Shown here one piece after another: positions 1-64,000 of a stretch of DNA of 64,000 nt (the first letter of the stretch is position 1; each line of letters begins with the position of its first letter). The notes under the pieces were generated by a model. The model did no database searches, was not told where the DNA came from, and saw nothing but the letters and a program-made list of their open reading frames with translations. The stretch is taken from assembly GCA_033064195.1 (NCBI GenBank), contig JARBJD010000047.1, positions 248,001 to 312,000 on the forward strand, read 5' to 3'. This DNA comes from Blattamonas nauphoetae. Taxonomy: Eukaryota > Preaxostyla > Oxymonadida. A program made the translations under genes and the position numbers.

Positions 1-282
1 ATTTGTTTTCAATTGATTTCATTTCAAAAAAAAGTTGAATAAAAACAATATTGAGATGAAAATAAGAGGTGGAAACAACAAAAAGATGACCCGTCAAATG
101 TGTGACGGGTTTTGGAAAGTGACGGGTTTTGGAAGGAGGGTACAAAGCAATGGTAGCACTCAACAGTCCTTCCTCCAATCAAATCCATCCTAATTCGATC
201 TGATTTCCGAATAGTAGCTTGAAAACATGACTTCCAGGAAAACGATGAAATTATGAGCAAACCTGGGTGATAAAAGTGATTG
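1..282. other. Gene-free left edge with a short tandem repeat
   Basis: No gene is recognised here. The motif TGACGGGTTTTGGAA occurs twice in tandem at 103-117 and 120-134, and a GACCCGTCA inversion of its start lies just before at about 87-95. This could form a small stem or be the end of an element lying to the left. The stretch is otherwise AT-rich with stops in all frames. Confidence 0.4.
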
Positions 283-283
283 A

Positions 284-877
284 TAGATCCACTCAAAACC
301 CGGAATTTCTCCTAAACCCGGAACATGGGGGTTGAAAGATACATATTGGGCAAACTAAGAAAAAAATAAAATTTGAGAATTATAGACCGACGCAAATCAG
401 AGAAACCCTCAAAATACTGTATACAGCAACAATGCCTACATTTTTCTCAACTTTTTTGGATCGTTTCTCCACAACCAGCCATCCGTTTTGCACCAAATAA
501 AGTGCATTGTTATCGTAAACATCTCGACAAAAGCTGCTCAAAAATGAAAGATATTTTTTCTAAGACTTTTTCTCGAGAAAAATATGGGTTTTTTCTATTT
601 TCCCAAATATCCAGCATTTTTCTCCAATGTTTTCTCAAATTGTTCGTTTCATCAAAAACGTTTTTGTGAAAATTTTCATCAAAATCGGTTCACAGGTTGT
701 GAAGATATGACCAGTTCTCCTGATTCAAACAGGTCCAAAAGAGGTATTTTGAGGGTTTCTCTGATTTGCGTCGGTCTATAATTCTCAAATTTTATTTTTT
801 TCTTAGTTTGCCCAATATGTATCTTTCAACCCCCATGTTCCGGGTTTAGGAGAAATTCCGGGTTTTGAGTGGATCTA
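284..877. mobile_element. MITE with 135-bp perfect terminal inverted repeats
   Basis: Positions 283-417 and 744-878 are exact reverse complements over 135 bp. The ends read ATAGATCCACTC and GAGTGGATCTAT, and each end carries a TA (284-285 and 876-877), as expected for Tc1/mariner-type insertion. The AT-rich centre (418-743) has no convincing coding frame, so the element is non-autonomous. Perfect arms suggest recent activity or arm conversion. It sits immediately upstream of a mariner but has different ends, so that neighbour is not its obvious source. Confidence 0.85.
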
Positions 878-891
878 TGAATGAGAATAGA

Positions 892-2126
892 TACAGAGTA
901 TCCTGAAAAAATGAGTTGAATCAAAGAAAAACGTTATAAGTAGTCTCCTTGGCGGAGAACCACCTCTTCACATCTTGCTCTCCAATTGCGGAACACGCGG
1001 AGACGCATTTCTTCTGTTTGAGTGAGAAGGAAGTTGTTGATTAAAATCTGGAGCTCTTCTGCGGTCTGACAGTGATTTCCTTTTAAACTTGCCTTCAGTG
1101 AACCGAAAATCCAAAAATCACAAGGAGAGATGTCTGGGGAATACGCTGGATGTTGAATTCGTGTCATGTTGAGTCGTGTGAGGTGATGCTGTGTTGAAAC
1201 AGCATTGTGGGACGGTGCGTTGTCCATGTGCAGAGCGATCGGCATGTTGTGATAGAATTCTCCCATTTCGGCATCAAATTGATTTCGTAACGGCGATAAT
1301 ATTTGATTTTGGAAATAGTCCGCATTGATTGTTTGATTAGCTGGAAGGAGACGGGTGAAAAACAACTTGGGAGAAAAGAAAAGGGTCAACATAACTTTCT
1401 TCGCTCCGATATTTTGCCTTTCACGCGTTGGTCTCTCATCTTCTTTTCTCATCCACTCAAAATCGTAAGGAGAGTCATATTTAATCCATGACTCATCGCC
1501 AGTGAAGATCATTTGATAGTTAAAATTGGAATGAAAGTCGAGAGTTGCAATCAGTCTGGTGGCCTCTTGAACCCTTGCTTGCTTCTGTTGGTCATTCAGA
1601 GTGTGAGGGACCCACCGCAGACTACGTTTTACGAGGTGGAAATGACAGAATAAGCATCCTTTAATTGTTGAAACATGAGCTCCTGTGATCTTCGACATAT
1701 GTCGAAGGGAATAATGGGTATTTTCGTCCAGAATGCGTTGAAGCGCTTCAATGAGACGCTGGTTTTCGCGATGGTGATTTGGTTTCTTCCCTGTGTACGT
1801 GAAGGTTCCGGCATCGAGTTCTTTGAAAACAGTTCGGCAGGTTTCGAGACATGGGGCGTCTTCTGGCCAGTTGAAACTTAAGTGACGATGAGTTTGAGTG
1901 TACGTCATTTCTTGACGTTTACAATGTTCAATAAGAACACGATCTCGAAATCTTGCTTGTTTGTTGGACATCAAAATATGGAGACGATCCTTCAACTGGG
2001 TCAAACCCACAATTTGGACATTTTTGGTAGCTTTCAGTGAAATAGGAGACTAGCTCAAACCACGTCAAACAATTCGTTAAGTTGACCGAGATAAACCCAT
2101 ACCAAGTTTTCACTGATCACCCTGTA
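892..2126 (-). mobile_element. Mariner element 1 (DD34D)
   Basis: The element runs from a TA at 892-893 (TACAGAGTATCC) to a TA at 2125-2126, where its outer end reads ATCACCCTGTA. Its terminal repeats are imperfect and about 25 bp, both beginning TACAG.GT. It contains one full-length transposase gene on the minus strand. Its right TA is also the left TA of the next mariner, so the two elements abut with no host DNA between them. Confidence 0.75.
934..1971 (-). CDS. Mariner transposase, DD34D
   Basis: This encodes a cut-and-paste transposase of the mariner family. The chosen ATG at 1971 (MSNKQARFRDR) gives 345 residues, the classic mariner length; an upstream GTG is less likely. The N-terminal third looks like the paired helix-turn-helix DNA-binding region. 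The catalytic triad is visible: the Asp of TGDESWIKYD, the Asp of HMDNAPSH, and the third Asp in YSPDISPCDFWIF, 34 residues after the second. The WVPHTL linker motif before the catalytic core is also present. The frame is open throughout, so the gene looks whole. It lies inside terminal repeats that end at TA dinucleotides. Confidence 0.93.
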   Translation of the reverse strand: MSNKQARFRDRVLIEHCKRQEMTYTQTHRHLSFNWPEDAPCLETCRTVFKELDAGTFTYTGKKPNHHRENQRLIEALQRILDENTHYSLRHMSKITGAHVSTIKGCLFCHFHLVKRSLRWVPHTLNDQQKQARVQEATRLIATLDFHSNFNYQMIFTGDESWIKYDSPYDFEWMRKEDERPTRERQNIGAKKVMLTLFFSPKLFFTRLLPANQTINADYFQNQILSPLRNQFDAEMGEFYHNMPIALHMDNAPSHNAVSTQHHLTRLNMTRIQHPAYSPDISPCDFWIFGSLKASLKGNHCQTAEELQILINNFLLTQTEEMRLRVFRNWRARCEEVVLRQGDYL

Positions 2127-3445
2127 CAGGGTGATTCAGAAGTTATTGCTTCCTGAGGGTCCGATCGACATCATTTTTGGAAAATGTGAAAAATGAGAGT
2201 TTCAAGAGGTGAAATTGGTATTAAATTACAATTAAACTTCAACGGAATTGCCTTCTCGTTCAAGACACTTTCAACAGCGGCTGACGACACTTCGACAAAC
2301 ATCTTGGATTTTCTCTTGTGAGAGAGACGCCACAGCCTCTCGAATCATCTGTTCTAGTTCTTGAAGTGTTCTGGGATCTTGGATGTAAACTTGTTCTGAT
2401 ATCTCGTTCCATAGCCAGAAGTCACAGGGTGTCAAGTCTGGACTTCTGGCTTGCCAAGGGTTTGCTCCGTTTTTTCCAATCCATCGTCCAGGCAGCTTTT
2501 GATTCAGAAACTCGACTGTTTCGTTGGCGGTGTGTGCTGGTGCACCGTCCTGCATCAGCCAGGAGGTGCCTTCTGGATCGAGTTCTCTGCGGACAGGAAG
2601 GAATTCACGCTGCAACATTTGCCGGTATTTATCCTGGGTCATTGTGCCGTCGTAAATAATAGGTCCAACCAAGCCAAGACTTGAGATCGCGCACCAGATG
2701 TTTAAACCACGTCGAGAGTTTGGTATCTCGACGTGGTAGTGGGGATTGGTTCTAGAATAGTAATAGCGGTTGTGTCGGTTTACTGTCTGATCGAGGGTAA
2801 ACCTCGATTCGTCGGAGTACCATTCTTGATCGACGAAGAGCGGATCGTTTTCAGTCTTGGTAAGAAACCATTGGCAGAACTGTCTCCGTTGACCATAATC
2901 TTGGTCGAATAAAAAATGGGATGATTGGAGCCGATAAGGAGTAAAGCCAAGTGACTGGATGATTCGTTGCGTCGATCCGTACGACATGCGAAGATTTGGC
3001 ATTCTTTGCCTTATTGACTGGGTTGGACTGTTTTGGACGTCACGCTCAACACGCTCACGAATCGCTGGAGTATTTGCTGTCCTTGGTCGACCCGATCTTG
3101 CGCGGTCGGCTGTCCCTCCTGTGTCTTGGAATCGTCGGACAAGCGCACGGATCGTCCGACGATCTGGACGATGAGGGAGCTCCCATTTCTGTAGAACTAA
3201 CGTCACATCGTGGTGACGATACCACAAGTCGATTGCATGTACCCGTTCGTCTTTTGACAGACGTCGGGGCATGCGAACGATCGTGTGTCGTTCGCAGACT
3301 GTACAGTGTCTGAGGGGAAAGAAAACATTTACAAAGATGGTGGAGAAACCGTTGGGTGATGATGATTCACGGTTGTTGTTGCTTGATGGATGGACGGAGA
3401 AAAAATACAATTGTGGGGAGACAATTAATTCTGAATCACCCTGTA
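2125..3445 (-). mobile_element. Mariner-like element 2
   Basis: The terminal repeats are CAGGGTGATTCAGAA at 2127-2141 and its exact inverse TTCTGAATCACCCTG at 3429-3443, each flanked outside by TA (2125-2126, 3444-3445). One transposase gene on the minus strand fills the element. The element lies about 130 bp upstream of the start region of CR unit 1. Confidence 0.88.
2271..3272 (-). CDS. Tc1/mariner-superfamily transposase, long D-D spacing
   Basis: This is a transposase of 333 residues when started at the ATG at 3272 (MPRRLSKDERV). The open frame extends further upstream, but that part crosses the terminal repeat and is not conserved-looking. An N-terminal helix-turn-helix region is followed by RSGRPRTA, the usual GRPR linker. 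The catalytic motifs are YSDESRF, QDGAPAHTA and RSPDLTPCDFWLW. The last Asp lies 41 residues after the second one, with an inserted WIGKNGANPWQ stretch, so this is not the DD34D type next door. No internal stop is visible, so it looks whole. Confidence 0.9.
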   Translation of the reverse strand: MPRRLSKDERVHAIDLWYRHHDVTLVLQKWELPHRPDRRTIRALVRRFQDTGGTADRARSGRPRTANTPAIRERVERDVQNSPTQSIRQRMPNLRMSYGSTQRIIQSLGFTPYRLQSSHFLFDQDYGQRRQFCQWFLTKTENDPLFVDQEWYSDESRFTLDQTVNRHNRYYYSRTNPHYHVEIPNSRRGLNIWCAISSLGLVGPIIYDGTMTQDKYRQMLQREFLPVRRELDPEGTSWLMQDGAPAHTANETVEFLNQKLPGRWIGKNGANPWQARSPDLTPCDFWLWNEISEQVYIQDPRTLQELEQMIREAVASLSQEKIQDVCRSVVSRC

Positions 3446-3576
3446 AGTGTGTGAAATCTGGATGAGTCGCTCTCACCCAACGATGAGGACTGGTTGAACG
3501 TTGATAATCGCGTTTATCCGCGTCTGAGTCAATACGGACGACGTTTGTTACCAGTCGGATGGAATGGGTCAAAACA

Positions 3577-6032
3577 ATGGATCCGATCTTTGTGTTCAAA
3601 TCATTCTTCTAAAGAAAACGTCCGCTTGGAAATGGAGAAAGATAGATCATCTCCAGCAGCGGTAGATGCCCCGACACAGCAAGACAGCATCCATGACTTG
3701 ATATTTGTGCTGTTTCAGACGACTGAAGACGCTGCAACACCCATCCAAATATTCCTCCCTTTTGATCGCCATGTTCCAATTGAGACTGCCAAGCTACATT
3801 TCCAGCTGCAATTCGCCGCCCAATATACAATTGAACATGCCCAGTCGATTGAGTGGCTTTCAATTTCAATCCATGATTTGAACAGTGACCAACGGGTGAC
3901 TCTCACCAAAACCGACGAATCAATGAGCCTGGAGGATCTCAGACAGACTCAAAATACCCCTGATGGACGTGATCTCTCTTCATTGCTTGTGATTATGACG
4001 TTCTCGTCGACTGTTCTTGAAGACCCTCGATTTCAACATTCTCAGCCGGTCTCTGACTTTGACAGTGCGCAATGCGGTGATAAGTTGAAAAAAGTTCTCC
4101 CACGGATTGCACGAAACGTCCTTGTTGCGATTGATTCGTCGATTGGCCCTTTAAGCCAAAGTGAATTTCCGAACTACAACGAACGACCCGACGAAATCAT
4201 GCCTCTGGACACGTCCAAGTTCATGCTGAAGACTGTTGGAAGTTATTGGGGTACGGAAAACCTGGAACGACCTCTGAAAGACATCCTGTTCCGACCGTCG
4301 TGGTTCTCTCTCCTCAGCCACATTTTGTTCAATTCCCAGAAGTATGAACAAAAGCCCGTCAATCAGGATACTCGGCCGATGACTCATGTTGTGACAGGGT
4401 CATCTGGAGTTGGAAAATCAGCGCTTCGCTTTCCCGCGATCACACTGGCGCTTTCTCTAGGAGCCAACGTCTGTGTTTTTTTGCTTTGTTGATGTTTTTA
4501 GGAAGTATGTTCAGCAAAAGCGAATGAATATCCACTGAAATTTGTCCGAAACCCGAAACCACCAGTACGATCCAAGAAAACCTCCATCAAGGAGCAAGCT
4601 TTGAACCTTGCATCAAAACTAGCAGTGGCACCACCTCCACGAATTGTGAAAGAAGACGACGACATCAACACAGAAGGACCACTTTCTGAGTCGATCTTTT
4701 CTCCTCATTCCAATCCCCGCCCTGCTCAAGAAAAAGTGAAACATTCACCTGACAGCGAAGCATCACATCATCAGAGTTCAAACACTCCAGCTCGTCAACT
4801 CAAGCAGCTGACCATGCGTGTTACTCACGTCAACGAGCCTCCGCAAGACGTTACCGTCACACCAACCATGTACAAATATGACGTGTTTCTCTACGATGCA
4901 CTTGTCGGTGCGCAAGACGATCAAGATAAGGAATACGGGGATCATATCTTCAAAGGGAAGGAAATCAAGTTGGGGGAAGTGGAAGTGCCAAGCATCCACC
5001 ACTTCCCTCATTTTCTGCGTCTGTTTGTTGATCGCTGTGACCAAGTTCGCAACCCTCTTGAAGGAAAGACGTGGCATATTGTCGACGAGTGTGTTTCTTT
5101 CTCCTCTCAATTGTTCGTTTTTCTTTGTCTAGTCTCATCTTGGACTCAGACGATTTGGAGTCATCCCATCACTACATCCTTCTGACCGCACCGAACCAGA
5201 CACATTTGAAACAAGCTGCCTTTCTCGCAGATCAGTCGCTGATCTCGCTTGCCCTTTATGTGTTGCCGAAATACACGCTGGCAGAGGAAGTGAACCTACT
5301 GAATGCCATTCCGTGCCAGTCAGATCAATTGGACGTGTTCGACATCAAAAGACTGAAGCAAATCGTCGAAACTGACGGATTCACTCCCTGGTGCATGCAG
5401 CCTGTCTTGAACCAGGGACCTCCCCTGGAAGAGCGAGTAGAGAAAGTGATTGCGAGCAAAGATGTGATTGGGCAGTCGATCTCCCACAATCTGATTGTGC
5501 TGGACAGCCCGCAAGCCGACCCGCTCAACTTCACAACAGCCTATGCATCGCCGCGTGCTGAAGAGCTCGTTGCAGGGAAGTGGACGGAAAAGCTGGAGAT
5601 GCAGCACAACTTCTTCGACGATCCTGCACATTGTTTCTCATCCGATGAACTCAAAAACTACCAAATCCCCGCACTCTTCAAAAGGCTGACCAACAGCGCT
5701 ATTCGTCAGGGAGCACAATTTTCACAAATGAGGATCGGGGGGAAGACAATCTACGCCAGTCGAAACCAACGCTTGTCGTTTCCTCCGACACCAACACGAA
5801 GTGGAGTGGACTTGAGCGGGACATGCGACACACTGCACGCCTTCCTTCCCGACATGGCCGAGTTTCAGTGTTCGGCAGAGAACAGATTCGACGACGACAA
5901 GTGGGGCCGATTCTTCGTCAAGCCGATGATTGCGAAGCCTTTCATGAGTGGACCAGTTGAGGAGAAGAAAGGGAAGTATGTCTTTCTGCCCACAGAAACA
6001 CCAAATCCGATTGAAGTTGAGCTAGTTTTGTA
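3577..6032 (+). pseudogene. CR-type NTPase, unit 1, N-terminal half
   Basis: This is the first half of the large CR-type (Crinkler/RHS-like) NTPase found four times in the window. It begins at the same ATG context as the other copies (AAACAATGGATCC). The Walker A motif reads GSSGVGKSAL. Two short introns seem to occur at 4469-4501 (33 nt) and 5089-5132 (44 nt), at the same places as in the other units. After the second come LLTAPNQ and LYVLPKYTLAEE, which resemble the strand motifs of RHS and Crinkler ATPases. At 6033 the copy is cut by a 5-kb TIR element, and the rest of the gene resumes at 11038. The copy is broken, with about two breaks in addition to the insertions, and is treated here as a fossil. 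Confidence 0.6.
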
Positions 6033-6112
6033 CAGAATGAACACCCTCATTTTATTGTTGCAAAGCATTTCTTTCATTATATTCAAGCAGTTTTGTGGGG
6101 CAAAACCTTATC

Positions 6113-7246
6113 TCTTCATCAGATCACATCTTGCGTTGATCCGACCCATCTTTTCTTTTTTCTTCCTCCATTCTCTCAATATCCGTTCTTATGTCTTCTG
6201 ACAGTTCTCATTCGGATGTATTAGCCTCTTTCCGCCACTAGTTCCTCAAAGACGCGATATCATCAAACAATCCCTCTTTTCAGATTGTCAAACCAACTTC
6301 TCACGATCAACCGATGAAACCTGCAATCTGTCTGATATTTTTGGATATATTGTTAATATTTATTTCAAATCCATTGCCAGTCTCTTCTATTCATCTGTCC
6401 ATCTCTCAAATGTCTCGATCGTTGTCACCGTGGAAACCACTCTTGTTGTCAGGACGAGATCAGACTTTTTGCCCTTCACGAGTCAAAATCTCTCGCATGT
6501 TTTTGTCTTTTCCCAGATTTTTGCGAAGAAACAAAGAATATTTCTTTGTTCATGTTCTTTTGCCGATTCACATCTTCAGGTTCGCATTTTCTCCATTTAC
6601 CATGATTGTAATGTTTCATTGTCATCTCAGTGGCTTTTTACGATCATCAGTCACATAGGACAAACATAGTCAACTACACATTGTTCGAGTTACTCTTTGG
6701 GATGATGAACCAGATTTCGATCGACCAGATCTCACTTTTATGAAACGAAGGGGAAGAGCTGATCCAACGTATCATGACTATGGGGTATTGGATATAGACT
6801 ACATCCTTTCTGGAGCCAGATTATTCCGCTATCATGATGGAGGACGAGTCTGGAGATCAGGATAAAGAAAGCCAAGAAGGACTTCAAGACAACAGAACGA
6901 ACACGAAAAGCATGAAAAAAGATGTCTAGCACTTCAACGAAACAACTGGAAACATCATTCTGCACAGCTGACATTCGATTAGCATTGCCGATGAATACAA
7001 ATGAACCCATGCTCATCCAGTGGAAATGGAGGAGATATTTCAGTTGCACAGACAACAAAAACCTTTACAGATGATTCTATCACACCGTTTGCTGGATGTT
7101 ATGCAGTGATTGGGGGAATAATCGTTGTTGATCTAACAAACCAAACATTCCAGCGAGGAAGGCGGAACATGGCGAATGGGAATGAGAAAGTGAAAGGAAC
7201 AGGAAAACGGACAGTCGAGCGAGTCTGAGCGTCAATTGAGACGTCG
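6113..7246. other. Non-coding left part of the 5-kb element
   Basis: This stretch holds AT-rich sequence with short open frames on both strands, none convincing. Around 7230-7250 the sequence CGTCGGTGAGTGCC resembles a 5' splice site, so part of this region could belong to the passenger gene that follows. Confidence 0.35.
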
Positions 7247-10200
7247 GTGAGTGCCTTCCATCGGAGAGGCCACACTTTCTCCATGAGACGACGAGCTCGT
7301 CTTCAGATCGGCCTTCAACCGCAAACGGATATCCCACTCTCAGCAGACACACTCGCCATGTTCTCCAATCCTGACGAGGGACAGCAAACTGCATCGATCT
7401 CTCCAACTCTCTTGTCGTTTGCTCTCTCACTCCGCGAGATCCTCGAATCAGTCCCACTCGCATCGGTTGGAACAGCATATCAAATTGCTGTCAACGACCT
7501 CCGACGAGCTGAAAGGGAGCTCGGCCAGAACAAAGAAATGGAACAAGCAAATCCTTCGCAGGGAGACCAACTTGAACAAGTCAAGTCATCAGCTCAGACT
7601 CGTTTCATGCCAAATCGGGAATATCTCGCCGTTTCGCTCAGAGGACCGCACAAAGACAGACTCGTCAGCGAATTCCATCGATTTGGAATCCCATTTAAGA
7701 TGGCTCCTTCGCCCATCGACAACACTTCTCCACTCAACGTGTTTCTCTCGCCTCTCCTCTCCTCCGTCCACTCATACTTCAAACAGGAGACTGTCTCCTC
7801 CCACCTCCTCCCCGACATCTCCTCGCAGATCAAGTCCCTCGCCTACCAAATGACATCCATCCAAAATTATGCTTTTGACGTGTTGCCAGCCCTCGCCCAA
7901 GTCAAGCAGACCATCACCAACCAAAAGAATCCCGCCACTGGCGAGGACATTTTCCGAAGTCAGAATGCGTCGTCTCAACTGCACCCATCGCACATCGCGA
8001 AATTGGTTGTCACGGCTGACGTGCAGTATCTCCACACGCGATTGATACGGAACCCTCTCGCTCGCTGTTCATGCCTGTGTTCAGAGATGCCATTCTGCCT
8101 GCCTCTCACTCACTCACTGTGGGGCAATCCGTCATCTCTGATATACCTTCGTATTCTTTGAACAGCTCGTCGCCTGCCTTGATCATCAATGGAAATGCAT
8201 TCCACGAAGACACCCTCCCATCACCAACAGCGCCAGTCCACTTTGACTACGTCTCCACACCGTCCTTCACATCCTCAATCTCAGACAAGACAACAGTGTC
8301 GATGAAGACACACAAATCAGACAATTCAGATTCAATTCCGTACGACGTCACATCCTCCACAGTCGGCGGTCAAGTTGTGTCGATCGACAGCGAGACAGGA
8401 ACAGTTCGAGTGACAGCCGCGCCCATCGCTGGGGAAGGGACGGAGCAGACGGGGAGAGGATTCGGACATCTTCTGATGCCAGACAGAACAGCGATCTCGA
8501 CACAGACTCTCCTCGACCACCGTCACAAATCGTGTCAAGCGTTTATCGAGGCTGCAAGAGTGTTTTCGAACGAGCAGGGGAAGGATGGGATTCTGCGGTA
8601 TCGAAATGGAGAGAAGGTGTGTTGGATGCAGATTCCTATTGAGGAAGAAGCTGAAGACGACGATCTCAAGGCGATGAAAGGAAAGAAGGCGAAAGCGAAG
8701 AAAACTGAACCATCACCGATCGCTCCACAAAACAGCAAAAACATCGAGAAAAGGAAGGAACAGAGCGACAGTGGAAGAGACAATTGACAATCCGTTCGAG
8801 ACAACTACAGAAGAAGCGCAGGAAGTGGTTCGTCGTGTCTTCACTGCACACTTCACTCGCCTTCTCCATTCTGCCGACCCTGCCTCAATCTCAAAGACGT
8901 CCTCATCGAACACTCTTCACAAAGGAGTGTCGACCACAACCAGCCATCCCCTCTCCTCCCACCCGACATCGACTTTGCTGACTGCGACGATCCTGTCATA
9001 ATCCTCCTTCGCGACTGCTTCAAAGATGTCTCCCTCCCGTCTCATCTTCCGATCGACCAAGCAGCGGAAGAGAGCTGCGCCATCGCGAAACCACAACTCA
9101 GAGAAGAGAACGATCGCTCCAGACGCTTCCTCACAATCTCAACGCCATCACTCAGCACCTTCCAGCGTTCTTCCTGCTCCCCACCTCCTCCACACTCAAT
9201 CCGTCCGCTCTTCCTCCGATTCGATCTGTCGAGGCCATCAACAGCGACGAGACAACGAGTGTCCGCACGCGTGTAGACAGAGTCTCAATTGTGCAGCACA
9301 ACACCGGAGAGCGGGTTGTCCATCACGCGGATGGGACTCGAGTCTTCCACTCTTTCGCATTCGGAGACAGCCCGAAGCTGGTTGAGAAGTACGAACAAGA
9401 AACCGAGTCCCTCGCGCCGATGAAGGCGATATTGTGTGTGGAGCACCCCAACTCGCCGCGCATCCTCATCTCACTCGTCCAGAAGAAGATCTGGTCGTTC
9501 CTCAACCAGTTCAACAGGTCAGAGGACATCGCATTGTCGATCCAGGGAACTCGGCTGAGAAGAAGAAGATTGTAATCACCGAACCAGACAACAAGCACAT
9601 CCACTTCACTCCCGTCGGCAACGTGACTGTCGACTGCGACCACTCGACGAAGAAGCCAGCAGCCAAGTTCGGTCCTCCCATACGCCTGCCTATCCTCTTC
9701 TTCAAGACAACAGACGGGTCGATAACTGTCAGACCTTCAATGCGAGCCACCCCAATTCTGTCAGGTATGACGAATCCCTCGAACTCGTCCACGTCGAGCA
9801 ACGAACAGCGACAGTCCAGTGCGACGTCTTCAAGTTCGTCACACGCCTCGCTTCTCCTCTCGCCTGTTTTGAAAGCATCGTCGTCCATTCCAGTCGCACC
9901 TGTCGTCACCGAAGTGACCGAAGCGTATTCCTCGAAACGCCCACACACTGCCCGCCGGGTGTTCTTCACCGCGTTGGATGGGACAGCGTGTTGGGTGACA
10001 GCACGCACGATGAAGAATGCGACACCTCCAAAACGGGTACCTGGCGCGTTCTTCCCTTCGCTCTTCGGACAGAAAGGAATTGGAGTTCATGGAGAAGAAG
10101 CTGAAGGAGAAGAAGCTGAAGAAGGAGCGGATTGCGGAGCAGGAGATTGACGAAGCGAGAAAGGCAAAGTGAAAAGCAGCACAACTCGCACGAGCTTCGT

Positions 10201-10800
10201 CCGTCACTCCTTCCCAGACTTAAGCAATCACTTCGGAACTATAAATCTCCACTCAGCGCTGGATTACTCGTTTGTCTGCTCTCCACGCGCCCCAAATCCA
10301 GCTCGCAGTGGACACACTCATCACGACGTCGACACAGATCGGGCAGACATCACTCGCATCGCTCCAGACATCGCCGTTCATCCTCCCTCGTCTCTTCGTC
10401 ATCAGACACAACGGCATGGTATTCGAGCTGCTCCGAAGGAAGGCAGTGTCTCGACTTCTCTCCTCAAACCAACTGCCAACAACAAACCAGTGAAAGTGTC
10501 TCATCAATCGCGACTCCTCTCGTATGCCTCTCTCATCGCTCTGACACCAAGTCCACGACCGTCACCTTCAAACGGCGCGTCGTCTGATCGTCAGACTCAA
10601 GAAAAAACAGGAGTGATCTGTGCCCAACCCTCGACAGACGATCTGCACAGCCAGAACCCACTCTTACACAGCCAACACCGACACATTCACGGTTCTCAAG
10701 CTGTGCCGAGAACTACACTAGAGAGGCACACTGAAGGAGTTGCCATCGCGTTGGGTGTTGTTTTCTTGTCGAACTTGTTAACATTATCTGTCCTTTAATT
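7247..10800 (+). pseudogene. Passenger gene remnant, possibly SPAG17/PF6-like
   Basis: A run of plus-strand coding-like segments in changing frames: about 7300-8050, 8110-8787, 9250-9575, 9560-10020, 10070-10172 and 10270-10490. The segments contain short DG-type motifs (KDGILRYRNGEKVCW, GERVVHHADGTRVFHSF, KTTDGSITVRPS) and a lysine-rich coiled segment at about 10080-10172 (MEKKLKEKKLKKERIAEQ). Repeated DGT/NGE strands followed by a VEHPN-like strand recall the central-pair protein SPAG17 (PF6 in Chlamydomonas), but this is recognition by eye. Several frame changes remain unexplained by splicing, so I call it a captured, decayed host gene. It lies wholly inside the 5-kb TIR element. An unrelated S/T-rich protein is the alternative. 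Confidence 0.35.
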
Positions 10801-11037
10801 TCTCATCATTGAGCCATCGGCATCTCTTCCATTTTACCTCGTAATTTGAGCTATGTACCTTATAGTGACCATTGTTTCCTGAACTCGTGAAATCAACTCC
10901 ATCGGTGGGATCAACCCATTGCCGCACTTTTCTTCAGAATCGGAGAAATACAACTCAAATAAGGTTTTGCCCCAATTTTTATGTTGATTTTGAAAAAAGG
11001 AGTAAATAAATCCAATAAAAATGGGGTGTCGATTCTG

Positions 11038-13492
11038 AGTGGGAACGACCCAGTTGGGGAAATCGCTCCTTACGACGGTGTGACTCCACACGATAAGCCA
11101 ATCATGGATCAACACGAGCCGCCACCCACACAAGCATGCTCTCCGGCTGAGCTCCACTTCTACACCTTCCACCTCGTCCCACGCAGCTTGTACAACGCAG
11201 GCTTCGAGTCGATTCTGCTGTTCTTCCGAGTGGACTCCACAAACAAGATCGACTCGCTGGGCGTGCATTTCCTGAAGTCGTCGATTGGATGTGATGAGGA
11301 GATCGACGAAGTCGGAGCGAATGCGATGATGGCGTGGCTGGTTCTGCTGATGGATTTATACAAACTTAGAGCAGACCAGATCTTCCCGCACTTCGTGTTT
11401 GTGGTCTCGGAGAGAAAGTTCCTGAGCTTATCGCCGAAAACTGGAAACATCACATCGTTCATTCATGAAGACAACATTGTAAAAGTCACATTAACAACAC
11501 GATCTGGGAATCTGAGTGATCTGACAATCGAGGCAGAAGACACACTGTTGCTGGACACGGGGAAGCATCTCCTGCCGAACAACGACCCAATGTGTGTCCG
11601 ATGCGGGTTCTGTGGGGAAGTGATTGGAGACGAGTTCTTTCATCACGAATGCTGGGACGCTCGTTGGGGTGTAAACAATCTGAACTTCCAACGACAGCTG
11701 CTCAAGCCAAAAACCACACCCTCACTCTTCAAGAGCGAACCGCAATGGAAGAAGAAGATTACCAAGTCAGCGTGTAACATAGTATCTCGAGAAGAACCAA
11801 CGTTCTTCTACACACAGAAGACACTGGCGGAGAGAGAAGCAGACAGACAATCGGCGTCCTCTGACCGACACGCAGACACGCACCCAGTTGGACTGCAAGT
11901 GAAGTACCCGTTCCCGACGATGGCTCGACCAAATGCAAGAATGTCGGGGAACCATCTGACCTTCGACGTTGTGCGAGTGACGATGGTGTCGCCTGTGGAA
12001 GCGCAGAGACTTGGGCGGAGACTGCTGACCGACAGCTTCGGGAACGCCGAGCACGCGACGCCGCTGTCGATGTCAGTCACAGTCAACCTTCCTCAGCCAC
12101 TCCCTCCTCCGTGTCACCTGTACCGCACTCCCTTTTACGAACCACCACAGAGAACGTATCCAACACTCCCAGAATTGCTTAAAATTGAGACGTTTGCCAA
12201 AGATGGCCCGATGAATGATGAAGAGACGGCGATCGCGAAGTTATTGAGGGATGAAATCTCAAGTAATTTTCAAGAGAATGACGAGAAACAGTCCAGACAC
12301 AGACATGGGCAAGTGGAACCAACAACTTTGGACAAGGCAGACCCACTTGACACTTGGAATGAGGGAAAGTGGATCGATTTGGATCCAGTTGGGGACTCGA
12401 TCTTTGGCTCAGCTGGGTCTTACTATCCTCACGCAGGACTGGAATCTAAAGAGCCGTCGCCATTTCTGATTGATTCGAACAAGTGTCTGGGACAGATGAT
12501 GCTTCCGTTCGAGCAGGTCGGCGAGTTGTGGGAGAGGATTCGGCGATCGTTCCCAGCGATTCATCCTTCTCTCCTCCGCCCTCACCCACACACTGCGAGA
12601 GCACGTCGACAACCAATGATTGAACAGTGTCTGTTGGTGATCCAGCAGGAACTGGAGCTGTTCTGGCAGATGCTGAGTCTGCCCAACATGGCCGAAACAG
12701 ATTTCGTCTCGTCCGTCGGGCTCTCCTTCTGCGGACTGCAAATGATTCTGCAAAAATTGGAGTTGTTCATCAGAGACACTGTCGCTTGTCGGCGAAATCT
12801 CCGCTCATGTGCGAAACAGCTGCTTTCCAAAACTTCTGATGTCCAGACTCGCATAGCGACAATCGACGGAAATTGTGTTTCATCTTCTAACGTGGACATT
12901 CTGAACTGGTGTCGATTGAGCATTTGGAGGGACACTCACCCCAAAATGGAAGATGGTCCATCGGAGTCTCGAGTAATGCAGATGGAGGAAGAGCGGAAAG
13001 CCCTCTACAAGGTGGTGTTGGAACCTGTGGATGCTCTGGACGAACAGCTCCAGAATGGAGACCTGACCACGCAGAAAATGGAAAGAATTGCCACAGAAAA
13101 ACGAATACATCGAAACATTCTCGCTGCGGACAGAGTTCACCTCCTTCATCGTGCCTGGACGCTTTTTGACTATTTTGGGTCGCTTGTCATGACCGATTCA
13201 TCCAACACAGAGGAGAACGAGTGGAGGGACGGAAAGGGGAAAGACCTTCTGAACGTCATGCGATGTGTGAGTTCGATCATCGGTTACGTCGAGTATTCGC
13301 ATGTCCGTAGCATCGTACAATCTGGTACTTGCGGATTCGAGTTCGGATGTGAAAAACAGAAGTGTCTCGAAACATTGGCCGTTCTCTGGCCGTATCTTCC
13401 TCGATACTTCGAACACATCTACACAAAGGTCAGTCAACTTGATCCGACAATCAGAACGAAATCAACAAGTTACGAAAACAAAAGAGGCAACA
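11038..13492 (+). pseudogene. CR-type NTPase, unit 1, C-terminal half
   Basis: This is the second half of the unit 1 copy, resuming after the 5-kb element. It is one open frame of about 815 residues. It starts with FYTFHLVPRSLYNAGF, a block shared by all units, then carries the Cys/His motif CVRCGFCGEVIGDEFFHHEC, a likely zinc site. It continues through a proline- and charge-rich linker to a long helical C-terminal region containing AWTLFDYFGSL and CVSSIIGYVEYS, both conserved in units 2 to 4. The original 3' end is interrupted at 13493 by a pogo element; family-like 3' sequence (GGACGAGAGTGGAGATT) reappears near 15998-16014. The function of this half is unknown. The copy is a fossil because it is separated from its NTPase half. 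Confidence 0.6.
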
Positions 13493-13730
13493 TACCCTTG
13501 TTCCACAAAGGAGCAAATTTCCAAAAAGGGTCAAATTTTGGCCATCCAGTGGTTCCCCATTTCACACTATGATCCTTTTTGTCAAAATTTCAGGAAATGC
13601 ATTTTAATAACTAATAATTCGTCTGAAGTGGTCATTTGCGAAAATAATCTGGTCAAAAGTGATTATTTCAGACTGAAATGGTGATGATCTGCAAATTTTG
13701 GGTTGGATGCATCTCCCCAACCATCCATCA

Positions 13731-14110
13731 TATCGAGATGGCGTTTTCACCAAATTGAATAGTGTGTGAAAATAAACAATTTGAGTAATTCACGCCTTTC
13801 TTTGACAACTTCCAAAAATGGTCGTTTTGTCATTTTTCCCACTTTTCGAGAATGATCTTCCAAAATATCGATTCAAAACAGAAATTTTGGTAAAATTAAC
13901 CAATCGAATATGCAAAAGACAGTGTCTGCTTCGTTTTGAGAGAATTATGAAGGATGAGGTGGATATAGTGACATGTGGGGGCGACAACTTCGAAATGAGT
14001 GCGAAATGGTTCGCTGACAACTTCCGAAATATACAATCGATTTCATCCAAATTTTCTCAAATTGTTTATTTTCACACACTATTCAATTTGGTGAAAACGC
14101 CATCTCGATA
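13731..14110. mobile_element. 380-bp MITE inside the pogo left arm
   Basis: The ends are TATCGAGATGGCGTTTTCAC and its inverse GTGAAAACGCCATCTCGATA, with inverted repeats of about 55 bp and TA at both borders. The undisturbed right arm of the host pogo element reads straight through the same site with a single TA, giving a natural empty site. The interior has no coding frame. Confidence 0.9.
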
Positions 14111-14254
14111 CAGTCGGTCGGACTGTTGAGTAATTTGTAACTCTCGTAATCGAGCCCCATTCTTCATTCTTGAATGATTTCTCGGTTTTACAAAAACAAA
14201 GAAACTGAAAGAGTCGTGAAGTTGTGAGAAAGTTTCATGAATGGAAAGAGTGTA

Positions 14255-15667
14255 TTAGAAGGGGGCTTCGTGGTTCTGGAGACCAAACTTCTTTTGTTTG
14301 AGAGTTACTTTTGCTTCCTTTGCTCGACTCTCCCAGGCCTTGTTGTCCGATCTTACGTTTTCCTTAATCACCTCAAAACGGGATTGAGACACTCGGCATT
14401 GTTCTCCATCATTCCCATAGAAGACCTCCAGACCCGCTCGCTGAAAAGCTGCTCTGATGTTCTCTCCTGTGGTGGCTGACTGAAATGCACTCAAGAATTG
14501 CTGAAGACAACGACCAATTGATGACGAGTTGTCGTCGTATTTGAGACGTGAGAGTTGTCGTTTCATGATACCGAATGTCACGCAGTCTAGTGGCTGTAGA
14601 TAGTGCGTGGCATTCGGTGGGAGTGTAGAGGGCGATACCAGCATTTGAGAGAGTCAGCTCAGCCGCTTCTCCAAGATGGACACTGGAGTTGTCCACAAGG
14701 AGAACAGCTGGTGCTTTCGGCTTTCGTAGTATGGTTCGCTGTTCGGTCACGTAGTCAAGGAGAACATTCTCCAACCAACTATCAAATTTCTCCTGTGTAA
14801 ATCCTCCTTTCTCATTTTCCTCAACCACCATTTGGTCCTCATCCATTATTCCCATCTTTTCTAAGTCCTTCTCGTCCATGGGAGCACGCAACACACAGTG
14901 AAGGGGGAGTGCTTTTCCATGAAGGGAGATCGCGGCCATCGCAGAGAAACGGGGACAGTTTGCGGAACTGGAAAATGAAGAGGTTTCGCAGAAAGTTCGA
15001 CAGCACCAACCACGCAATGACCAATCGAGTCTTGTTTAGGCTGATAGCCGACCTCATCGGCGTTGATGAACAGAAGTGGATGAACCGTTTTGATGAGTGA
15101 TTCGAGGTGTGTCATATATTCGTCGATGTCTTGAATTCTTACAGCCGTTCTTGAAGAAGTCATCGGAGCAGTGGAATGAAGAGCGATCTCCTTCGAATTC
15201 AACCGAACAAAGTCATATGGGAAAGTTCGGTTGATGTCCGTTCGATTGGTTTTTTCGGAAACCCAATCAAATATTTGAGATGGGATCCATGGCTGGCCTC
15301 TCAAACTGTCCTCCTTGATCAAATTTAGTAGTTCTTCTTTCTGCTTTCGTGATAGTATGCTGTTTTTCTTTTCCTCTACTGGAACGTAGTAAGAGCCGTG
15401 TCGAATTTGGGAGACTTGCGATGGTGTACAACCCACTATATCTGCGATGAGTTGTCTTGGGATCGTTCCATGTATCGAAGTTTTTTCCAGTTCGATTAGT
15501 TTCTTTATCCCGTCAGCATTCGATGACCACGACAGTCGAACAATCTGATCAGCATACGTGAATGAATCGTTTTTAGGAAAGCTGACCATCAATTTTGACA
15601 GGATGTGGAAGTGTGATACACGAGACTGACTAAGGTCTGGTACTTTTTTCATTTTCGAAGAAAACAA
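14255..15667 (-). pseudogene. Pogo/Tigger-like transposase, frameshifted
   Basis: This is a DDE transposase of the pogo/Tigger type. An N-terminal helix-turn-helix-like region (about 15600-15300) contains LIADIVGCTPSQVSQIRHG. The catalytic motifs are FINADEVGYQ, AVLLVDNSSVHLG and LPPNATHYLQPLDCVTFG, the last being the typical LPPN.TH.LQPLD block. They fall in three successive frames, with frame changes near 14960 and near 14630, so the copy is not functional as written. The order and spacing otherwise match an approximately 450-residue protein. It lies between matching terminal repeats. Confidence 0.85.
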
Positions 15668-16344
15668 GAATTCTACAGTTTCGACAATGACATGACCGGT
15701 TACAAATTACTCAACAGTCCGACTGACTGTATGATGGATGGTTGGGGAGATGCATCCAACCCAAAATTTGCAGATCATCACCATTTCAGTCTGAAATAAT
15801 CACTTTTGACCAGATTATTTTCGCAAATGACCACTTCAGACGAATTATTAGTTATTAAAATGCATTTCCTGAAATTTTGACAAAAAGGATCATAGTGTGA
15901 AATGGGGAACCACTGGATGGCCAAAATTTGACCCTTTTTGGAAATTTGCTCCTTTGTGGAACAAGGGTACGCAAAGAGAGGCTTTAATTAGGTCCTTTTT
16001 GGACGAGAGTGGAGATTAGGTCAGAGCGGTTCACTTCATTCAATATAAAAATGTCATTATTAGTGCATACTATACTGGCCTGACCGGGGGTGACCGGTCA
16101 CTTTTTACCAAAAAGTAGTGACCGTCAGTGACCTGGAGTTTTCGAAATATGGGTCAGATCAAAAGAATTTGTGGAAGATCTTTTTTGAATTGGAGAAGTA
16201 AAAAGATTATTTTCTCCGATATACAACGTCGATTAACATTATAATTTCATCCAAACCAGAAAACATCGTTCATTTTTTCTTTTAATTGGTTCTTAGCAAT
16301 TATTTTGAATATTATGGGAAGAGTGAACCGTAATTTTTCTTGAA

Positions 16345-18976
16345 ATGTTGCACCATGGACATTCAGACCGAAATATCCCAAAGCAATCATCAAATTGGAC
16401 AGATGGAAAGTGGTTTCGTATGATATTATTCAACTTTCTCTTTTCAGAGATTCCTGGTGAAGATCGATATGAATTTCAACTCAAAGATGACAACCCTTCT
16501 GAACATTTTGAAACTGAGGTTGTGAAAATCAGATTTCGTTTATCAAAACAAAAATTTCAACAAAATCGACGCTTTCTTCTCTGTACGCATGTCGATCCAA
16601 CCAATGGGAGATGTTCGCATTTTTCTCGCCGCGCAGTATGGGATCCTCACCACCCGCACGTCTACAAGTCAGCTCCTCAGCCTCACCAAAATGAACTTCG
16701 TCCCACAACACCATTCACTCCATTTGAACTGTTGTTGTACGTCTGGACTACTAAATACCACATCTCGTATCGTGCTATAGCCGCACCGGAATTTAAGAAA
16801 ATGGTTGAAATCCTTATGGGCAATGCCAAAACCCTCTGAGAATTCGACAAGATATGCATCGTGTCTTGTCTCGGGACCGAATTTCAGTGAGGATAAATGA
16901 ATTGGGAAAGTTCAACCTTCAACAATCACTAATCGCTCGGAGGAGCCAGATGGGTACTATCGTGGTTGATGGAGGCAAAATTGGTGATTTGCACATCTTT
17001 CTCGGCATTTTGCAACACCACACATTGGATTCGAGCCATTGCTCATCCATACATCCTTTCAGGAAAATGATCTCGATTCCCAGTTCTATTCAGCTTTTGC
17101 ACAACAATGCATTCAAGTTTGCCGAAACCATGGGATAAGACCCATCGCATTTGTGGCAGACAACGCAATTCCCCTCCAGAATGGTTTAAATGCAATCCAA
17201 CAACAACTCGGAAATATGGACAGTTTTGATCCTAACCAACAACCTATTTCTCAAATTTCACCTTCTCCTATTGTGGGGAGATGTCATAACCATCTGCTTG
17301 ATTTGGCGTGGAACGACACTAAAAGGTGGCTCCCCACATTTCCATTCTACTGGACACTCTTCGACACTGTTCTGGTAGTTTTCCTGCTTCACTTTCTCGC
17401 TCTTTAGGATCAAAGCCACCTACATTTTCTCCCACCCGATGGCTTGACGAGATTCATCAAGTCTCGTGGTTTGTTCGACACTATCCTCGCTTTGACACGT
17501 TTACTGAAGAGGAGGGACAATTTTTTGGAGAACTCCGGGAACTTCTGAAAATCCTCCAGCCGCTCTTTCACCTGAAAAATCTGTTTGGACGACGAGAATG
17601 TAACATTACTCAAGTCTTCCCTCTCCTCATCCAAACCATCTCCACCATTCGCCTAAACCTCACCAATTCACCAACACGTTGGCAAGAGATGGGATCCATC
17701 GCAATCGACTGCCTTTTTCTTCGTTTCTTCTGCAATTCTGCTTCTTCGCTCATGTTTCTTTCGTATGCACTTACAAAGCAAGGTCGCGACTCATATATCG
17801 AAAAAGTCAATTCTACCTGATCATACGGACATCGTTCACGTTTTTGTTCCGATTGATTTTGATGAGGAAGAAAAGGCACCGACCAACCCAATCGAGTTGT
17901 CTGACGATTCAGAAGATCTGTCAGAAGTGGAAAGAAGAGTAAGACTCAGGAGGAGTGAGGAAAGAAGACAAAAGATCATCCAAGTTCAAAAACAGGCACT
18001 ATTAGAAGACAAAACACACCCAAAGGAGCATTCCCGTCAGATAAAACACCAATAATTACTCCACAGAAACGACAGTCTTCAACCAAATCTGATTCTGAAG
18101 AAACCCACAGTCAAGATTCAGAAGAGAGAATTGACTCCGAAGTCAGAATCCAACGTCATCCATATTTTCCTCCACTCCGCCCTATCTCAACTCTGGTAAT
18201 GCCGCACTTTTCTGCAAAGGGACAACTTTCAATTACCATGTTCACACGTCCGAAACCAAAGAAATGTTTGCAGCGAAACCAATATCATTTCCAGCTGTTC
18301 TTCCCCTACACACCTCAAAACAGATATTGTCTCCACTACAACAACGCATTCAACACCAAACTGTCCTCAGAACCCACAAGCAAAAAATCAATTTATTCCA
18401 CCTCAACCTCCATCGTCTCGACCTCTTTTTCCAGGAATTGTGTCTGAAATTGAATACTCTCCCCCTCACCGCCATCTCCATGGAATTAGAACAGGTATCG
18501 AGTTCCCCTCAATCCTCACCGAAATTGCGAATCAAACACAAAGGCAGAATGACGATTTGCAACAAAATGAATTACCTCGCGCCCCACCATTTTCCGTCCT
18601 TTCGTCACTGCACTCATTTCACAGCGAGATTATTGCCGGATTCAAAAAATATGCTCCTTTGATTCTTGGACGCAATCAACCACTCCTGGATCAACAATTC
18701 GATATTTGGTTGAATCGGGAAGAGACATATTCGTCTGAAATCGCTGAATTAACCTTTAGGCACTTTTGGAGAGAGTACAAGGATGGAGCCAATGCACATG
18801 AACTCGGAGACCTTGCGTTGTCGATTGGAGCCGTTGCCGTTTCAGAGATCGAGTGCGAACGCTATTTCTCCCACATTAACAAAATTTACACAAAATCAAG
18901 ACGCCGTCTTCGTCCTGACCAGGTCCTGGCTGAACTGTCAGTTGCCTTTCACACCACGTTGGACAGTCGCCAATAA
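16345..18976 (+). pseudogene. hAT-type transposase, decayed
   Basis: Coding-like segments in several frames read as a hAT transposase. An early block with GTIVVDGGKIGDLHIF and FVADNAIPLQ corresponds to the first catalytic strands. GRCHNHLLDLAW is the CxxH-type motif. PTRWLDEIHQVSWF is the conserved RW block. The C-terminal VSEIECERYFSHINKIYTK with RRRLRPDQ is the hAT dimerisation region carrying the catalytic Glu. At least four frame changes separate these parts (for example near 16850, 17040, 17400 and 17820), so it is a remnant. Only the left end of the surrounding TIR pair is nearby. Confidence 0.8.
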
Positions 18977-19029
18977 AAGTATTTTCAATGGATTGAGCAC
19001 TATTTTTGGTTCTTTTAATTCATGATTTG

Positions 19030-19590
19030 TGCATTTCATCTTAAAAAAGATGTCTTTAGTGTTTGAATCACGTGAAATGAGATAGACAATTAAATGAGGA
19101 CAATCAATACGATCAGCTGAACCATTGACAATTAAAATGTTGAAACAAGCGTGTTGACAGACTTCTACCTTTCACTCCAAAGAGAATGGAACTAATTTGG
19201 GGTTTTTCATCTACACTGACAGGCAAGTCATGGTAAGGAGGTATCTTCCATGAATGTCGCTTCTTGAGATGGTGAATTCAGTGTAACAATTGAGGCGATC
19301 TCTATCCTTGGTTGAAGTCATGGAGATGAAGGTGAACAAGCTAAGAATTTATGACGATGAAGTGACAAACTGATTTTTGAAGGCTGTGGATGTTTGTCCA
19401 GTCTCATCGACGAAAAGTCATGAAAAATGGAATTGATGACAAGGGAATTTCATCCGTAGTCGGTAATGGGGTTTGGATATAGTACAGTGGTGGTCGTGTG
19501 AGGAGCGTTGGGTGGAGGGCGAGGCAGAGAGCTGCGAGTGTTTGTGGAAGCGGACGATGAGAGGCGGGATAAATAGCGGAAGGTGTAGTG
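19030..19590. other. No gene recognised
   Basis: AT-rich sequence at the left and a mixed region at the right with no convincing frame or repeat. It separates the hAT remnant from a minus-strand coding fragment. Confidence 0.4.
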
Positions 19591-19593
19591 GGA

Positions 19594-19790
19594 CCTGGTT
19601 TGTCTTCGCAATCTCGCCTGCCATCTTGTCGTGTTGTCGCTTGCTCTCTTCCAGTTTCCGTCGCAGGTCATCGTGCTCGACCACAGCCTCGTCCACTGTC
19701 AGCGCCGACTCGTCAGACAGTCCCGAAAGCAGCTCGATATGCGACTCGCACGAGAGAGACGACGCAAGGAGCACCTTCTTTGGGAGCGGA
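19594..19790 (-). pseudogene. Coiled-coil gene fragment
   Basis: A short minus-strand segment reads ESHIELLSGLSDESAL then a heptad-like stretch with DDLRRKLEESKRQHDKM, ending AKTNQ at a possible 5' splice site (GTCCCACTAC). This looks like one exon of a coiled-coil host protein. No partner exon was identified with certainty; the sequence upstream is S/P-rich and broken. I do not recognise the family. Confidence 0.35.
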
Positions 19791-20483
19791 GTGGGGGGAG
19801 AGGAAGCGAGGCAGAGCTGGAGGACGGAGAGGGCGATGGTGTGGGTGTTTTGGGACGGATTGTGCTAGATGGACTGTGGAGCGACACCGAAGCGGACAGA
19901 AATCGTGTGAAGGACCTGAATGGCAGCGAAGAAGGGGATGATGGGCAGAAGAGGAGGAGGACGGGATGAAGAAGATGAATCATAAATGAGGGAAGCAGAG
20001 AGAGCGAGTGGGCAGACAGCGAAGGGATCAGCACGGACATCAGCAATCGATTCTCCAAGTTGCCTTATTTCCGATTCCGAGACAGGGGCCTACAGAGAGG
20101 ACAAATAAGATACGAACACAAAGAAAAACAAACAGATGGCGCAGTCTGTAAGGCTGGATTGAGGTGGGAGTCGACACCATGATCTTGCTGCAAAAGTACG
20201 AATCAGAGGAACATGAGACATGAAAGAGATTGAATGGATGAAGGGGATCGGTGAAGGGCAATACATGTGATGAGTTTGTGAACATCGTTGTAAACTCGTT
20301 TTCGCTTGTTTGATCATCCCCACTGACAAATTGTTTCGCCATCTCCATTCTAATTCAGTTGATATACCGATTCTCTTCCCTGTTTCATATGAAGATGAGT
20401 GCTTTATCTTGTTCTCTTCTCTTGACGGATCTCGGGATGCTTTCTCGTTCGGTATTGGTTCTGCCAAACTTATAATTCCAAAA

Positions 20484-20741
20484 TGCTGGATGTACAGTTG
20501 ACACGGCGATTAATGTCGATGTTTTCGGTACTGAGGATGTATGGAATCGCTGGTATGATGCTTTTGTGCCCTTTCGCTACTTCTCATCCTCTTCCTTCTC
20601 ATCCTCTTCCTTCTCTCTCGCTCGTGTTCTTGTCACGTCTCGACCGACATCATGCCCTGAAGCGAATGGTACCCTTTTTTTACAAGGAACTGCAGGGGCA
20701 TTTCAACGCAGTGAAAACGGTGCAGGAGAGGAACTTTCTTG
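20484..20741 (+). pseudogene. Unassigned exon-like fragment
   Basis: A plus-strand frame reads AGCTVDTAINVDVFGTEDVW and continues with WYDAFVPFRYF, a serine run, and RVLVTSRPTSCPEANG before a stop just ahead of the Pack-MULE insertion site. The composition is protein-like, with no ATG start. It may be an exon of the host gene into which the Pack-MULE inserted. The family is not recognised. Confidence 0.3.
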
Positions 20742-21229
20742 ACGTGGACGAGAAAGGTTAAGTATAGGCGCAGATCCGATTTTCGCTACGCGCAGATCCA
20801 AAAAATCGGATACGCGCAGATCCAAATGGATACACGCAGATCTAAACTTTTGTTGTTTCTTTTCGAATTTATGGTTGGTTACAGTCTCAGAAAACTTCAA
20901 TATGGACTGATTTTCTCTCTCACATCTTTCAGAATAACAAATCGATTGAAAAAAAGTTGATAAATTGAGCAAGGTGATTCCAAAACAATGACTGTCGCAA
21001 ATTGCGATTTGAAGATACTGCTCTGGATGAAATATTGAAATTTCTGGTTGTGATCCATGATAATGCTAATATTCCCGAATACAGTGACAAAGAACAAGTG
21101 TTATGGAGTGTTTTCGCCTTCGGCATTGGAGGCGAACAAGTTGACAGGATAGCGGCTTCTATTGGATCATACAGATTCAAAAGAATGGAGTGGTGGATTG
21201 AACTGTTCGAGAGGTTTCAGAATTGGCCT

Positions 21230-22313
21230 GATCGCGGCTCTCCAATCTCCACGTTTGGCTCGAGCGCTTCAGCAACAACGGAGACGCTCTGCTGGACGAG
21301 TTGATGGTGACAGCGAGGAGAATCTGCCCTCCGATCGGGATGGGTCCTGTGAGAGGAACGACAGAGAGGGAGGGATCTGTCTTCTCGACAAAGAAGCAGA
21401 CATTCGACTCGATCTGCTTCTCTATAAATTCCGCTCTGCCCTCAGAAACCTCGCCGATGATGCGGAGGTTCTCGACTGAATGTCCTCGCCCTCTTTGATG
21501 TACGAGCCGTGCATGATGACGCTGGCTGGCGGGAGCTGCACCACTCGCGCGTCTGTGGAGGAGTTGCCGAGGAGAGCAGTCTGGTCCATTTCCCAGTGGA
21601 AGTTGGCTGGGTGGTTTCCAGGATTGGTGATGTTGAATGTTTCGCCCACACAGCGACTGATGTTGGAGGAAGAGAAGGAGAGGAAGACTTCGTTGACAGG
21701 GAGTTCGAGTGAGATGGTGATGATGTCAGCTGCGATGGTGAAGTTCTGTGCATTGTCCCGATTGAGATGAGCGAGATTTCGTTGGGGTTGAGTTGAGCGC
21801 GAACCTCCTTCTGTTCGATGGCTGAACAAGGTTGGTCTTTGCCATCGCCTTCCGCTTCAGCACCATCACCTGCCCAGACGACAGATCCTTCGCGGAGGGG
21901 CGACGACTGCCTCCATCGACCTTCCGCGACTGGTCTGGGTCATCGGAGGGTTGATGAGCTCGTCGACGAGCTCCGAAGTATGGACAGGAGTGATCGTGTT
22001 TCCTCTGACGTGGATGGGGATGACACTGGCTCCTCCTTCGTCTTCCCCAGCTTTTTTTAGGTCATGAACCTGATCGCCTCCATCATTTGGTTTGGACTGG
22101 TGTGTTTTGGTAATTTCGGACCCATCTGCTCCTACAGGTATTTTGGCGCGGCTGGTTGCGAGGATGACGATGCCAGGACAGGAGCAAGATGCGGGGTGTT
22201 TGAAGTGAGTGGAATGATGATTGGAGCGAGTTGTTGAGGCGGTGAGACTCACGGAGTGAGATAGAGAGAGTTTGAATTCTCTTGTTCCTCTGACGATGAA
22301 GGGGATTGTTCAT
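21230..22313 (-). pseudogene. HYDIN-like (ASH domain) gene fragment captured by a MULE
   Basis: Minus-strand segments resemble the repeated ASH/MSP-like beta domains of HYDIN and related central-pair proteins. At about 21760-21560 the reading includes ISLELPVNEVFLSFSSSN and FNITNPGNHPANFHWEMDQ; the ITNPGNHPA.F.W block is the typical ASH signature. Downstream, at about 21475-21260, come LRIIGEVSEGRAEF and VCFFVEKTDPSLSVVPLTG in another frame. An upstream segment at about 22220-21880 (HPASCSCPGIVILATS, then a charged linker) may be a linker exon. The pieces are not in one frame and lack start and end, as expected of a captured fragment. Confidence 0.5.
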
Positions 22314-22618
22314 TTAGCTAGTTATCTCCACTAATTGGGATGGTCGTCGGATTTATGACAATAGGCGGGTATACACCGGATGGAGAGCACGGAACGATGA
22401 TGGAGGGAGGATCATCATTTCTTCCGCAGTTTTGACTTATGAGTGAGCAACGTGTTACAAATTGGAGCAGATGATGCTGGTGTTTCATTTTCACGGAAAT
22501 GAGGAACCAAACGCCAATATCAGAACGAAATCTTGACGAGTGTCATGAGAACTAGCACGATCGCGATGTATCGGGGAAGCTGTCAGAATGATACAAAGAT
22601 ACTGGTTAGCTGGATCAC

Positions 22619-23021
22619 TTGTTGATCATTTCAGACGGATATCACCCATTAAACGCTAAATTGGATTCTCATGAAGATCGTGGTGGTTGTGATGGATATA
22701 CAGAATTTGACTGTTGTATGGAGAGAGATATCGAAAAATATGTGAAATTTAATGCGAGGAACAATAATATACATCAATTGATGCCAGCGAGAGCAAGAAA
22801 AATCGTCGTTTCTTCATTCGAGAGATGATGACGATTTGGATGAAGAAATGTGTGTTGATGATGCGAAAGCGGTAGAAGGGAAGAGAAGAGCGTTGATCGT
22901 TGTGAATATTTTCAGAAGCAGAGCTGATGTTGAAGAGGAAAAGGATAGTAATCAGGATGAGACACGGAACGGCCTGAGACGTAACCCACGTGCAGGAGGA
23001 GGAAGAAAATTGTCGGTGTGA
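22619..23021 (+). other. Acidic ORF pair of unknown origin
   Basis: Two overlapping plus-strand frames give a 69-residue segment ending IVVSSFER and a segment beginning MDEEMCVDDAKAVEGKRRA and ending in a basic NPRAGGGRKLSV tail. They could be parts of one exon pair with a frame change near 22830. There is no recognisable domain. They lie inside the Pack-MULE, downstream of the HYDIN-like piece and on the opposite strand. Confidence 0.25.
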
Positions 23022-23334
23022 GAAATGGAAAGCCTAACTTCCCAATATCGAGTCATACTAAGGGGGGCAAACCTCAATCGAAATAGGCCTGATGGTTTGA
23101 TCAACATTCTCTTTTTATGACTTGATACAATTCAGATTTATGAAAAGTTTGGAAGAGTATGAATGAATTGTGAGCAATTCCAGCAAAAAAAAACATGAAT
23201 TGGATCTGGTTAGCAACAATTAATCAACGATCCTTTTGGATCTGCGTGTATCCATTTGGATCTGCGCGTATCCAAAAAAATGGATCTGCGCGTAGCGAAA
23301 ATCGGATCTGCGCCTATACTTAACCGACGAGAAA

Positions 23335-23758
23335 GTATGGTGTGTGACGAAATTGGCTTCCTCTCTCCTCCCCACGCCCTCTTCGGCTTCTCCGCCCTCT
23401 CCTTCCCCCTCCTCACTTACTCCTTCGTCTTTCTTGCTTCCATTTCAGGTTGATGCGATTCTTTTTGTGGGTGTTGGAATCGATGCTGATGATGATGCAG
23501 CCGACTCTCTCTCCGCCCCACACGACTCGGCCCACCGTGACCACTCGCCCTACCCCTCCTTCCGCGGCCAACACCGCCCTGTCATGCACTGCGCCCTTCG
23601 ACAGCCAATCACCCGCTTCCTCCTCCCATCACTCGCATTGTCCCAAGCCCCCTCCCCCGCTCCTCCCGGACGAGTCGGGGAGTCAGCCAAACGTGTGTGC
23701 TCTTCTTTTGTCATGGGAAGGACAGGAAGTGGATCCTCGCGTCCCGAGTATCAAATGA
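23335..23758 (+). other. Pro/Ser-rich coding-like stretch
   Basis: Directly after the Pack-MULE target duplication, plus-strand frames are rich in Pro, Ser and Thr. The best ends with PLLPDESGSQPNVCALLLSW and VDPRVPSIK. It may be the continuation of the host gene interrupted by the Pack-MULE. Low complexity prevents assignment. Confidence 0.25.
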
Positions 23759-23759
23759 G

Positions 23760-24998
23760 TCTTTTATACTGCATTCAGTTGTCATTTATCGTTTCTTTTG
23801 TCACATCATCACATTATTATCATCTGAGTTGTCTCAATATTTTAGAAATGTCATTTTAAGTGACAAGTGGAGAGATCTTCATGAAGTGGACATTCTGCTC
23901 CATTGAAATGAAAATAGATTGCAGAGGAGTGGTCAACTGACAGAGGGTGGATTTTCCTTAGACAATGGATCTCCAAGCAGGGCATTACCCGTCATAAAGA
24001 AATGATTTGATTCGAGTCGGATAATTACTGGGATCTGACGATTGATGAACTGGAATGAGCTGAATTTGAGGGGAGAAAGCCGTGAGTGAGCGAAAAGTTG
24101 AGAAGATCCTTCATCACTTTGATGTTCGCTGGATTTGGAGATGATCCGGTCCACAGTGTCCGATGCTATCTTGATTGTCTCTGCACACAAGAAATCCCTG
24201 TTTCTGGTTGATTTGGAGGGGATTGGTGCTGATTTCCCAATTTGTAGCGGTGTCACGATTGAAGGAGCGAAAGAAACGACCACAAAACATCCAGGGGAAT
24301 GATACTAGCTGTTGATTCATCATTCCAATCTGTGTATGGCCAAATTGCATCTGCTGAGTCGACTGGACAGGATGCACGTTTTGGGCGTCACGCAGCGATA
24401 TTGAGAGACTTCCTGTTCGGGCGATTGTGGGAGATATCGACATCCTTCTTTCGAGATCACAGATTAAGGCAGAAGGCATACAAATGGGTGATCTGCACAG
24501 AATCATCATCTTTCGTGGACTATTGGTTGCATATCTGGGCTGAGTGAGGCTGTGGATGGGATGTGATCGGGGTGGGTGATGGACGGGATATAAAAGGTAT
24601 ATGAATTGTGTGTCTGAAGACGTGGACTGGCGGAGGAAATCCGATCGCTGACTTGTGCCACACTACAATTGGTCGGCTTCTTCCTCGCTTTCTTCGAACA
24701 TATTTGAATCGTCCCATTTCACTGTCAGTCCTCCATCAATCAGAAATCTGTTCATATCGGTCGGTCCAGACCGAAGTAAGGAAGAAGGACAGTTCGAGAG
24801 AAGCGTGTGAGGTGAGTGAAGCGTGGATCTAGTCTCGAATGGAGTCGATGGGAAGATCAACAACGAAGTCCAGCGTTCGAAAGTGTTATCTTCTCGATCA
24901 TCATTCTGAGATTCCATTAATTCATTCAGACCTGGTTTTCAACCTGATTTTGAGATTGATGGTCGATCTGTCCCTTAGAAGAAAAGAGGGGTGACACT
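23760..24998. other. No gene recognised
   Basis: Several open frames of 60 to 130 codons exist on both strands (for example minus 24114-24509 and plus 24299-24547), but none shows a recognisable motif and they overlap each other. I see no repeat shared with the rest of the window. Confidence 0.35.
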
Positions 24999-25020
24999 GA
25001 CCGAGCCAAAAGGCTCGGTC
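24999..25020. repeat. Perfect hairpin next to the 16-bp terminal repeat
   Basis: GACCGAGCC, loop AAAA, GGCTCGGTC: a 9-bp perfect stem directly inside the right-hand inverted repeat at 25016-25031. The corresponding left end has a different imperfect stem (GGTCACT...AGTGACC). Subterminal stems are common in foldback-rich DNA transposons. Confidence 0.6.
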
Positions 25021-25050
25021 AGGCCAGTATAACAACTTTCGCTTCATAAC

Positions 25051-25401
25051 GACTTTTCGATAGTTGCGAGAGACTTGCCGGAAGAACGGATTGAGATTCG
25101 TAGAAACAAAAATGATTCTGGGTTTGCCATTCTGGTCATAGAACCTTGTAAGGGTTCGATCAAATTCCGTTTTGAACGTGGAGATGTCTTTGTCAGAGAC
25201 AAGAGATCCTATTTCAACCAGTCAGTGTTTTTCGTCTTCACTTCTTCACCTTGTTCCAACTCTCATAACTCATCCAGCGATGGATTTCACCGATGGGTGA
25301 TTCTAAATGAATTGTTACCCGCGTATTTTCTTCTGTCATATGAGCAGAAACTCAATACAATTTTCAGAGCGCTCATATTCTCCTTCATTCGACATGATTA
25401 A
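25051..25401 (+). CDS. C-terminal exons of an unidentified gene
   Basis: A first exon segment reads FSIVARDLPEERIEIRRNKN through GSIKFRFERGDVFVRDKRSY. A 57-nt intron at 25221-25277 (GTCAGTGTTT to CATCCAG) joins it to DGFHRWVILNELLPAY and ends SFIRHD at a stop at 25399-25401. The open frame continues to the left up to the TIR-like end at 25031, so the 5' part is missing or displaced. The reading looks like a real globular beta-strand-rich protein end, but the family is not recognised. Confidence 0.4.
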   Translation, partial: DFSIVARDLPEERIEIRRNKNDSGFAILVIEPCKGSIKFRFERGDVFVRDKRSYFNQSVFFVFTSSPCSNSHNSSSDGFHRWVILNELLPAYFLLSYEQKLNTIFRALIFSFIRHD

Positions 25402-26175
25402 GGTGTTTTCCATTTTTCTGACTCTTCATCCAATCTTTTCCGTCTGATTTCTTCTTTCAGCGATCCTTCTTCGCTCAAACTAACACGTTCCCCCAAAATT
25501 GTGCAAGTACCTCGTTCTAACACATCATTTGAAGCTGACCTCCATCGTTTGAACAGTGTATATATTCTCATCTTCGCTTTCCAAGTCCGTTTTATTTCAA
25601 CTCAGATCTATCAATGACACTTGACATCTCTATGTTTTATTGTGATTTCGAGTTTTTTCATCTCTTTTCCTTCAGCTGTATCATTCAGATCTGGTAGTCT
25701 CGTTCTTCTCTTCTCACAGTGAACTTGCGTTTTCTGATCTGCCTCCCTCCTCTGTAGCAAACCATTAAAAGTGTCGTTCCTTCATTTCCACGTCACAAAC
25801 ACGCCATTCTGACACACACCAGAAATTTCATAGAGATCTTTTATGTTTGAAGTGAGATATCCAAAATAAGCTTTTCACGGTTTTTTGGATGATATATGTT
25901 TTCAATTCGCATTTCTCTCACAAATCCGTTTTTTTATGTCGTTTACCACCACCTCTTTGATTTCTGAAACGTTGTGAAGAAAAAAAAGTGATAAAATGTC
26001 CAGATCCTATAAGAGCTCAATCGAACGCGATCAAAGCAAAATCTACAAAATTTAGCACTTTTCAGTCCTGAAAGCAGATGAATGCAAATTGTGCAATTTT
26101 TAATTTTTTGTAACGCACCATAGTGTAAAGTAACATTTCATTTAGAATCACCCCGATCCATCGCATCTCTCCATC
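25402..26175. other. AT-rich intergenic stretch
   Basis: Runs of T and A with no supported coding frame. No inverted repeat was seen. It separates the small gene end from SPRY copy A. Confidence 0.45.
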
Positions 26176-27608
26176 GTGCAGACCACCGTTGTTCACGCAA
26201 TTGATGATTCAAATGGTACTTCTTTTTGGAGTTCTGCCCTTCTTCCCGACTCTTTCTCATCTGGAGTTGTCTCAATCACAATGACCGTCCTCTCGCTTCC
26301 AAGTGTGACTTATTCCTCTGTCATCGTTTTCAGCATCACTCGGTGCAGTTTGCTTTCTTTTTAAGAACTCCAATACTCCAATTTCAAAAACTGACGAAGC
26401 ACTTGAATTTCAAATCAAAAGTCTGTTTTTCTATCTTCTCATCATCTCAGACTCTGTCGGTCTCAACAGATCTGGCGATCTCTGCTTTAACACTCCTTCA
26501 TCCCGTTCAGATACACCTCGCCAGTCTCAACAGAATGAAGGAGATTGTGTTCGAATGGAAGTTGATCTTGACTCAACACCTCGAACACTGCTGTTCTTTG
26601 TGAATGGCGAGGGTGGAGAATGTTACGTGTCGGGGATCCCTTCATCCGTGCGAATTGGAGTCTGGTTCCCTTTTCTCCCTTTTTCATCTTTTTCAGTTTA
26701 CTGTAGATGGAGTTGGAACGTCGTTCCGAATTGACAACATTTCTCGCCTCTGCCGACCAACACCAATCTCAGAGGGGACGCGAGAATTCAGATGGTGAGT
26801 GTGCAGCACCACGCTCATTCCACCGCTCCAAAATGAACACTCGATCTCCTCTCTCCTCTTGCAAGAGTGTCAGAAATGAGGGCAGGATGGAGAAATGATA
26901 TTCCACACCGAAAAGGGAGTGTGTCTGTCTGCCAAAACAATGCAGTCATTCTCGAACACGCGATGACCCCCAATGCGTGGAATCCTCTCGCCTGCGAACA
27001 AAGGAGTCCACCGACAGATGCTGAATTAGACCCGTTTCAGAGTGAGCAAGTCTTTTCAATCGTTCACTGAATGAAGGATTGATTTGAAGAAAGAAAAAGA
27101 AGAGCTTGAAAGGATAATGACTTCAGGCGAAATGAGAAAGGATTGGAACAACAGTGCAAGTGGGAAAAATGCCAGAAAATCCTCTTCAAGACTGACACAA
27201 TGAGGAAGAAAAGCAACGAAAAGCAGGATCCAACAACGTCCAACAAATTGAGAAATCAACACGTGTTGTGACAATTATTGCCACAGCAGACGGAAAAAGA
27301 ACCTCACATGGCGAACGTAATTCGAGTTTGGCGCATGTCTTTGACCAGTTCACGACGAACCCAACAGATGCTCTCCAACCGTCGGCCGACGCTATTCAAA
27401 GGTTTGCTGTCAGTTTTCGAAGACAGAAATTGTAGGTGTCGAAAACGATCTGGGTATTTCGGCACCAATTGATGTCTCACATCTCATCATGGACTCTCTC
27501 GTGAAGAACGAATCGATGTCATCAAATGCGGGTTCATCCAACAAAACATTTTTCAGTTCCATCTCTCCCTTCGCACACACCATTGAAGCATTTTTGATGC
27601 TCGGATGA
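26176..27608 (+). pseudogene. SPRY-domain gene remnant, copy A
   Basis: A decayed host gene with a SPRY (B30.2-like) domain. Visible strands include SFSSGVVSITMTVLSLPS, DSVGLNRSGDLCFNTPS, VRMEVDLDSTPRTLLFFVNG and YVSGIPSSVRIG. An intron of about 36 nt at 26662-26697 (GTCTGG to TTTTTCAG) leads to FTVDGVGTSFRIDNISRLCR. A second region near 27290-27400 (ERNSSLAHVFDQF) and a final block ending TIEAFLMLG at 27608 are shared with copies B and C. Compared with those, copy A has frame changes, and the 5' GT of a short downstream intron is lost. It lies tail to tail with CR unit 2. SPRY domains mediate protein binding; the full protein's role is unknown. Confidence 0.65.
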
Positions 27609-28192
27609 CGATGGCCAGACTTTGGACTGGTGAGAACGAGAGTGACTCGAATGTGAGCGGGAATTGGATGAATTGCGAGCAGTGTCTGATCGTGCAAATC
27701 ATTCAGTGGAAGATCTTGATGCGGTTGAAGCAGAAGTTTCAAGTGTATTGGCACTGCTCACAGCAAAACTGACTGGACACAGAATTCAAACAGAAGAACA
27801 CTTTGCCGACCGAAAACCCGCCAATATTGACAAAGAATGAACATTGGAAAGGAATTCCGAACAATTATTGGTGAAGGTGTGAAGAAGGAGCTTTCCTTAG
27901 AACATTGGGAACAACACTCTGAAAAGGGTCCAGAAACAGTGGATAAGGAAGTCAAGACTGAAGTGGGCAAAGAACAGTGAGCAACAAACTTGCTGTTTGT
28001 GAGGGCATCCCTCAGAAATGGGAATATTACAGACAGGCCGCGATGAACGAGGAACGAGTCTGACTCACCGATTCTGCGATGTTTGCAGGAAGTGACAAAG
28101 ACCAAACGACAGACACATTTGGAGAACACCAAAACAACAAACCACATCGTTAGTACATTGCTCGATTTTCACTTGTCTTTGAATTATCGTTT
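27201..28192. repeat. 992-bp inverted repeat, left arm flanking CR unit 2
   Basis: This stretch matches 34730-35721 in reverse orientation with high identity, and both arms touch the borders of CR unit 2 exactly. It contains the 3' part of SPRY copy A and the spacer that normally separates the SPRY gene from the CR gene. Confidence 0.85.
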
Positions 28193-28249
28193 CGTCTGTG
28201 AAGTGGACGACTCCAAATAATGAATCACCATTCCCGTCCAAAAAAAGAC

Positions 28250-31200
28250 TCAATTCTTTGGTATTTCGGGACCCGGAAGTTTTCTCTTTCTGGCAAGATC
28301 CTCCTTACTTCCCACTTTGATTCCGGAGTGGTTCTGAGAAGTGCTTTGTTGTTTGCGATTTTGGTCAAGTGCATTTCTTCGATCCTTAATTTCCTGACCT
28401 ATGTCACGGAGATGATCGAAGGCGAAAGTGAAGTTGTGAGTTAGATATTCCCGGAGTTCACAAAAGGTTTCGAGACACTTCGCTCTTTCTGCTTCCAACT
28501 TGTCGATGTCCACAGGATTTTCGTTCAGGAGGCTTCGGAAATAGCTATATTCCACAACGCCGATGATCGAACTCACATACTGCATGGCGTTCAGAACATC
28601 TCTCTCCTCTCTAGTCTTATTAGCATTTTCGTTCATCGGCTGATAAGGTGCACAGAGGATTGGTCGCGTCAGAGTTGTCGCTGGGAGATTCATGGCCAGT
28701 GAACCAAAGAAGTCAAAAAGCGTCCACGCACGGTTAAGAAGGAGAGGTCTCTTTGTTACAAGAGTGTCTCGATGCACACGAATTGGCGCGGCATCTATGA
28801 TTTTCTCCCGATCTTCCTTGTCGGTGATGCCATTGAGTGCTGCGTGCATATCATACACAGGTCGATTCACTTCTTCATCGAGCTTTTTCAGCTCTGCTTC
28901 CATCTTAGATATTTGAGAGTCTGGTTGCTCAGCTTCGATCATGGAGAGTGAGTGCTTCCACTTCCATACCAACAATAAATCCATGTTCAGATTGTCCTTG
29001 TCATCAGACTCAACATTACATACTCCGAAAGAGGAAAGGCGACCATGAACAGCCGTTCTTTTACACATCAGCAGAGTGACAAACGAGCGGAGTGTCGGCT
29101 GGCTATCGAAGATCCATTTCAAGAACAACTCCATCTTGCCCAGAACTATGTTCAACGTTGTGAGAGAGAACCCGAAGTATTTGACGAACTGTTCCTCGGA
29201 CATGTCTGACAGGAACAGCATCTGCCACAACAGCTCCAGTTCTTGCTGGATCACAATCAGACAACATTTCATCGCTGTTTGTGAAACCGTGGGTTCAGTG
29301 CCTGGGAGAGGTTCAGTGCGGAGAGAAGGATGCACATCTGGGAACGACCACCGAATCCTCTCCCGCAACTCATCGACCTGCTTGAATGGAAGCATCATCT
29401 GTCCCAGGAACTTGTCCGAATCAATCAGAAACGGCGAAGGCTCTTCGTCTTGAAGTCTTTCGTGGGGTTTGAAATCAAACGGTTTACCAGAGTACGTCAG
29501 GTCATCTTTATCCAAGAGGATCCAACACCGGCGTGCCCAAGCTTCAATCAGGTCCGCCATGACCATTGTGCTTGTTGGCAAGACACTGACTCTGTTCCTT
29601 GACGGGGGTTGGACAAATTGTTCTTCTTCCGGTTCCTTCAACGGTTCGTGTTCCGGTTCCTTCAACGGTTCGTGTTCCGGTTCCTTCAACGGTTCGTGTT
29701 CCGATCCGCTGCTTTCTGGAACATCTGGTACGTGGGGCTTGCCATCTGAAAACTGCAGCGAGTACATATCAACCACCCCCTCCTCGCGAGAGGCTGAAGC
29801 GCTCCCAGATTGAAGCTCAGCTGAATGCTCGTCAGCACGTCGCGGCTGTTCTGGGAAAAACGGAGTGCGGTACAGGTGACACGAGTGAGGTAGTGGACGA
29901 CACATGCTGACTGTGACTGCCATCGACAGCGGCTTCTCGGGCTCAGTCTCTCCAAAGCTGTCTGTCAGCAGGGTCTCCTGAAGTGACTTATTCTTCTTTT
30001 CTGGCTCTGGCGTTCCTTTCACCTGTGCACTGGGCGGCACCTGGCTATCGTGTTCATTCTGCTCGTCAGGTAGCTCCACTCCATCCTGTTCGTCCAGTGT
30101 TTCCTTGCCATCTTGGGCATCCTCTTCATTGTGTTTGTCAGGTAGCTCCACTCCACCCTGTTCGTCGAGTGTTTCCTGACCATCCGCTTCACCCTGTTCG
30201 TCCAGTGTTTTCTTGCCATCTTGGCCATCCTCTTCTTTCTGTGCGCTGGGTGGCACCTGGCGAGCATGTTCATCCTGCTTGCTGCTTTCCTCGACAAGTG
30301 GCACCATCGTCACATTCATCAAGAGGAACGTGAAATGGTTCCCCGACTTTTTGGCATTGGGTCTCGTCTTGTCTGGGCACGGGTACGACACTTGGAGCCC
30401 AACTGGACGTGAGTCCGAGGGTGGGTCTGATGGTTCCGATTTTACGCCCTCATCACCTCTTTCTTTGAGCGTCTTCCGCGTGTAGAAGAACGTTGGGTCT
30501 GTTGTAACGACAATGTCACTCGTCGACTTGCCCATCTTCTTGCTCATTTCGGGTTCGTTCACGAAGAGCTTGTGTGCCTTCGTTGGGTCGAGCAGCTGTT
30601 TGTGGAATTCCAGACTGGTCGAACCGTGGTACACTTCAGCGCACATATGATCAAAGAAGTTGTCTCTCATCACTTCCCCGCAGAACCCACACCGCACACA
30701 CATCTCGTCATTGTTCGGCAGGAGTCGCTTCCCAGTGTCCAGAATCAGTGTGTCCTCTGTTTCGATGGTGACTGTGCCGATCGTGTCTTTTGTCGGTGTG
30801 GTCAACGCTACCGTCACAATGTTTTCTTCCGGAATGAATGTCGTGATGGCATTCCCTACATTCGGTGTAAAGTCATCGAACATGCTCTCCGACACCACAA
30901 ACTGGAAGTGTGGGAAGATCAGGTTTGGTGTCAACTGGTACACGTCCATCAGCAGAACCAGCCACGACATCATTAGATTCACCCCGACTTCACTGATATC
31001 GTGCTCTTCTCCGATCGTCGACTGCAGGAAATGGACAGCGAGCGAGTGGACCATGGGGGGTTTCCTGTAGATGGGGACCATACGGAAGAACAACAAAATG
31101 GAATCGAATCCCGCGTTATACGTTCCAAGCGGCACGAGGTGGAAGGTGTAGTAGTGGAAGGTGTAGTGGGAGGTGTCGGGGGAGGCATCGGAGGAGGTGG

Positions 31201-33833
31201 CTTGAGTGGCCGATCGTGTAGATTGTTCAGGTTGGCGCTGAGCAGCGGTTTCTTTATCCGTGAGGATTCGTTGTTCGTTAGAGATGAACACAAACTTCCC
31301 GTCCTTCAGCTCAACTGGCCCTCTCGCGAAAGGCTCGCCTTTCATGTGATGCTTGAAGTATCTGCCCCACTTGCCTTCATCCAATAAGTTCTTCCTTGAG
31401 CATTTGAACAATGACATGTCGGGAAGGAAGGCGTGGTGCGTGTTGCATGTCCCGCTCGAGTCCACTGCACTTCGCATTGGTGTTGGAGGAAACGAGAATG
31501 GCGTCCTGTCTTCACGGGCAACGGGTCTTCTTCCGATCTTCATTCTTGAAAATTGTGCTCCCACTCGAATAGCGTGGTGGGTCAGCCGTTGGAAGAGCAT
31601 GGGGAGCATGTGGCTGCGGAGTTTGGTCAACAAATCCTTTTTGTCCACCCCCTCCATGAAGTACTGGTACTGGCCCTTCAGCTTCTCCGTCCATTTCTCT
31701 GCAAGGATCTTCGCGGCTTCCGGCGATGCGTAGGCCATCGTGAAGTTGTGCGGGTCTGCTTGCGGGCTGTCCAACACAATGAGCTTGTGACTGATCGACT
31801 GTCCAAACACATCTCCGCTCACTTCCACATTCTCTGCTAGCTGGATCAGATTTTTCAGCTTCTTGCCCTTCCGCACATAATCCAGCACGTTCCGCGGAGT
31901 GAATCCGAGAGTTTTGATAATCACTTTGAGTTCGTCAGGCAAATCTTGGTCAAATTCACCGAACTTGCAAGGAATGGCATTCAACATGTTGATTTCCTCT
32001 GCGAGGGTGTATCGCGGAGACACATACAGCACAAGCGGGTACAGCGGCTGTTTTTCGGCATTGACAACTTCTTTCCAACGTTTCTGATTTGGCGACGTCA
32101 GAAGAACATAGTGCTCGGAATCATTCAAACTGTCAGGTGTTAAGATGAGACTAGGCAAACAAACAGAGCAATTCAAAGGAGAAAGAAACACACTCGTCAA
32201 CGAAATGCCACTTCTTGCCTTCAAGAGGGTTGCGGACTTGGTCCAATCGATCAACAAACAGACGAAGGAAATGAGGGAAGTGGTGGATGCTTGGCACTTC
32301 CACTTCCCCCAGCTTGATGGAGGGTGCATCTTTTCTTTTAGAGAGGTCTCTGCTGTAGATTAGGTCCGAATACACCACACCGATTTCTCCTTTCACTTCC
32401 TCCTCCCCACATTGCAAATCCACTTGTTGGGGCACCTGAACTTGTGCTTCGTAGAGAAGCACTTCATACGTGTAGGTGGTTGGTGTGATGGGAACGTCCC
32501 GTGGAGGCTTATTCACGTGCGCCACTCGCATTGTCGACCCCGTGGCGGCAGGTGCTGGAGTTGCTGGACCAGGAGCGTCTGATGCTTCCGTGACAACCGA
32601 ACGGTTCATAGGAGCTGGACCTTGGTTGATACTTTTAGGCGGCGAGCCAAAAAAAATGCGTGAAAGGATCACCTTTGTCGTTGTCTGCGTTTGGGCTGGC
32701 GAGCCCCTTTTCCTCGTTCAGGGGAGTTGCATTCTTGTTAGGAGTAGGAGTCTTCAACATCGCATTCGCATGGAGTTCCTTTTGTGCTGGGGTTTGTGTG
32801 AGGTGCGGCTCGGAGTGCTGGAGGGAGGTTGTTGATTGACGTTGCTCATCTTTCGCTTTTCGGACAAATCTCAGTGGATATTCATTAGCCTTCGCTGTAC
32901 ACACTTCCTGCAAACATAAACAAAGCAAAAGACACAAACCTCCGCACCAAGACTCAGCGCCAGCGCGATTGCGGGGAATCTAAGCGCCGATTTTCCGATC
33001 CCTGGCGACCCAGTGACCACATGTATCATCGGCTGAGTGTTCTGATTCTTACATTTTTGAGCAAACTTCAGGGAATTGTACAGAATGTGGCTCAGCAGAG
33101 AGAACCACGACGGACGGAACAGGATGTCTTTCAGTTCCTGGTGCAGATTTTCCGTGTTCCGATAGCTGCCAACAGTCTTCATCATGAACTTGGACGAGTC
33201 CAGATGCATGATTCTGCTGGGCCGCTTGCTGTAATTCGGAAACTCACTTTGGCTCAAAGGGCCGAACGACGAGTCAATTGCTGCCAAGATGTTTCGTGCA
33301 ATATGTGGGAGGGCTTGTTTCAACATCTTACCACAGTTGGCACTGCCAAAGTCAGGGAGTTGTTGAGGGGGTTGAATTGCAGGATGCGATCCATCTGGCC
33401 ACGCGAAGGTCATAATCACAAGAAATTGAGGGGGCTGTGATTGAGGAGTAGTCTCACAATGCTCAAATAGATCCTTCAGGCTGATTGATTTGCCAATTTC
33501 ACTACGATTCAGCAGTTCGCCACTCTTCAAATCTTGTGCCCAAATCTGCTTCCATTTGACTGTGTTTGCATGTTGTTCTGTATATTGTCGTCCGAACCAC
33601 CTCAAAAATTCTTGTTTGGTTGCCTCAATTGAGAAACTATCGGCAAAAGGCATAAATAATCGGATTGGAGTGGGCGATGATTCAGTCGTCTGGAACAGCA
33701 CAAATACCACATTGCTCGTTTCATCTCGCAGCGTGGATTCATATACTGTAGGTGGAGACAATACAGGGGCGTCCATATCCAATGGTACGATTTCTGCAGA
33801 TTGTTGTTTTGAAGACATAACGATCGGTTCCAT
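28250..33833 (-). pseudogene. CR-type (Crinkler/RHS-like) NTPase, unit 2
   Basis: The most complete copy of the family. The start is the ATG at 33833 (MEPIVMSSKQQ), a position conserved in the other units. Introns lie at 32908-32939 (32 nt) and 32152-32194 (43 nt). The product is about 1830 residues. Residues 35-120 may form a ubiquitin-like header. Walker A GSPGIGKS is near 275. The Walker B-like WHFVDD near 535 is built across intron 2. LLTSPNQ near 550 and LYVSPRYTLAEE near 575 resemble RHS and Crinkler ATPases. YTFHLVPLGTYNAGF is near 870 and a Cys/His motif CVRCGFCGEV..DHMC near 1020. A repetitive acidic linker precedes a helical C-terminus with AWTLFDFFGSL. The copy appears nearly whole, with about one break. 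Function is unknown; an NTPase of the STAND type is inferred. Confidence 0.65.
29629..29700 (-). repeat. Three 24-bp tandem repeats inside the CR gene
   Basis: CCGGTTCCTTCAACGGTTCG plus TGTT is repeated three times without change. In the gene's frame it encodes EHEPLKEP repeats within the acidic linker. The same array occurs in unit 3 (about 49962-50036). Units 1 and 4 lack it, so it arose after the split of the 2/3 lineage. Confidence 0.85.
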
Positions 33834-33942
33834 TGTTTGTACCAAAATGATGAACAAGGATGGCCTGATTCTTCGAAATCGAGTCAGACAACGAAGCTCG
33901 ATCAAGAGATTTCGTGTGCAATATATCTGTTTTGTCAGCTTT

Positions 33943-34560
33943 TCAGCTTTTTTGTGCCCCATCCCACTTCCATTCTCTGTACTCCATTCTCATGAAATCG
34001 CTGTCGACTCCGAAGTCTTGACATTTATCGAAGACACCACAATGCAAGTTAAAGGACCAAGGCTTCACGGACCTGAACGAATGAACTGATTCTTTAGCGG
34101 TAATGAAGCTAGGTCTTGTATCTCTGAAATTGCGCTCCAAATCCGGAGCTGAATGAGGAAATGTTGGGAAGTCTCTCATTGCTGGCTTCTCCCATCGCCA
34201 CGCGGGGTTGAACGTGGGGACATTCAAAAGAAGGACTGTGAGCGTCGAAAGTCGCTCCGATTCGAAGCTCGCAAATGACTCAGTTGTTCAATGGGAACAG
34301 ATGATTCGGCAAGTTGGTGTGGCGAAACGATGTTTACCGGAAGCTATAATCTGTTCTCTCAAGCTGACCAATCGGATTTCGCAATCGCTGCTGCCCTCCG
34401 CAAGAGTTTGGGAAGTCGCGATGAATGTCCACTCCGTGTGGAAAATGTGGTTTGGCACGATGTTGTGGTTGTTTGTATTCAGAAGCAAGACGAGTTGGGA
34501 CATTCTCAGCTCTTTTTCTGCTTGTATCCATTTTCTATGAACTCTTTTGGAAAGGTCTGA
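33943..34560 (-). other. Unassigned ORF fragments upstream of CR unit 2
   Basis: Protein-like minus-strand segments occur upstream of the CR start: one with VPTFNPAWRWEKPAMRDFPT and HSAPDLERNFRDTRPSF, another with NIVPNHIFHTEWTFIATSQ. They are in the same frame class but separated by a stop, and are duplicated unchanged at 45163-45723 in unit 3. They may be exons of a second gene in the unit or a long 5' leader. No family is recognised. Confidence 0.3.
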
Positions 34561-34729
34561 TTATCGTTGTGAGAATAGAACGGAGAACCTTGTTCATAAT
34601 TGTAAAAGAGATCCACCCAGTTGGAGAATCATGATCGAAGGGAATGGTGAATGGTTTGCACCGTAATCAAGAGGTGAGTGGTTGTCATGAAAAACGGAGA
34701 TTCCAAGAATAAATAGAACCCGAAAGACG

Positions 34730-35721
34730 AAACGATAATTCAAAGACAAGTGAAAATCGAGCAATGTACTAACGATGTGGTTTGTTGTTTTGGTGTTCTC
34801 CAAATGTGTCTGTCGTTTGGTCTTTGTCACTTCCTGCAAACATCGCAGAATCGGTGAGTCACACTCGCTCCTCGTTCATCCCAGCCTGCCTGTAATATTC
34901 CCATTTCTGAGGGATGCCCTCACAAACAGCAAGTTTGTTGCTCACTGTTCTTTGCCCACTTCAGTCTTGACTTCCTTATCCACTGTTTCTGGACCCTTTT
35001 CAGAGTGTTGTTCCCAATGTTCTAAGGAAAGCTCCTTCTTCACACCTTCACCAATAATTGTTCGGAATTCCTTTCCAATGTTCATTCTTTGTCAATATTG
35101 GCGGGTTTTCGGTCGGCAAAGTGTTCTTCTGTTTGAATTCTGTGTCCAGTCAGTTTTGCTGTGAGCAGTGCCAATACACTTGAAACTTCTGCTTCAACCG
35201 CATCAAGATCTTCCACTGAATGATTTGCACGATCAGACACTGCTCGCAATTCATCCAATTCCCGCTCACATTCGAGTCACTCTCGTTCTCACCAGTCCAA
35301 AGTCTGGCCATCGTCATCCGAGCATCAAAAATGCTTCAATGGTGTGTGCGAAGGGAGAGATGGAACTGAAAAATGTTTTGTTGGATGAACCCGCATTTGA
35401 TGACATCGATTCGTTCTTCACGAGAGAGTCCATGATGAGATGTGAGACATCAATTGGTGCCGAAATACCCAGATCGTTTTCGACACCTACAATTTCTGTC
35501 TTCGAAAACTGACAGCAAACCTTTGAATAGCGTCGGCCGACGGTTGGAGAGCATCTGTTGGGTTCGTCGTGAACTGGTCAAAGACATGCGCCAAACTCGA
35601 ATTACGTTCGCCATGTGAGGTTCTTTTTCCGTCTGCTGTGGCAATAATTGTCACAACACGTGTCTTGAACTCAAATTGACGGGTATTGTTGAGTAGTGCT
35701 TTTCGTTGCTTTTCTTCCTCA
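34730..35721. repeat. 992-bp inverted repeat, right arm flanking CR unit 2
   Basis: Reverse-oriented match of 27201-28192. It carries the 3' end of a SPRY-type gene on the minus strand (a segment with HVFDQFTTNPTDALQPSADA and the TIEAFLMLG end), cut off at about 35721. It therefore places a partial second SPRY remnant on the 5' side of CR unit 2. Confidence 0.85.
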
Positions 35722-36089
35722 GCTTGGAAGTCGAAAACTGGAGTAGGCAAGTCTTGGACAACTGGTCATTTTGCAATAATGAGTTAAGATATCTGCGTAA
35801 AATGATGAGAATAAAAGAGAAGCATGTGAAAACATGATCAAATCACTGTGAATATAGATTGTCAGAACAAGTGTTTTGTCCTGATTATGAGTTTGTGGTT
35901 CAATCAAAATCTACTAAACAATTCAGAATGACGTCTAGAAGGAGAGACTATGGAAAATAATGTTGAGAAAAGAGTAAAAAATGGACAAAAAATGTCCAAG
36001 AGTTGATGCGAAAGATAGAAGTTCACCACTTCACCTAATATGAATGTAACAGTGATCAAAAAGCAAAACACCAAGTAATTTCTCATTAT
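35722..36089. other. AT-rich, nothing recognised
   Basis: AT-rich sequence beyond the repeat arm, without a supported coding frame. It may be the eroded interior of the half-element that follows. Confidence 0.4.
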
Positions 36090-36373
36090 AATGAAGGGTC
36101 GAGGTCTGTCTGAGAAAGAGATGAATAATGAGAGCAAAAAAATGAAAGACAATAAATGTTAGAAAATCTCGACAAAATGTGTTTTTTCTCTCTCTGAAAA
36201 GAAGACATACCATCTTTCATGTCACTATCTGTTCATGCATGTTCTCGCAATAGAGAGATAAGGCTGGTGTAAAAACAGGAGCTGACGGGAGAAACAGTTT
36301 TGTGGGTGACAGTATCGAGTCGTTCCTCCATCGTTTTGATACAATTTCACATCTTTTTGAAAACGACTGTAAT
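36090..36373. mobile_element. Diverged half of a TA-type MITE
   Basis: The sequence from GATGAATAATGAGAGCAAAA to AACGACTGTA matches, with divergence, the right arm of the element at 51856-52986, including the shared blocks AAAATCTCGACAAAATGTG and CATCTTTTTGAAA and the GACTGTA terminus. No left arm was found, so this is a truncated older relative. Confidence 0.6.
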
Positions 36374-36473
36374 ACCAAGAAGCAGGAAAGACTGTTGCAT
36401 TGGACGATCAGTTGACTACTTTTGAAGAAAAAACTGAGAATTGTGAAATGTTATTCGTTTGGTCACGATTCCC

Positions 36474-37325
36474 CTAAAGGGACATGATTCCGGAAGTCGT
36501 CATCAAATCTTCATACTCTGAACAAAGGTATTGAAGGGTCTCTAGTTCCTTCGTCCATTCTTTTGTTCGCTTTTGGGAACGGTTCTCCATCGTCTCTACG
36601 AATTTGGATTGAGCCAACAAAGAGTGAAGACGATGAGCGGAGTCACGATCAATCATGTGTGGCAGGCAGTGTTCTGAGCAATTTTTTGTGCGTCCTTTAA
36701 GCAGAACCCTATACGCAATCTTTATGATCTCTCTCTCCATGCATTCGTTGCCAATGTCCTCTGTGGTCGCACCCTGAAAGAGAGCTTCGATCAGTCCAGA
36801 TTTCAGGAGTGTCGGGACACACGTGTCTCCCCATTTCAGAATCTTTGTCACGATGCTAGTCGCTAACTGAGTGAGGTTTGGGACTCCCAAGGCAAGCAGA
36901 GTCGATAAGACGTAGAAGAATGTCTCGTCTGGTTTTTGATGTTGAGGATAGATTGCTGTGAATATCCGCTCGTTCTGATCGTTTGACTGTTCAAACGCTT
37001 CTGCAATTCCATCCACGCAGCTTCGCACAACTCGTGTTGTGTCGTCTTTGACTGTCGTTCGGGAGTCCATCCACGATAGTTCCACGGCTGGATTCAGTCT
37101 CTTCAGATGGTCTTCACATTCGAGAGATTCGAGGAAGAACGAGAAATAATCCCCGAACAGACGAAGCATCCCACAGTCAAGCACCGTTTCATGCAGCTTG
37201 TCCTCCCAAAAGACAGCACAGCCAAACAGATGCGAGAGGCTTCCCAACACTTTACAGGTCGCAGAGATTTGCGGAGTGAGAGTCAAAACGTCGATGCGTT
37301 CCGACGCTTGAGTCCCACCAGTGTC
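36474..37325 (-). pseudogene. ARM/HEAT-like gene, 3' part
   Basis: The C-terminal part of a host gene that is split by the MULE. It is one open minus-strand frame from the MULE border to a stop at 36474. The product is helical, with leucine-rich paired helices such as FYVLSTLLALGVPNLTQLAT and ECMEREIIKIAYRVLLKG, typical of ARM/HEAT-like repeat folds. The frame is continuous across the 9-bp target duplication with the 5' part at 43183 (DTGG then TQASERIDVLTLTPQ), so the gene was intact before the insertion. ARM/HEAT repeats bind other proteins; the specific role is unknown. Confidence 0.65.
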
Positions 37326-37417
37326 GGGACCGACTATAACCCATCAAGCAAATCGACTAAAACCCATCAAGTTTTTGATCAACCCATTTCGTAGTCAAAA
37401 CCGTTTTTGCCGATTGA

Positions 37418-39277
37418 ATGAACATTCCTATCTTGAATGCTGAAATGGTTCAGCAATGCGTGAAGGAGTCAATATCTGACACTATTACATCGATTCGAAC
37501 TCTGGCAGTCCAACACGGGTTTGGGATCATTATCGGGCAACAATACAAAATTACGGCAGGATTAGTCGTCATCATCCGATGTGAATGTGGTGGCGAGTAC
37601 AAATCACAGAAGGACCCGTCAAAGAAAGGCAGAAATGGAACAGCGACCAAGAAAAAGAACTGTCCATTTATGGTGAAATTAAAGGGAACCGACGCGACTC
37701 ACACACTCACCCCCACTAATCTAACTCACAATCATCCTCTTTCATTGGAGCCTAATGCATGGCATTCTTCTCGCATCCAAACAACAGAAATGAAAAACAA
37801 GTTTGAAACTCTGGCAAAATCACGAACTAAACCAATGAAAGCTCAACAATTATTGAGGAATGAAGAAGAAAAAGTGGAAATACGATGGAAAGACTATGCC
37901 AATTTTACACAGAAGTATTGGAAACAAAAAAAGGAGGGGAAATCAGATCAACAACTCGTGGTGGAGGAGGCCAATGAAAAAGGGTGGACTGTGGCCCAGA
38001 AGAATTTTGGCGACTCGCTATCCATGCTTTTCTTTCTTCCCAAGGAAGCACAACCATATCTCAACACCAATACTCTATTTCTCGCAATCGATACCACCTA
38101 CAAAACGAACATGAATGATTATCACCTTGTACAAGTGGTGGCAGTGTCACCAACTTATCAAACGATACCAATCGCGTTTGCCTTCATCAGCCAAGAGACA
38201 AGGAATGTGTTCGAATCTGTTCTGATTGAGCTCAAGAAGTTTGTGAGTGTCGATCCCAAAGTCATTATCACGGATAAAGATTATGCTCTCCGAGGAGCGA
38301 TCAAATCAGTTTTCAAGGACACTACGATTCTGCTCTGCACTTGGCATGCTACCCAAAGCGTGTTCGTGAAAGCAAGAACTCTCTTCAATCACGATGAGGC
38401 AACATCTATTGAAAAGAAAATGGAAGGCATTTTCCTCGAAGCTGATGTGCAAAAATGCGAGACACAATTCACCAATCTCATCTCGGAACTTGGAGAAGAA
38501 AGCCAGATGTCAGACTATCTGCTGACAAATTGGTGGGCACACAAAGAGATTGTATGTGCCTGCTACACAAAGCAATTCCATCGTTTCGGAACGACAACGA
38601 CAGGGCTTTGCGAAGGTCAACACGCGGCACTGAAATCTTTCCTGGGAACGGCCAAGTACAGTCTCAGTTCGGCGTTCAATCTCATTGTGCAACACACTGA
38701 GCTCCGATATCAGCGGGTTCGGACTCAGGAGACAACTGAACTTCTCAACTCACCGACGTTCACACGACAGACCAGATTGTATGATCATCTTGTGACAAAA
38801 ATCAGCTTTCGAGCACTAAGTTTGATCGAGACAGAAAGAAAAATCCTTTCCAATGATTCTTCATGTGAACAGTGTAGTCACGACATAACTTCCAGCTATG
38901 GACTTCCCTGCCGTTGCCAGATTACCAGATTCATGAAAAATGGACTTCCTCTTCCACTTGAAACGGTTCACCCCTGTTGGCATCTTCAAAATCGTGATGC
39001 TGTGACCAGACCGCCTCAGGAAGTTAATGCCTCCCAACTCTCCGACCTCGAGTCAACAATAGCTGAAATCAGAGCTGCAATCATCCCACAGCCAGCCGAA
39101 GACAGACGAACTCTCTTGGAGGAACTGAAAACTTTCTCAAGTGGTCTTCGGCAGCCGTCATCACTTAAAACTGGCACTCCAAGGAAGACACAATCAACCA
39201 AACGCTACCAAACGCTTGCCGAAAGAGTGCGTTCTCGAAGAATTGCGAACTCACCTTCTCTTCTTCGGAACAGTTAA
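37418..39277 (+). CDS. MULE transposase
   Basis: A 619-residue Mutator-like transposase that starts at the ATG at 37418, about 45 bp inside the TIR. The N-terminus has a FAR1/WRKY-GCM1-like zinc cluster (CECGGEY, KNCPFMVKL, THNHPLSLE). The catalytic region follows: AIDTTYKTN (first Asp), IITDKDYALRGA (second Asp), CTWHATQSVF (the C-x2-H motif), and TTGLCEGQHAALKSF (catalytic Glu). A SWIM-like Cys/His cluster (CEQCSHDI, GLPCRCQITRF, HPCWHL) follows near residue 490-530. No frame break is visible, so the element could be active. It catalyses cut-and-paste excision and insertion with 9-bp duplications, which matches the flanks. Confidence 0.95.
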   Translation: MNIPILNAEMVQQCVKESISDTITSIRTLAVQHGFGIIIGQQYKITAGLVVIIRCECGGEYKSQKDPSKKGRNGTATKKKNCPFMVKLKGTDATHTLTPTNLTHNHPLSLEPNAWHSSRIQTTEMKNKFETLAKSRTKPMKAQQLLRNEEEKVEIRWKDYANFTQKYWKQKKEGKSDQQLVVEEANEKGWTVAQKNFGDSLSMLFFLPKEAQPYLNTNTLFLAIDTTYKTNMNDYHLVQVVAVSPTYQTIPIAFAFISQETRNVFESVLIELKKFVSVDPKVIITDKDYALRGAIKSVFKDTTILLCTWHATQSVFVKARTLFNHDEATSIEKKMEGIFLEADVQKCETQFTNLISELGEESQMSDYLLTNWWAHKEIVCACYTKQFHRFGTTTTGLCEGQHAALKSFLGTAKYSLSSAFNLIVQHTELRYQRVRTQETTELLNSPTFTRQTRLYDHLVTKISFRALSLIETERKILSNDSSCEQCSHDITSSYGLPCRCQITRFMKNGLPLPLETVHPCWHLQNRDAVTRPPQEVNASQLSDLESTIAEIRAAIIPQPAEDRRTLLEELKTFSSGLRQPSSLKTGTPRKTQSTKRYQTLAERVRSRRIANSPSLLRNS

Positions 39278-39279
39278 GG

Positions 39280-40630
39280 ATGAGCAACGGACGGACAAAA
39301 AGACGTTCAACTCGGACAACGGACAGCGGACAGGTCCAAGTGAAAAAGAAGTGCTTCATGTGGCCTAAATCAATGTGATTGACACTCAATTCGTTAATAA
39401 ATAAGTGAATAGTGGTGATTAAATTCAGATTTTGTCTTTCATCAAAATGATAAACGAGTACTAGAGAATTTGGACAAAAAGACCCATTAATTGCAGAAAT
39501 GTCCGAGCTTGTCCGATCTTGGACATTCACTCAATTGTTGAAAAAACGAATCATCTGAATTTCTTCACAATCCAATTGTGATCAGATCAAAATGGACAAA
39601 ACTGTCCTGTCCTGGACATGTCCGGATCGTCCTCCCCATCTCAAGTTAATTTCGTCGTCCCATTTCTTTCAGGGTCACTTAAATCGGTTTTCACTTCGAA
39701 ATTCCATTCTTCACATCATTTTCTAGCAACCACTCATTCTGCGATACTTTTATAAACTCATTCCGGGAATTCAGTTCATTTCCGATTTGACACATTATTT
39801 CTCTTTCAATGATGTTACACGTCAGAATTCAGTCAATGATAGTAGTATCTTATTTCAAACATGATCGAATCAATTTGCCTTCAAAATTCGCCGCTCTGTT
39901 GCACACTTTGTTGGTTTGTTGATGATCTTGACTGGTATCTCGTTCCTTTTGGTTCAAGATGTTTTCTTATAAAGAAATTTCTCATTTTGAATCCAGATAC
40001 GATGCTTTCTCGCCCTTATCCAAATGAGATGGTCGTTACACTCTCATTTGTCGCCCTAAATGAACGGATCGTTTTCTACCTCGAAATAGTCTGTATTACA
40101 CTTTTTCCGAATCAAAATGATTCATATTCATATTATTGATCGCTTTTTTCACATTTATTATTGTTGATCTTCCCTCCAGAAGGCAGATTGACCTGTCGAT
40201 CCTGTGAAGACGGAATAGATGAGGCCAAAGGAGGACAAACCGAGCTGATTCGTAAACAATGAACTGGGAGTTGGGACGAAGAGACAAAACAGAGTGAGAG
40301 GAGAGGACGATCTTCATAATCGAGGGTCCGAGCTCGTGAACAATGGAGTTGGAGAAAAAGAACGAAACGGAAACATCAAACGAAACCAATTTGAAAAGTA
40401 TGCTTCTCCCTACTCTGACTTACAGATATTTCTTCATTTTTATGACAATAAGTGTCCTGACTATACAGAAATTTAAAGTGGAACAGTTAATCGATAAAAC
40501 ATGAGACAGACATCTCAGAAAGATGCAGAACGTATGTAATCATTCGTAAAGTGAATGAGGTTTTTTCAGTCCATCCCTTCCTTCTCACAGCCACTCACAT
40601 CTATTCATCTCCTCCTCCACCCTCATGAGA
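39280..40630. other. MULE interior with clustered GGAC/GTCC boxes
   Basis: No convincing gene. At 39285-39340 five GGAC boxes occur, and at 39500-39630 seven or more TGTCC/GGACA boxes, some forming short palindromes such as GGACATGTCC. The rest is AT-rich. The boxes could be subterminal binding sites or degenerate repeat units. Confidence 0.45.
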
Positions 40631-40634
40631 TCGA

Positions 40635-42530
40635 ATGACAGAATGGGAAAGGAAACAGGTGACTGAGAGAGAAGAGCGAGAGAAAGAGGAAGAGAAGCGG
40701 AGAGAAGATGAGAGAAAGCAGATTGAAGAAAGGGTGATGAAGGAATTGGAGGAAGAACGAAGAAAGGAAGATGAGGAAAAGCGAGGCGAGAAGAAGATAG
40801 GAAGAGGAGAGAAGAAGAGGAAAGAATTGAACGAGAAGCGAAGCGAAGATGGGAAGATGAAGAAAGACGAAGCAAAGAAGATGCGAAACGATGGGAAGAG
40901 GAAGAGCGAAAGAAAATTGAAGAAAGAGTGCGGAAAGAACTCACTGAAGAGAAGCAATGAGAAGAGGAGAGAAAGGAGGAACTTCGAAAGGAAGAAGAAC
41001 GGAAGATGAAGGAAGAAGCAAAAGGAAGGAAGAAGAAGCGAGAAGGAAGGAGGAAGAAGAGAAAAAGCGAATTCAGGAACGAGTGAGGCGTGAAATCGCA
41101 GAAGAGAAGAAAGGAAGAGGAGAGGCGAAGGGAGGAAGAGAAGAAAGCGAATATTCCCCCAAAGAAGTCAGAATGGGAAAGGAAGCAAGAAGCTGAACGA
41201 GAAGCAGCGGGAGAGAAACAACGAAAGATCAGAGAGGATTTGGAGCGAGAGAGACAACGAGCAGCTCAGAAAGACTCAGCGACGATCGAGACAGGATCGA
41301 GTGTGTCAAGTGCGTTTGCTCGCTGGGGCATTGGGAAGATGATCGACACTGGAGTTGGATCTCGTCCAGTCGGTCCCCAACTGACATCATCGTCATCTCG
41401 AGGCAACTTCTCTCAGAAACGAGAAGAAGACGAACGAAAGAAAAAGGAAGAAGAAGAACAAAGAAAGAAGGAAGAAGCAAAACGTCAAAAGAGGAAGCAG
41501 ACCGGAGACAAAAGAGATCGATGAGGAGCGCATGCGAGCCGACATGCTCAATCGGGAAAGAGAGGCTGAAGAGGAAAGAAGAATCCCACAGGAGAAGGAC
41601 GATCAAGACCGCGAAGAGAAGGAGCGTTTGAGACGGAAAGAGGATGAGAATCGGCGAGAACAGGAAAGACGGGAGGAGAGAGAGCGGAATGAGAGGATGG
41701 AAGAGGAAAGGAGGAAAGAGGAGAAGAGGAGGGAAGATGAGGAGAGAGAAAAAGGAGAGAATCAAACGAGAAGTTCAGGAGACGCTTCGGAAGGAGAAGG
41801 AAGCGGAAGAACGAAGGAAGAAAGAGGAACAACAAAAGGAGGAGGAGAGAGAAAGGGAGGCCGAACGAAAACGTCAAGCTGAAAGTCAGAAAAAGTCAGA
41901 GTGGGAGAGGAAGCAAAATGCTGAGAGAGAAGCAGCGGAAGAGAAGCAGCGAAAGATCAGAGAGGATTTGGAGCGAGAGAGGCAACGAGCAGCTCAGAAA
42001 GACTCAGCGACGATCGAGACCGGATCGAGTGTGTCCAGTGCATTTGCTCGCTGGGGCATTGGGAAGATGATCGACACGTCCAGTTCTCCAGCTCGCCCAG
42101 TTGGCCCGTCAACTTCAACTGGTGCGAGTTCACGCGGCAGCTTCTCTCAGAAACGAGAAGAAGACGAACGAAAGAAGAAAGAGGAAGAGGAACAACGAAG
42201 GAAGGAGGAAGAAGGAAAGCGGCACTTCGACAATGTGAACTAAACCTCCTGGGAAACACCCACACCCTCACAAGATGATACTGAACCATCCCGAGACTCC
42301 ACTGACCCCCTTTCCATTTTCATCGATGAATGTCGGACCAGCCAGCGGGCGTGTGTGGCAGATCTGACAAGAATGACAAGACAGGAAGCAGCGAAAATGA
42401 AGAGGAGAGAAGAGGAGATGAATCGGAGAATGAGGAACAACGAAGTTGATACGAGACGAAGGGAGAGAAACGAAATGATGAGAGGAGACACTCCGAAAGG
42501 AACTTCCTCACAATCAGTCCATCAAAAACC
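40635..42530 (+). pseudogene. Coiled-coil cargo gene in the MULE
   Basis: A long plus-strand stretch coding for Glu/Lys/Arg-rich heptads (EERVMKELEEERRKEDEEKR and similar), broken into about five frame segments. A module of about 110 residues occurs twice, at about 41155-41520 and 41890-42240. Each contains KKSEWERKQ, KQRKIREDLERERQRAAQK and SSVSSAFARWGIGKMIDT. A third region after 42243 reads FIDECRTSQRACVADLTRM and then more coiled coil. This resembles a captured host coiled-coil protein with an internal duplication. The family is not recognised; low complexity limits any assignment. There is no transposase similarity. Confidence 0.45.
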
Positions 42531-42778
42531 ACATAAAGGCCATACCGACTCGATCATTCGTTCTCGTCCTTCCCTTCCACACCTATTTCTATCCATCCTC
42601 TTTCTCTTCTCCATCCAACTCTTTCTCTTCATCTTCTCTGTTCTCCATCACATCTCTCTTCATCTTTTCCTCCTCTCCTATTTCTTAAAAATGATTCAAT
42701 TCTCCAAGTTAGTCAATAAATTTCAGAAAAAGTTGATCAAACCCTTTTTGAAAAGTTACGAGCAATGACATCCTAATT

Positions 42779-42806
42779 AGGCGCTGTCCGAGGACGGACA
42801 GCGCCT
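42779..42806. repeat. 12-bp perfect stem-loop in the MULE 3' region
   Basis: AGGCGCTGTCCG, loop AGGA, CGGACAGCGCCT. The stem contains the same GTCC/GGAC core as the box clusters at 39.3-39.6 kb. It lies upstream of a tiny basic ORF. It could be a transcript terminator-like structure or a transposase site. Confidence 0.6.
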
Positions 42807-42894
42807 CACCTTGTCCGGACAATTGCTCCTCCCTAGGAACAGTCTCCAACTGACGTATCCTCCAACGAGAAAGATCCGCACAGACAAGTCAACG

Positions 42895-42987
42895 ATGGCT
42901 CAATTCGAGAAGAAACGTGCCGCGAAGGCCATGAAACCCAGTGAAAAGAAGCAGAAAGGACCTGACAGACGAAAAGGAGGGGGATAG
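42895..42987 (+). CDS. Tiny basic ORF (30 residues)
   Basis: ATG at 42895 encodes MAQFEKKRAAKAMKPSEKKQ followed by a short Gly/Arg/Lys tail and TAG. The frame is also open upstream (about 13 codons), so this may be the last exon of the coiled-coil cargo gene, giving it a basic C-terminus. There is no known family. Confidence 0.3.
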   Translation: MAQFEKKRAAKAMKPSEKKQKGPDRRKGGG

Positions 42988-43182
42988 TCGTTCATCAGAA
43001 AAAGGACGATGGAAAGGCTCTACTGACAGAATCATTCACATTTCACGTTTTGAGTTTGCTTAAGATACATTCAGAACCGTTTATTCAAGAGAAGTTGAAA
43101 TGAGTCGAGAAAAAGAAAAAAGTGGGACTTGATGGGTTTTAGTCGATTTGCTTGATGGGTTATAGTCGTTCCCACCAGTGTC

Positions 43183-44936
43183 AGTGTCAGGGTCAGGGTC
43201 AGGGTCAATCAACATCGCGCTTTCCGCTTCATTCGTCCACAGCCACTGGATCTGTCCAATTTGTGCGCGGAGTCGGCTGAGATAGTCGCCGAAGAGTTCT
43301 GCGACGAGCTGGATCATTGGTATCGGCTGTGTTTCCCCGTCGACCTGGGCAACCAGAATGGTTGTTTTGATCGTCTCCACAAAATCACAATCTAACGTCA
43401 TTGTGTGCAAAGTTGCCAGAGCAAGCAACACGATGTCTGTCGATTCGTGCCGAAGAAGAGGCACAACCAATCCGACGAACTCATCGCCCAGTCTGAATTG
43501 CTCACTCTCTTCCACAATCAGAATCAGAATCTTCAGGCAGAGTGTAGTTGACATGTCCTGTGGTGATTCTCCAAGCAAAGCAATGCCGTCTCGAATGAAG
43601 AGATGTTCATGGTGGAGTGGGAGGGCTTTCTGAAGCAAGAGACAAACCGACTGGAGAAGTGTGGATCCGAGTTGAGATCGGAACAGGTCGATGTCGTCAA
43701 CTCCAAAATTGATGAAAGTCTTGAGAATCTGACCAAGTGAAGAAAGGAGAAGGATTCAACCAGTTCTGTTGTCTCAATCTCACTTGCTTGTAAAAGGGCA
43801 ACCAGGCCATCAGAAATCAGCGAGGTCAACAGTGGACCGGAGGCGTCCGAACCATAAAAAGCTGAACGAGGTCAATTTCAAGAAAACACACACATAGACC
43901 CCAGATCAGCACAAAAAACGGTTCCTGACGAAATCAATGAACAACAAAGCACACATTAGGATCTTCTTGCATCGCACGGCTTTTCAGTGAATCGAGCGTT
44001 GCAATCCCGTTTAATTCAACAAACTTGGAACAGAAACCAGCAAGATGCGTCATTGATGAAAGCATTCTGAGATATCGATTGATTGTGCCACTTGTTTCCG
44101 TGTTCATGGCATTCAGAATGTCATTGATTGTTGATTCCAGCTGGGAGTCATATAATGCAATATGAAGATTCAACCTCTGCTCTATCCATCGCAAAACTCT
44201 GATGCAGCGTGTATTGGCTGATACTATCGTCGAGTTCTTTTTCAATTTTGAATTGCTTCGAGTGACGAAGAGAAATCTTTGTCGGCGAGGCTGGCTTCTC
44301 GTCTGAGGATTCAGAATTTGAATAACTGGCTTCTCGAGACAAGAAACGAGGTGTGACGTCCATTGGCAGACGAAGAATGCGATGAAGATTCAACGAGACA
44401 AGCGAGCGAAGAGCAAACCATAAGTGTGTTTGTTTGACGTCTGACACTTGATGACTTTGGTGCACATTACTGAACGAAATTGTCGGGGAATCCAACAGGT
44501 GAAGGAAGTTCAAAGGACCAAACTGGGCAGAGATTGAAGCCCGAAGAAGAAAGGACAGAAGTGGACGCGCTTCTGGCGAAGTGATTTGTACGAAGATACA
44601 ATCTGCATGAAGTTGCAAGAAGAACAGGCAAACGAAAAGAACCAATGTGTTCCCCGCGCAATTTGTATTTGGAAGTGTTCGCCCTCAAACTTGTAAACAC
44701 AGTGACAGATACTTCAAACAGGATTGGAGTTGGAACACTCTTCGTATTGACCGTCACGTGGTCGACAATGTTCTCACATGTGATCACGTGCGACAACAAG
44801 ATGAGGTCCCCGCATATTGAGAATGCACTTCGCGACACGATTCCGACAAGTAACAGAGGGATTTTCGGGCACTGTGCTGGGAGATCAAAACTCCGATGCA
44901 GATGATAACTCAATACACTTCTGTTGTTAACCTTTT
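43183..44936 (-). pseudogene. ARM/HEAT-like gene, 5' part with four introns
   Basis: The upstream part of the gene split by the MULE. Introns with GT-AG ends fit at 44603-44642 (40 nt), 43925-43954 (30 nt), 43862-43899 (38 nt) and 43729-43760 (32 nt), each joining open frames (GEHI/DCIFVQITSPEARPLL; QEDPN/EPFFVLIW; A/FYGSDASGPLLTS; ETTEL/ILKTFINFGVDD). The helical repeats include ILILIVEESEQFRLGDEFVG and STDIVLLALATLHTMTLD. A DPDPDPDTDT repeat lies just before the insertion point. One unexplained frame step remains near 44210. The 5' end is cut at 44937 by CR unit 3, so no start codon is seen. Confidence 0.65.
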
Positions 44937-47900
44937 CGTCTTTCGGGTTCTATTTATTCTTGGAATCTCCGTTTTTCATGACAACCACTCACCTCTTGAT
45001 TACGGTGCAAACCATTCACCATTCCCTTCGATCATGATTCTCCAACTGGGTGGATCTCTTTTACAATTATGAACAAGGTTCTCCGTTCTATTCTCACAAC
45101 GATAATCAGACCTTTCCAAAAGAGTTCATAGAAAATGGATACAAGCAGAAAAAGAGCTGAGAATGTCCCAACTCGTCTTGCTTCTGAATACAAACAACCA
45201 CAACATCGTGCCAAACCACATTTTCCACACGGAGTGGACATTCATCGCGACTTCCCAAACTCTTGCGGAGGGCAGCAGCGATTGCGAAATCCGATTGGTC
45301 AGCTTGAGAGAACAGATTATAGCTTCCGGTAAACATCGTTTCGCCACACCAACTTGCCGAATCATCTGTTCCCATTGAACAACTGAGTCATTTGCGAGCT
45401 TCGAATCGGAGCGACTTTCGACGCTCACAGTCCTTCTTTTGAATGTCCCCACGTTCAACCCCGCGTGGCGATGGGAGAAGCCAGCAATGAGAGACTTCCC
45501 AACATTTCCTCATTCAGCTCCGGATTTGGAGCGCAATTTCAGAGATACAAGACCTAGCTTCATTACCGCTAAAGAATCAGTTCATTCGTTCAGGTCCGTG
45601 AAGCCTTGGTCCTTTAACTTGCATTGTGGTGTCTTCGATAAATGTCAAGACTTCGGAGTCGACAGCGATTTCATGAGAATGGAGTACAGAGAATGGAAGT
45701 GGGATGGGGCACAAAAAAGCTGAAAAGCTGACAAAACAGATATATTGCACACGAAATCTCTTGATCGAGCTTCGTTGTCTGACTCGATTTCGAAGAATCA
45801 GGCCATCCTTGTTCATCATTTTGGTACAAACAATGGAACCGATCGTTATGTCTTCAAAACAACAATCTGCAGAAATCGTACCATTGGATATGGACGCCCC
45901 TGTATTGTCTCCACCTACAGTATATGAATCCACGCTGCGAGATGAAACGAGCAATGTGGTATTTGTGCTGTTCCAGACGACTGAATCATCGCCCACTCCA
46001 ATCCGATTATTTATGCCTTTTGCCGATAGTTTCTCAATTGAGGCAACCAAACAAGAATTTTTGAGGTGGTTCGGACGACAATATACAGAACAACATGCAA
46101 ACACAGTCAAATGGAAGCAGATTTGGGCACAAGATTTGAAGAGTGGCGAACTGCTGAATCGTAGTGAAATTGGCAAATCAATCAGCCTGAAGGATCTATT
46201 TGAGCATTGTGAGACTACTCCTCAATCACAGCCCCCTCAATTTCTTGTGATTATGACCTTCGCGTGGCCAGATGGATCGCATCCTGCAATTCAACCCCCT
46301 CAACAACTCCCTGACTTTGGCAGTGCCAACTGTGGTAAGATGTTGAAACAAGCCCTCCCACATATTGCACGAAACATCTTGGCAGCAATTGACTCGTCGT
46401 TCGGCCCTTTGAGCCAAAGTGAGTTTCCGAATTACAGCAAGCGGCCCAGCAGAATCATGCATCTGGACTCGTCCAAGTTCATGATGAAGACTGTTGGCAG
46501 CTATCGGAACACGGAAAATCTGCACCAGGAACTGAAAGACATCCTGTTCCGTCCGTCGTGGTTCTCTCTGCTGAGCCACATTCTGTACAATTCCCTGAAG
46601 TTTGCTCAAAAATGTAAGAATCAGAACACTCAGCCGATGATACATGTGGTCACTGGGTCGCCAGGGATCGGAAAATCGGCGCTTAGATTCCCCGCAATCG
46701 CGCTGGCGCTGAGTCTTGGTGCGGAGGTTTGTGTCTTTTGCTTTGTTTATGTTTGCAGGAAGTGTGTACAGCGAAGGCTAATGAATATCCACTGAGATTT
46801 GTCCGAAAAGCGAAAGATGAGCAACGTCAATCAACAACCTCCCTCCAGCACTCCGAGCCGCACCTCACACAAACCCCAGCACAAAAGGAACTCCATGCGA
46901 ATGCGATGTTGAAGACTCCTACTCCTAACAAGAATGCAACTCCCCTGAACGAGGAAAAGGGGCTCGCCAGCCCAAACGCAGACAACGACAAAGGTGATCC
47001 TTTCACGCATTTTTTTGGCTCGCCGCCTAAAAGTATCAACCAAGGTCCAGCTCCTATGAACCGTTCGGTTGTCACGGAAGCATCAGACGCTCCTGGTCCA
47101 GCAACTCCAGCACCTGCCGCCACGGGGTCGACAATGCGAGTGGCGCACGTGAATAAGCCTCCACGGGACGTTCCCATCACACCAACCACCTACACGTATG
47201 AAGTGCTTCTCTACGAAGCACAAGTTCAGGTGCCCCAACAAGTGGATTTGCAATGTGGGGAGGAGGAAGTGAAAGGAGAAATCGGTGTGGTGTATTCGGA
47301 CCTAATCTACAGCAGAGACCTCTCTAAAAGAAAAGATGCACCCTCCATCAAGCTGGGGGAAGTGGAAGTGCCAAGCATCCACCACTTCCCTCATTTCCTT
47401 CGTCTGTTTGTTGATCGATTGGACCAAGTCCGCAACCCTCTTGAAGGCAAGAAGTGGCATTTCGTTGACGAGTGTGTTTCTTTCTCCTTTGAATTGCTCT
47501 GTTTGTTTGCCTAGTCTCATCTTAACACCTGACAGTTTGAATGATTCCGAGCACTATGTTCTTCTGACGTCGCCAAATCAGAAACGTTGGAAAGAAGTTG
47601 TCAATGCCGAAAAACAGCCGCTGTACCCGCTTGTGCTGTATGTGTCTCCGCGATACACCCTCGCAGAGGAAATCAACATGTTGAATGCCATTCCTTGCAA
47701 GTTCGGTGAATTTGACCAAGATTTGCCTGACGAACTCAAAGTGATTATCAAAACTCTCGGATTCACTCCGCGGAACGTGCTGGATTATGTGCGGAAGGGC
47801 AAGAAGCTGAAAAATCTGATCCAGCTAGCAGAGAATGTGGAAGTGAGCGGAGATGTGTTTGGACAGTCGATCAGTCACAAGCTCATTGTGTTGGACAGCC

Positions 47901-50900
47901 CGCAAGCAGACCCGCACAACTTCACGATGGCCTACGCATCGCCGGAAGCCGCGAAGATCCTTGCAGAGAAATGGACGGAGAAGCTGAAGGGCCAGTACCA
48001 GTACTTCATGGAGGGGGTGGACAAAAAGGATTTGTTGACCAAACTCCGCAGCCACATGCTCCCCATGCTCTTCCAACGGCTGACCCACCACGCTATTCGA
48101 GTGGGAGCACAATTTTCAAGAATGAAGATCGGAAGAAGACCCGTTGCCCGTGAAGACAGGACGCCATTCTCGTTTCCTCCAACACCAATGCGAAGTGCAG
48201 TGGACTCGAGCGGGACATGCAACACGCACCACGCCTTCCTTCCCGACATGTCATTGTTCAAATGCTCAAGGAAGAACTTATTGGATGAAGGCAAGTGGGG
48301 CAGATACTTCAAGCATCACATGAAAGGCGAGCCTTTCGCGAGAGGGCCAGTTGAGCTGAAGGACGGGAAGTTTGTGTTCATCTCTAACGAACAACGAATC
48401 CTCACGGATAAAGAAACCGCTGCTCAGCGCCAACCTGAACAATCTACACATCGGCCACTCAAGCCACCTCCTCCGATGCCTCCCCCGACACCTCCCACTA
48501 CACCTTCCACTACTACACCTTCCACCTCGTGCCGCTTGGAACGTATAACGCGGGATTCGATTCCATTTTGTTGTTCTTCCGTATGGTCCCCATCTACAGG
48601 AAACCCCCCATGGTCCACTCGCTCGCTGTCCATTTCCTGCAGTCGACGATCGGAGAAGAGCACGATATCAGTGAAGTCGGGGTGAATCTAATGATGTCGT
48701 GGCTGGTTCTGCTGATGGACGTGTACCAGTTGACACCAAACCTGATCTTCCCACACTTCCAGTTTGTGGTGTCGGAGAGCATGTTCGATGACTTTACACC
48801 GAATGTAGGGAATGCCATCACGACATTCATTCCGGAAGAAAACATTGTGACGGTAGCGTTGACCACACCGACAAAAGACACGATCGGCACAGTCACCATC
48901 GAAACAGAGGACACACTGATTCTGGACACTGGGAAGCGACTCCTGCCGAACAATGACGAGATGTGTGTGCGGTGTGGGTTCTGCGGGGAAGTGATGAGAG
49001 ACAACTTCTTTGATCATATGTGCGCTGAAGTGTACCACGGTTCGACCAGTCTGGAATTCCACAAACAGCTGCTCGACCCAACGAAGGCACACAAGCTCTT
49101 CGTGAACGAACCCGAAATGAGCAAGAAGATGGGCAAGTCGACGAGTGACATTGTCGTTACAACAGACCCAACGTTCTTCTACACGCGGAAGACGCTCAAA
49201 GAAAGAGGTGATGAGGGCGTAAAATCGGAACCATCAGACCCACCCTCGGACTCACGTCCAGTTGGGCTCCAAGTGTCGTACCCGTGCCCAGACAAGACGA
49301 GACCCAATGCCAAAAAGTCGGGGAACCATTTCACGTTCCTCTTGATGAATGTGACGATGGTGCCACTTGTCGAGGAAAGCAGCAAGCAGGATGAACATGC
49401 TCGCCAGGTGCCACCCAGCGCACAGAAAGAAGAGGATGGCCAAGATGGCAAGAAAACACTGGACGAACAGGGTGAAGCGGATGGTCAGGAAACACTCGAC
49501 GAACAGGGTGGAGTGGAGCTACCTGACAAACACAATGAAGAGGATGCCCAAGATGGCAAGGAAACACTGGACGAACAGGATGGAGTGGAGCTACCTGACG
49601 AGCAGAATGAACACGATAGCCAGGTGCCGCCCAGTGCACAGGTGAAAGGAACGCCAGAGCCAGAAAAGAAGAATAAGTCACTTCAGGAGACCCTGCTGAC
49701 AGACAGCTTTGGAGAGACTGAGCCCGAGAAGCCGCTGTCGATGGCAGTCACAGTCAGCATGTGTCGTCCACTACCTCACTCGTGTCACCTGTACCGCACT
49801 CCGTTTTTCCCAGAACAGCCGCGACGTGCTGACGAGCATTCAGCTGAGCTTCAATCTGGGAGCGCTTCAGCCTCTCGCGAGGAGGGGGTGGTTGATATGT
49901 ACTCGCTGCAGTTTTCAGATGGCAAGCCCCACGTACCAGATGTTCCAGAAAGCAGCGGATCGGAACACGAACCGTTGAAGGAACCGGAACACGAACCGTT
50001 GAAGGAACCGGAACACGAACCGTTGAAGGAACCGGAAGAAGAACAATTTGTCCAACCCCGTCAAGGAACAGAGTCAGTGTCTTGCCAACAAGCACAATGG
50101 TCATGGCGGACCTGATTGAAGCTTGGGCACGCCGGTGTTGGATCCTCTTGGATAAAGATGACCTGACGTACTCTGGTAAACCGTTTGATTTCAAACCCCA
50201 CGAAAGACTTCAAGACGAAGAGCCTTCGCCGTTTCTGATTGATTCGGACAAGTTCCTGGGACAGATGATGCTTCCATTCAAGCAGGTCGATGAGTTGCGG
50301 GAGAGGATTCGGTGGTCGTTCCCAGATGTGCATCCTTCTCTCCGCACTGAACCTCTCCCAGGCACTGAACCCACGGTTTCACAAACAGCGATGAAATGTT
50401 GTCTGATTGTGATCCAGCAAGAACTGGAGCTGTTGTGGCAGATGCTGTTCCTGTCAGACATGTCCGAGGAACAGTTCGTCAAATACTTCGGGTTCTCTCT
50501 CACAACGTTGAACATAGTTCTGGGCAAGATGGAGTTGTTCTTGAAATGGATCTTCGATAGCCAGCCGACACTCCGCTCGTTTGTCACTCTGCTGATGTGT
50601 AAAAGAACGGCTGTTCATGGTCGCCTTTCCTCTTTCGGAGTATGTAATGTTGAGTCTGATGACAAGGACAATCTGAACATGGATTTATTGTTGGTATGGA
50701 AGTGGAAGCACTCACTCTCCATGATCGAAGCTGAGCAACCAGACTCTCAAATATCTAAGATGGAAGCAGAGCTGAAAAAGCTCGATGAAGAAGTGAATCG
50801 ACCTGTGTATGATATGCACGCAGCACTCAATGGCATCACCGACAAGGAAGATCGGGAGAAAATCATAGATGCCGCGCCAATTCGTATGCATCGAGACACT

Positions 50901-51470
50901 CTTGTAACAAAGAGACCTCTCCTTCTTAACCGTGCGTGGACGCTTTTTGACTTCTTTGGTTCACTGGCCATGAATCTCCCAGCGACAACTCTGACGCGAC
51001 CAATCCTCTGTGCACCTTATCAGCCGATGAACGACAAGGCTATTAAGACTAGAGAGGAGAGAGATGTTCTGAACGCCATGCAGTATGTGAGTTCGATCAT
51101 CGGCGTTGTGGAATATAGCTATTTCCGAAGCCTCCTGAACGAAAATCCTGTGGACATCGACAAGTTGGAAGCAGAAAGAGCGAAGTGTCTCGAAACCTTT
51201 TGTGAACTCCGGGAGTATCTAACTCACAACTTCACTTTCGCCTTCGATCATCTCCGTGACATAGGTCAGGAAATTAAGGATCGAAGAAATGCACTTGACC
51301 AAAATCGCAAACAACAAAGCACTTCTCAGAACCACTCCGGAATCGAAGTGGGAAGTAAGGAGGATCTTGCCAGAAAGAGAAAACTTCCGGGTCCCAAAAT
51401 AACAAAGAATTGAGTCTTTTTTTGGACGGGAATGATGATTCATTATTTGGAGTCGTCCACTTCACAGACG
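44937..51470 (+). repeat. CR unit 3 (inverted copy of unit 2)
   Basis: A 6534-bp near-identical inverted copy of 28193-34729. Differences are scattered substitutions and single-base length changes. It abuts the truncated 5' end of the ARM/HEAT-like gene on its left. On the right it continues into the spacer shared with the SPRY gene family. Confidence 0.9.
45833..51413 (+). pseudogene. CR-type NTPase, unit 3
   Basis: Same architecture as unit 2: start at 45833 (MEPIVMSSKQQ), introns at 46727-46758 (32 nt) and 47472-47514 (43 nt), Walker A GSPGIGKS, FVDD strand, LYVSPRYTLAEE, CVRCGFCGEV motif, acidic repeats and helical C-terminus. It is broken, with about two breaks, at places different from those in unit 2, so the two copies decayed independently after duplication. 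It is treated here as a fossil. It lies tail to tail with SPRY copy B, with two nested TIR elements between them. Confidence 0.65.
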
Positions 51471-51793
51471 AAACGATAATTCAAAGACAAGTGAAAATCG
51501 AGCAATGTACTAACGACGTGGTTTGTTGTTTTGGTGTTCTCCAAATGTGTGTCGTTTGGTCTTTGTCACTTCCTGCAAACATCGCAGAATCGGTGAGTCA
51601 CACTCGCTCCTCGTTCATCCCAGCCTGCCTGCAATATTCCCATTTCTGAGGGATGCCCTCACAAACAGCAAGTTTGTTGCTCACTGTTCTTTGCCCACTT
51701 CAGTCTTGACTTCCTTATCCACTGTTTCTGGACCCTTTTCAGAGTGTTGTTCCCAATGTTCTAAGGAAAGCTCCTTCTTCACACCTTCACCAA

Positions 51794-53302
51794 CTGTCAC
51801 TCCGACTTCCGGTTCTTGGGTCTTGTAACAAGGAATAAAGGGTGCGATCAGACAATACAGTCCTTTCCAAAAAGTTGATCAGGTGTTTCAAAAAGATGAC
51901 TGATCGACTGGATACCCTCGCCCACAATACTGATTTTCCTCTCCTGACCACTTTCCACCCCTGACTCACCTCTCGTTTTAGAATACCTAGATGGACAGAT
52001 AGTGACAAAAAAGATGGTCTGTCTTATTTTTCGCAAAACATGTGCACATTTTGTCGAGATTTTCTGACCACTTTTTTCATTCCAGATTTTGCTCTCATTA
52101 TTCATCTTTCTCTCCAGCAGAACAAAATTCTTAATTAACACACAATATTATTCGGTGCCCCGCATTTTCCCCACTGCCACAGTTGTATTCTCTGACCTGT
52201 CGATCACAATCATTCAGGGTCGACAATTTGATGTGTATGCGAGTTTATGGATTTTTCACGTCATTCATAATCTCAATCTCAGTCTATCGATCCTGGTACG
52301 AAAAACTATCTGGTAGTAGAAGGGACTATCAGCTCAAAATCAATCTTGAAACCCTCGATCTGATTGTCTCTCTCCACTGGATAGTAATCTGACTTTCACG
52401 AGTGTTCTATCTTACTCTTATCATCTTAGGCATTTATCTCAACTTGTTCCTGCAAATTGATCAGTTGTTCACAACTTCAAGATCGGAGCTGTTCACACCA
52501 TCAGAACACTGCCAATATCTCTCTGTAGACTCGATCACATCTTCTATGCATTTATCCTCTTCTCGAATTCTCTCATCTCGCTTTGTGTCGATGTTTCAAT
52601 CCGTAGTGATGTCACAACATCCCTTTCGTCAATCTCAGATGTTATGTCAGAGAATACAACTGTGGCAGTGGGGAAAATGCGGGGCACCGAATAATATTGT
52701 GTGTTAATTAAGAATTTTGTTCTGCTGGAGAGAAAGATGAATAATGAGAGCAAAATCTGGAATGAAAAAAGTGGTCAGAAAATCTCGACAAAATGTGCAC
52801 ATGTTTTGCGAAAAATAAGACAGACCATCTTTTTTGTCACTATCTGTCCATCTAGGTATTCTAAAACGAGAGGTGAGTCAGGGGTGGAAAGTGGTCAGGA
52901 GAGGAAAATCAGTATTGTGGGCGAGGGTATCCAGTCGATCAGTCATCTTTTTGAAACACCTGATCAACTTTTTGGAAAGGACTGTACATTCATTTAACTC
53001 CATTTCAGTTTTTCTCCACTTCACAAAACTGCAGTTCAGAACTTCTCAAATTGAATCAATGATTTATTGATCGGTGTTCAGCTATAGTTGGTGAGAACTG
53101 TGCCTTGCGAACCCATAATTCACTCCGATCATCCCCAAATTCAGACCTCACAACAGCTTTCACTTCAAATACTGTCCCTTGTTTCTCCTATCTCATTTTC
53201 GTAACTTGTTTCCCTTCAACATTAACCTAAATTCGCAAAACACCGACGATCTAACCTTACCTCAATTTGGCAAGACCCAAGAACCGGAAGCCGGAGTGAC
53301 AG
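51794..53302. mobile_element. 1.5-kb TIR element with 32-bp ends
   Basis: The ends CTGTCACTCCGACTTCCGGT and the inverse match with one mismatch over 32 bp. The sequence outside reads CTTCACCAA and AATAATTGTT. The uninterrupted paralogous site at 35053-35066 reads CACCAATAATTGTT, so the insertion duplicated only AA (a 2-bp TSD). No transposase is inside. A second element (51856-52986) is nested within it. Confidence 0.85.
51856..52986. mobile_element. MITE with 341-bp TIRs, nested
   Basis: The arms 51856-52196 and 52646-52986 are near-perfect reverse complements of 341 bp, ending TACAGTCCTTTCC and GGAAAGGACTGTA with TA at each border. The 449-bp centre has no supported gene. An older, truncated relative lies at 36090-36373. 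Long identical arms suggest recent origin. Confidence 0.88.
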
Positions 53303-53563
53303 AATAATTGTTCGGAATTCCTTTCCAATGTTCATTCTTTGTCAATATTGGCGGGTTTTTGGTGGGCAAAGTGTTCTTCTGTTTGAATTCTGCGTCCAGT
53401 CAGTTTTGCTGTGGGCATTGCCAATACACTAGAAATTTCTGCTTCAACCGCATCAAGATCTTCCACTGAATGATTTGCATGATCAGACACTGCTCGAAAT
53501 TCAGCCAATTCCGGCGCGCATTCGAGCAATTCTCCTTCCCATCATTCTAATGTCTGTCCATCG

Positions 53564-55028
53564 TCAGCCGAGCATCAAGATCGGTACAATGGTGTGTGAG
53601 AATGGAGGAATGGAGCTGTCAAATGCTTTGTGTGATGAACCTGCATTTGATGACAGAGGTTCGTTCAGAACAAGAGAGTCCAAGAAGAGGGGTGCGACGT
53701 CAATCGGAACCGAAATATCCAACAATTCGTCGATTTCTTTGATTTCACTCTTCGAAAACTGAAACCAAACTTACGAATGGCGTTGGGCGACGGTTGGAGA
53801 GCATCTGTTGTGTTCGTCCGAACTGATCAAAGAAATTCGGCAAACTCGAAGTACGTTTGCCATTTGTGGTTCTTCTTCCTTTTAGTGGCAACCACAGACA
53901 CAACACGCGCCTAAGTCTCAATTTGTTGCAGGTTGTTGAGTCGTGCTCTTCTTCGTCGGGATTCCTCAGTGTGTGAGTCAAGATAACGGTCGTCTGGCAT
54001 TTCTTCCATTTGCACTGTTGTTCCAATCCTTCCTCACTGCGCTTGATGTCTTAATCCTTCGAATCATTTCTACTAAATCCATCAAATCAATCCTTCATTC
54101 GATGGACGATTGAAAAGACTTGCTCACTCTGAAACGGGTCTGATTCAGCATCTGTCGGTGGACTCCTTTGTTCGCAGGCGAGAGGATTCCACGCATTGGG
54201 GGTCATTGCCTGTTCGAGAGGACTGCATTGTTTTGGCAGACAGATGCACTCCCTTTTCGGTGAGGAATATCATTTTCCCGTCCTGCTCTCCTCTTCTGAC
54301 ACCCTCGATAGGACGGCAGAGGATATCGCATGCAGATTCACATGTAGTGGAACGAACGGAATATTTTGGTGCGGCACGCTTGCCATTGAATTCCCCCCAT
54401 TTGTGTCGATATTGATGTTGGTTGGGAGAGGCGTGAAATGGTGTCAGTTCGGAGGGATGTTCCTTCTCCAATGACAGAGAACTGAAGATCGAGACAAATG
54501 AGAGAAAAGTGAATCAGACTCCAATTCGCACTCATGAAGGAAGTCCTGATACGTACCACATCACAGCCTCACCATTCACAAATAATTGCACAGTTCGAGG
54601 TGTCGAGTCAAGATCAACTTCCATTCGAACATAATCTCCTTCTTTCAGATGAGACTGGCTAGGTGGACCTGAACGGGATGTTGGAGTGTTGAACCAGAGA
54701 TCACCAGATAGGTTGAGACCGACAGAGTCTGGGAAGATGAGATCAGAGAAAAACAGACTTTTGATTTGAAATCCAAGTGCTTCACCAATTTGAGGAATCG
54801 GAGTATTGGAGTCCATCAAAATAAAGCAAATTGCACCGAGTGATGCTGAAGACGATGACAGGAATAAATCACACTTGGAAGCGAGAGGACGGTCATAGTG
54901 ATTGAGACAATTTCAGACGTGAATTGGTCGGAAAGAAGAGCATAGCTCCAAACTTTATATTTATCGTCATTTCGACCACAACACTTTCGGTTGCAAACAG
55001 GGTGTTTGAAGGAGAAGAGATGGTGCAA
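53564..55028 (-). pseudogene. SPRY-domain gene remnant, copy B
   Basis: Minus-strand copy of the SPRY gene. Segments include DQFTSEIVSITMTVLSLPSV, DSNTPIPQIGEALGFQIKSL, VRMEVDLDSTPRTVQLFVNG and, after a short intron, FAVIGEGTSLRTDTISRLSQ. A TGA interrupts the reading just after YVSGLPS, so the copy is not functional as written. A 3' block ends TIVPILMLG at 53564 after a candidate 16-nt intron (53759-53774). It points at CR unit 3 tail to tail. Confidence 0.7.
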
Positions 55029-55286
55029 AGTGACTGCATGAAGACGGGAAGCAGTGACTGGATGGAGGGCTATTCCTCTTCATCTGCTCGGACATTCCAA
55101 AACTCATATAAAATGCGATTGGTTTTTTGTTATAGGTCGTCATCTTTTTGTGACAGTCTGTATCGATCGATTCCATTTGATTATGTTGACCGTTAATCGC
55201 ATTATATGTGAGATTTGGAACGTCCGAGCAGATGAAGAAGAATAGCCCTCCATCCAGTCACTGCTTCCCGTCTTCATGCAGTCACT

Positions 55287-56749
55287 TTGCACCATCTCTT
55301 CTCCTTCAAACACCCTGTTTGCAACCGAAAGTGTTGTGGTCGAAATTACGATAAATATAAAGTTTGGAGCTATGCTCTTCTTTCCGACCAATTCACGTCT
55401 GAAATTGTCTCAATCACTATGACCGTCCTCTCGCTTCCAAGTGTGATTTATTCCTGTCATCGTCTTCAGCATCACTCGGTGCAATTTGCTTTATTTTGAT
55501 GGACTCCAATACTCCGATTCCTCAAATTGGTGAAGCACTTGGATTTCAAATCAAAAGTCTGTTTTTCTCTGATCTCATCTTCCCAGACTCTGTCGGTCTC
55601 AACCTATCTGGTGATCTCTGGTTCAACACTCCAACATCCCGTTCAGGTCCACCTAGCCAGTCTCATCTGAAAGAAGGAGATTATGTTCGAATGGAAGTTG
55701 ATCTTGACTCGACACCTCGAACTGTGCAATTATTTGTGAATGGTGAGGCTGTGATGTGGTACGTATCAGGACTTCCTTCATGAGTGCGAATTGGAGTCTG
55801 ATTCACTTTTCTCTCATTTCTCTCTTTTCAGTTTGCTGTCATTGGGGAAGGAACATCCCTCCGAACTGACACCATTTCACGCCTCTCCCAACCAACATCA
55901 ATATCGACACAAATGGGGGGAATTCAATGGCAAGCGTGCCGCACCAAAATATTCCGTTCGTTCCACTACATGTGAATCTGCATGCGATATCCTCTGCCGT
56001 CCTATCGAGGGTGTCAGAAGAGGAGAGCAGGACGGGAAAATGATATTCCTCACCGAAAAGGGAGTGCATCTGTCTGCCAAAACAATGCAGTCCTCTCGAA
56101 CAGGCAATGACCCCCAATGCGTGGAATCCTCTCGCCTGCGAACAAAGGAGTCCACCGACAGATGCTGAATGAGACCTCTCTCGGAGCGAGCAAGGCTTTT
56201 CAATCGTCCATCGAATGAAGGATTGATTTGATGGATTTAGTAGAAATGATTCGAAGGATTAAGACATCAAGCGCAGTGAGGAAGGATTGGAACAACAGTG
56301 CAAATGGAAGAAATGCCAGACGACCGTTATCTTGACTCACACACTGAGGAATCCCGACGAAGAAGAGCACGACTCAACAACCTGCAACAAATTGAGACTT
56401 AGGCGCGTGTTGTGTCTGTGGTTGCCACTAAAAGGAAGAAGAACCACAAATGGCAAACGTACTTCGAGTTTGCCGAATTTCTTTGATCAGTTCGGACGAA
56501 CACAACAGATGCTCTCCAACCGTCGCCCAACGCCATTCGTAAGTTTGGTTTCAGTTTTCGAAGAGTGAAATCAAAGAAATCGACGAATTGTTGGATATTT
56601 CGGTTCCGATTGACGTCGCACCCCTCTTCTTGGACTCTCTTGTTCTGAACGAACCTCTGTCATCAAATGCAGGTTCATCACACAAAGCATTTGACAGCTC
56701 CATTCCTCCATTCTCACACACCATTGTACCGATCTTGATGCTCGGCTGA
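55287..56749 (+). pseudogene. SPRY-domain gene remnant, copy C
   Basis: Mirror copy of B with the same TGA after YVSGLPS, so the damage predates the palindrome. An intron of 36 nt lies at 55796-55831 (GTCTGATTCA to CTTTTCAG). Later segments read NGKRTSSLPNFFDQFGRTQQ and, after a candidate 16-nt intron at 56539-56554 (GTAAGTTTGGTTTCAG), SKSEIKEIDELLDISVPIDV ending TIVPILMLG at a stop at 56747-56749. Copy A shares these blocks. The gene lies tail to tail with CR unit 4. The SPRY domain is a protein-binding beta sandwich; no catalytic domain is seen in this part. Confidence 0.7.
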
Positions 56750-57347
56750 CGATGGACAGACATTAGAATGATGGGAAGGAGAATTGCTCGAATGCGCGCC
56801 GGAATTGGCTGAATTTCGAGCAGTGTCTGATCATGCAAATCATTCAGTGGAAGATCTTGATGCGGTTGAAGCAGAAATTTCAAGTGTATTGGAAATGCCC
56901 ACAGCAAAACTGGCTCGACACAGGAAGCATGAAATAGAATACTTTGCCCAACCATAACACACCACTATTGGACAGAAATTGAAAGATCGTAACGGACATC
57001 AAACAATTCTTGGGGTATGAGAATAATGAACGTCCATTAGAACTTTGGGAACAAAACTCTGAAACGGCTCCAGAAACAGGGAGTATGTAAGTCAAGACTG
57101 AAATGGACAAAGAATTGTGAGCAGAAACATGCTGTTTGTGAGGACATTCTTCAGAAACGGGAATATTGCAGGCAGGCCGCGATGAACGAGGAACGAGTCC
57201 AATTCACCGATTCAGCGACATTCGCAAGAAGCGACAAAGACCAGACGACAGACTCGTTTGGAGAACACCAAAACAACAAACCACGTCGTTAGTACATTGT
57301 TCGATTTTCACTTGTCTTTGAATTATCGTTTCGTCTGTGAAGTGGAC

Positions 57348-58678
57348 CAGGGATTCTGGTGAGTAGATCATGAATGGTTGTCGAGACGTTATCGTGTATA
57401 ATTTTCCATTTTCCAACAAAAAGCGCTGATAAGAATCGGTATCATGTGTGAAATGCACCTATACGTCCTTTTCCGATATCCTCAATTCACAGGTTCAACC
57501 ATAATTCACATTTTTCTGATCAATTCTGAGTCGTTCTATTTCAACTTTTTTCGACTTTTGCTCTTGTGCAAATGGTTCACAACGGTTTTAAACGGTCTGC
57601 CATCCACTTATGACATTCATGATTCTCTTTTCATTGCACATTTCCTCAACGCAAATAACCTGAACTCGATCTCCTTCTTTTTTCTTTGATTCTCCTTCTC
57701 ATCTTGATTTTCTTTCATTAATGCCCATTTTTCTTTCATTTTTCGAAATTCATTTCGATAGGTGCATATCTTTCTCGGTTTTCAGGTCTCCAACTCATGA
57801 TTGTTGCCACTCTCTTCATGGTCATTTTATCTCTCTTCCGAGTTGTTCATTGAGTCTCATTCATGACATACCAGTCTTTTCTTGTCTCAATCCTACTTGC
57901 ATCCTCACAGGATCATCGTCCCAAACGCACCCCGATCTCACTCCGCCACATCCATTCGTTTCTGTCTCCTCTAACAACGACCAGTCTATTTTTACCTTTC
58001 ATAGGATTCACCACACATTTTTGAACCTTCATATGTGGATCCTTGTCGAAGAAGAGGTGTCCTTCTTCCAAGCACTCCTTAGAGAAGAAAAATCAACTAT
58101 GAATTTCGAAAAATGAAAGAACAATGGGCATTAATGAAAGAAAATCAAGATGAGAAGGAGAATCAAAGAAAAGAGAAGGAGATCGAGTTCAGGTTATTTG
58201 CGTTGAGGAAATGTGCAATGAAAAGAGAATCATGAATGTCATAAGTGGATGGCAGACCGTTTAAAACCGTTGTGAACCATTTGCACAAGAGCAAAAGTCG
58301 AAAAGGACTAGAAGAGAATGACAGAGACTTGGTTCAACTTCACTTGTCTTTTCTCCTCCATCACAAGCATCTGAGCCAAGTCTAGTGCATCTTCGTATTT
58401 TATTTCAAAAGTATCATCGGAAATTTCAATTTCTCTTCGAGAGGACCAAACTAATTTGAAATTTTGAAAAAGACCAATTTTTGTTTTGAAACTGACGCCG
58501 CTCCAGGCCTTCATTTTGCTCAATTTTTTCTCGGAATCAATATTATTCAAATCAAAAATCCTACTTTTTTTTAAAATGTATAAACTGTACCCTACATTGA
58601 GAACAGCCTTCTCTGTGATCTAGAAAACACCTGTTTTGACCGGGATCAGAAGGTTTGATCTACTCTCCAAAACACCTG
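57348..58678. mobile_element. Non-autonomous hAT-like element with 8-bp TSD
   Basis: The ends CAGGGATTCTGGTGAGTAGA and the inverse of CAGGTGTTTTGGAGAGTAGA match over about 23 bp with a few mismatches. An exact 8-bp duplication AAGTGGAC lies at 57340-57347 and 58679-58686. CAGG termini with an 8-bp TSD point to the hAT superfamily. The homologous site in unit 2 (near 28200) is uninterrupted. No transposase is inside. A minus-strand ORF at 58308-58550 has no recognised motif. Confidence 0.88.
57548..58304. mobile_element. Foldback repeat nested in the hAT-like element
   Basis: Arms of about 210 bp (57548-57766 and 58096-58304) are near-perfect inverted copies starting TTTTTCGACTTTTGCTCTTG. The 330-bp centre is pyrimidine-rich without a gene. 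It may be a separate MITE that landed inside the hAT-like element, or the element's own subterminal palindrome. Confidence 0.7.
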
Positions 58679-58731
58679 AAGTGGACTACTCCAAATAATG
58701 AATCTCCACTCTCGTCCAAAAAAAGACCCAA

Positions 58732-61700
58732 TTACCCTTCCATTTTGAGCACCTCCGTTTTTTTCTCTTCGAAAGGCACTGACAAACCTTCCATATCGGA
58801 TTCGGCGCTCATTAAATCGCTTCTTCTATTGTCCATTTGCCGACCCAAGTCCTCCAGGTGGTCGAATATGAAAGTGAAGTTGTGTGTAAGATACTCCTGG
58901 AGCTCGCAAAAGGTGTCGAGGCACTTCACTCTTTCCATTTCCAACCGTTCGAAGTCGATTTCGACGTCGACATCGTCGTCCGGAATTTCTTCTTTCAGGA
59001 CGCTTCGGAAATAGTTGTACTCCACAACGCCGATGATCGAACTCACATACTGCATGGCCTTCAGAACGTCTGTATCCTTTCTAGTCTTTAAAACTATGTC
59101 ATTCATCGGCTGATAAGGTGTGTCGAGTGTTGGTCGTGTCAGAGTTGTCGCAGGGAGAGTCATGGCCAGCGATCCAAAAAAGTCAAAAAGCGTCCACGCA
59201 CGGTTAAGGTAGTCATTTCGCTTCTCAATGAGAGTTGTTCGATGGGCAGACAATGGTGTGGCCTTGATGATCTCGTTCTGTTCTTCCTCGTCGGTGACTC
59301 CCTGCAGTTTGAAGTTCATTGTATACACAGGCCCGTTCACAGATGTATCAAGGTCTTTCAGCTCTTTCTCCATCTGATATATTCGAGGGTCTGGTTTCTC
59401 ATTATCAATCTTGGGGAGTTTGCCCTTCCAATCTTTCAATTCAAAATAGTTCAGAATGTCCCTGTCAGAAGAAGCAACACGAACTCCTCTGATAGCAAAA
59501 AGGCGAGCCGTAACAGCATTTGCTCTGGAGAGAAGCATATTGACTAATTTGTGGAAAGTCGGCTTGTTAGTTTTCGTGAACTTCAGGAGCAACTTCATAT
59601 TTTGCAGAATCATCCGCAGTGTGCCGAAAGAGAACCCGAAGGACGAGAAGAAATCTGGTTCGGTCATGTTGGGCAGATTCAGCATCAGCCAGAACAGCTC
59701 CAGTTCTTGCTGCATCACCATCAGACACTGTTCCATCACTGTATCTGAGCGTCCCGCAGCAGCTTGTGTGCGTGGGGGGAGGAGAGCAGGATGGATACTT
59801 GGGAACGATCGCCGAATCCTCTCCCGCAACTCGCCAACGCATCCGAACGGAAGCATCATCTGTCCCAGATACCGATCAATACCATTCAGAAAGGGCGAGG
59901 GCTCCACAAATTCCAGTCCTTCGTAAGACTTGAGAGAATCCGGTGTGCCGGAGTACGTATCCCCATGTTTCTTCATTGTGATCAACTTCCCTTCCATCCA
60001 CGTTTTAATCAGCACGACCGCGTTTGATGTGCTGGGTTCCATGCGACTGTGTCTGTGCCCTGATGGTTGATCGTCGGCTTTTTCTTGTCCTGCTTCGGAG
60101 GATGGGAGGATGGGAGGATGAAGAGGAATCGATTTCGGTTTTGGTTTCTTTGTAACTTTTGGTAAACTGAGTTTGAAAGCATCCGCGAACATCCCCTTGG
60201 CAACATCATTCACCCCCTTCTCGCGAGAGGCTGACTTGCTCCCAGCAAGAAGCTCAGCGGTGCGTTTTTGACCAGTTTGCGGTTGTTCTGGGAAAAACGG
60301 AGTGCGGTACAGCTGACACGGCGGAGGGAGTGGCTGATGTGTGCAGTTTGTGATCGTCATCGACAGCGGCTCCTCCGGCTCAGTCTCTCCAAAGCTGTCG
60401 GTCAGCAGGGTCAACCGAAGTGTCTTGATCTTTTCGTTTAACGCAAGCGTTCCGATCTGCTTTTCCCCGAGAGGTTCCACCATCGTCACATTCATCATCA
60501 GGAACGTGAAATGGTTCCCAGACCTTTTGGCATTTGGTCTCGTCTTCGTTGGGCACGGGTACACCACTTGGAGTCCAATTGGTTTGTCAGAGTGTCTGGT
60601 GGATGATTCCGATTCTCTGTCGTCATCTCTTTCCTTGAGCGTCTTCCGCGTGTAGAAGAACGTTGGGTCTTTTTTTGCGACAATGTCACTCGTCGACTTG
60701 CTCATCTTCTCGCTCCCTTCGGGTTTGTTCACGAAGAGTTTGTGTGCGTTCATCGGGTCGAGCAGCTGTTTGTGGAATTCCAGACTGGTCGAACCGTGGA
60801 ACACTTCATCACACTCATGATGAAAGAAATCCTCCAATCACTTCCCCGCAGAACCCACATCGCACACACATCTCGTCATTGTTCGGCAGGAGTCGCTTCC
60901 CTGTGTCCAGCATCAGGGTGTCCGCTTTTTCAATGCTGATACTTGAGATCGTGTCCTTTGTCGGTGATTTCAACGCGGCTATCACAATGTTTTCTTCCGG
61001 AATGAATTTCGTGATGGCATCCCCTATCGTCGGCGTAAATCGACTGAATACGTTCTCCGACACCGCAAACATGAAGTGAGGGAATATCTGATTGATCGTC
61101 AGTCGGTAGACGTCCATCAGAAGAACCAGCCACGCCATCATAAGATTGGCTCCGACTTCACTGATATCGTGCTCCCCTCCGATCGTCGACTGCAGGAAAT
61201 GCACACTCAGCGAGTGGATCTTGGGGGTTGGTCGGGGCTGGGGCTGGGGTCATACGGAAGAACAGCAGAATGGAGTCAAAACCCGCGTTGTACGTTCCAA
61301 GCGGCACGAGGTGGAAGGTGTAGTAGTGAAGGTCGGTTGGGGTATACTCTAATGATTCCTTGCGTTTGTTGTATCGAGGTGTATCTTTCTTTGGAGAGAA
61401 TATTTCCTCTCTGCCGGGGACAAATTGATACTTCCCGTCCTTCAGCTCAACCGGTCCTCTCATGGAAGCCTTCCCTTTCATGTGATTCACGAAGTATCTG
61501 TCCCACTTCTCCTCGTATTTGTTCTGATTCGAGCATTCGAACAAGTCCATGTCGGGAAGGAAGGCGTGGTGTGTGTTGCACGTCCCGCTCGAGTCCACTG
61601 CACTTCGCGTGGGGGTTGGAGGAAACGAGAATGGGCGGTCGTCCAGACGGTTTTGGAGCCCAACGATCTTCTGTCTTGAAAATTGCGCTCCCACACGAAC

Positions 61701-63953
61701 AGCGCTGTGGGTCAGCCGTTGGAAGAGCATGGGGAGCATGAGGTTCTTGAGTCCGGTCGCTGTATTCTCAAATGTCGCCCCCTCCATGAACAAATGATAC
61801 AGCTCATTCAGCTGTGCCGTCCACTTCTCTCCAAGGATCTTCTCAGCTTCAGGCGATGCGTAGGCCATCGTGAAGTTGTGCGGGTCTGCTTGTGGGCTGT
61901 CCAGCACAATCAGCTTGTGGGTGATCGACTGCCCAAACACATCTCCACTGACTTCCACCTTGACGGCGAGTTTTTTCAGATCATCCAGCTCCTTGCCCTG
62001 CCGCACGAAATCCTGTATGTTCCGTGGAGTGAATCCGAGAGTTTCGACGATCCGGCAGAGTTTCTCATTCATTGCTTCGTTGAATCGGCCGAACTTGCAC
62101 GGAATGGCATTCAGCATGTTGACTTCCTCAGCTAGTGTGTACCGAGGAGACACATACAGTACAAGTGGAATCGGCGACTGTTTTGCTGCTTCGACAACCG
62201 GTTCCCAACGTTCCTGGTTTGGCGACGTCAGAAGCACATAGTGTTCTTTTGGATTCAATTTGTCTGGAAGCAAGACGAGACTAGCGAAACAAAAGGAGCA
62301 ATGCAGAGGACAAAGAAACATACTCGTCAACAATGTGCCACGTTGTCTTTTCAAGAGGGTTGCAGACTCGGTCTAGACGATCAACAAACAGACGCAGGAA
62401 ATGAGGGAAGTGGTGGATGCTTGGCACTTCCACCACTCCCAGCTTGATGCATTTTGCATCGTCCCAACTTACTTTGTCATCTTTGAAGACCGTGTTCGCA
62501 TACCCCTCAACGACTTTTCCCTTGGCATTCTTGTTCTCAGAACTCAGATTGATTTGTGGTGGTGTACTGGCTTTGTTTTCGTAGAGAAGCACTTCATACG
62601 TGTAGGTGGTTGGCGTGATGGGAGCGTCTCGCGGCGGCTTGTTTACGTGAGCCACACGCATTGTCGGCCCATTGGCTGCAGGAGCTGGGGCGGCTGGATT
62701 GAGAGCGTTCGGCGCTTCAGTGTCAAGTGAAGGTCTCGCTTGAGCTTGACAGTTTGGGAGATCCCTGGGAGGCGAAAAAACAGTGCCATTGAGAGGATTG
62801 TATGGGTCGTTGTCTTTGTTTGGGCTGAGCTCGTTGGGTTCTTTTGGGGAACTGTCATCATCTGCGAGAGGAGTATTCATCACCGCATCCACATGGGGTT
62901 GCGCTTTTGTTGGGGTTTGTTTGAGGGACTGTTCGGACGGCGGAGTGGAGGCTGATTGATGCTTTTCTTCTCTCGCTTTTCGGACAAATCTCAGCGGATA
63001 TTCATTCGCCTTTGCTGTACATACTGCCTGCAAACATCAACAAATCAAAAGACACAAACCTTCACTCCAAGGCTCAGCGCCAGCGTGATGGCCGGAAAGC
63101 GAAGAGCCGACTTTCCAATTCCAGGTGACCCTGTCACCACATGCACCATTGAACGGCTTGTACGATTGTTGTACTGTTGAGTGAACTTCTGGGAATTGAA
63201 CAGAACGTGGCTTAGCAGAGAGTACCACGATGGCCGGAACAGGATGTCTTTCAGAGGATGTTCCAGGTTTTCTGTATTCCGATAGCTGCCAACTGTCTTC
63301 AGCATGAACTTGGATATGTCCAGATGCATGATTTTGCTGGGCCGTTTGCTGTAATTTGGGAATTCGGATTGACTCAAAGGGCCAATCGACGAGTCAATCG
63401 CAGTCAAGACGTTGCGTGCAATTCTTGGGAGGATTCGTCTCAACTCTTTACTGCAGTCCGCACTGCCAAAGTTAGGGATCCGCTGAGGGCACAGAAATGG
63501 AGGATGCTTTCCATCTGGCCACGTGAACGTCATAATCACCAGAACTGGAGGGAGTTTCGACGGATTAGCATCCTTAGGAGACTGAAACAGTTGCTCCAGG
63601 GTCGTTGACTTGGCAATTTTAGAACGATTCATCAGTTGGCCACTGTTCAAATCTTGCGGCAAAATATCCTTCCACTCAACTAAGTTTGCAAGCTGCTCCG
63701 TATATTGGCGTGCGAGCCACTTCAAAAACTCACCTCTCGCTGCCTCAATTGAGAAACTACCGGCAAAAGGTAGAAATAATCGGATTGGAGTCGTCGACTG
63801 TTCAACGGTCTGGAACAGCACAAAAACCACATTGCCGGTATTGGCTTGTAGCGTTGACTCATAATTTGCATGTGTAGATGATACTTCAGCGTACATATCC
63901 AATTGTACGTTTTCTTTCGAATGACGATTTGAAGACTTAAAGATCGGACCCAT
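58732..63953 (-). pseudogene. CR-type NTPase, unit 4
   Basis: The most diverged copy. It starts at the ATG at 63953 (MGPIFKSSNRHSKENV). Introns lie at 63028-63059 (32 nt) and 62281-62323 (43 nt), exactly where units 2 and 3 have them. Walker A is GSPGIGKS, the Walker B-like strand WHIVDD, then LLTSPNQ and LYVSPRYTLAEE, the CVRCGFCGEV motif and the helical C-terminus ending with EEKKTEVLKMEG. The linker lacks the EHEPLKEP repeats. The start is about 45 bp inside the window edge, so upstream unit sequence is missing. The copy is broken, with about two breaks, and is treated as a fossil. Conserved intron sites and motifs across diverged copies suggest that the family was under selection before these copies decayed. 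Confidence 0.65.
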
Positions 63954-64000
63954 TGTTTGTACCAGAATGTGAACAAGTATGACCCAACTGTTCCATGACG

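Follow-up and report, generated by a model that had tools for sequence, protein, structure and literature searches.

The very large NTPase genes in this 64,000-nt stretch of Blattamonas nauphoetae DNA (the window, C412:248001-312000) belong to a family whose three groups share, as judged from their sequences, a core consisting of a P-loop NTPase, a block resembling a restriction endonuclease (REase) and a Cys2-His-Cys knuckle. We lean towards the view that this oxymonad's own genome encodes the family, that the family has expanded within the lineage, and that its members are conflict proteins similar to those of the Crinkler-RHS (CR) class. What looks new relative to the CR plan is the family's own zinc-knuckle-like motif and its differing tails, one of which resembles a ubiquitin-cutting enzyme.

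The earlier note had described four copies in the window, and comparison of the window with itself confirmed that they are real, lie where they had been placed and match far beyond chance. Copy A (3572-13492, forward strand) is linked to B, C and D by DNA matches. The whole gene of copy B occupies 28250-33962 on the reverse strand, its 3' part being BLNAU_7741 (P0001); copy C (45704-51413, forward strand) is its inverted, near-identical partner, and copy D (58732-63953, reverse strand) is paired with an inverted, almost identical copy, E, located beyond the window at C412:317107-322780. By these coordinates the copies span approximately 26 kb, the gap in A included, which is more than the quarter of the window that had been estimated; the span assigned to the claim, 28193..63953, omitted copy A, although its text counted A among the four. 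B and C form a 6865-bp inverted repeat with 99.7% identity (27868-34732 and 51793-44934) in the self-comparison. The DNA identity of D to B is 76-83% in the better-conserved stretches and approximately 70% in the C-terminal part, and that of A to B is approximately 69-72% over most of the length of A, with gaps in both cases. Copy A is split by 5.1 kb, the matches stopping at 5984 and resuming at 11149. Its 5' part (3572..5984, forward strand) contains the header, the P-loop exon with Walker A, the rest of the NTPase and the introns, and matches B, C and D at approximately 71-72% DNA identity; its 3' part (10981..13492, forward strand) contains the REase-like block, the knuckle and the helical C-terminus in an ORF that runs from 10981, with DNA matches from 11149. 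The 3' end of copy A abuts an inverted-repeat element at 13493. Walker A and the CVRCGFCGEV motif recur in all four copies as had been noticed, but not every motif string said to be shared is exact (A reads LLTAPNQ), and the "VDD" strand included among them is assembled across the second intron.

Intron 1 (GT-AG, 31-33 nt) lies just after the P-loop helix in 15 of the 15 copies examined, and intron 2 (GT-AG, 39-46 nt) splits a Walker-B-like motif in 13 of 13. In copy B, where all features are on the reverse strand, exon 1 (32940..33962) encodes the predicted ubiquitin-like header, a linker and the P-loop (Walker A, GSPGIGKS), position 33962 being the start of the ORF and not an established start codon. 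It is followed by intron 1 (32908..32939, 32 nt, GT-AG), by exon 2 (32194..32907), which encodes the middle of the NTPase up to the Walker-B-like WHFVD strand, and by intron 2 (32151..32193, 43 nt, GT-AG), whose junction within the Walker-B-like motif agrees with P0001. Exon 3 (28250..32150) encodes the rest of the NTPase (LLTSPNQ, YVSPRYTLAEE, GFTPR), the REase-like block (30695..31159, NAGFDSILLFF to HFLQSTIG), the zinc-knuckle-like motif C-x2-C-x10-H-x-C (30641..30700) and the C-terminal region predicted to be helical (28370..29572). The corresponding introns of copy C are at 46727..46758 and 47472..47514 on the forward strand. Because two introns are present, the first 60 or so residues of the 1359-aa B ORF, which served as the query for the protein search and for the group I genome search, correspond to intron or to another frame; the best protein match of this ORF was BLNAU_7741 (P0001) of B. 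nauphoetae, with 100% identity over 96% of the query. None of the window copies has an uninterrupted coding sequence: exon 2 of B shows a frame change relative to C, exon 3 of C shows frame changes relative to B, and two stop codons, a TAG and a TGA, interrupt the matched stretches of D; decay or errors in long reads may account for all of these. Open frames of 1202-1370 codons, with no stops over the matched stretches, are found in six further group I copies (L006, L009, L011, L012, L013 and L016).

The earlier note had proposed a genome-wide count of units, and searches of the 88.3-Mb genome (837 contigs) with one protein from each of groups I, III and II located at least about 74 loci on 44 contigs. 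The matches form 76 clusters, of which copy A and a locus on C133 account for two apiece; the figure is a lower bound because only part of the first-look candidates was scored (34 of 373 for group I, 30 of 303 for group III and 31 of 238 for group II). In HHalign comparisons, the core stretches before the knuckle matched with 100% probability in all pairs of groups (E values of 3.8e-51 for I-II, 1.6e-86 for I-III and 2.8e-45 for II-III; profiles of 8, 3 and 4 rows for groups I, II and III), whereas the ends after the knuckle (profiles of 8, 8 and 4 rows) matched poorly if at all, with probabilities of 64.8% over 68 columns (I-II), 86.3% over 181 columns (I-III) and 0.2% over 29 columns (II-III). 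The core is, therefore, that of one family, the ends of which have diverged or been exchanged, a conserved core with variable C-terminal domains being the arrangement expected of CR proteins. Nei-Gojobori estimates against B gave the REase-like block the lowest dN/dS of the blocks (0.30-0.43) in A, D, E, L006-L013 and L022; exon 1 gave 0.42-0.59 where measured (0.40 in L029, which is again copy A), the C-terminus 0.58-0.84 and the partial rows L026 and L028 0.51. In L015, L016 and L017 the REase-like block gave 0.39-0.46 and an NTPase block was lower (0.26-0.33), with high dS there. No ratio is given for groups II and III since dS was saturated in most blocks.

Walker A is present in all 17 distinct units. 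A fold model of family member P0010 (residues 1-1063, mean pLDDT 56) shows a strand, P-loop and helix at 249-274, and structure prediction supports a ubiquitin fold for its header; the earlier suggestion of a possible ubiquitin-like header is thus backed by the predicted fold and its structural matches. Alignment with relatives places this header region ahead of the P-loop of copies B and C too. Neither the NTPase nor the REase-like block of the P0010 model had a clean structural match among rows that are mainly those of the header, and the absence of other folds from the VIA rows is uninformative, since those rows fall mostly on residues 20-127. Foldseek returned five rows at E <= 0.001, all of them chromatin-remodeller AAA+ subunits (which we take to be RuvBL) with TM-scores <= 0.2. 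The viral structure library gave two rows at E <= 0.001, again with TM-scores <= 0.2 and judged uninformative, along with weaker ubiquitin-like rows, and the PDB searched by sequence gave no match at E <= 10. PADLOC produced one match, in the repeat tract of P0010; NCBIfam also matched that tract and gave weak P-loop rows in P0013.

In the predicted model, the block that follows the NTPase has a beta-beta-beta-alpha-beta order of strands and helix that fits the REase core, the fold search having covered mainly the header. In a catalytic-site alignment of 25 rows (23 distinct), for which the residue correspondence is our own reading without superposition, the REase Asp site is D in 17 rows and E in 8, and at the ExK site 13 rows have Q-x-T and the remaining 12 have K-x-S, N-x-S or L-x-S, with Lys at the third position in 0 of 25 and Glu at the first in 0 of 25. 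Because the expected catalytic lysine is missing in every row, the block is probably not an active nuclease, its activity having presumably been lost. The pattern E..D..ExK..Q of active CifB REase domains, as given in sections of PMC11342252, was not found; inactive REase domains are known, so the pattern is not required of each member. We consider it likely that the block has an REase fold from which the catalytic residues have disappeared and that its present role is to bind DNA or partners. The knuckle C-x2-C-x10-H-x-C is present in 23 of the 25 rows, the rows for copy D and L028 stopping short of its end.

The C-terminal half had been called unlike known effector ends. The earlier reading is supported in part here, as the start of that half is probably the degenerate nuclease block. 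Structure prediction of separate blocks, which had been proposed, gave only helices for the C-terminal region of copy B (mean pLDDT 60), which had no PDB match at E <= 0.001. In a Pfam scan of group III sequences (P0012, L033, L035 and P0016-P0019), the OTU profile (PF02338) scored over its cut-off in P0012 (E 7.7e-8, 33.3 bits) and L033 (E 2.2e-7, 31.9 bits) and just below it in L035/P0016, which are one locus; P0017, P0018 and P0019 had no OTU match. The sequence DGNCW, with the catalytic Cys, is found in P0012, L033 and L035, and a C-terminal His was read in P0012 and L035, so that the profile and both catalytic residues of an OTU cysteine protease are represented. Some group III copies end in an OTU domain, by appearance a ubiquitin-cutting enzyme. 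In the genome search, several group III loci align through the OTU region and others stop before it. DGNC was absent, in every frame, from six group III ends inspected, and an FGKQKR-like basic motif lies close to the end of five of them. P0017 matched DUF7881_N below the cut-off (E 0.0076).

One could envision that the unit is the cargo or the transposase of a mobile DNA element with terminal inverted repeats of approximately 1 kb, an explanation that we judge quite improbable. Transposases crowd the window, and B is flanked by inverted arms of about 1 kb (27190..28197, forward strand, and 34725-35732) that are 97-98% identical and whose sequence is repeated in the genome, in at least 40 copies; among the 40 listed, 9 are no more than 3 kb away from a listed unit, and 12 are no more than 7 kb away. 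There are also three near-identical inverted pairs, each with an unrelated spacer, namely B/C (99.7%, spacer 10.2 kb), D/E (99.8-100% in long matches, spacer approximately 2.6 kb) and one on C29 (99.0-99.7%, spacer approximately 1.9 kb). However, 28 of the 40 listed arm copies are more than 7 kb from any listed unit, and the arm adjoins the remains of another gene, related to the N-terminus of P0009, which argues that B is not a simple inverted-repeat transposon. Moreover, one boundary of the B/C duplication falls within an arm and its other boundary at the edge of the second arm, no target duplication was seen at the junctions inspected, and the unit is a spliced gene with conserved introns. 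A terminal-inverted-repeat DNA transposon was set aside for want of shared, defined ends with target-site duplication in the B unit and its listed arm copies. A SPRY assignment for the gene remains beside the arms was dropped, as the related P0009 has no Pfam SPRY match. The unrelated spacers argue against simple fold-back reads as the source of the inverted pairs, though misassembly may lie behind them. As for telomere-proximal placement, neither TTAGGG nor CCCTAA was found in six contig ends of C412, C29 and C9.

Another explanation is a STAND/NLR-like switch family unrelated to CR, in which the NTPase and a helical-repeat sensor would be joined to a header and an OTU domain as signalling parts for self/non-self or virus sensing. 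Faint Pfam leads in the NTPase to AAA_16 (E 0.036), nSTAND3 (E 0.078) and NPHP3_N (E 0.056) point in this direction, as do the long helical array of the one modelled C-terminus (copy B) and the large size and fast change of the family. We think that this is unlikely, since all of these matches are far below the cut-offs, the nSTAND3 match of P0012 (E 0.078) covers only the P-loop (residues 22-51), that of P0015 (E 0.22) lies before its P-loop, and an REase-like block between NTPase and helices is the CR order. In the genome, nSTAND3 matched at 22 places, one of them over the cut-off and none a listed unit. Alternatively, this might be an ordinary multigene family with a cellular role, for example in regulating ubiquitin or chromatin, that grew by segmental duplication and part of which is now in decay, as the core dN/dS below 1, the introns, the clusters, the OTU domain with a ubiquitin-like header and the broken window copies might suggest. 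The lack of any relative outside Blattamonas among the candidates scored and the differences between the C-terminal halves of the groups make this improbable.

The reading as CR-like conflict proteins places the family beside the CR class by domain order and not by profile: with the same order as CR proteins and no Pfam RHSP or Crinkler match, it can be said to work like a CR protein and is a candidate member of the class. The earlier note had seen a new, long branch of the RHS/Crinkler group and had proposed profile searches of the NTPase. Domain order and copy number accord with that proposal, but the profiles do not: neither RHSP (PF07999) nor the Crinkler header (PF20147) matched any of 24 proteins or protein pieces of the family at E <= 10, where HMMER filters drop most weak matches, or the window pieces at E <= 1; the Pfam leads to other NTPase families stayed far below their cut-offs. 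In the genome, RHSP had no match over the cut-off and PF20147 had two below it (best E 0.05), neither in a listed unit; genome-wide absence is not established by this, as the control genomes matched neither profile. The motif order after Walker B presumably resembles that of RHS and Crinkler proteins. No relatives beyond Blattamonas were returned among 5.8 billion proteins (E <= 0.001; E <= 10 among the best 8000 or so word-sharing candidates), a search that would miss distant CR relatives because candidates must share 5-residue words, and none were matched in viral contigs and genome contigs. In the paper on the Blattamonas genome (PMC10703272), "crinkler", "transpos" and "mobile element" are all absent from the main text, and "crinkler" does not occur in the papers with at least two of the Crinkler and oxymonad terms, among the matches listed.

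If the proteins are CR-like, the header would recruit or deliver the protein, the NTPase would switch or move it, the degenerate REase block and the knuckle would attach it to DNA or chromatin, and the effect itself, aimed at invading or mobile DNA in the cell's own nucleus or at another cell, would be exerted by the variable C-terminus (the helical array, or the OTU deubiquitinase in some group III proteins). A bolder version, which we offer tentatively and think doubtful as a whole, is that Blattamonas maintains a large set of CR-derived proteins whose nuclease survives only as an inactive scaffold for docking on DNA, the task of killing or defending having passed to swappable tails, a deubiquitinase among them. 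Such a set would parallel CidB in a eukaryote; it might be a selfish toxin or protect the nucleus from mobile DNA, and gene conversion would keep the inverted near-identical pairs alike. So large a CR expansion in an oxymonad would broaden the CR class, and one eukaryotic family would join a ubiquitin-like header, a degenerate nuclease block and a deubiquitinase, close in logic to the Wolbachia incompatibility factors.

The CR architecture of NTPase and REase was reportedly set out by Zhang et al. in 2016, and the usual CR proteins are shorter than those of Blattamonas. Trypanosome RHS proteins share the P-loop, the multigene family and the transposon neighbourhood with the Blattamonas family but differ in that their Pfam profile, PF07999, has no match in it. 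In the sections consulted of PMC5289972 and PMC11064341, CR proteins comprise a header (often ubiquitin-like), an NTPase and an REase or other toxin, are linked to mobile DNA and are thought to act on nucleic acids. The Blattamonas proteins share with them the predicted ubiquitin-like header, the P-loop NTPase, the REase-like block after it, many copies, diverse C-termini and a transposon-rich setting; they differ in carrying a knuckle and then a long helical region behind the REase-like block and in the loss of REase residues, and their OTU tail is not among the CR domains in section 11 of PMC5289972. According to parts of PMC5289972, PMC12693581 and PMC11342252, CR proteins occur in parasites, in plants and in free-living eukaryotes, and selfish elements contain related domains; other authors have tied the nucleases of Fusarium/Podospora-type spore-killing genes to the CR class (PMC12693581, in part). 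Tribolium Medea1, described in a portion of PMC11342252 as CR-NTPase8 plus CR-REase7, likewise has an NTPase followed by an REase in a eukaryotic genome and is linked to mobile elements, but it is a selfish element with an embryo-killing phenotype, and the likeness noted is one of domain order. The nearest functional parallel is the CidB-type CifB of Wolbachia, in which, by the same partial account (PMC11342252), inactive REase-fold domains carry a deubiquitinase (Ulp1, or OTU in other CifB types); CifB differs in being bacterial, in its four REase domains and its partner CifA, and in that no NTPase is described there, whereas some group III proteins of Blattamonas would combine a degenerate REase block with a deubiquitinase behind a P-loop NTPase.

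The 3′ end of copy A, one of the four copies in the window of the giant CR-like NTPase gene, directly adjoins an element at 13493-15969 that is bounded by 240-bp inverted repeats, which were 100% identical in a self-comparison of the window. The ORFs within this element, when examined by eye, read like a helix-turn-helix/DDE transposase; a Pfam scan of two of these ORFs gave no match above the cut-off. Transposase matches were also found elsewhere in the window. Two ORFs at 934-3599 gave Pfam matches to DDE transposases, one above the cut-off and the other below. Remains of a hAT transposase occupy 16345-18976 (Dimer_Tnp_hAT match in 18440-18976, E 4.6e-6), and a MULE transposase ORF of 619 aa (37418-39277; E 3.6e-20) is placed between copies B and C. 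At 40000-42243, one strand is strongly purine-rich, and an ORF there is rich in Glu, Lys and Arg.

The self-comparison also identified a 3.65-kb palindrome at 53331-56983, which matches its reverse complement at 96% identity and contains remnants of a gene that is related to the N-terminal part of the Blattamonas protein P0009. Two short inverted-repeat stretches were detected in the same way, at 51856-52986 (341-bp arms, 100%) and at 57548-58304 (206-bp arms, 99%).

Elsewhere in the genome, family members at 113053-117318 (+) and 125699-130216 (−) of contig C98, taken from the match list of the genome search only, constitute a possible fourth inverted pair. The family protein P0019, named a serpin in its source, carries a predicted serpin domain (E 1.6e-45) together with the family core, a combination that may be a gene-model fusion. 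In another member, P0010, a long SSEMGTNH tandem repeat separates the core from the C-terminus.

Copy E, the inverted partner of copy D outside the window, differs from copy D by an extra insert of ~520 bp (L004:3626-4145, contig C412). The insert is flanked by the 9-bp repeat CACATCAGC and its ends are similar and inverted; judged from its sequence, it looks like a small DNA transposon.
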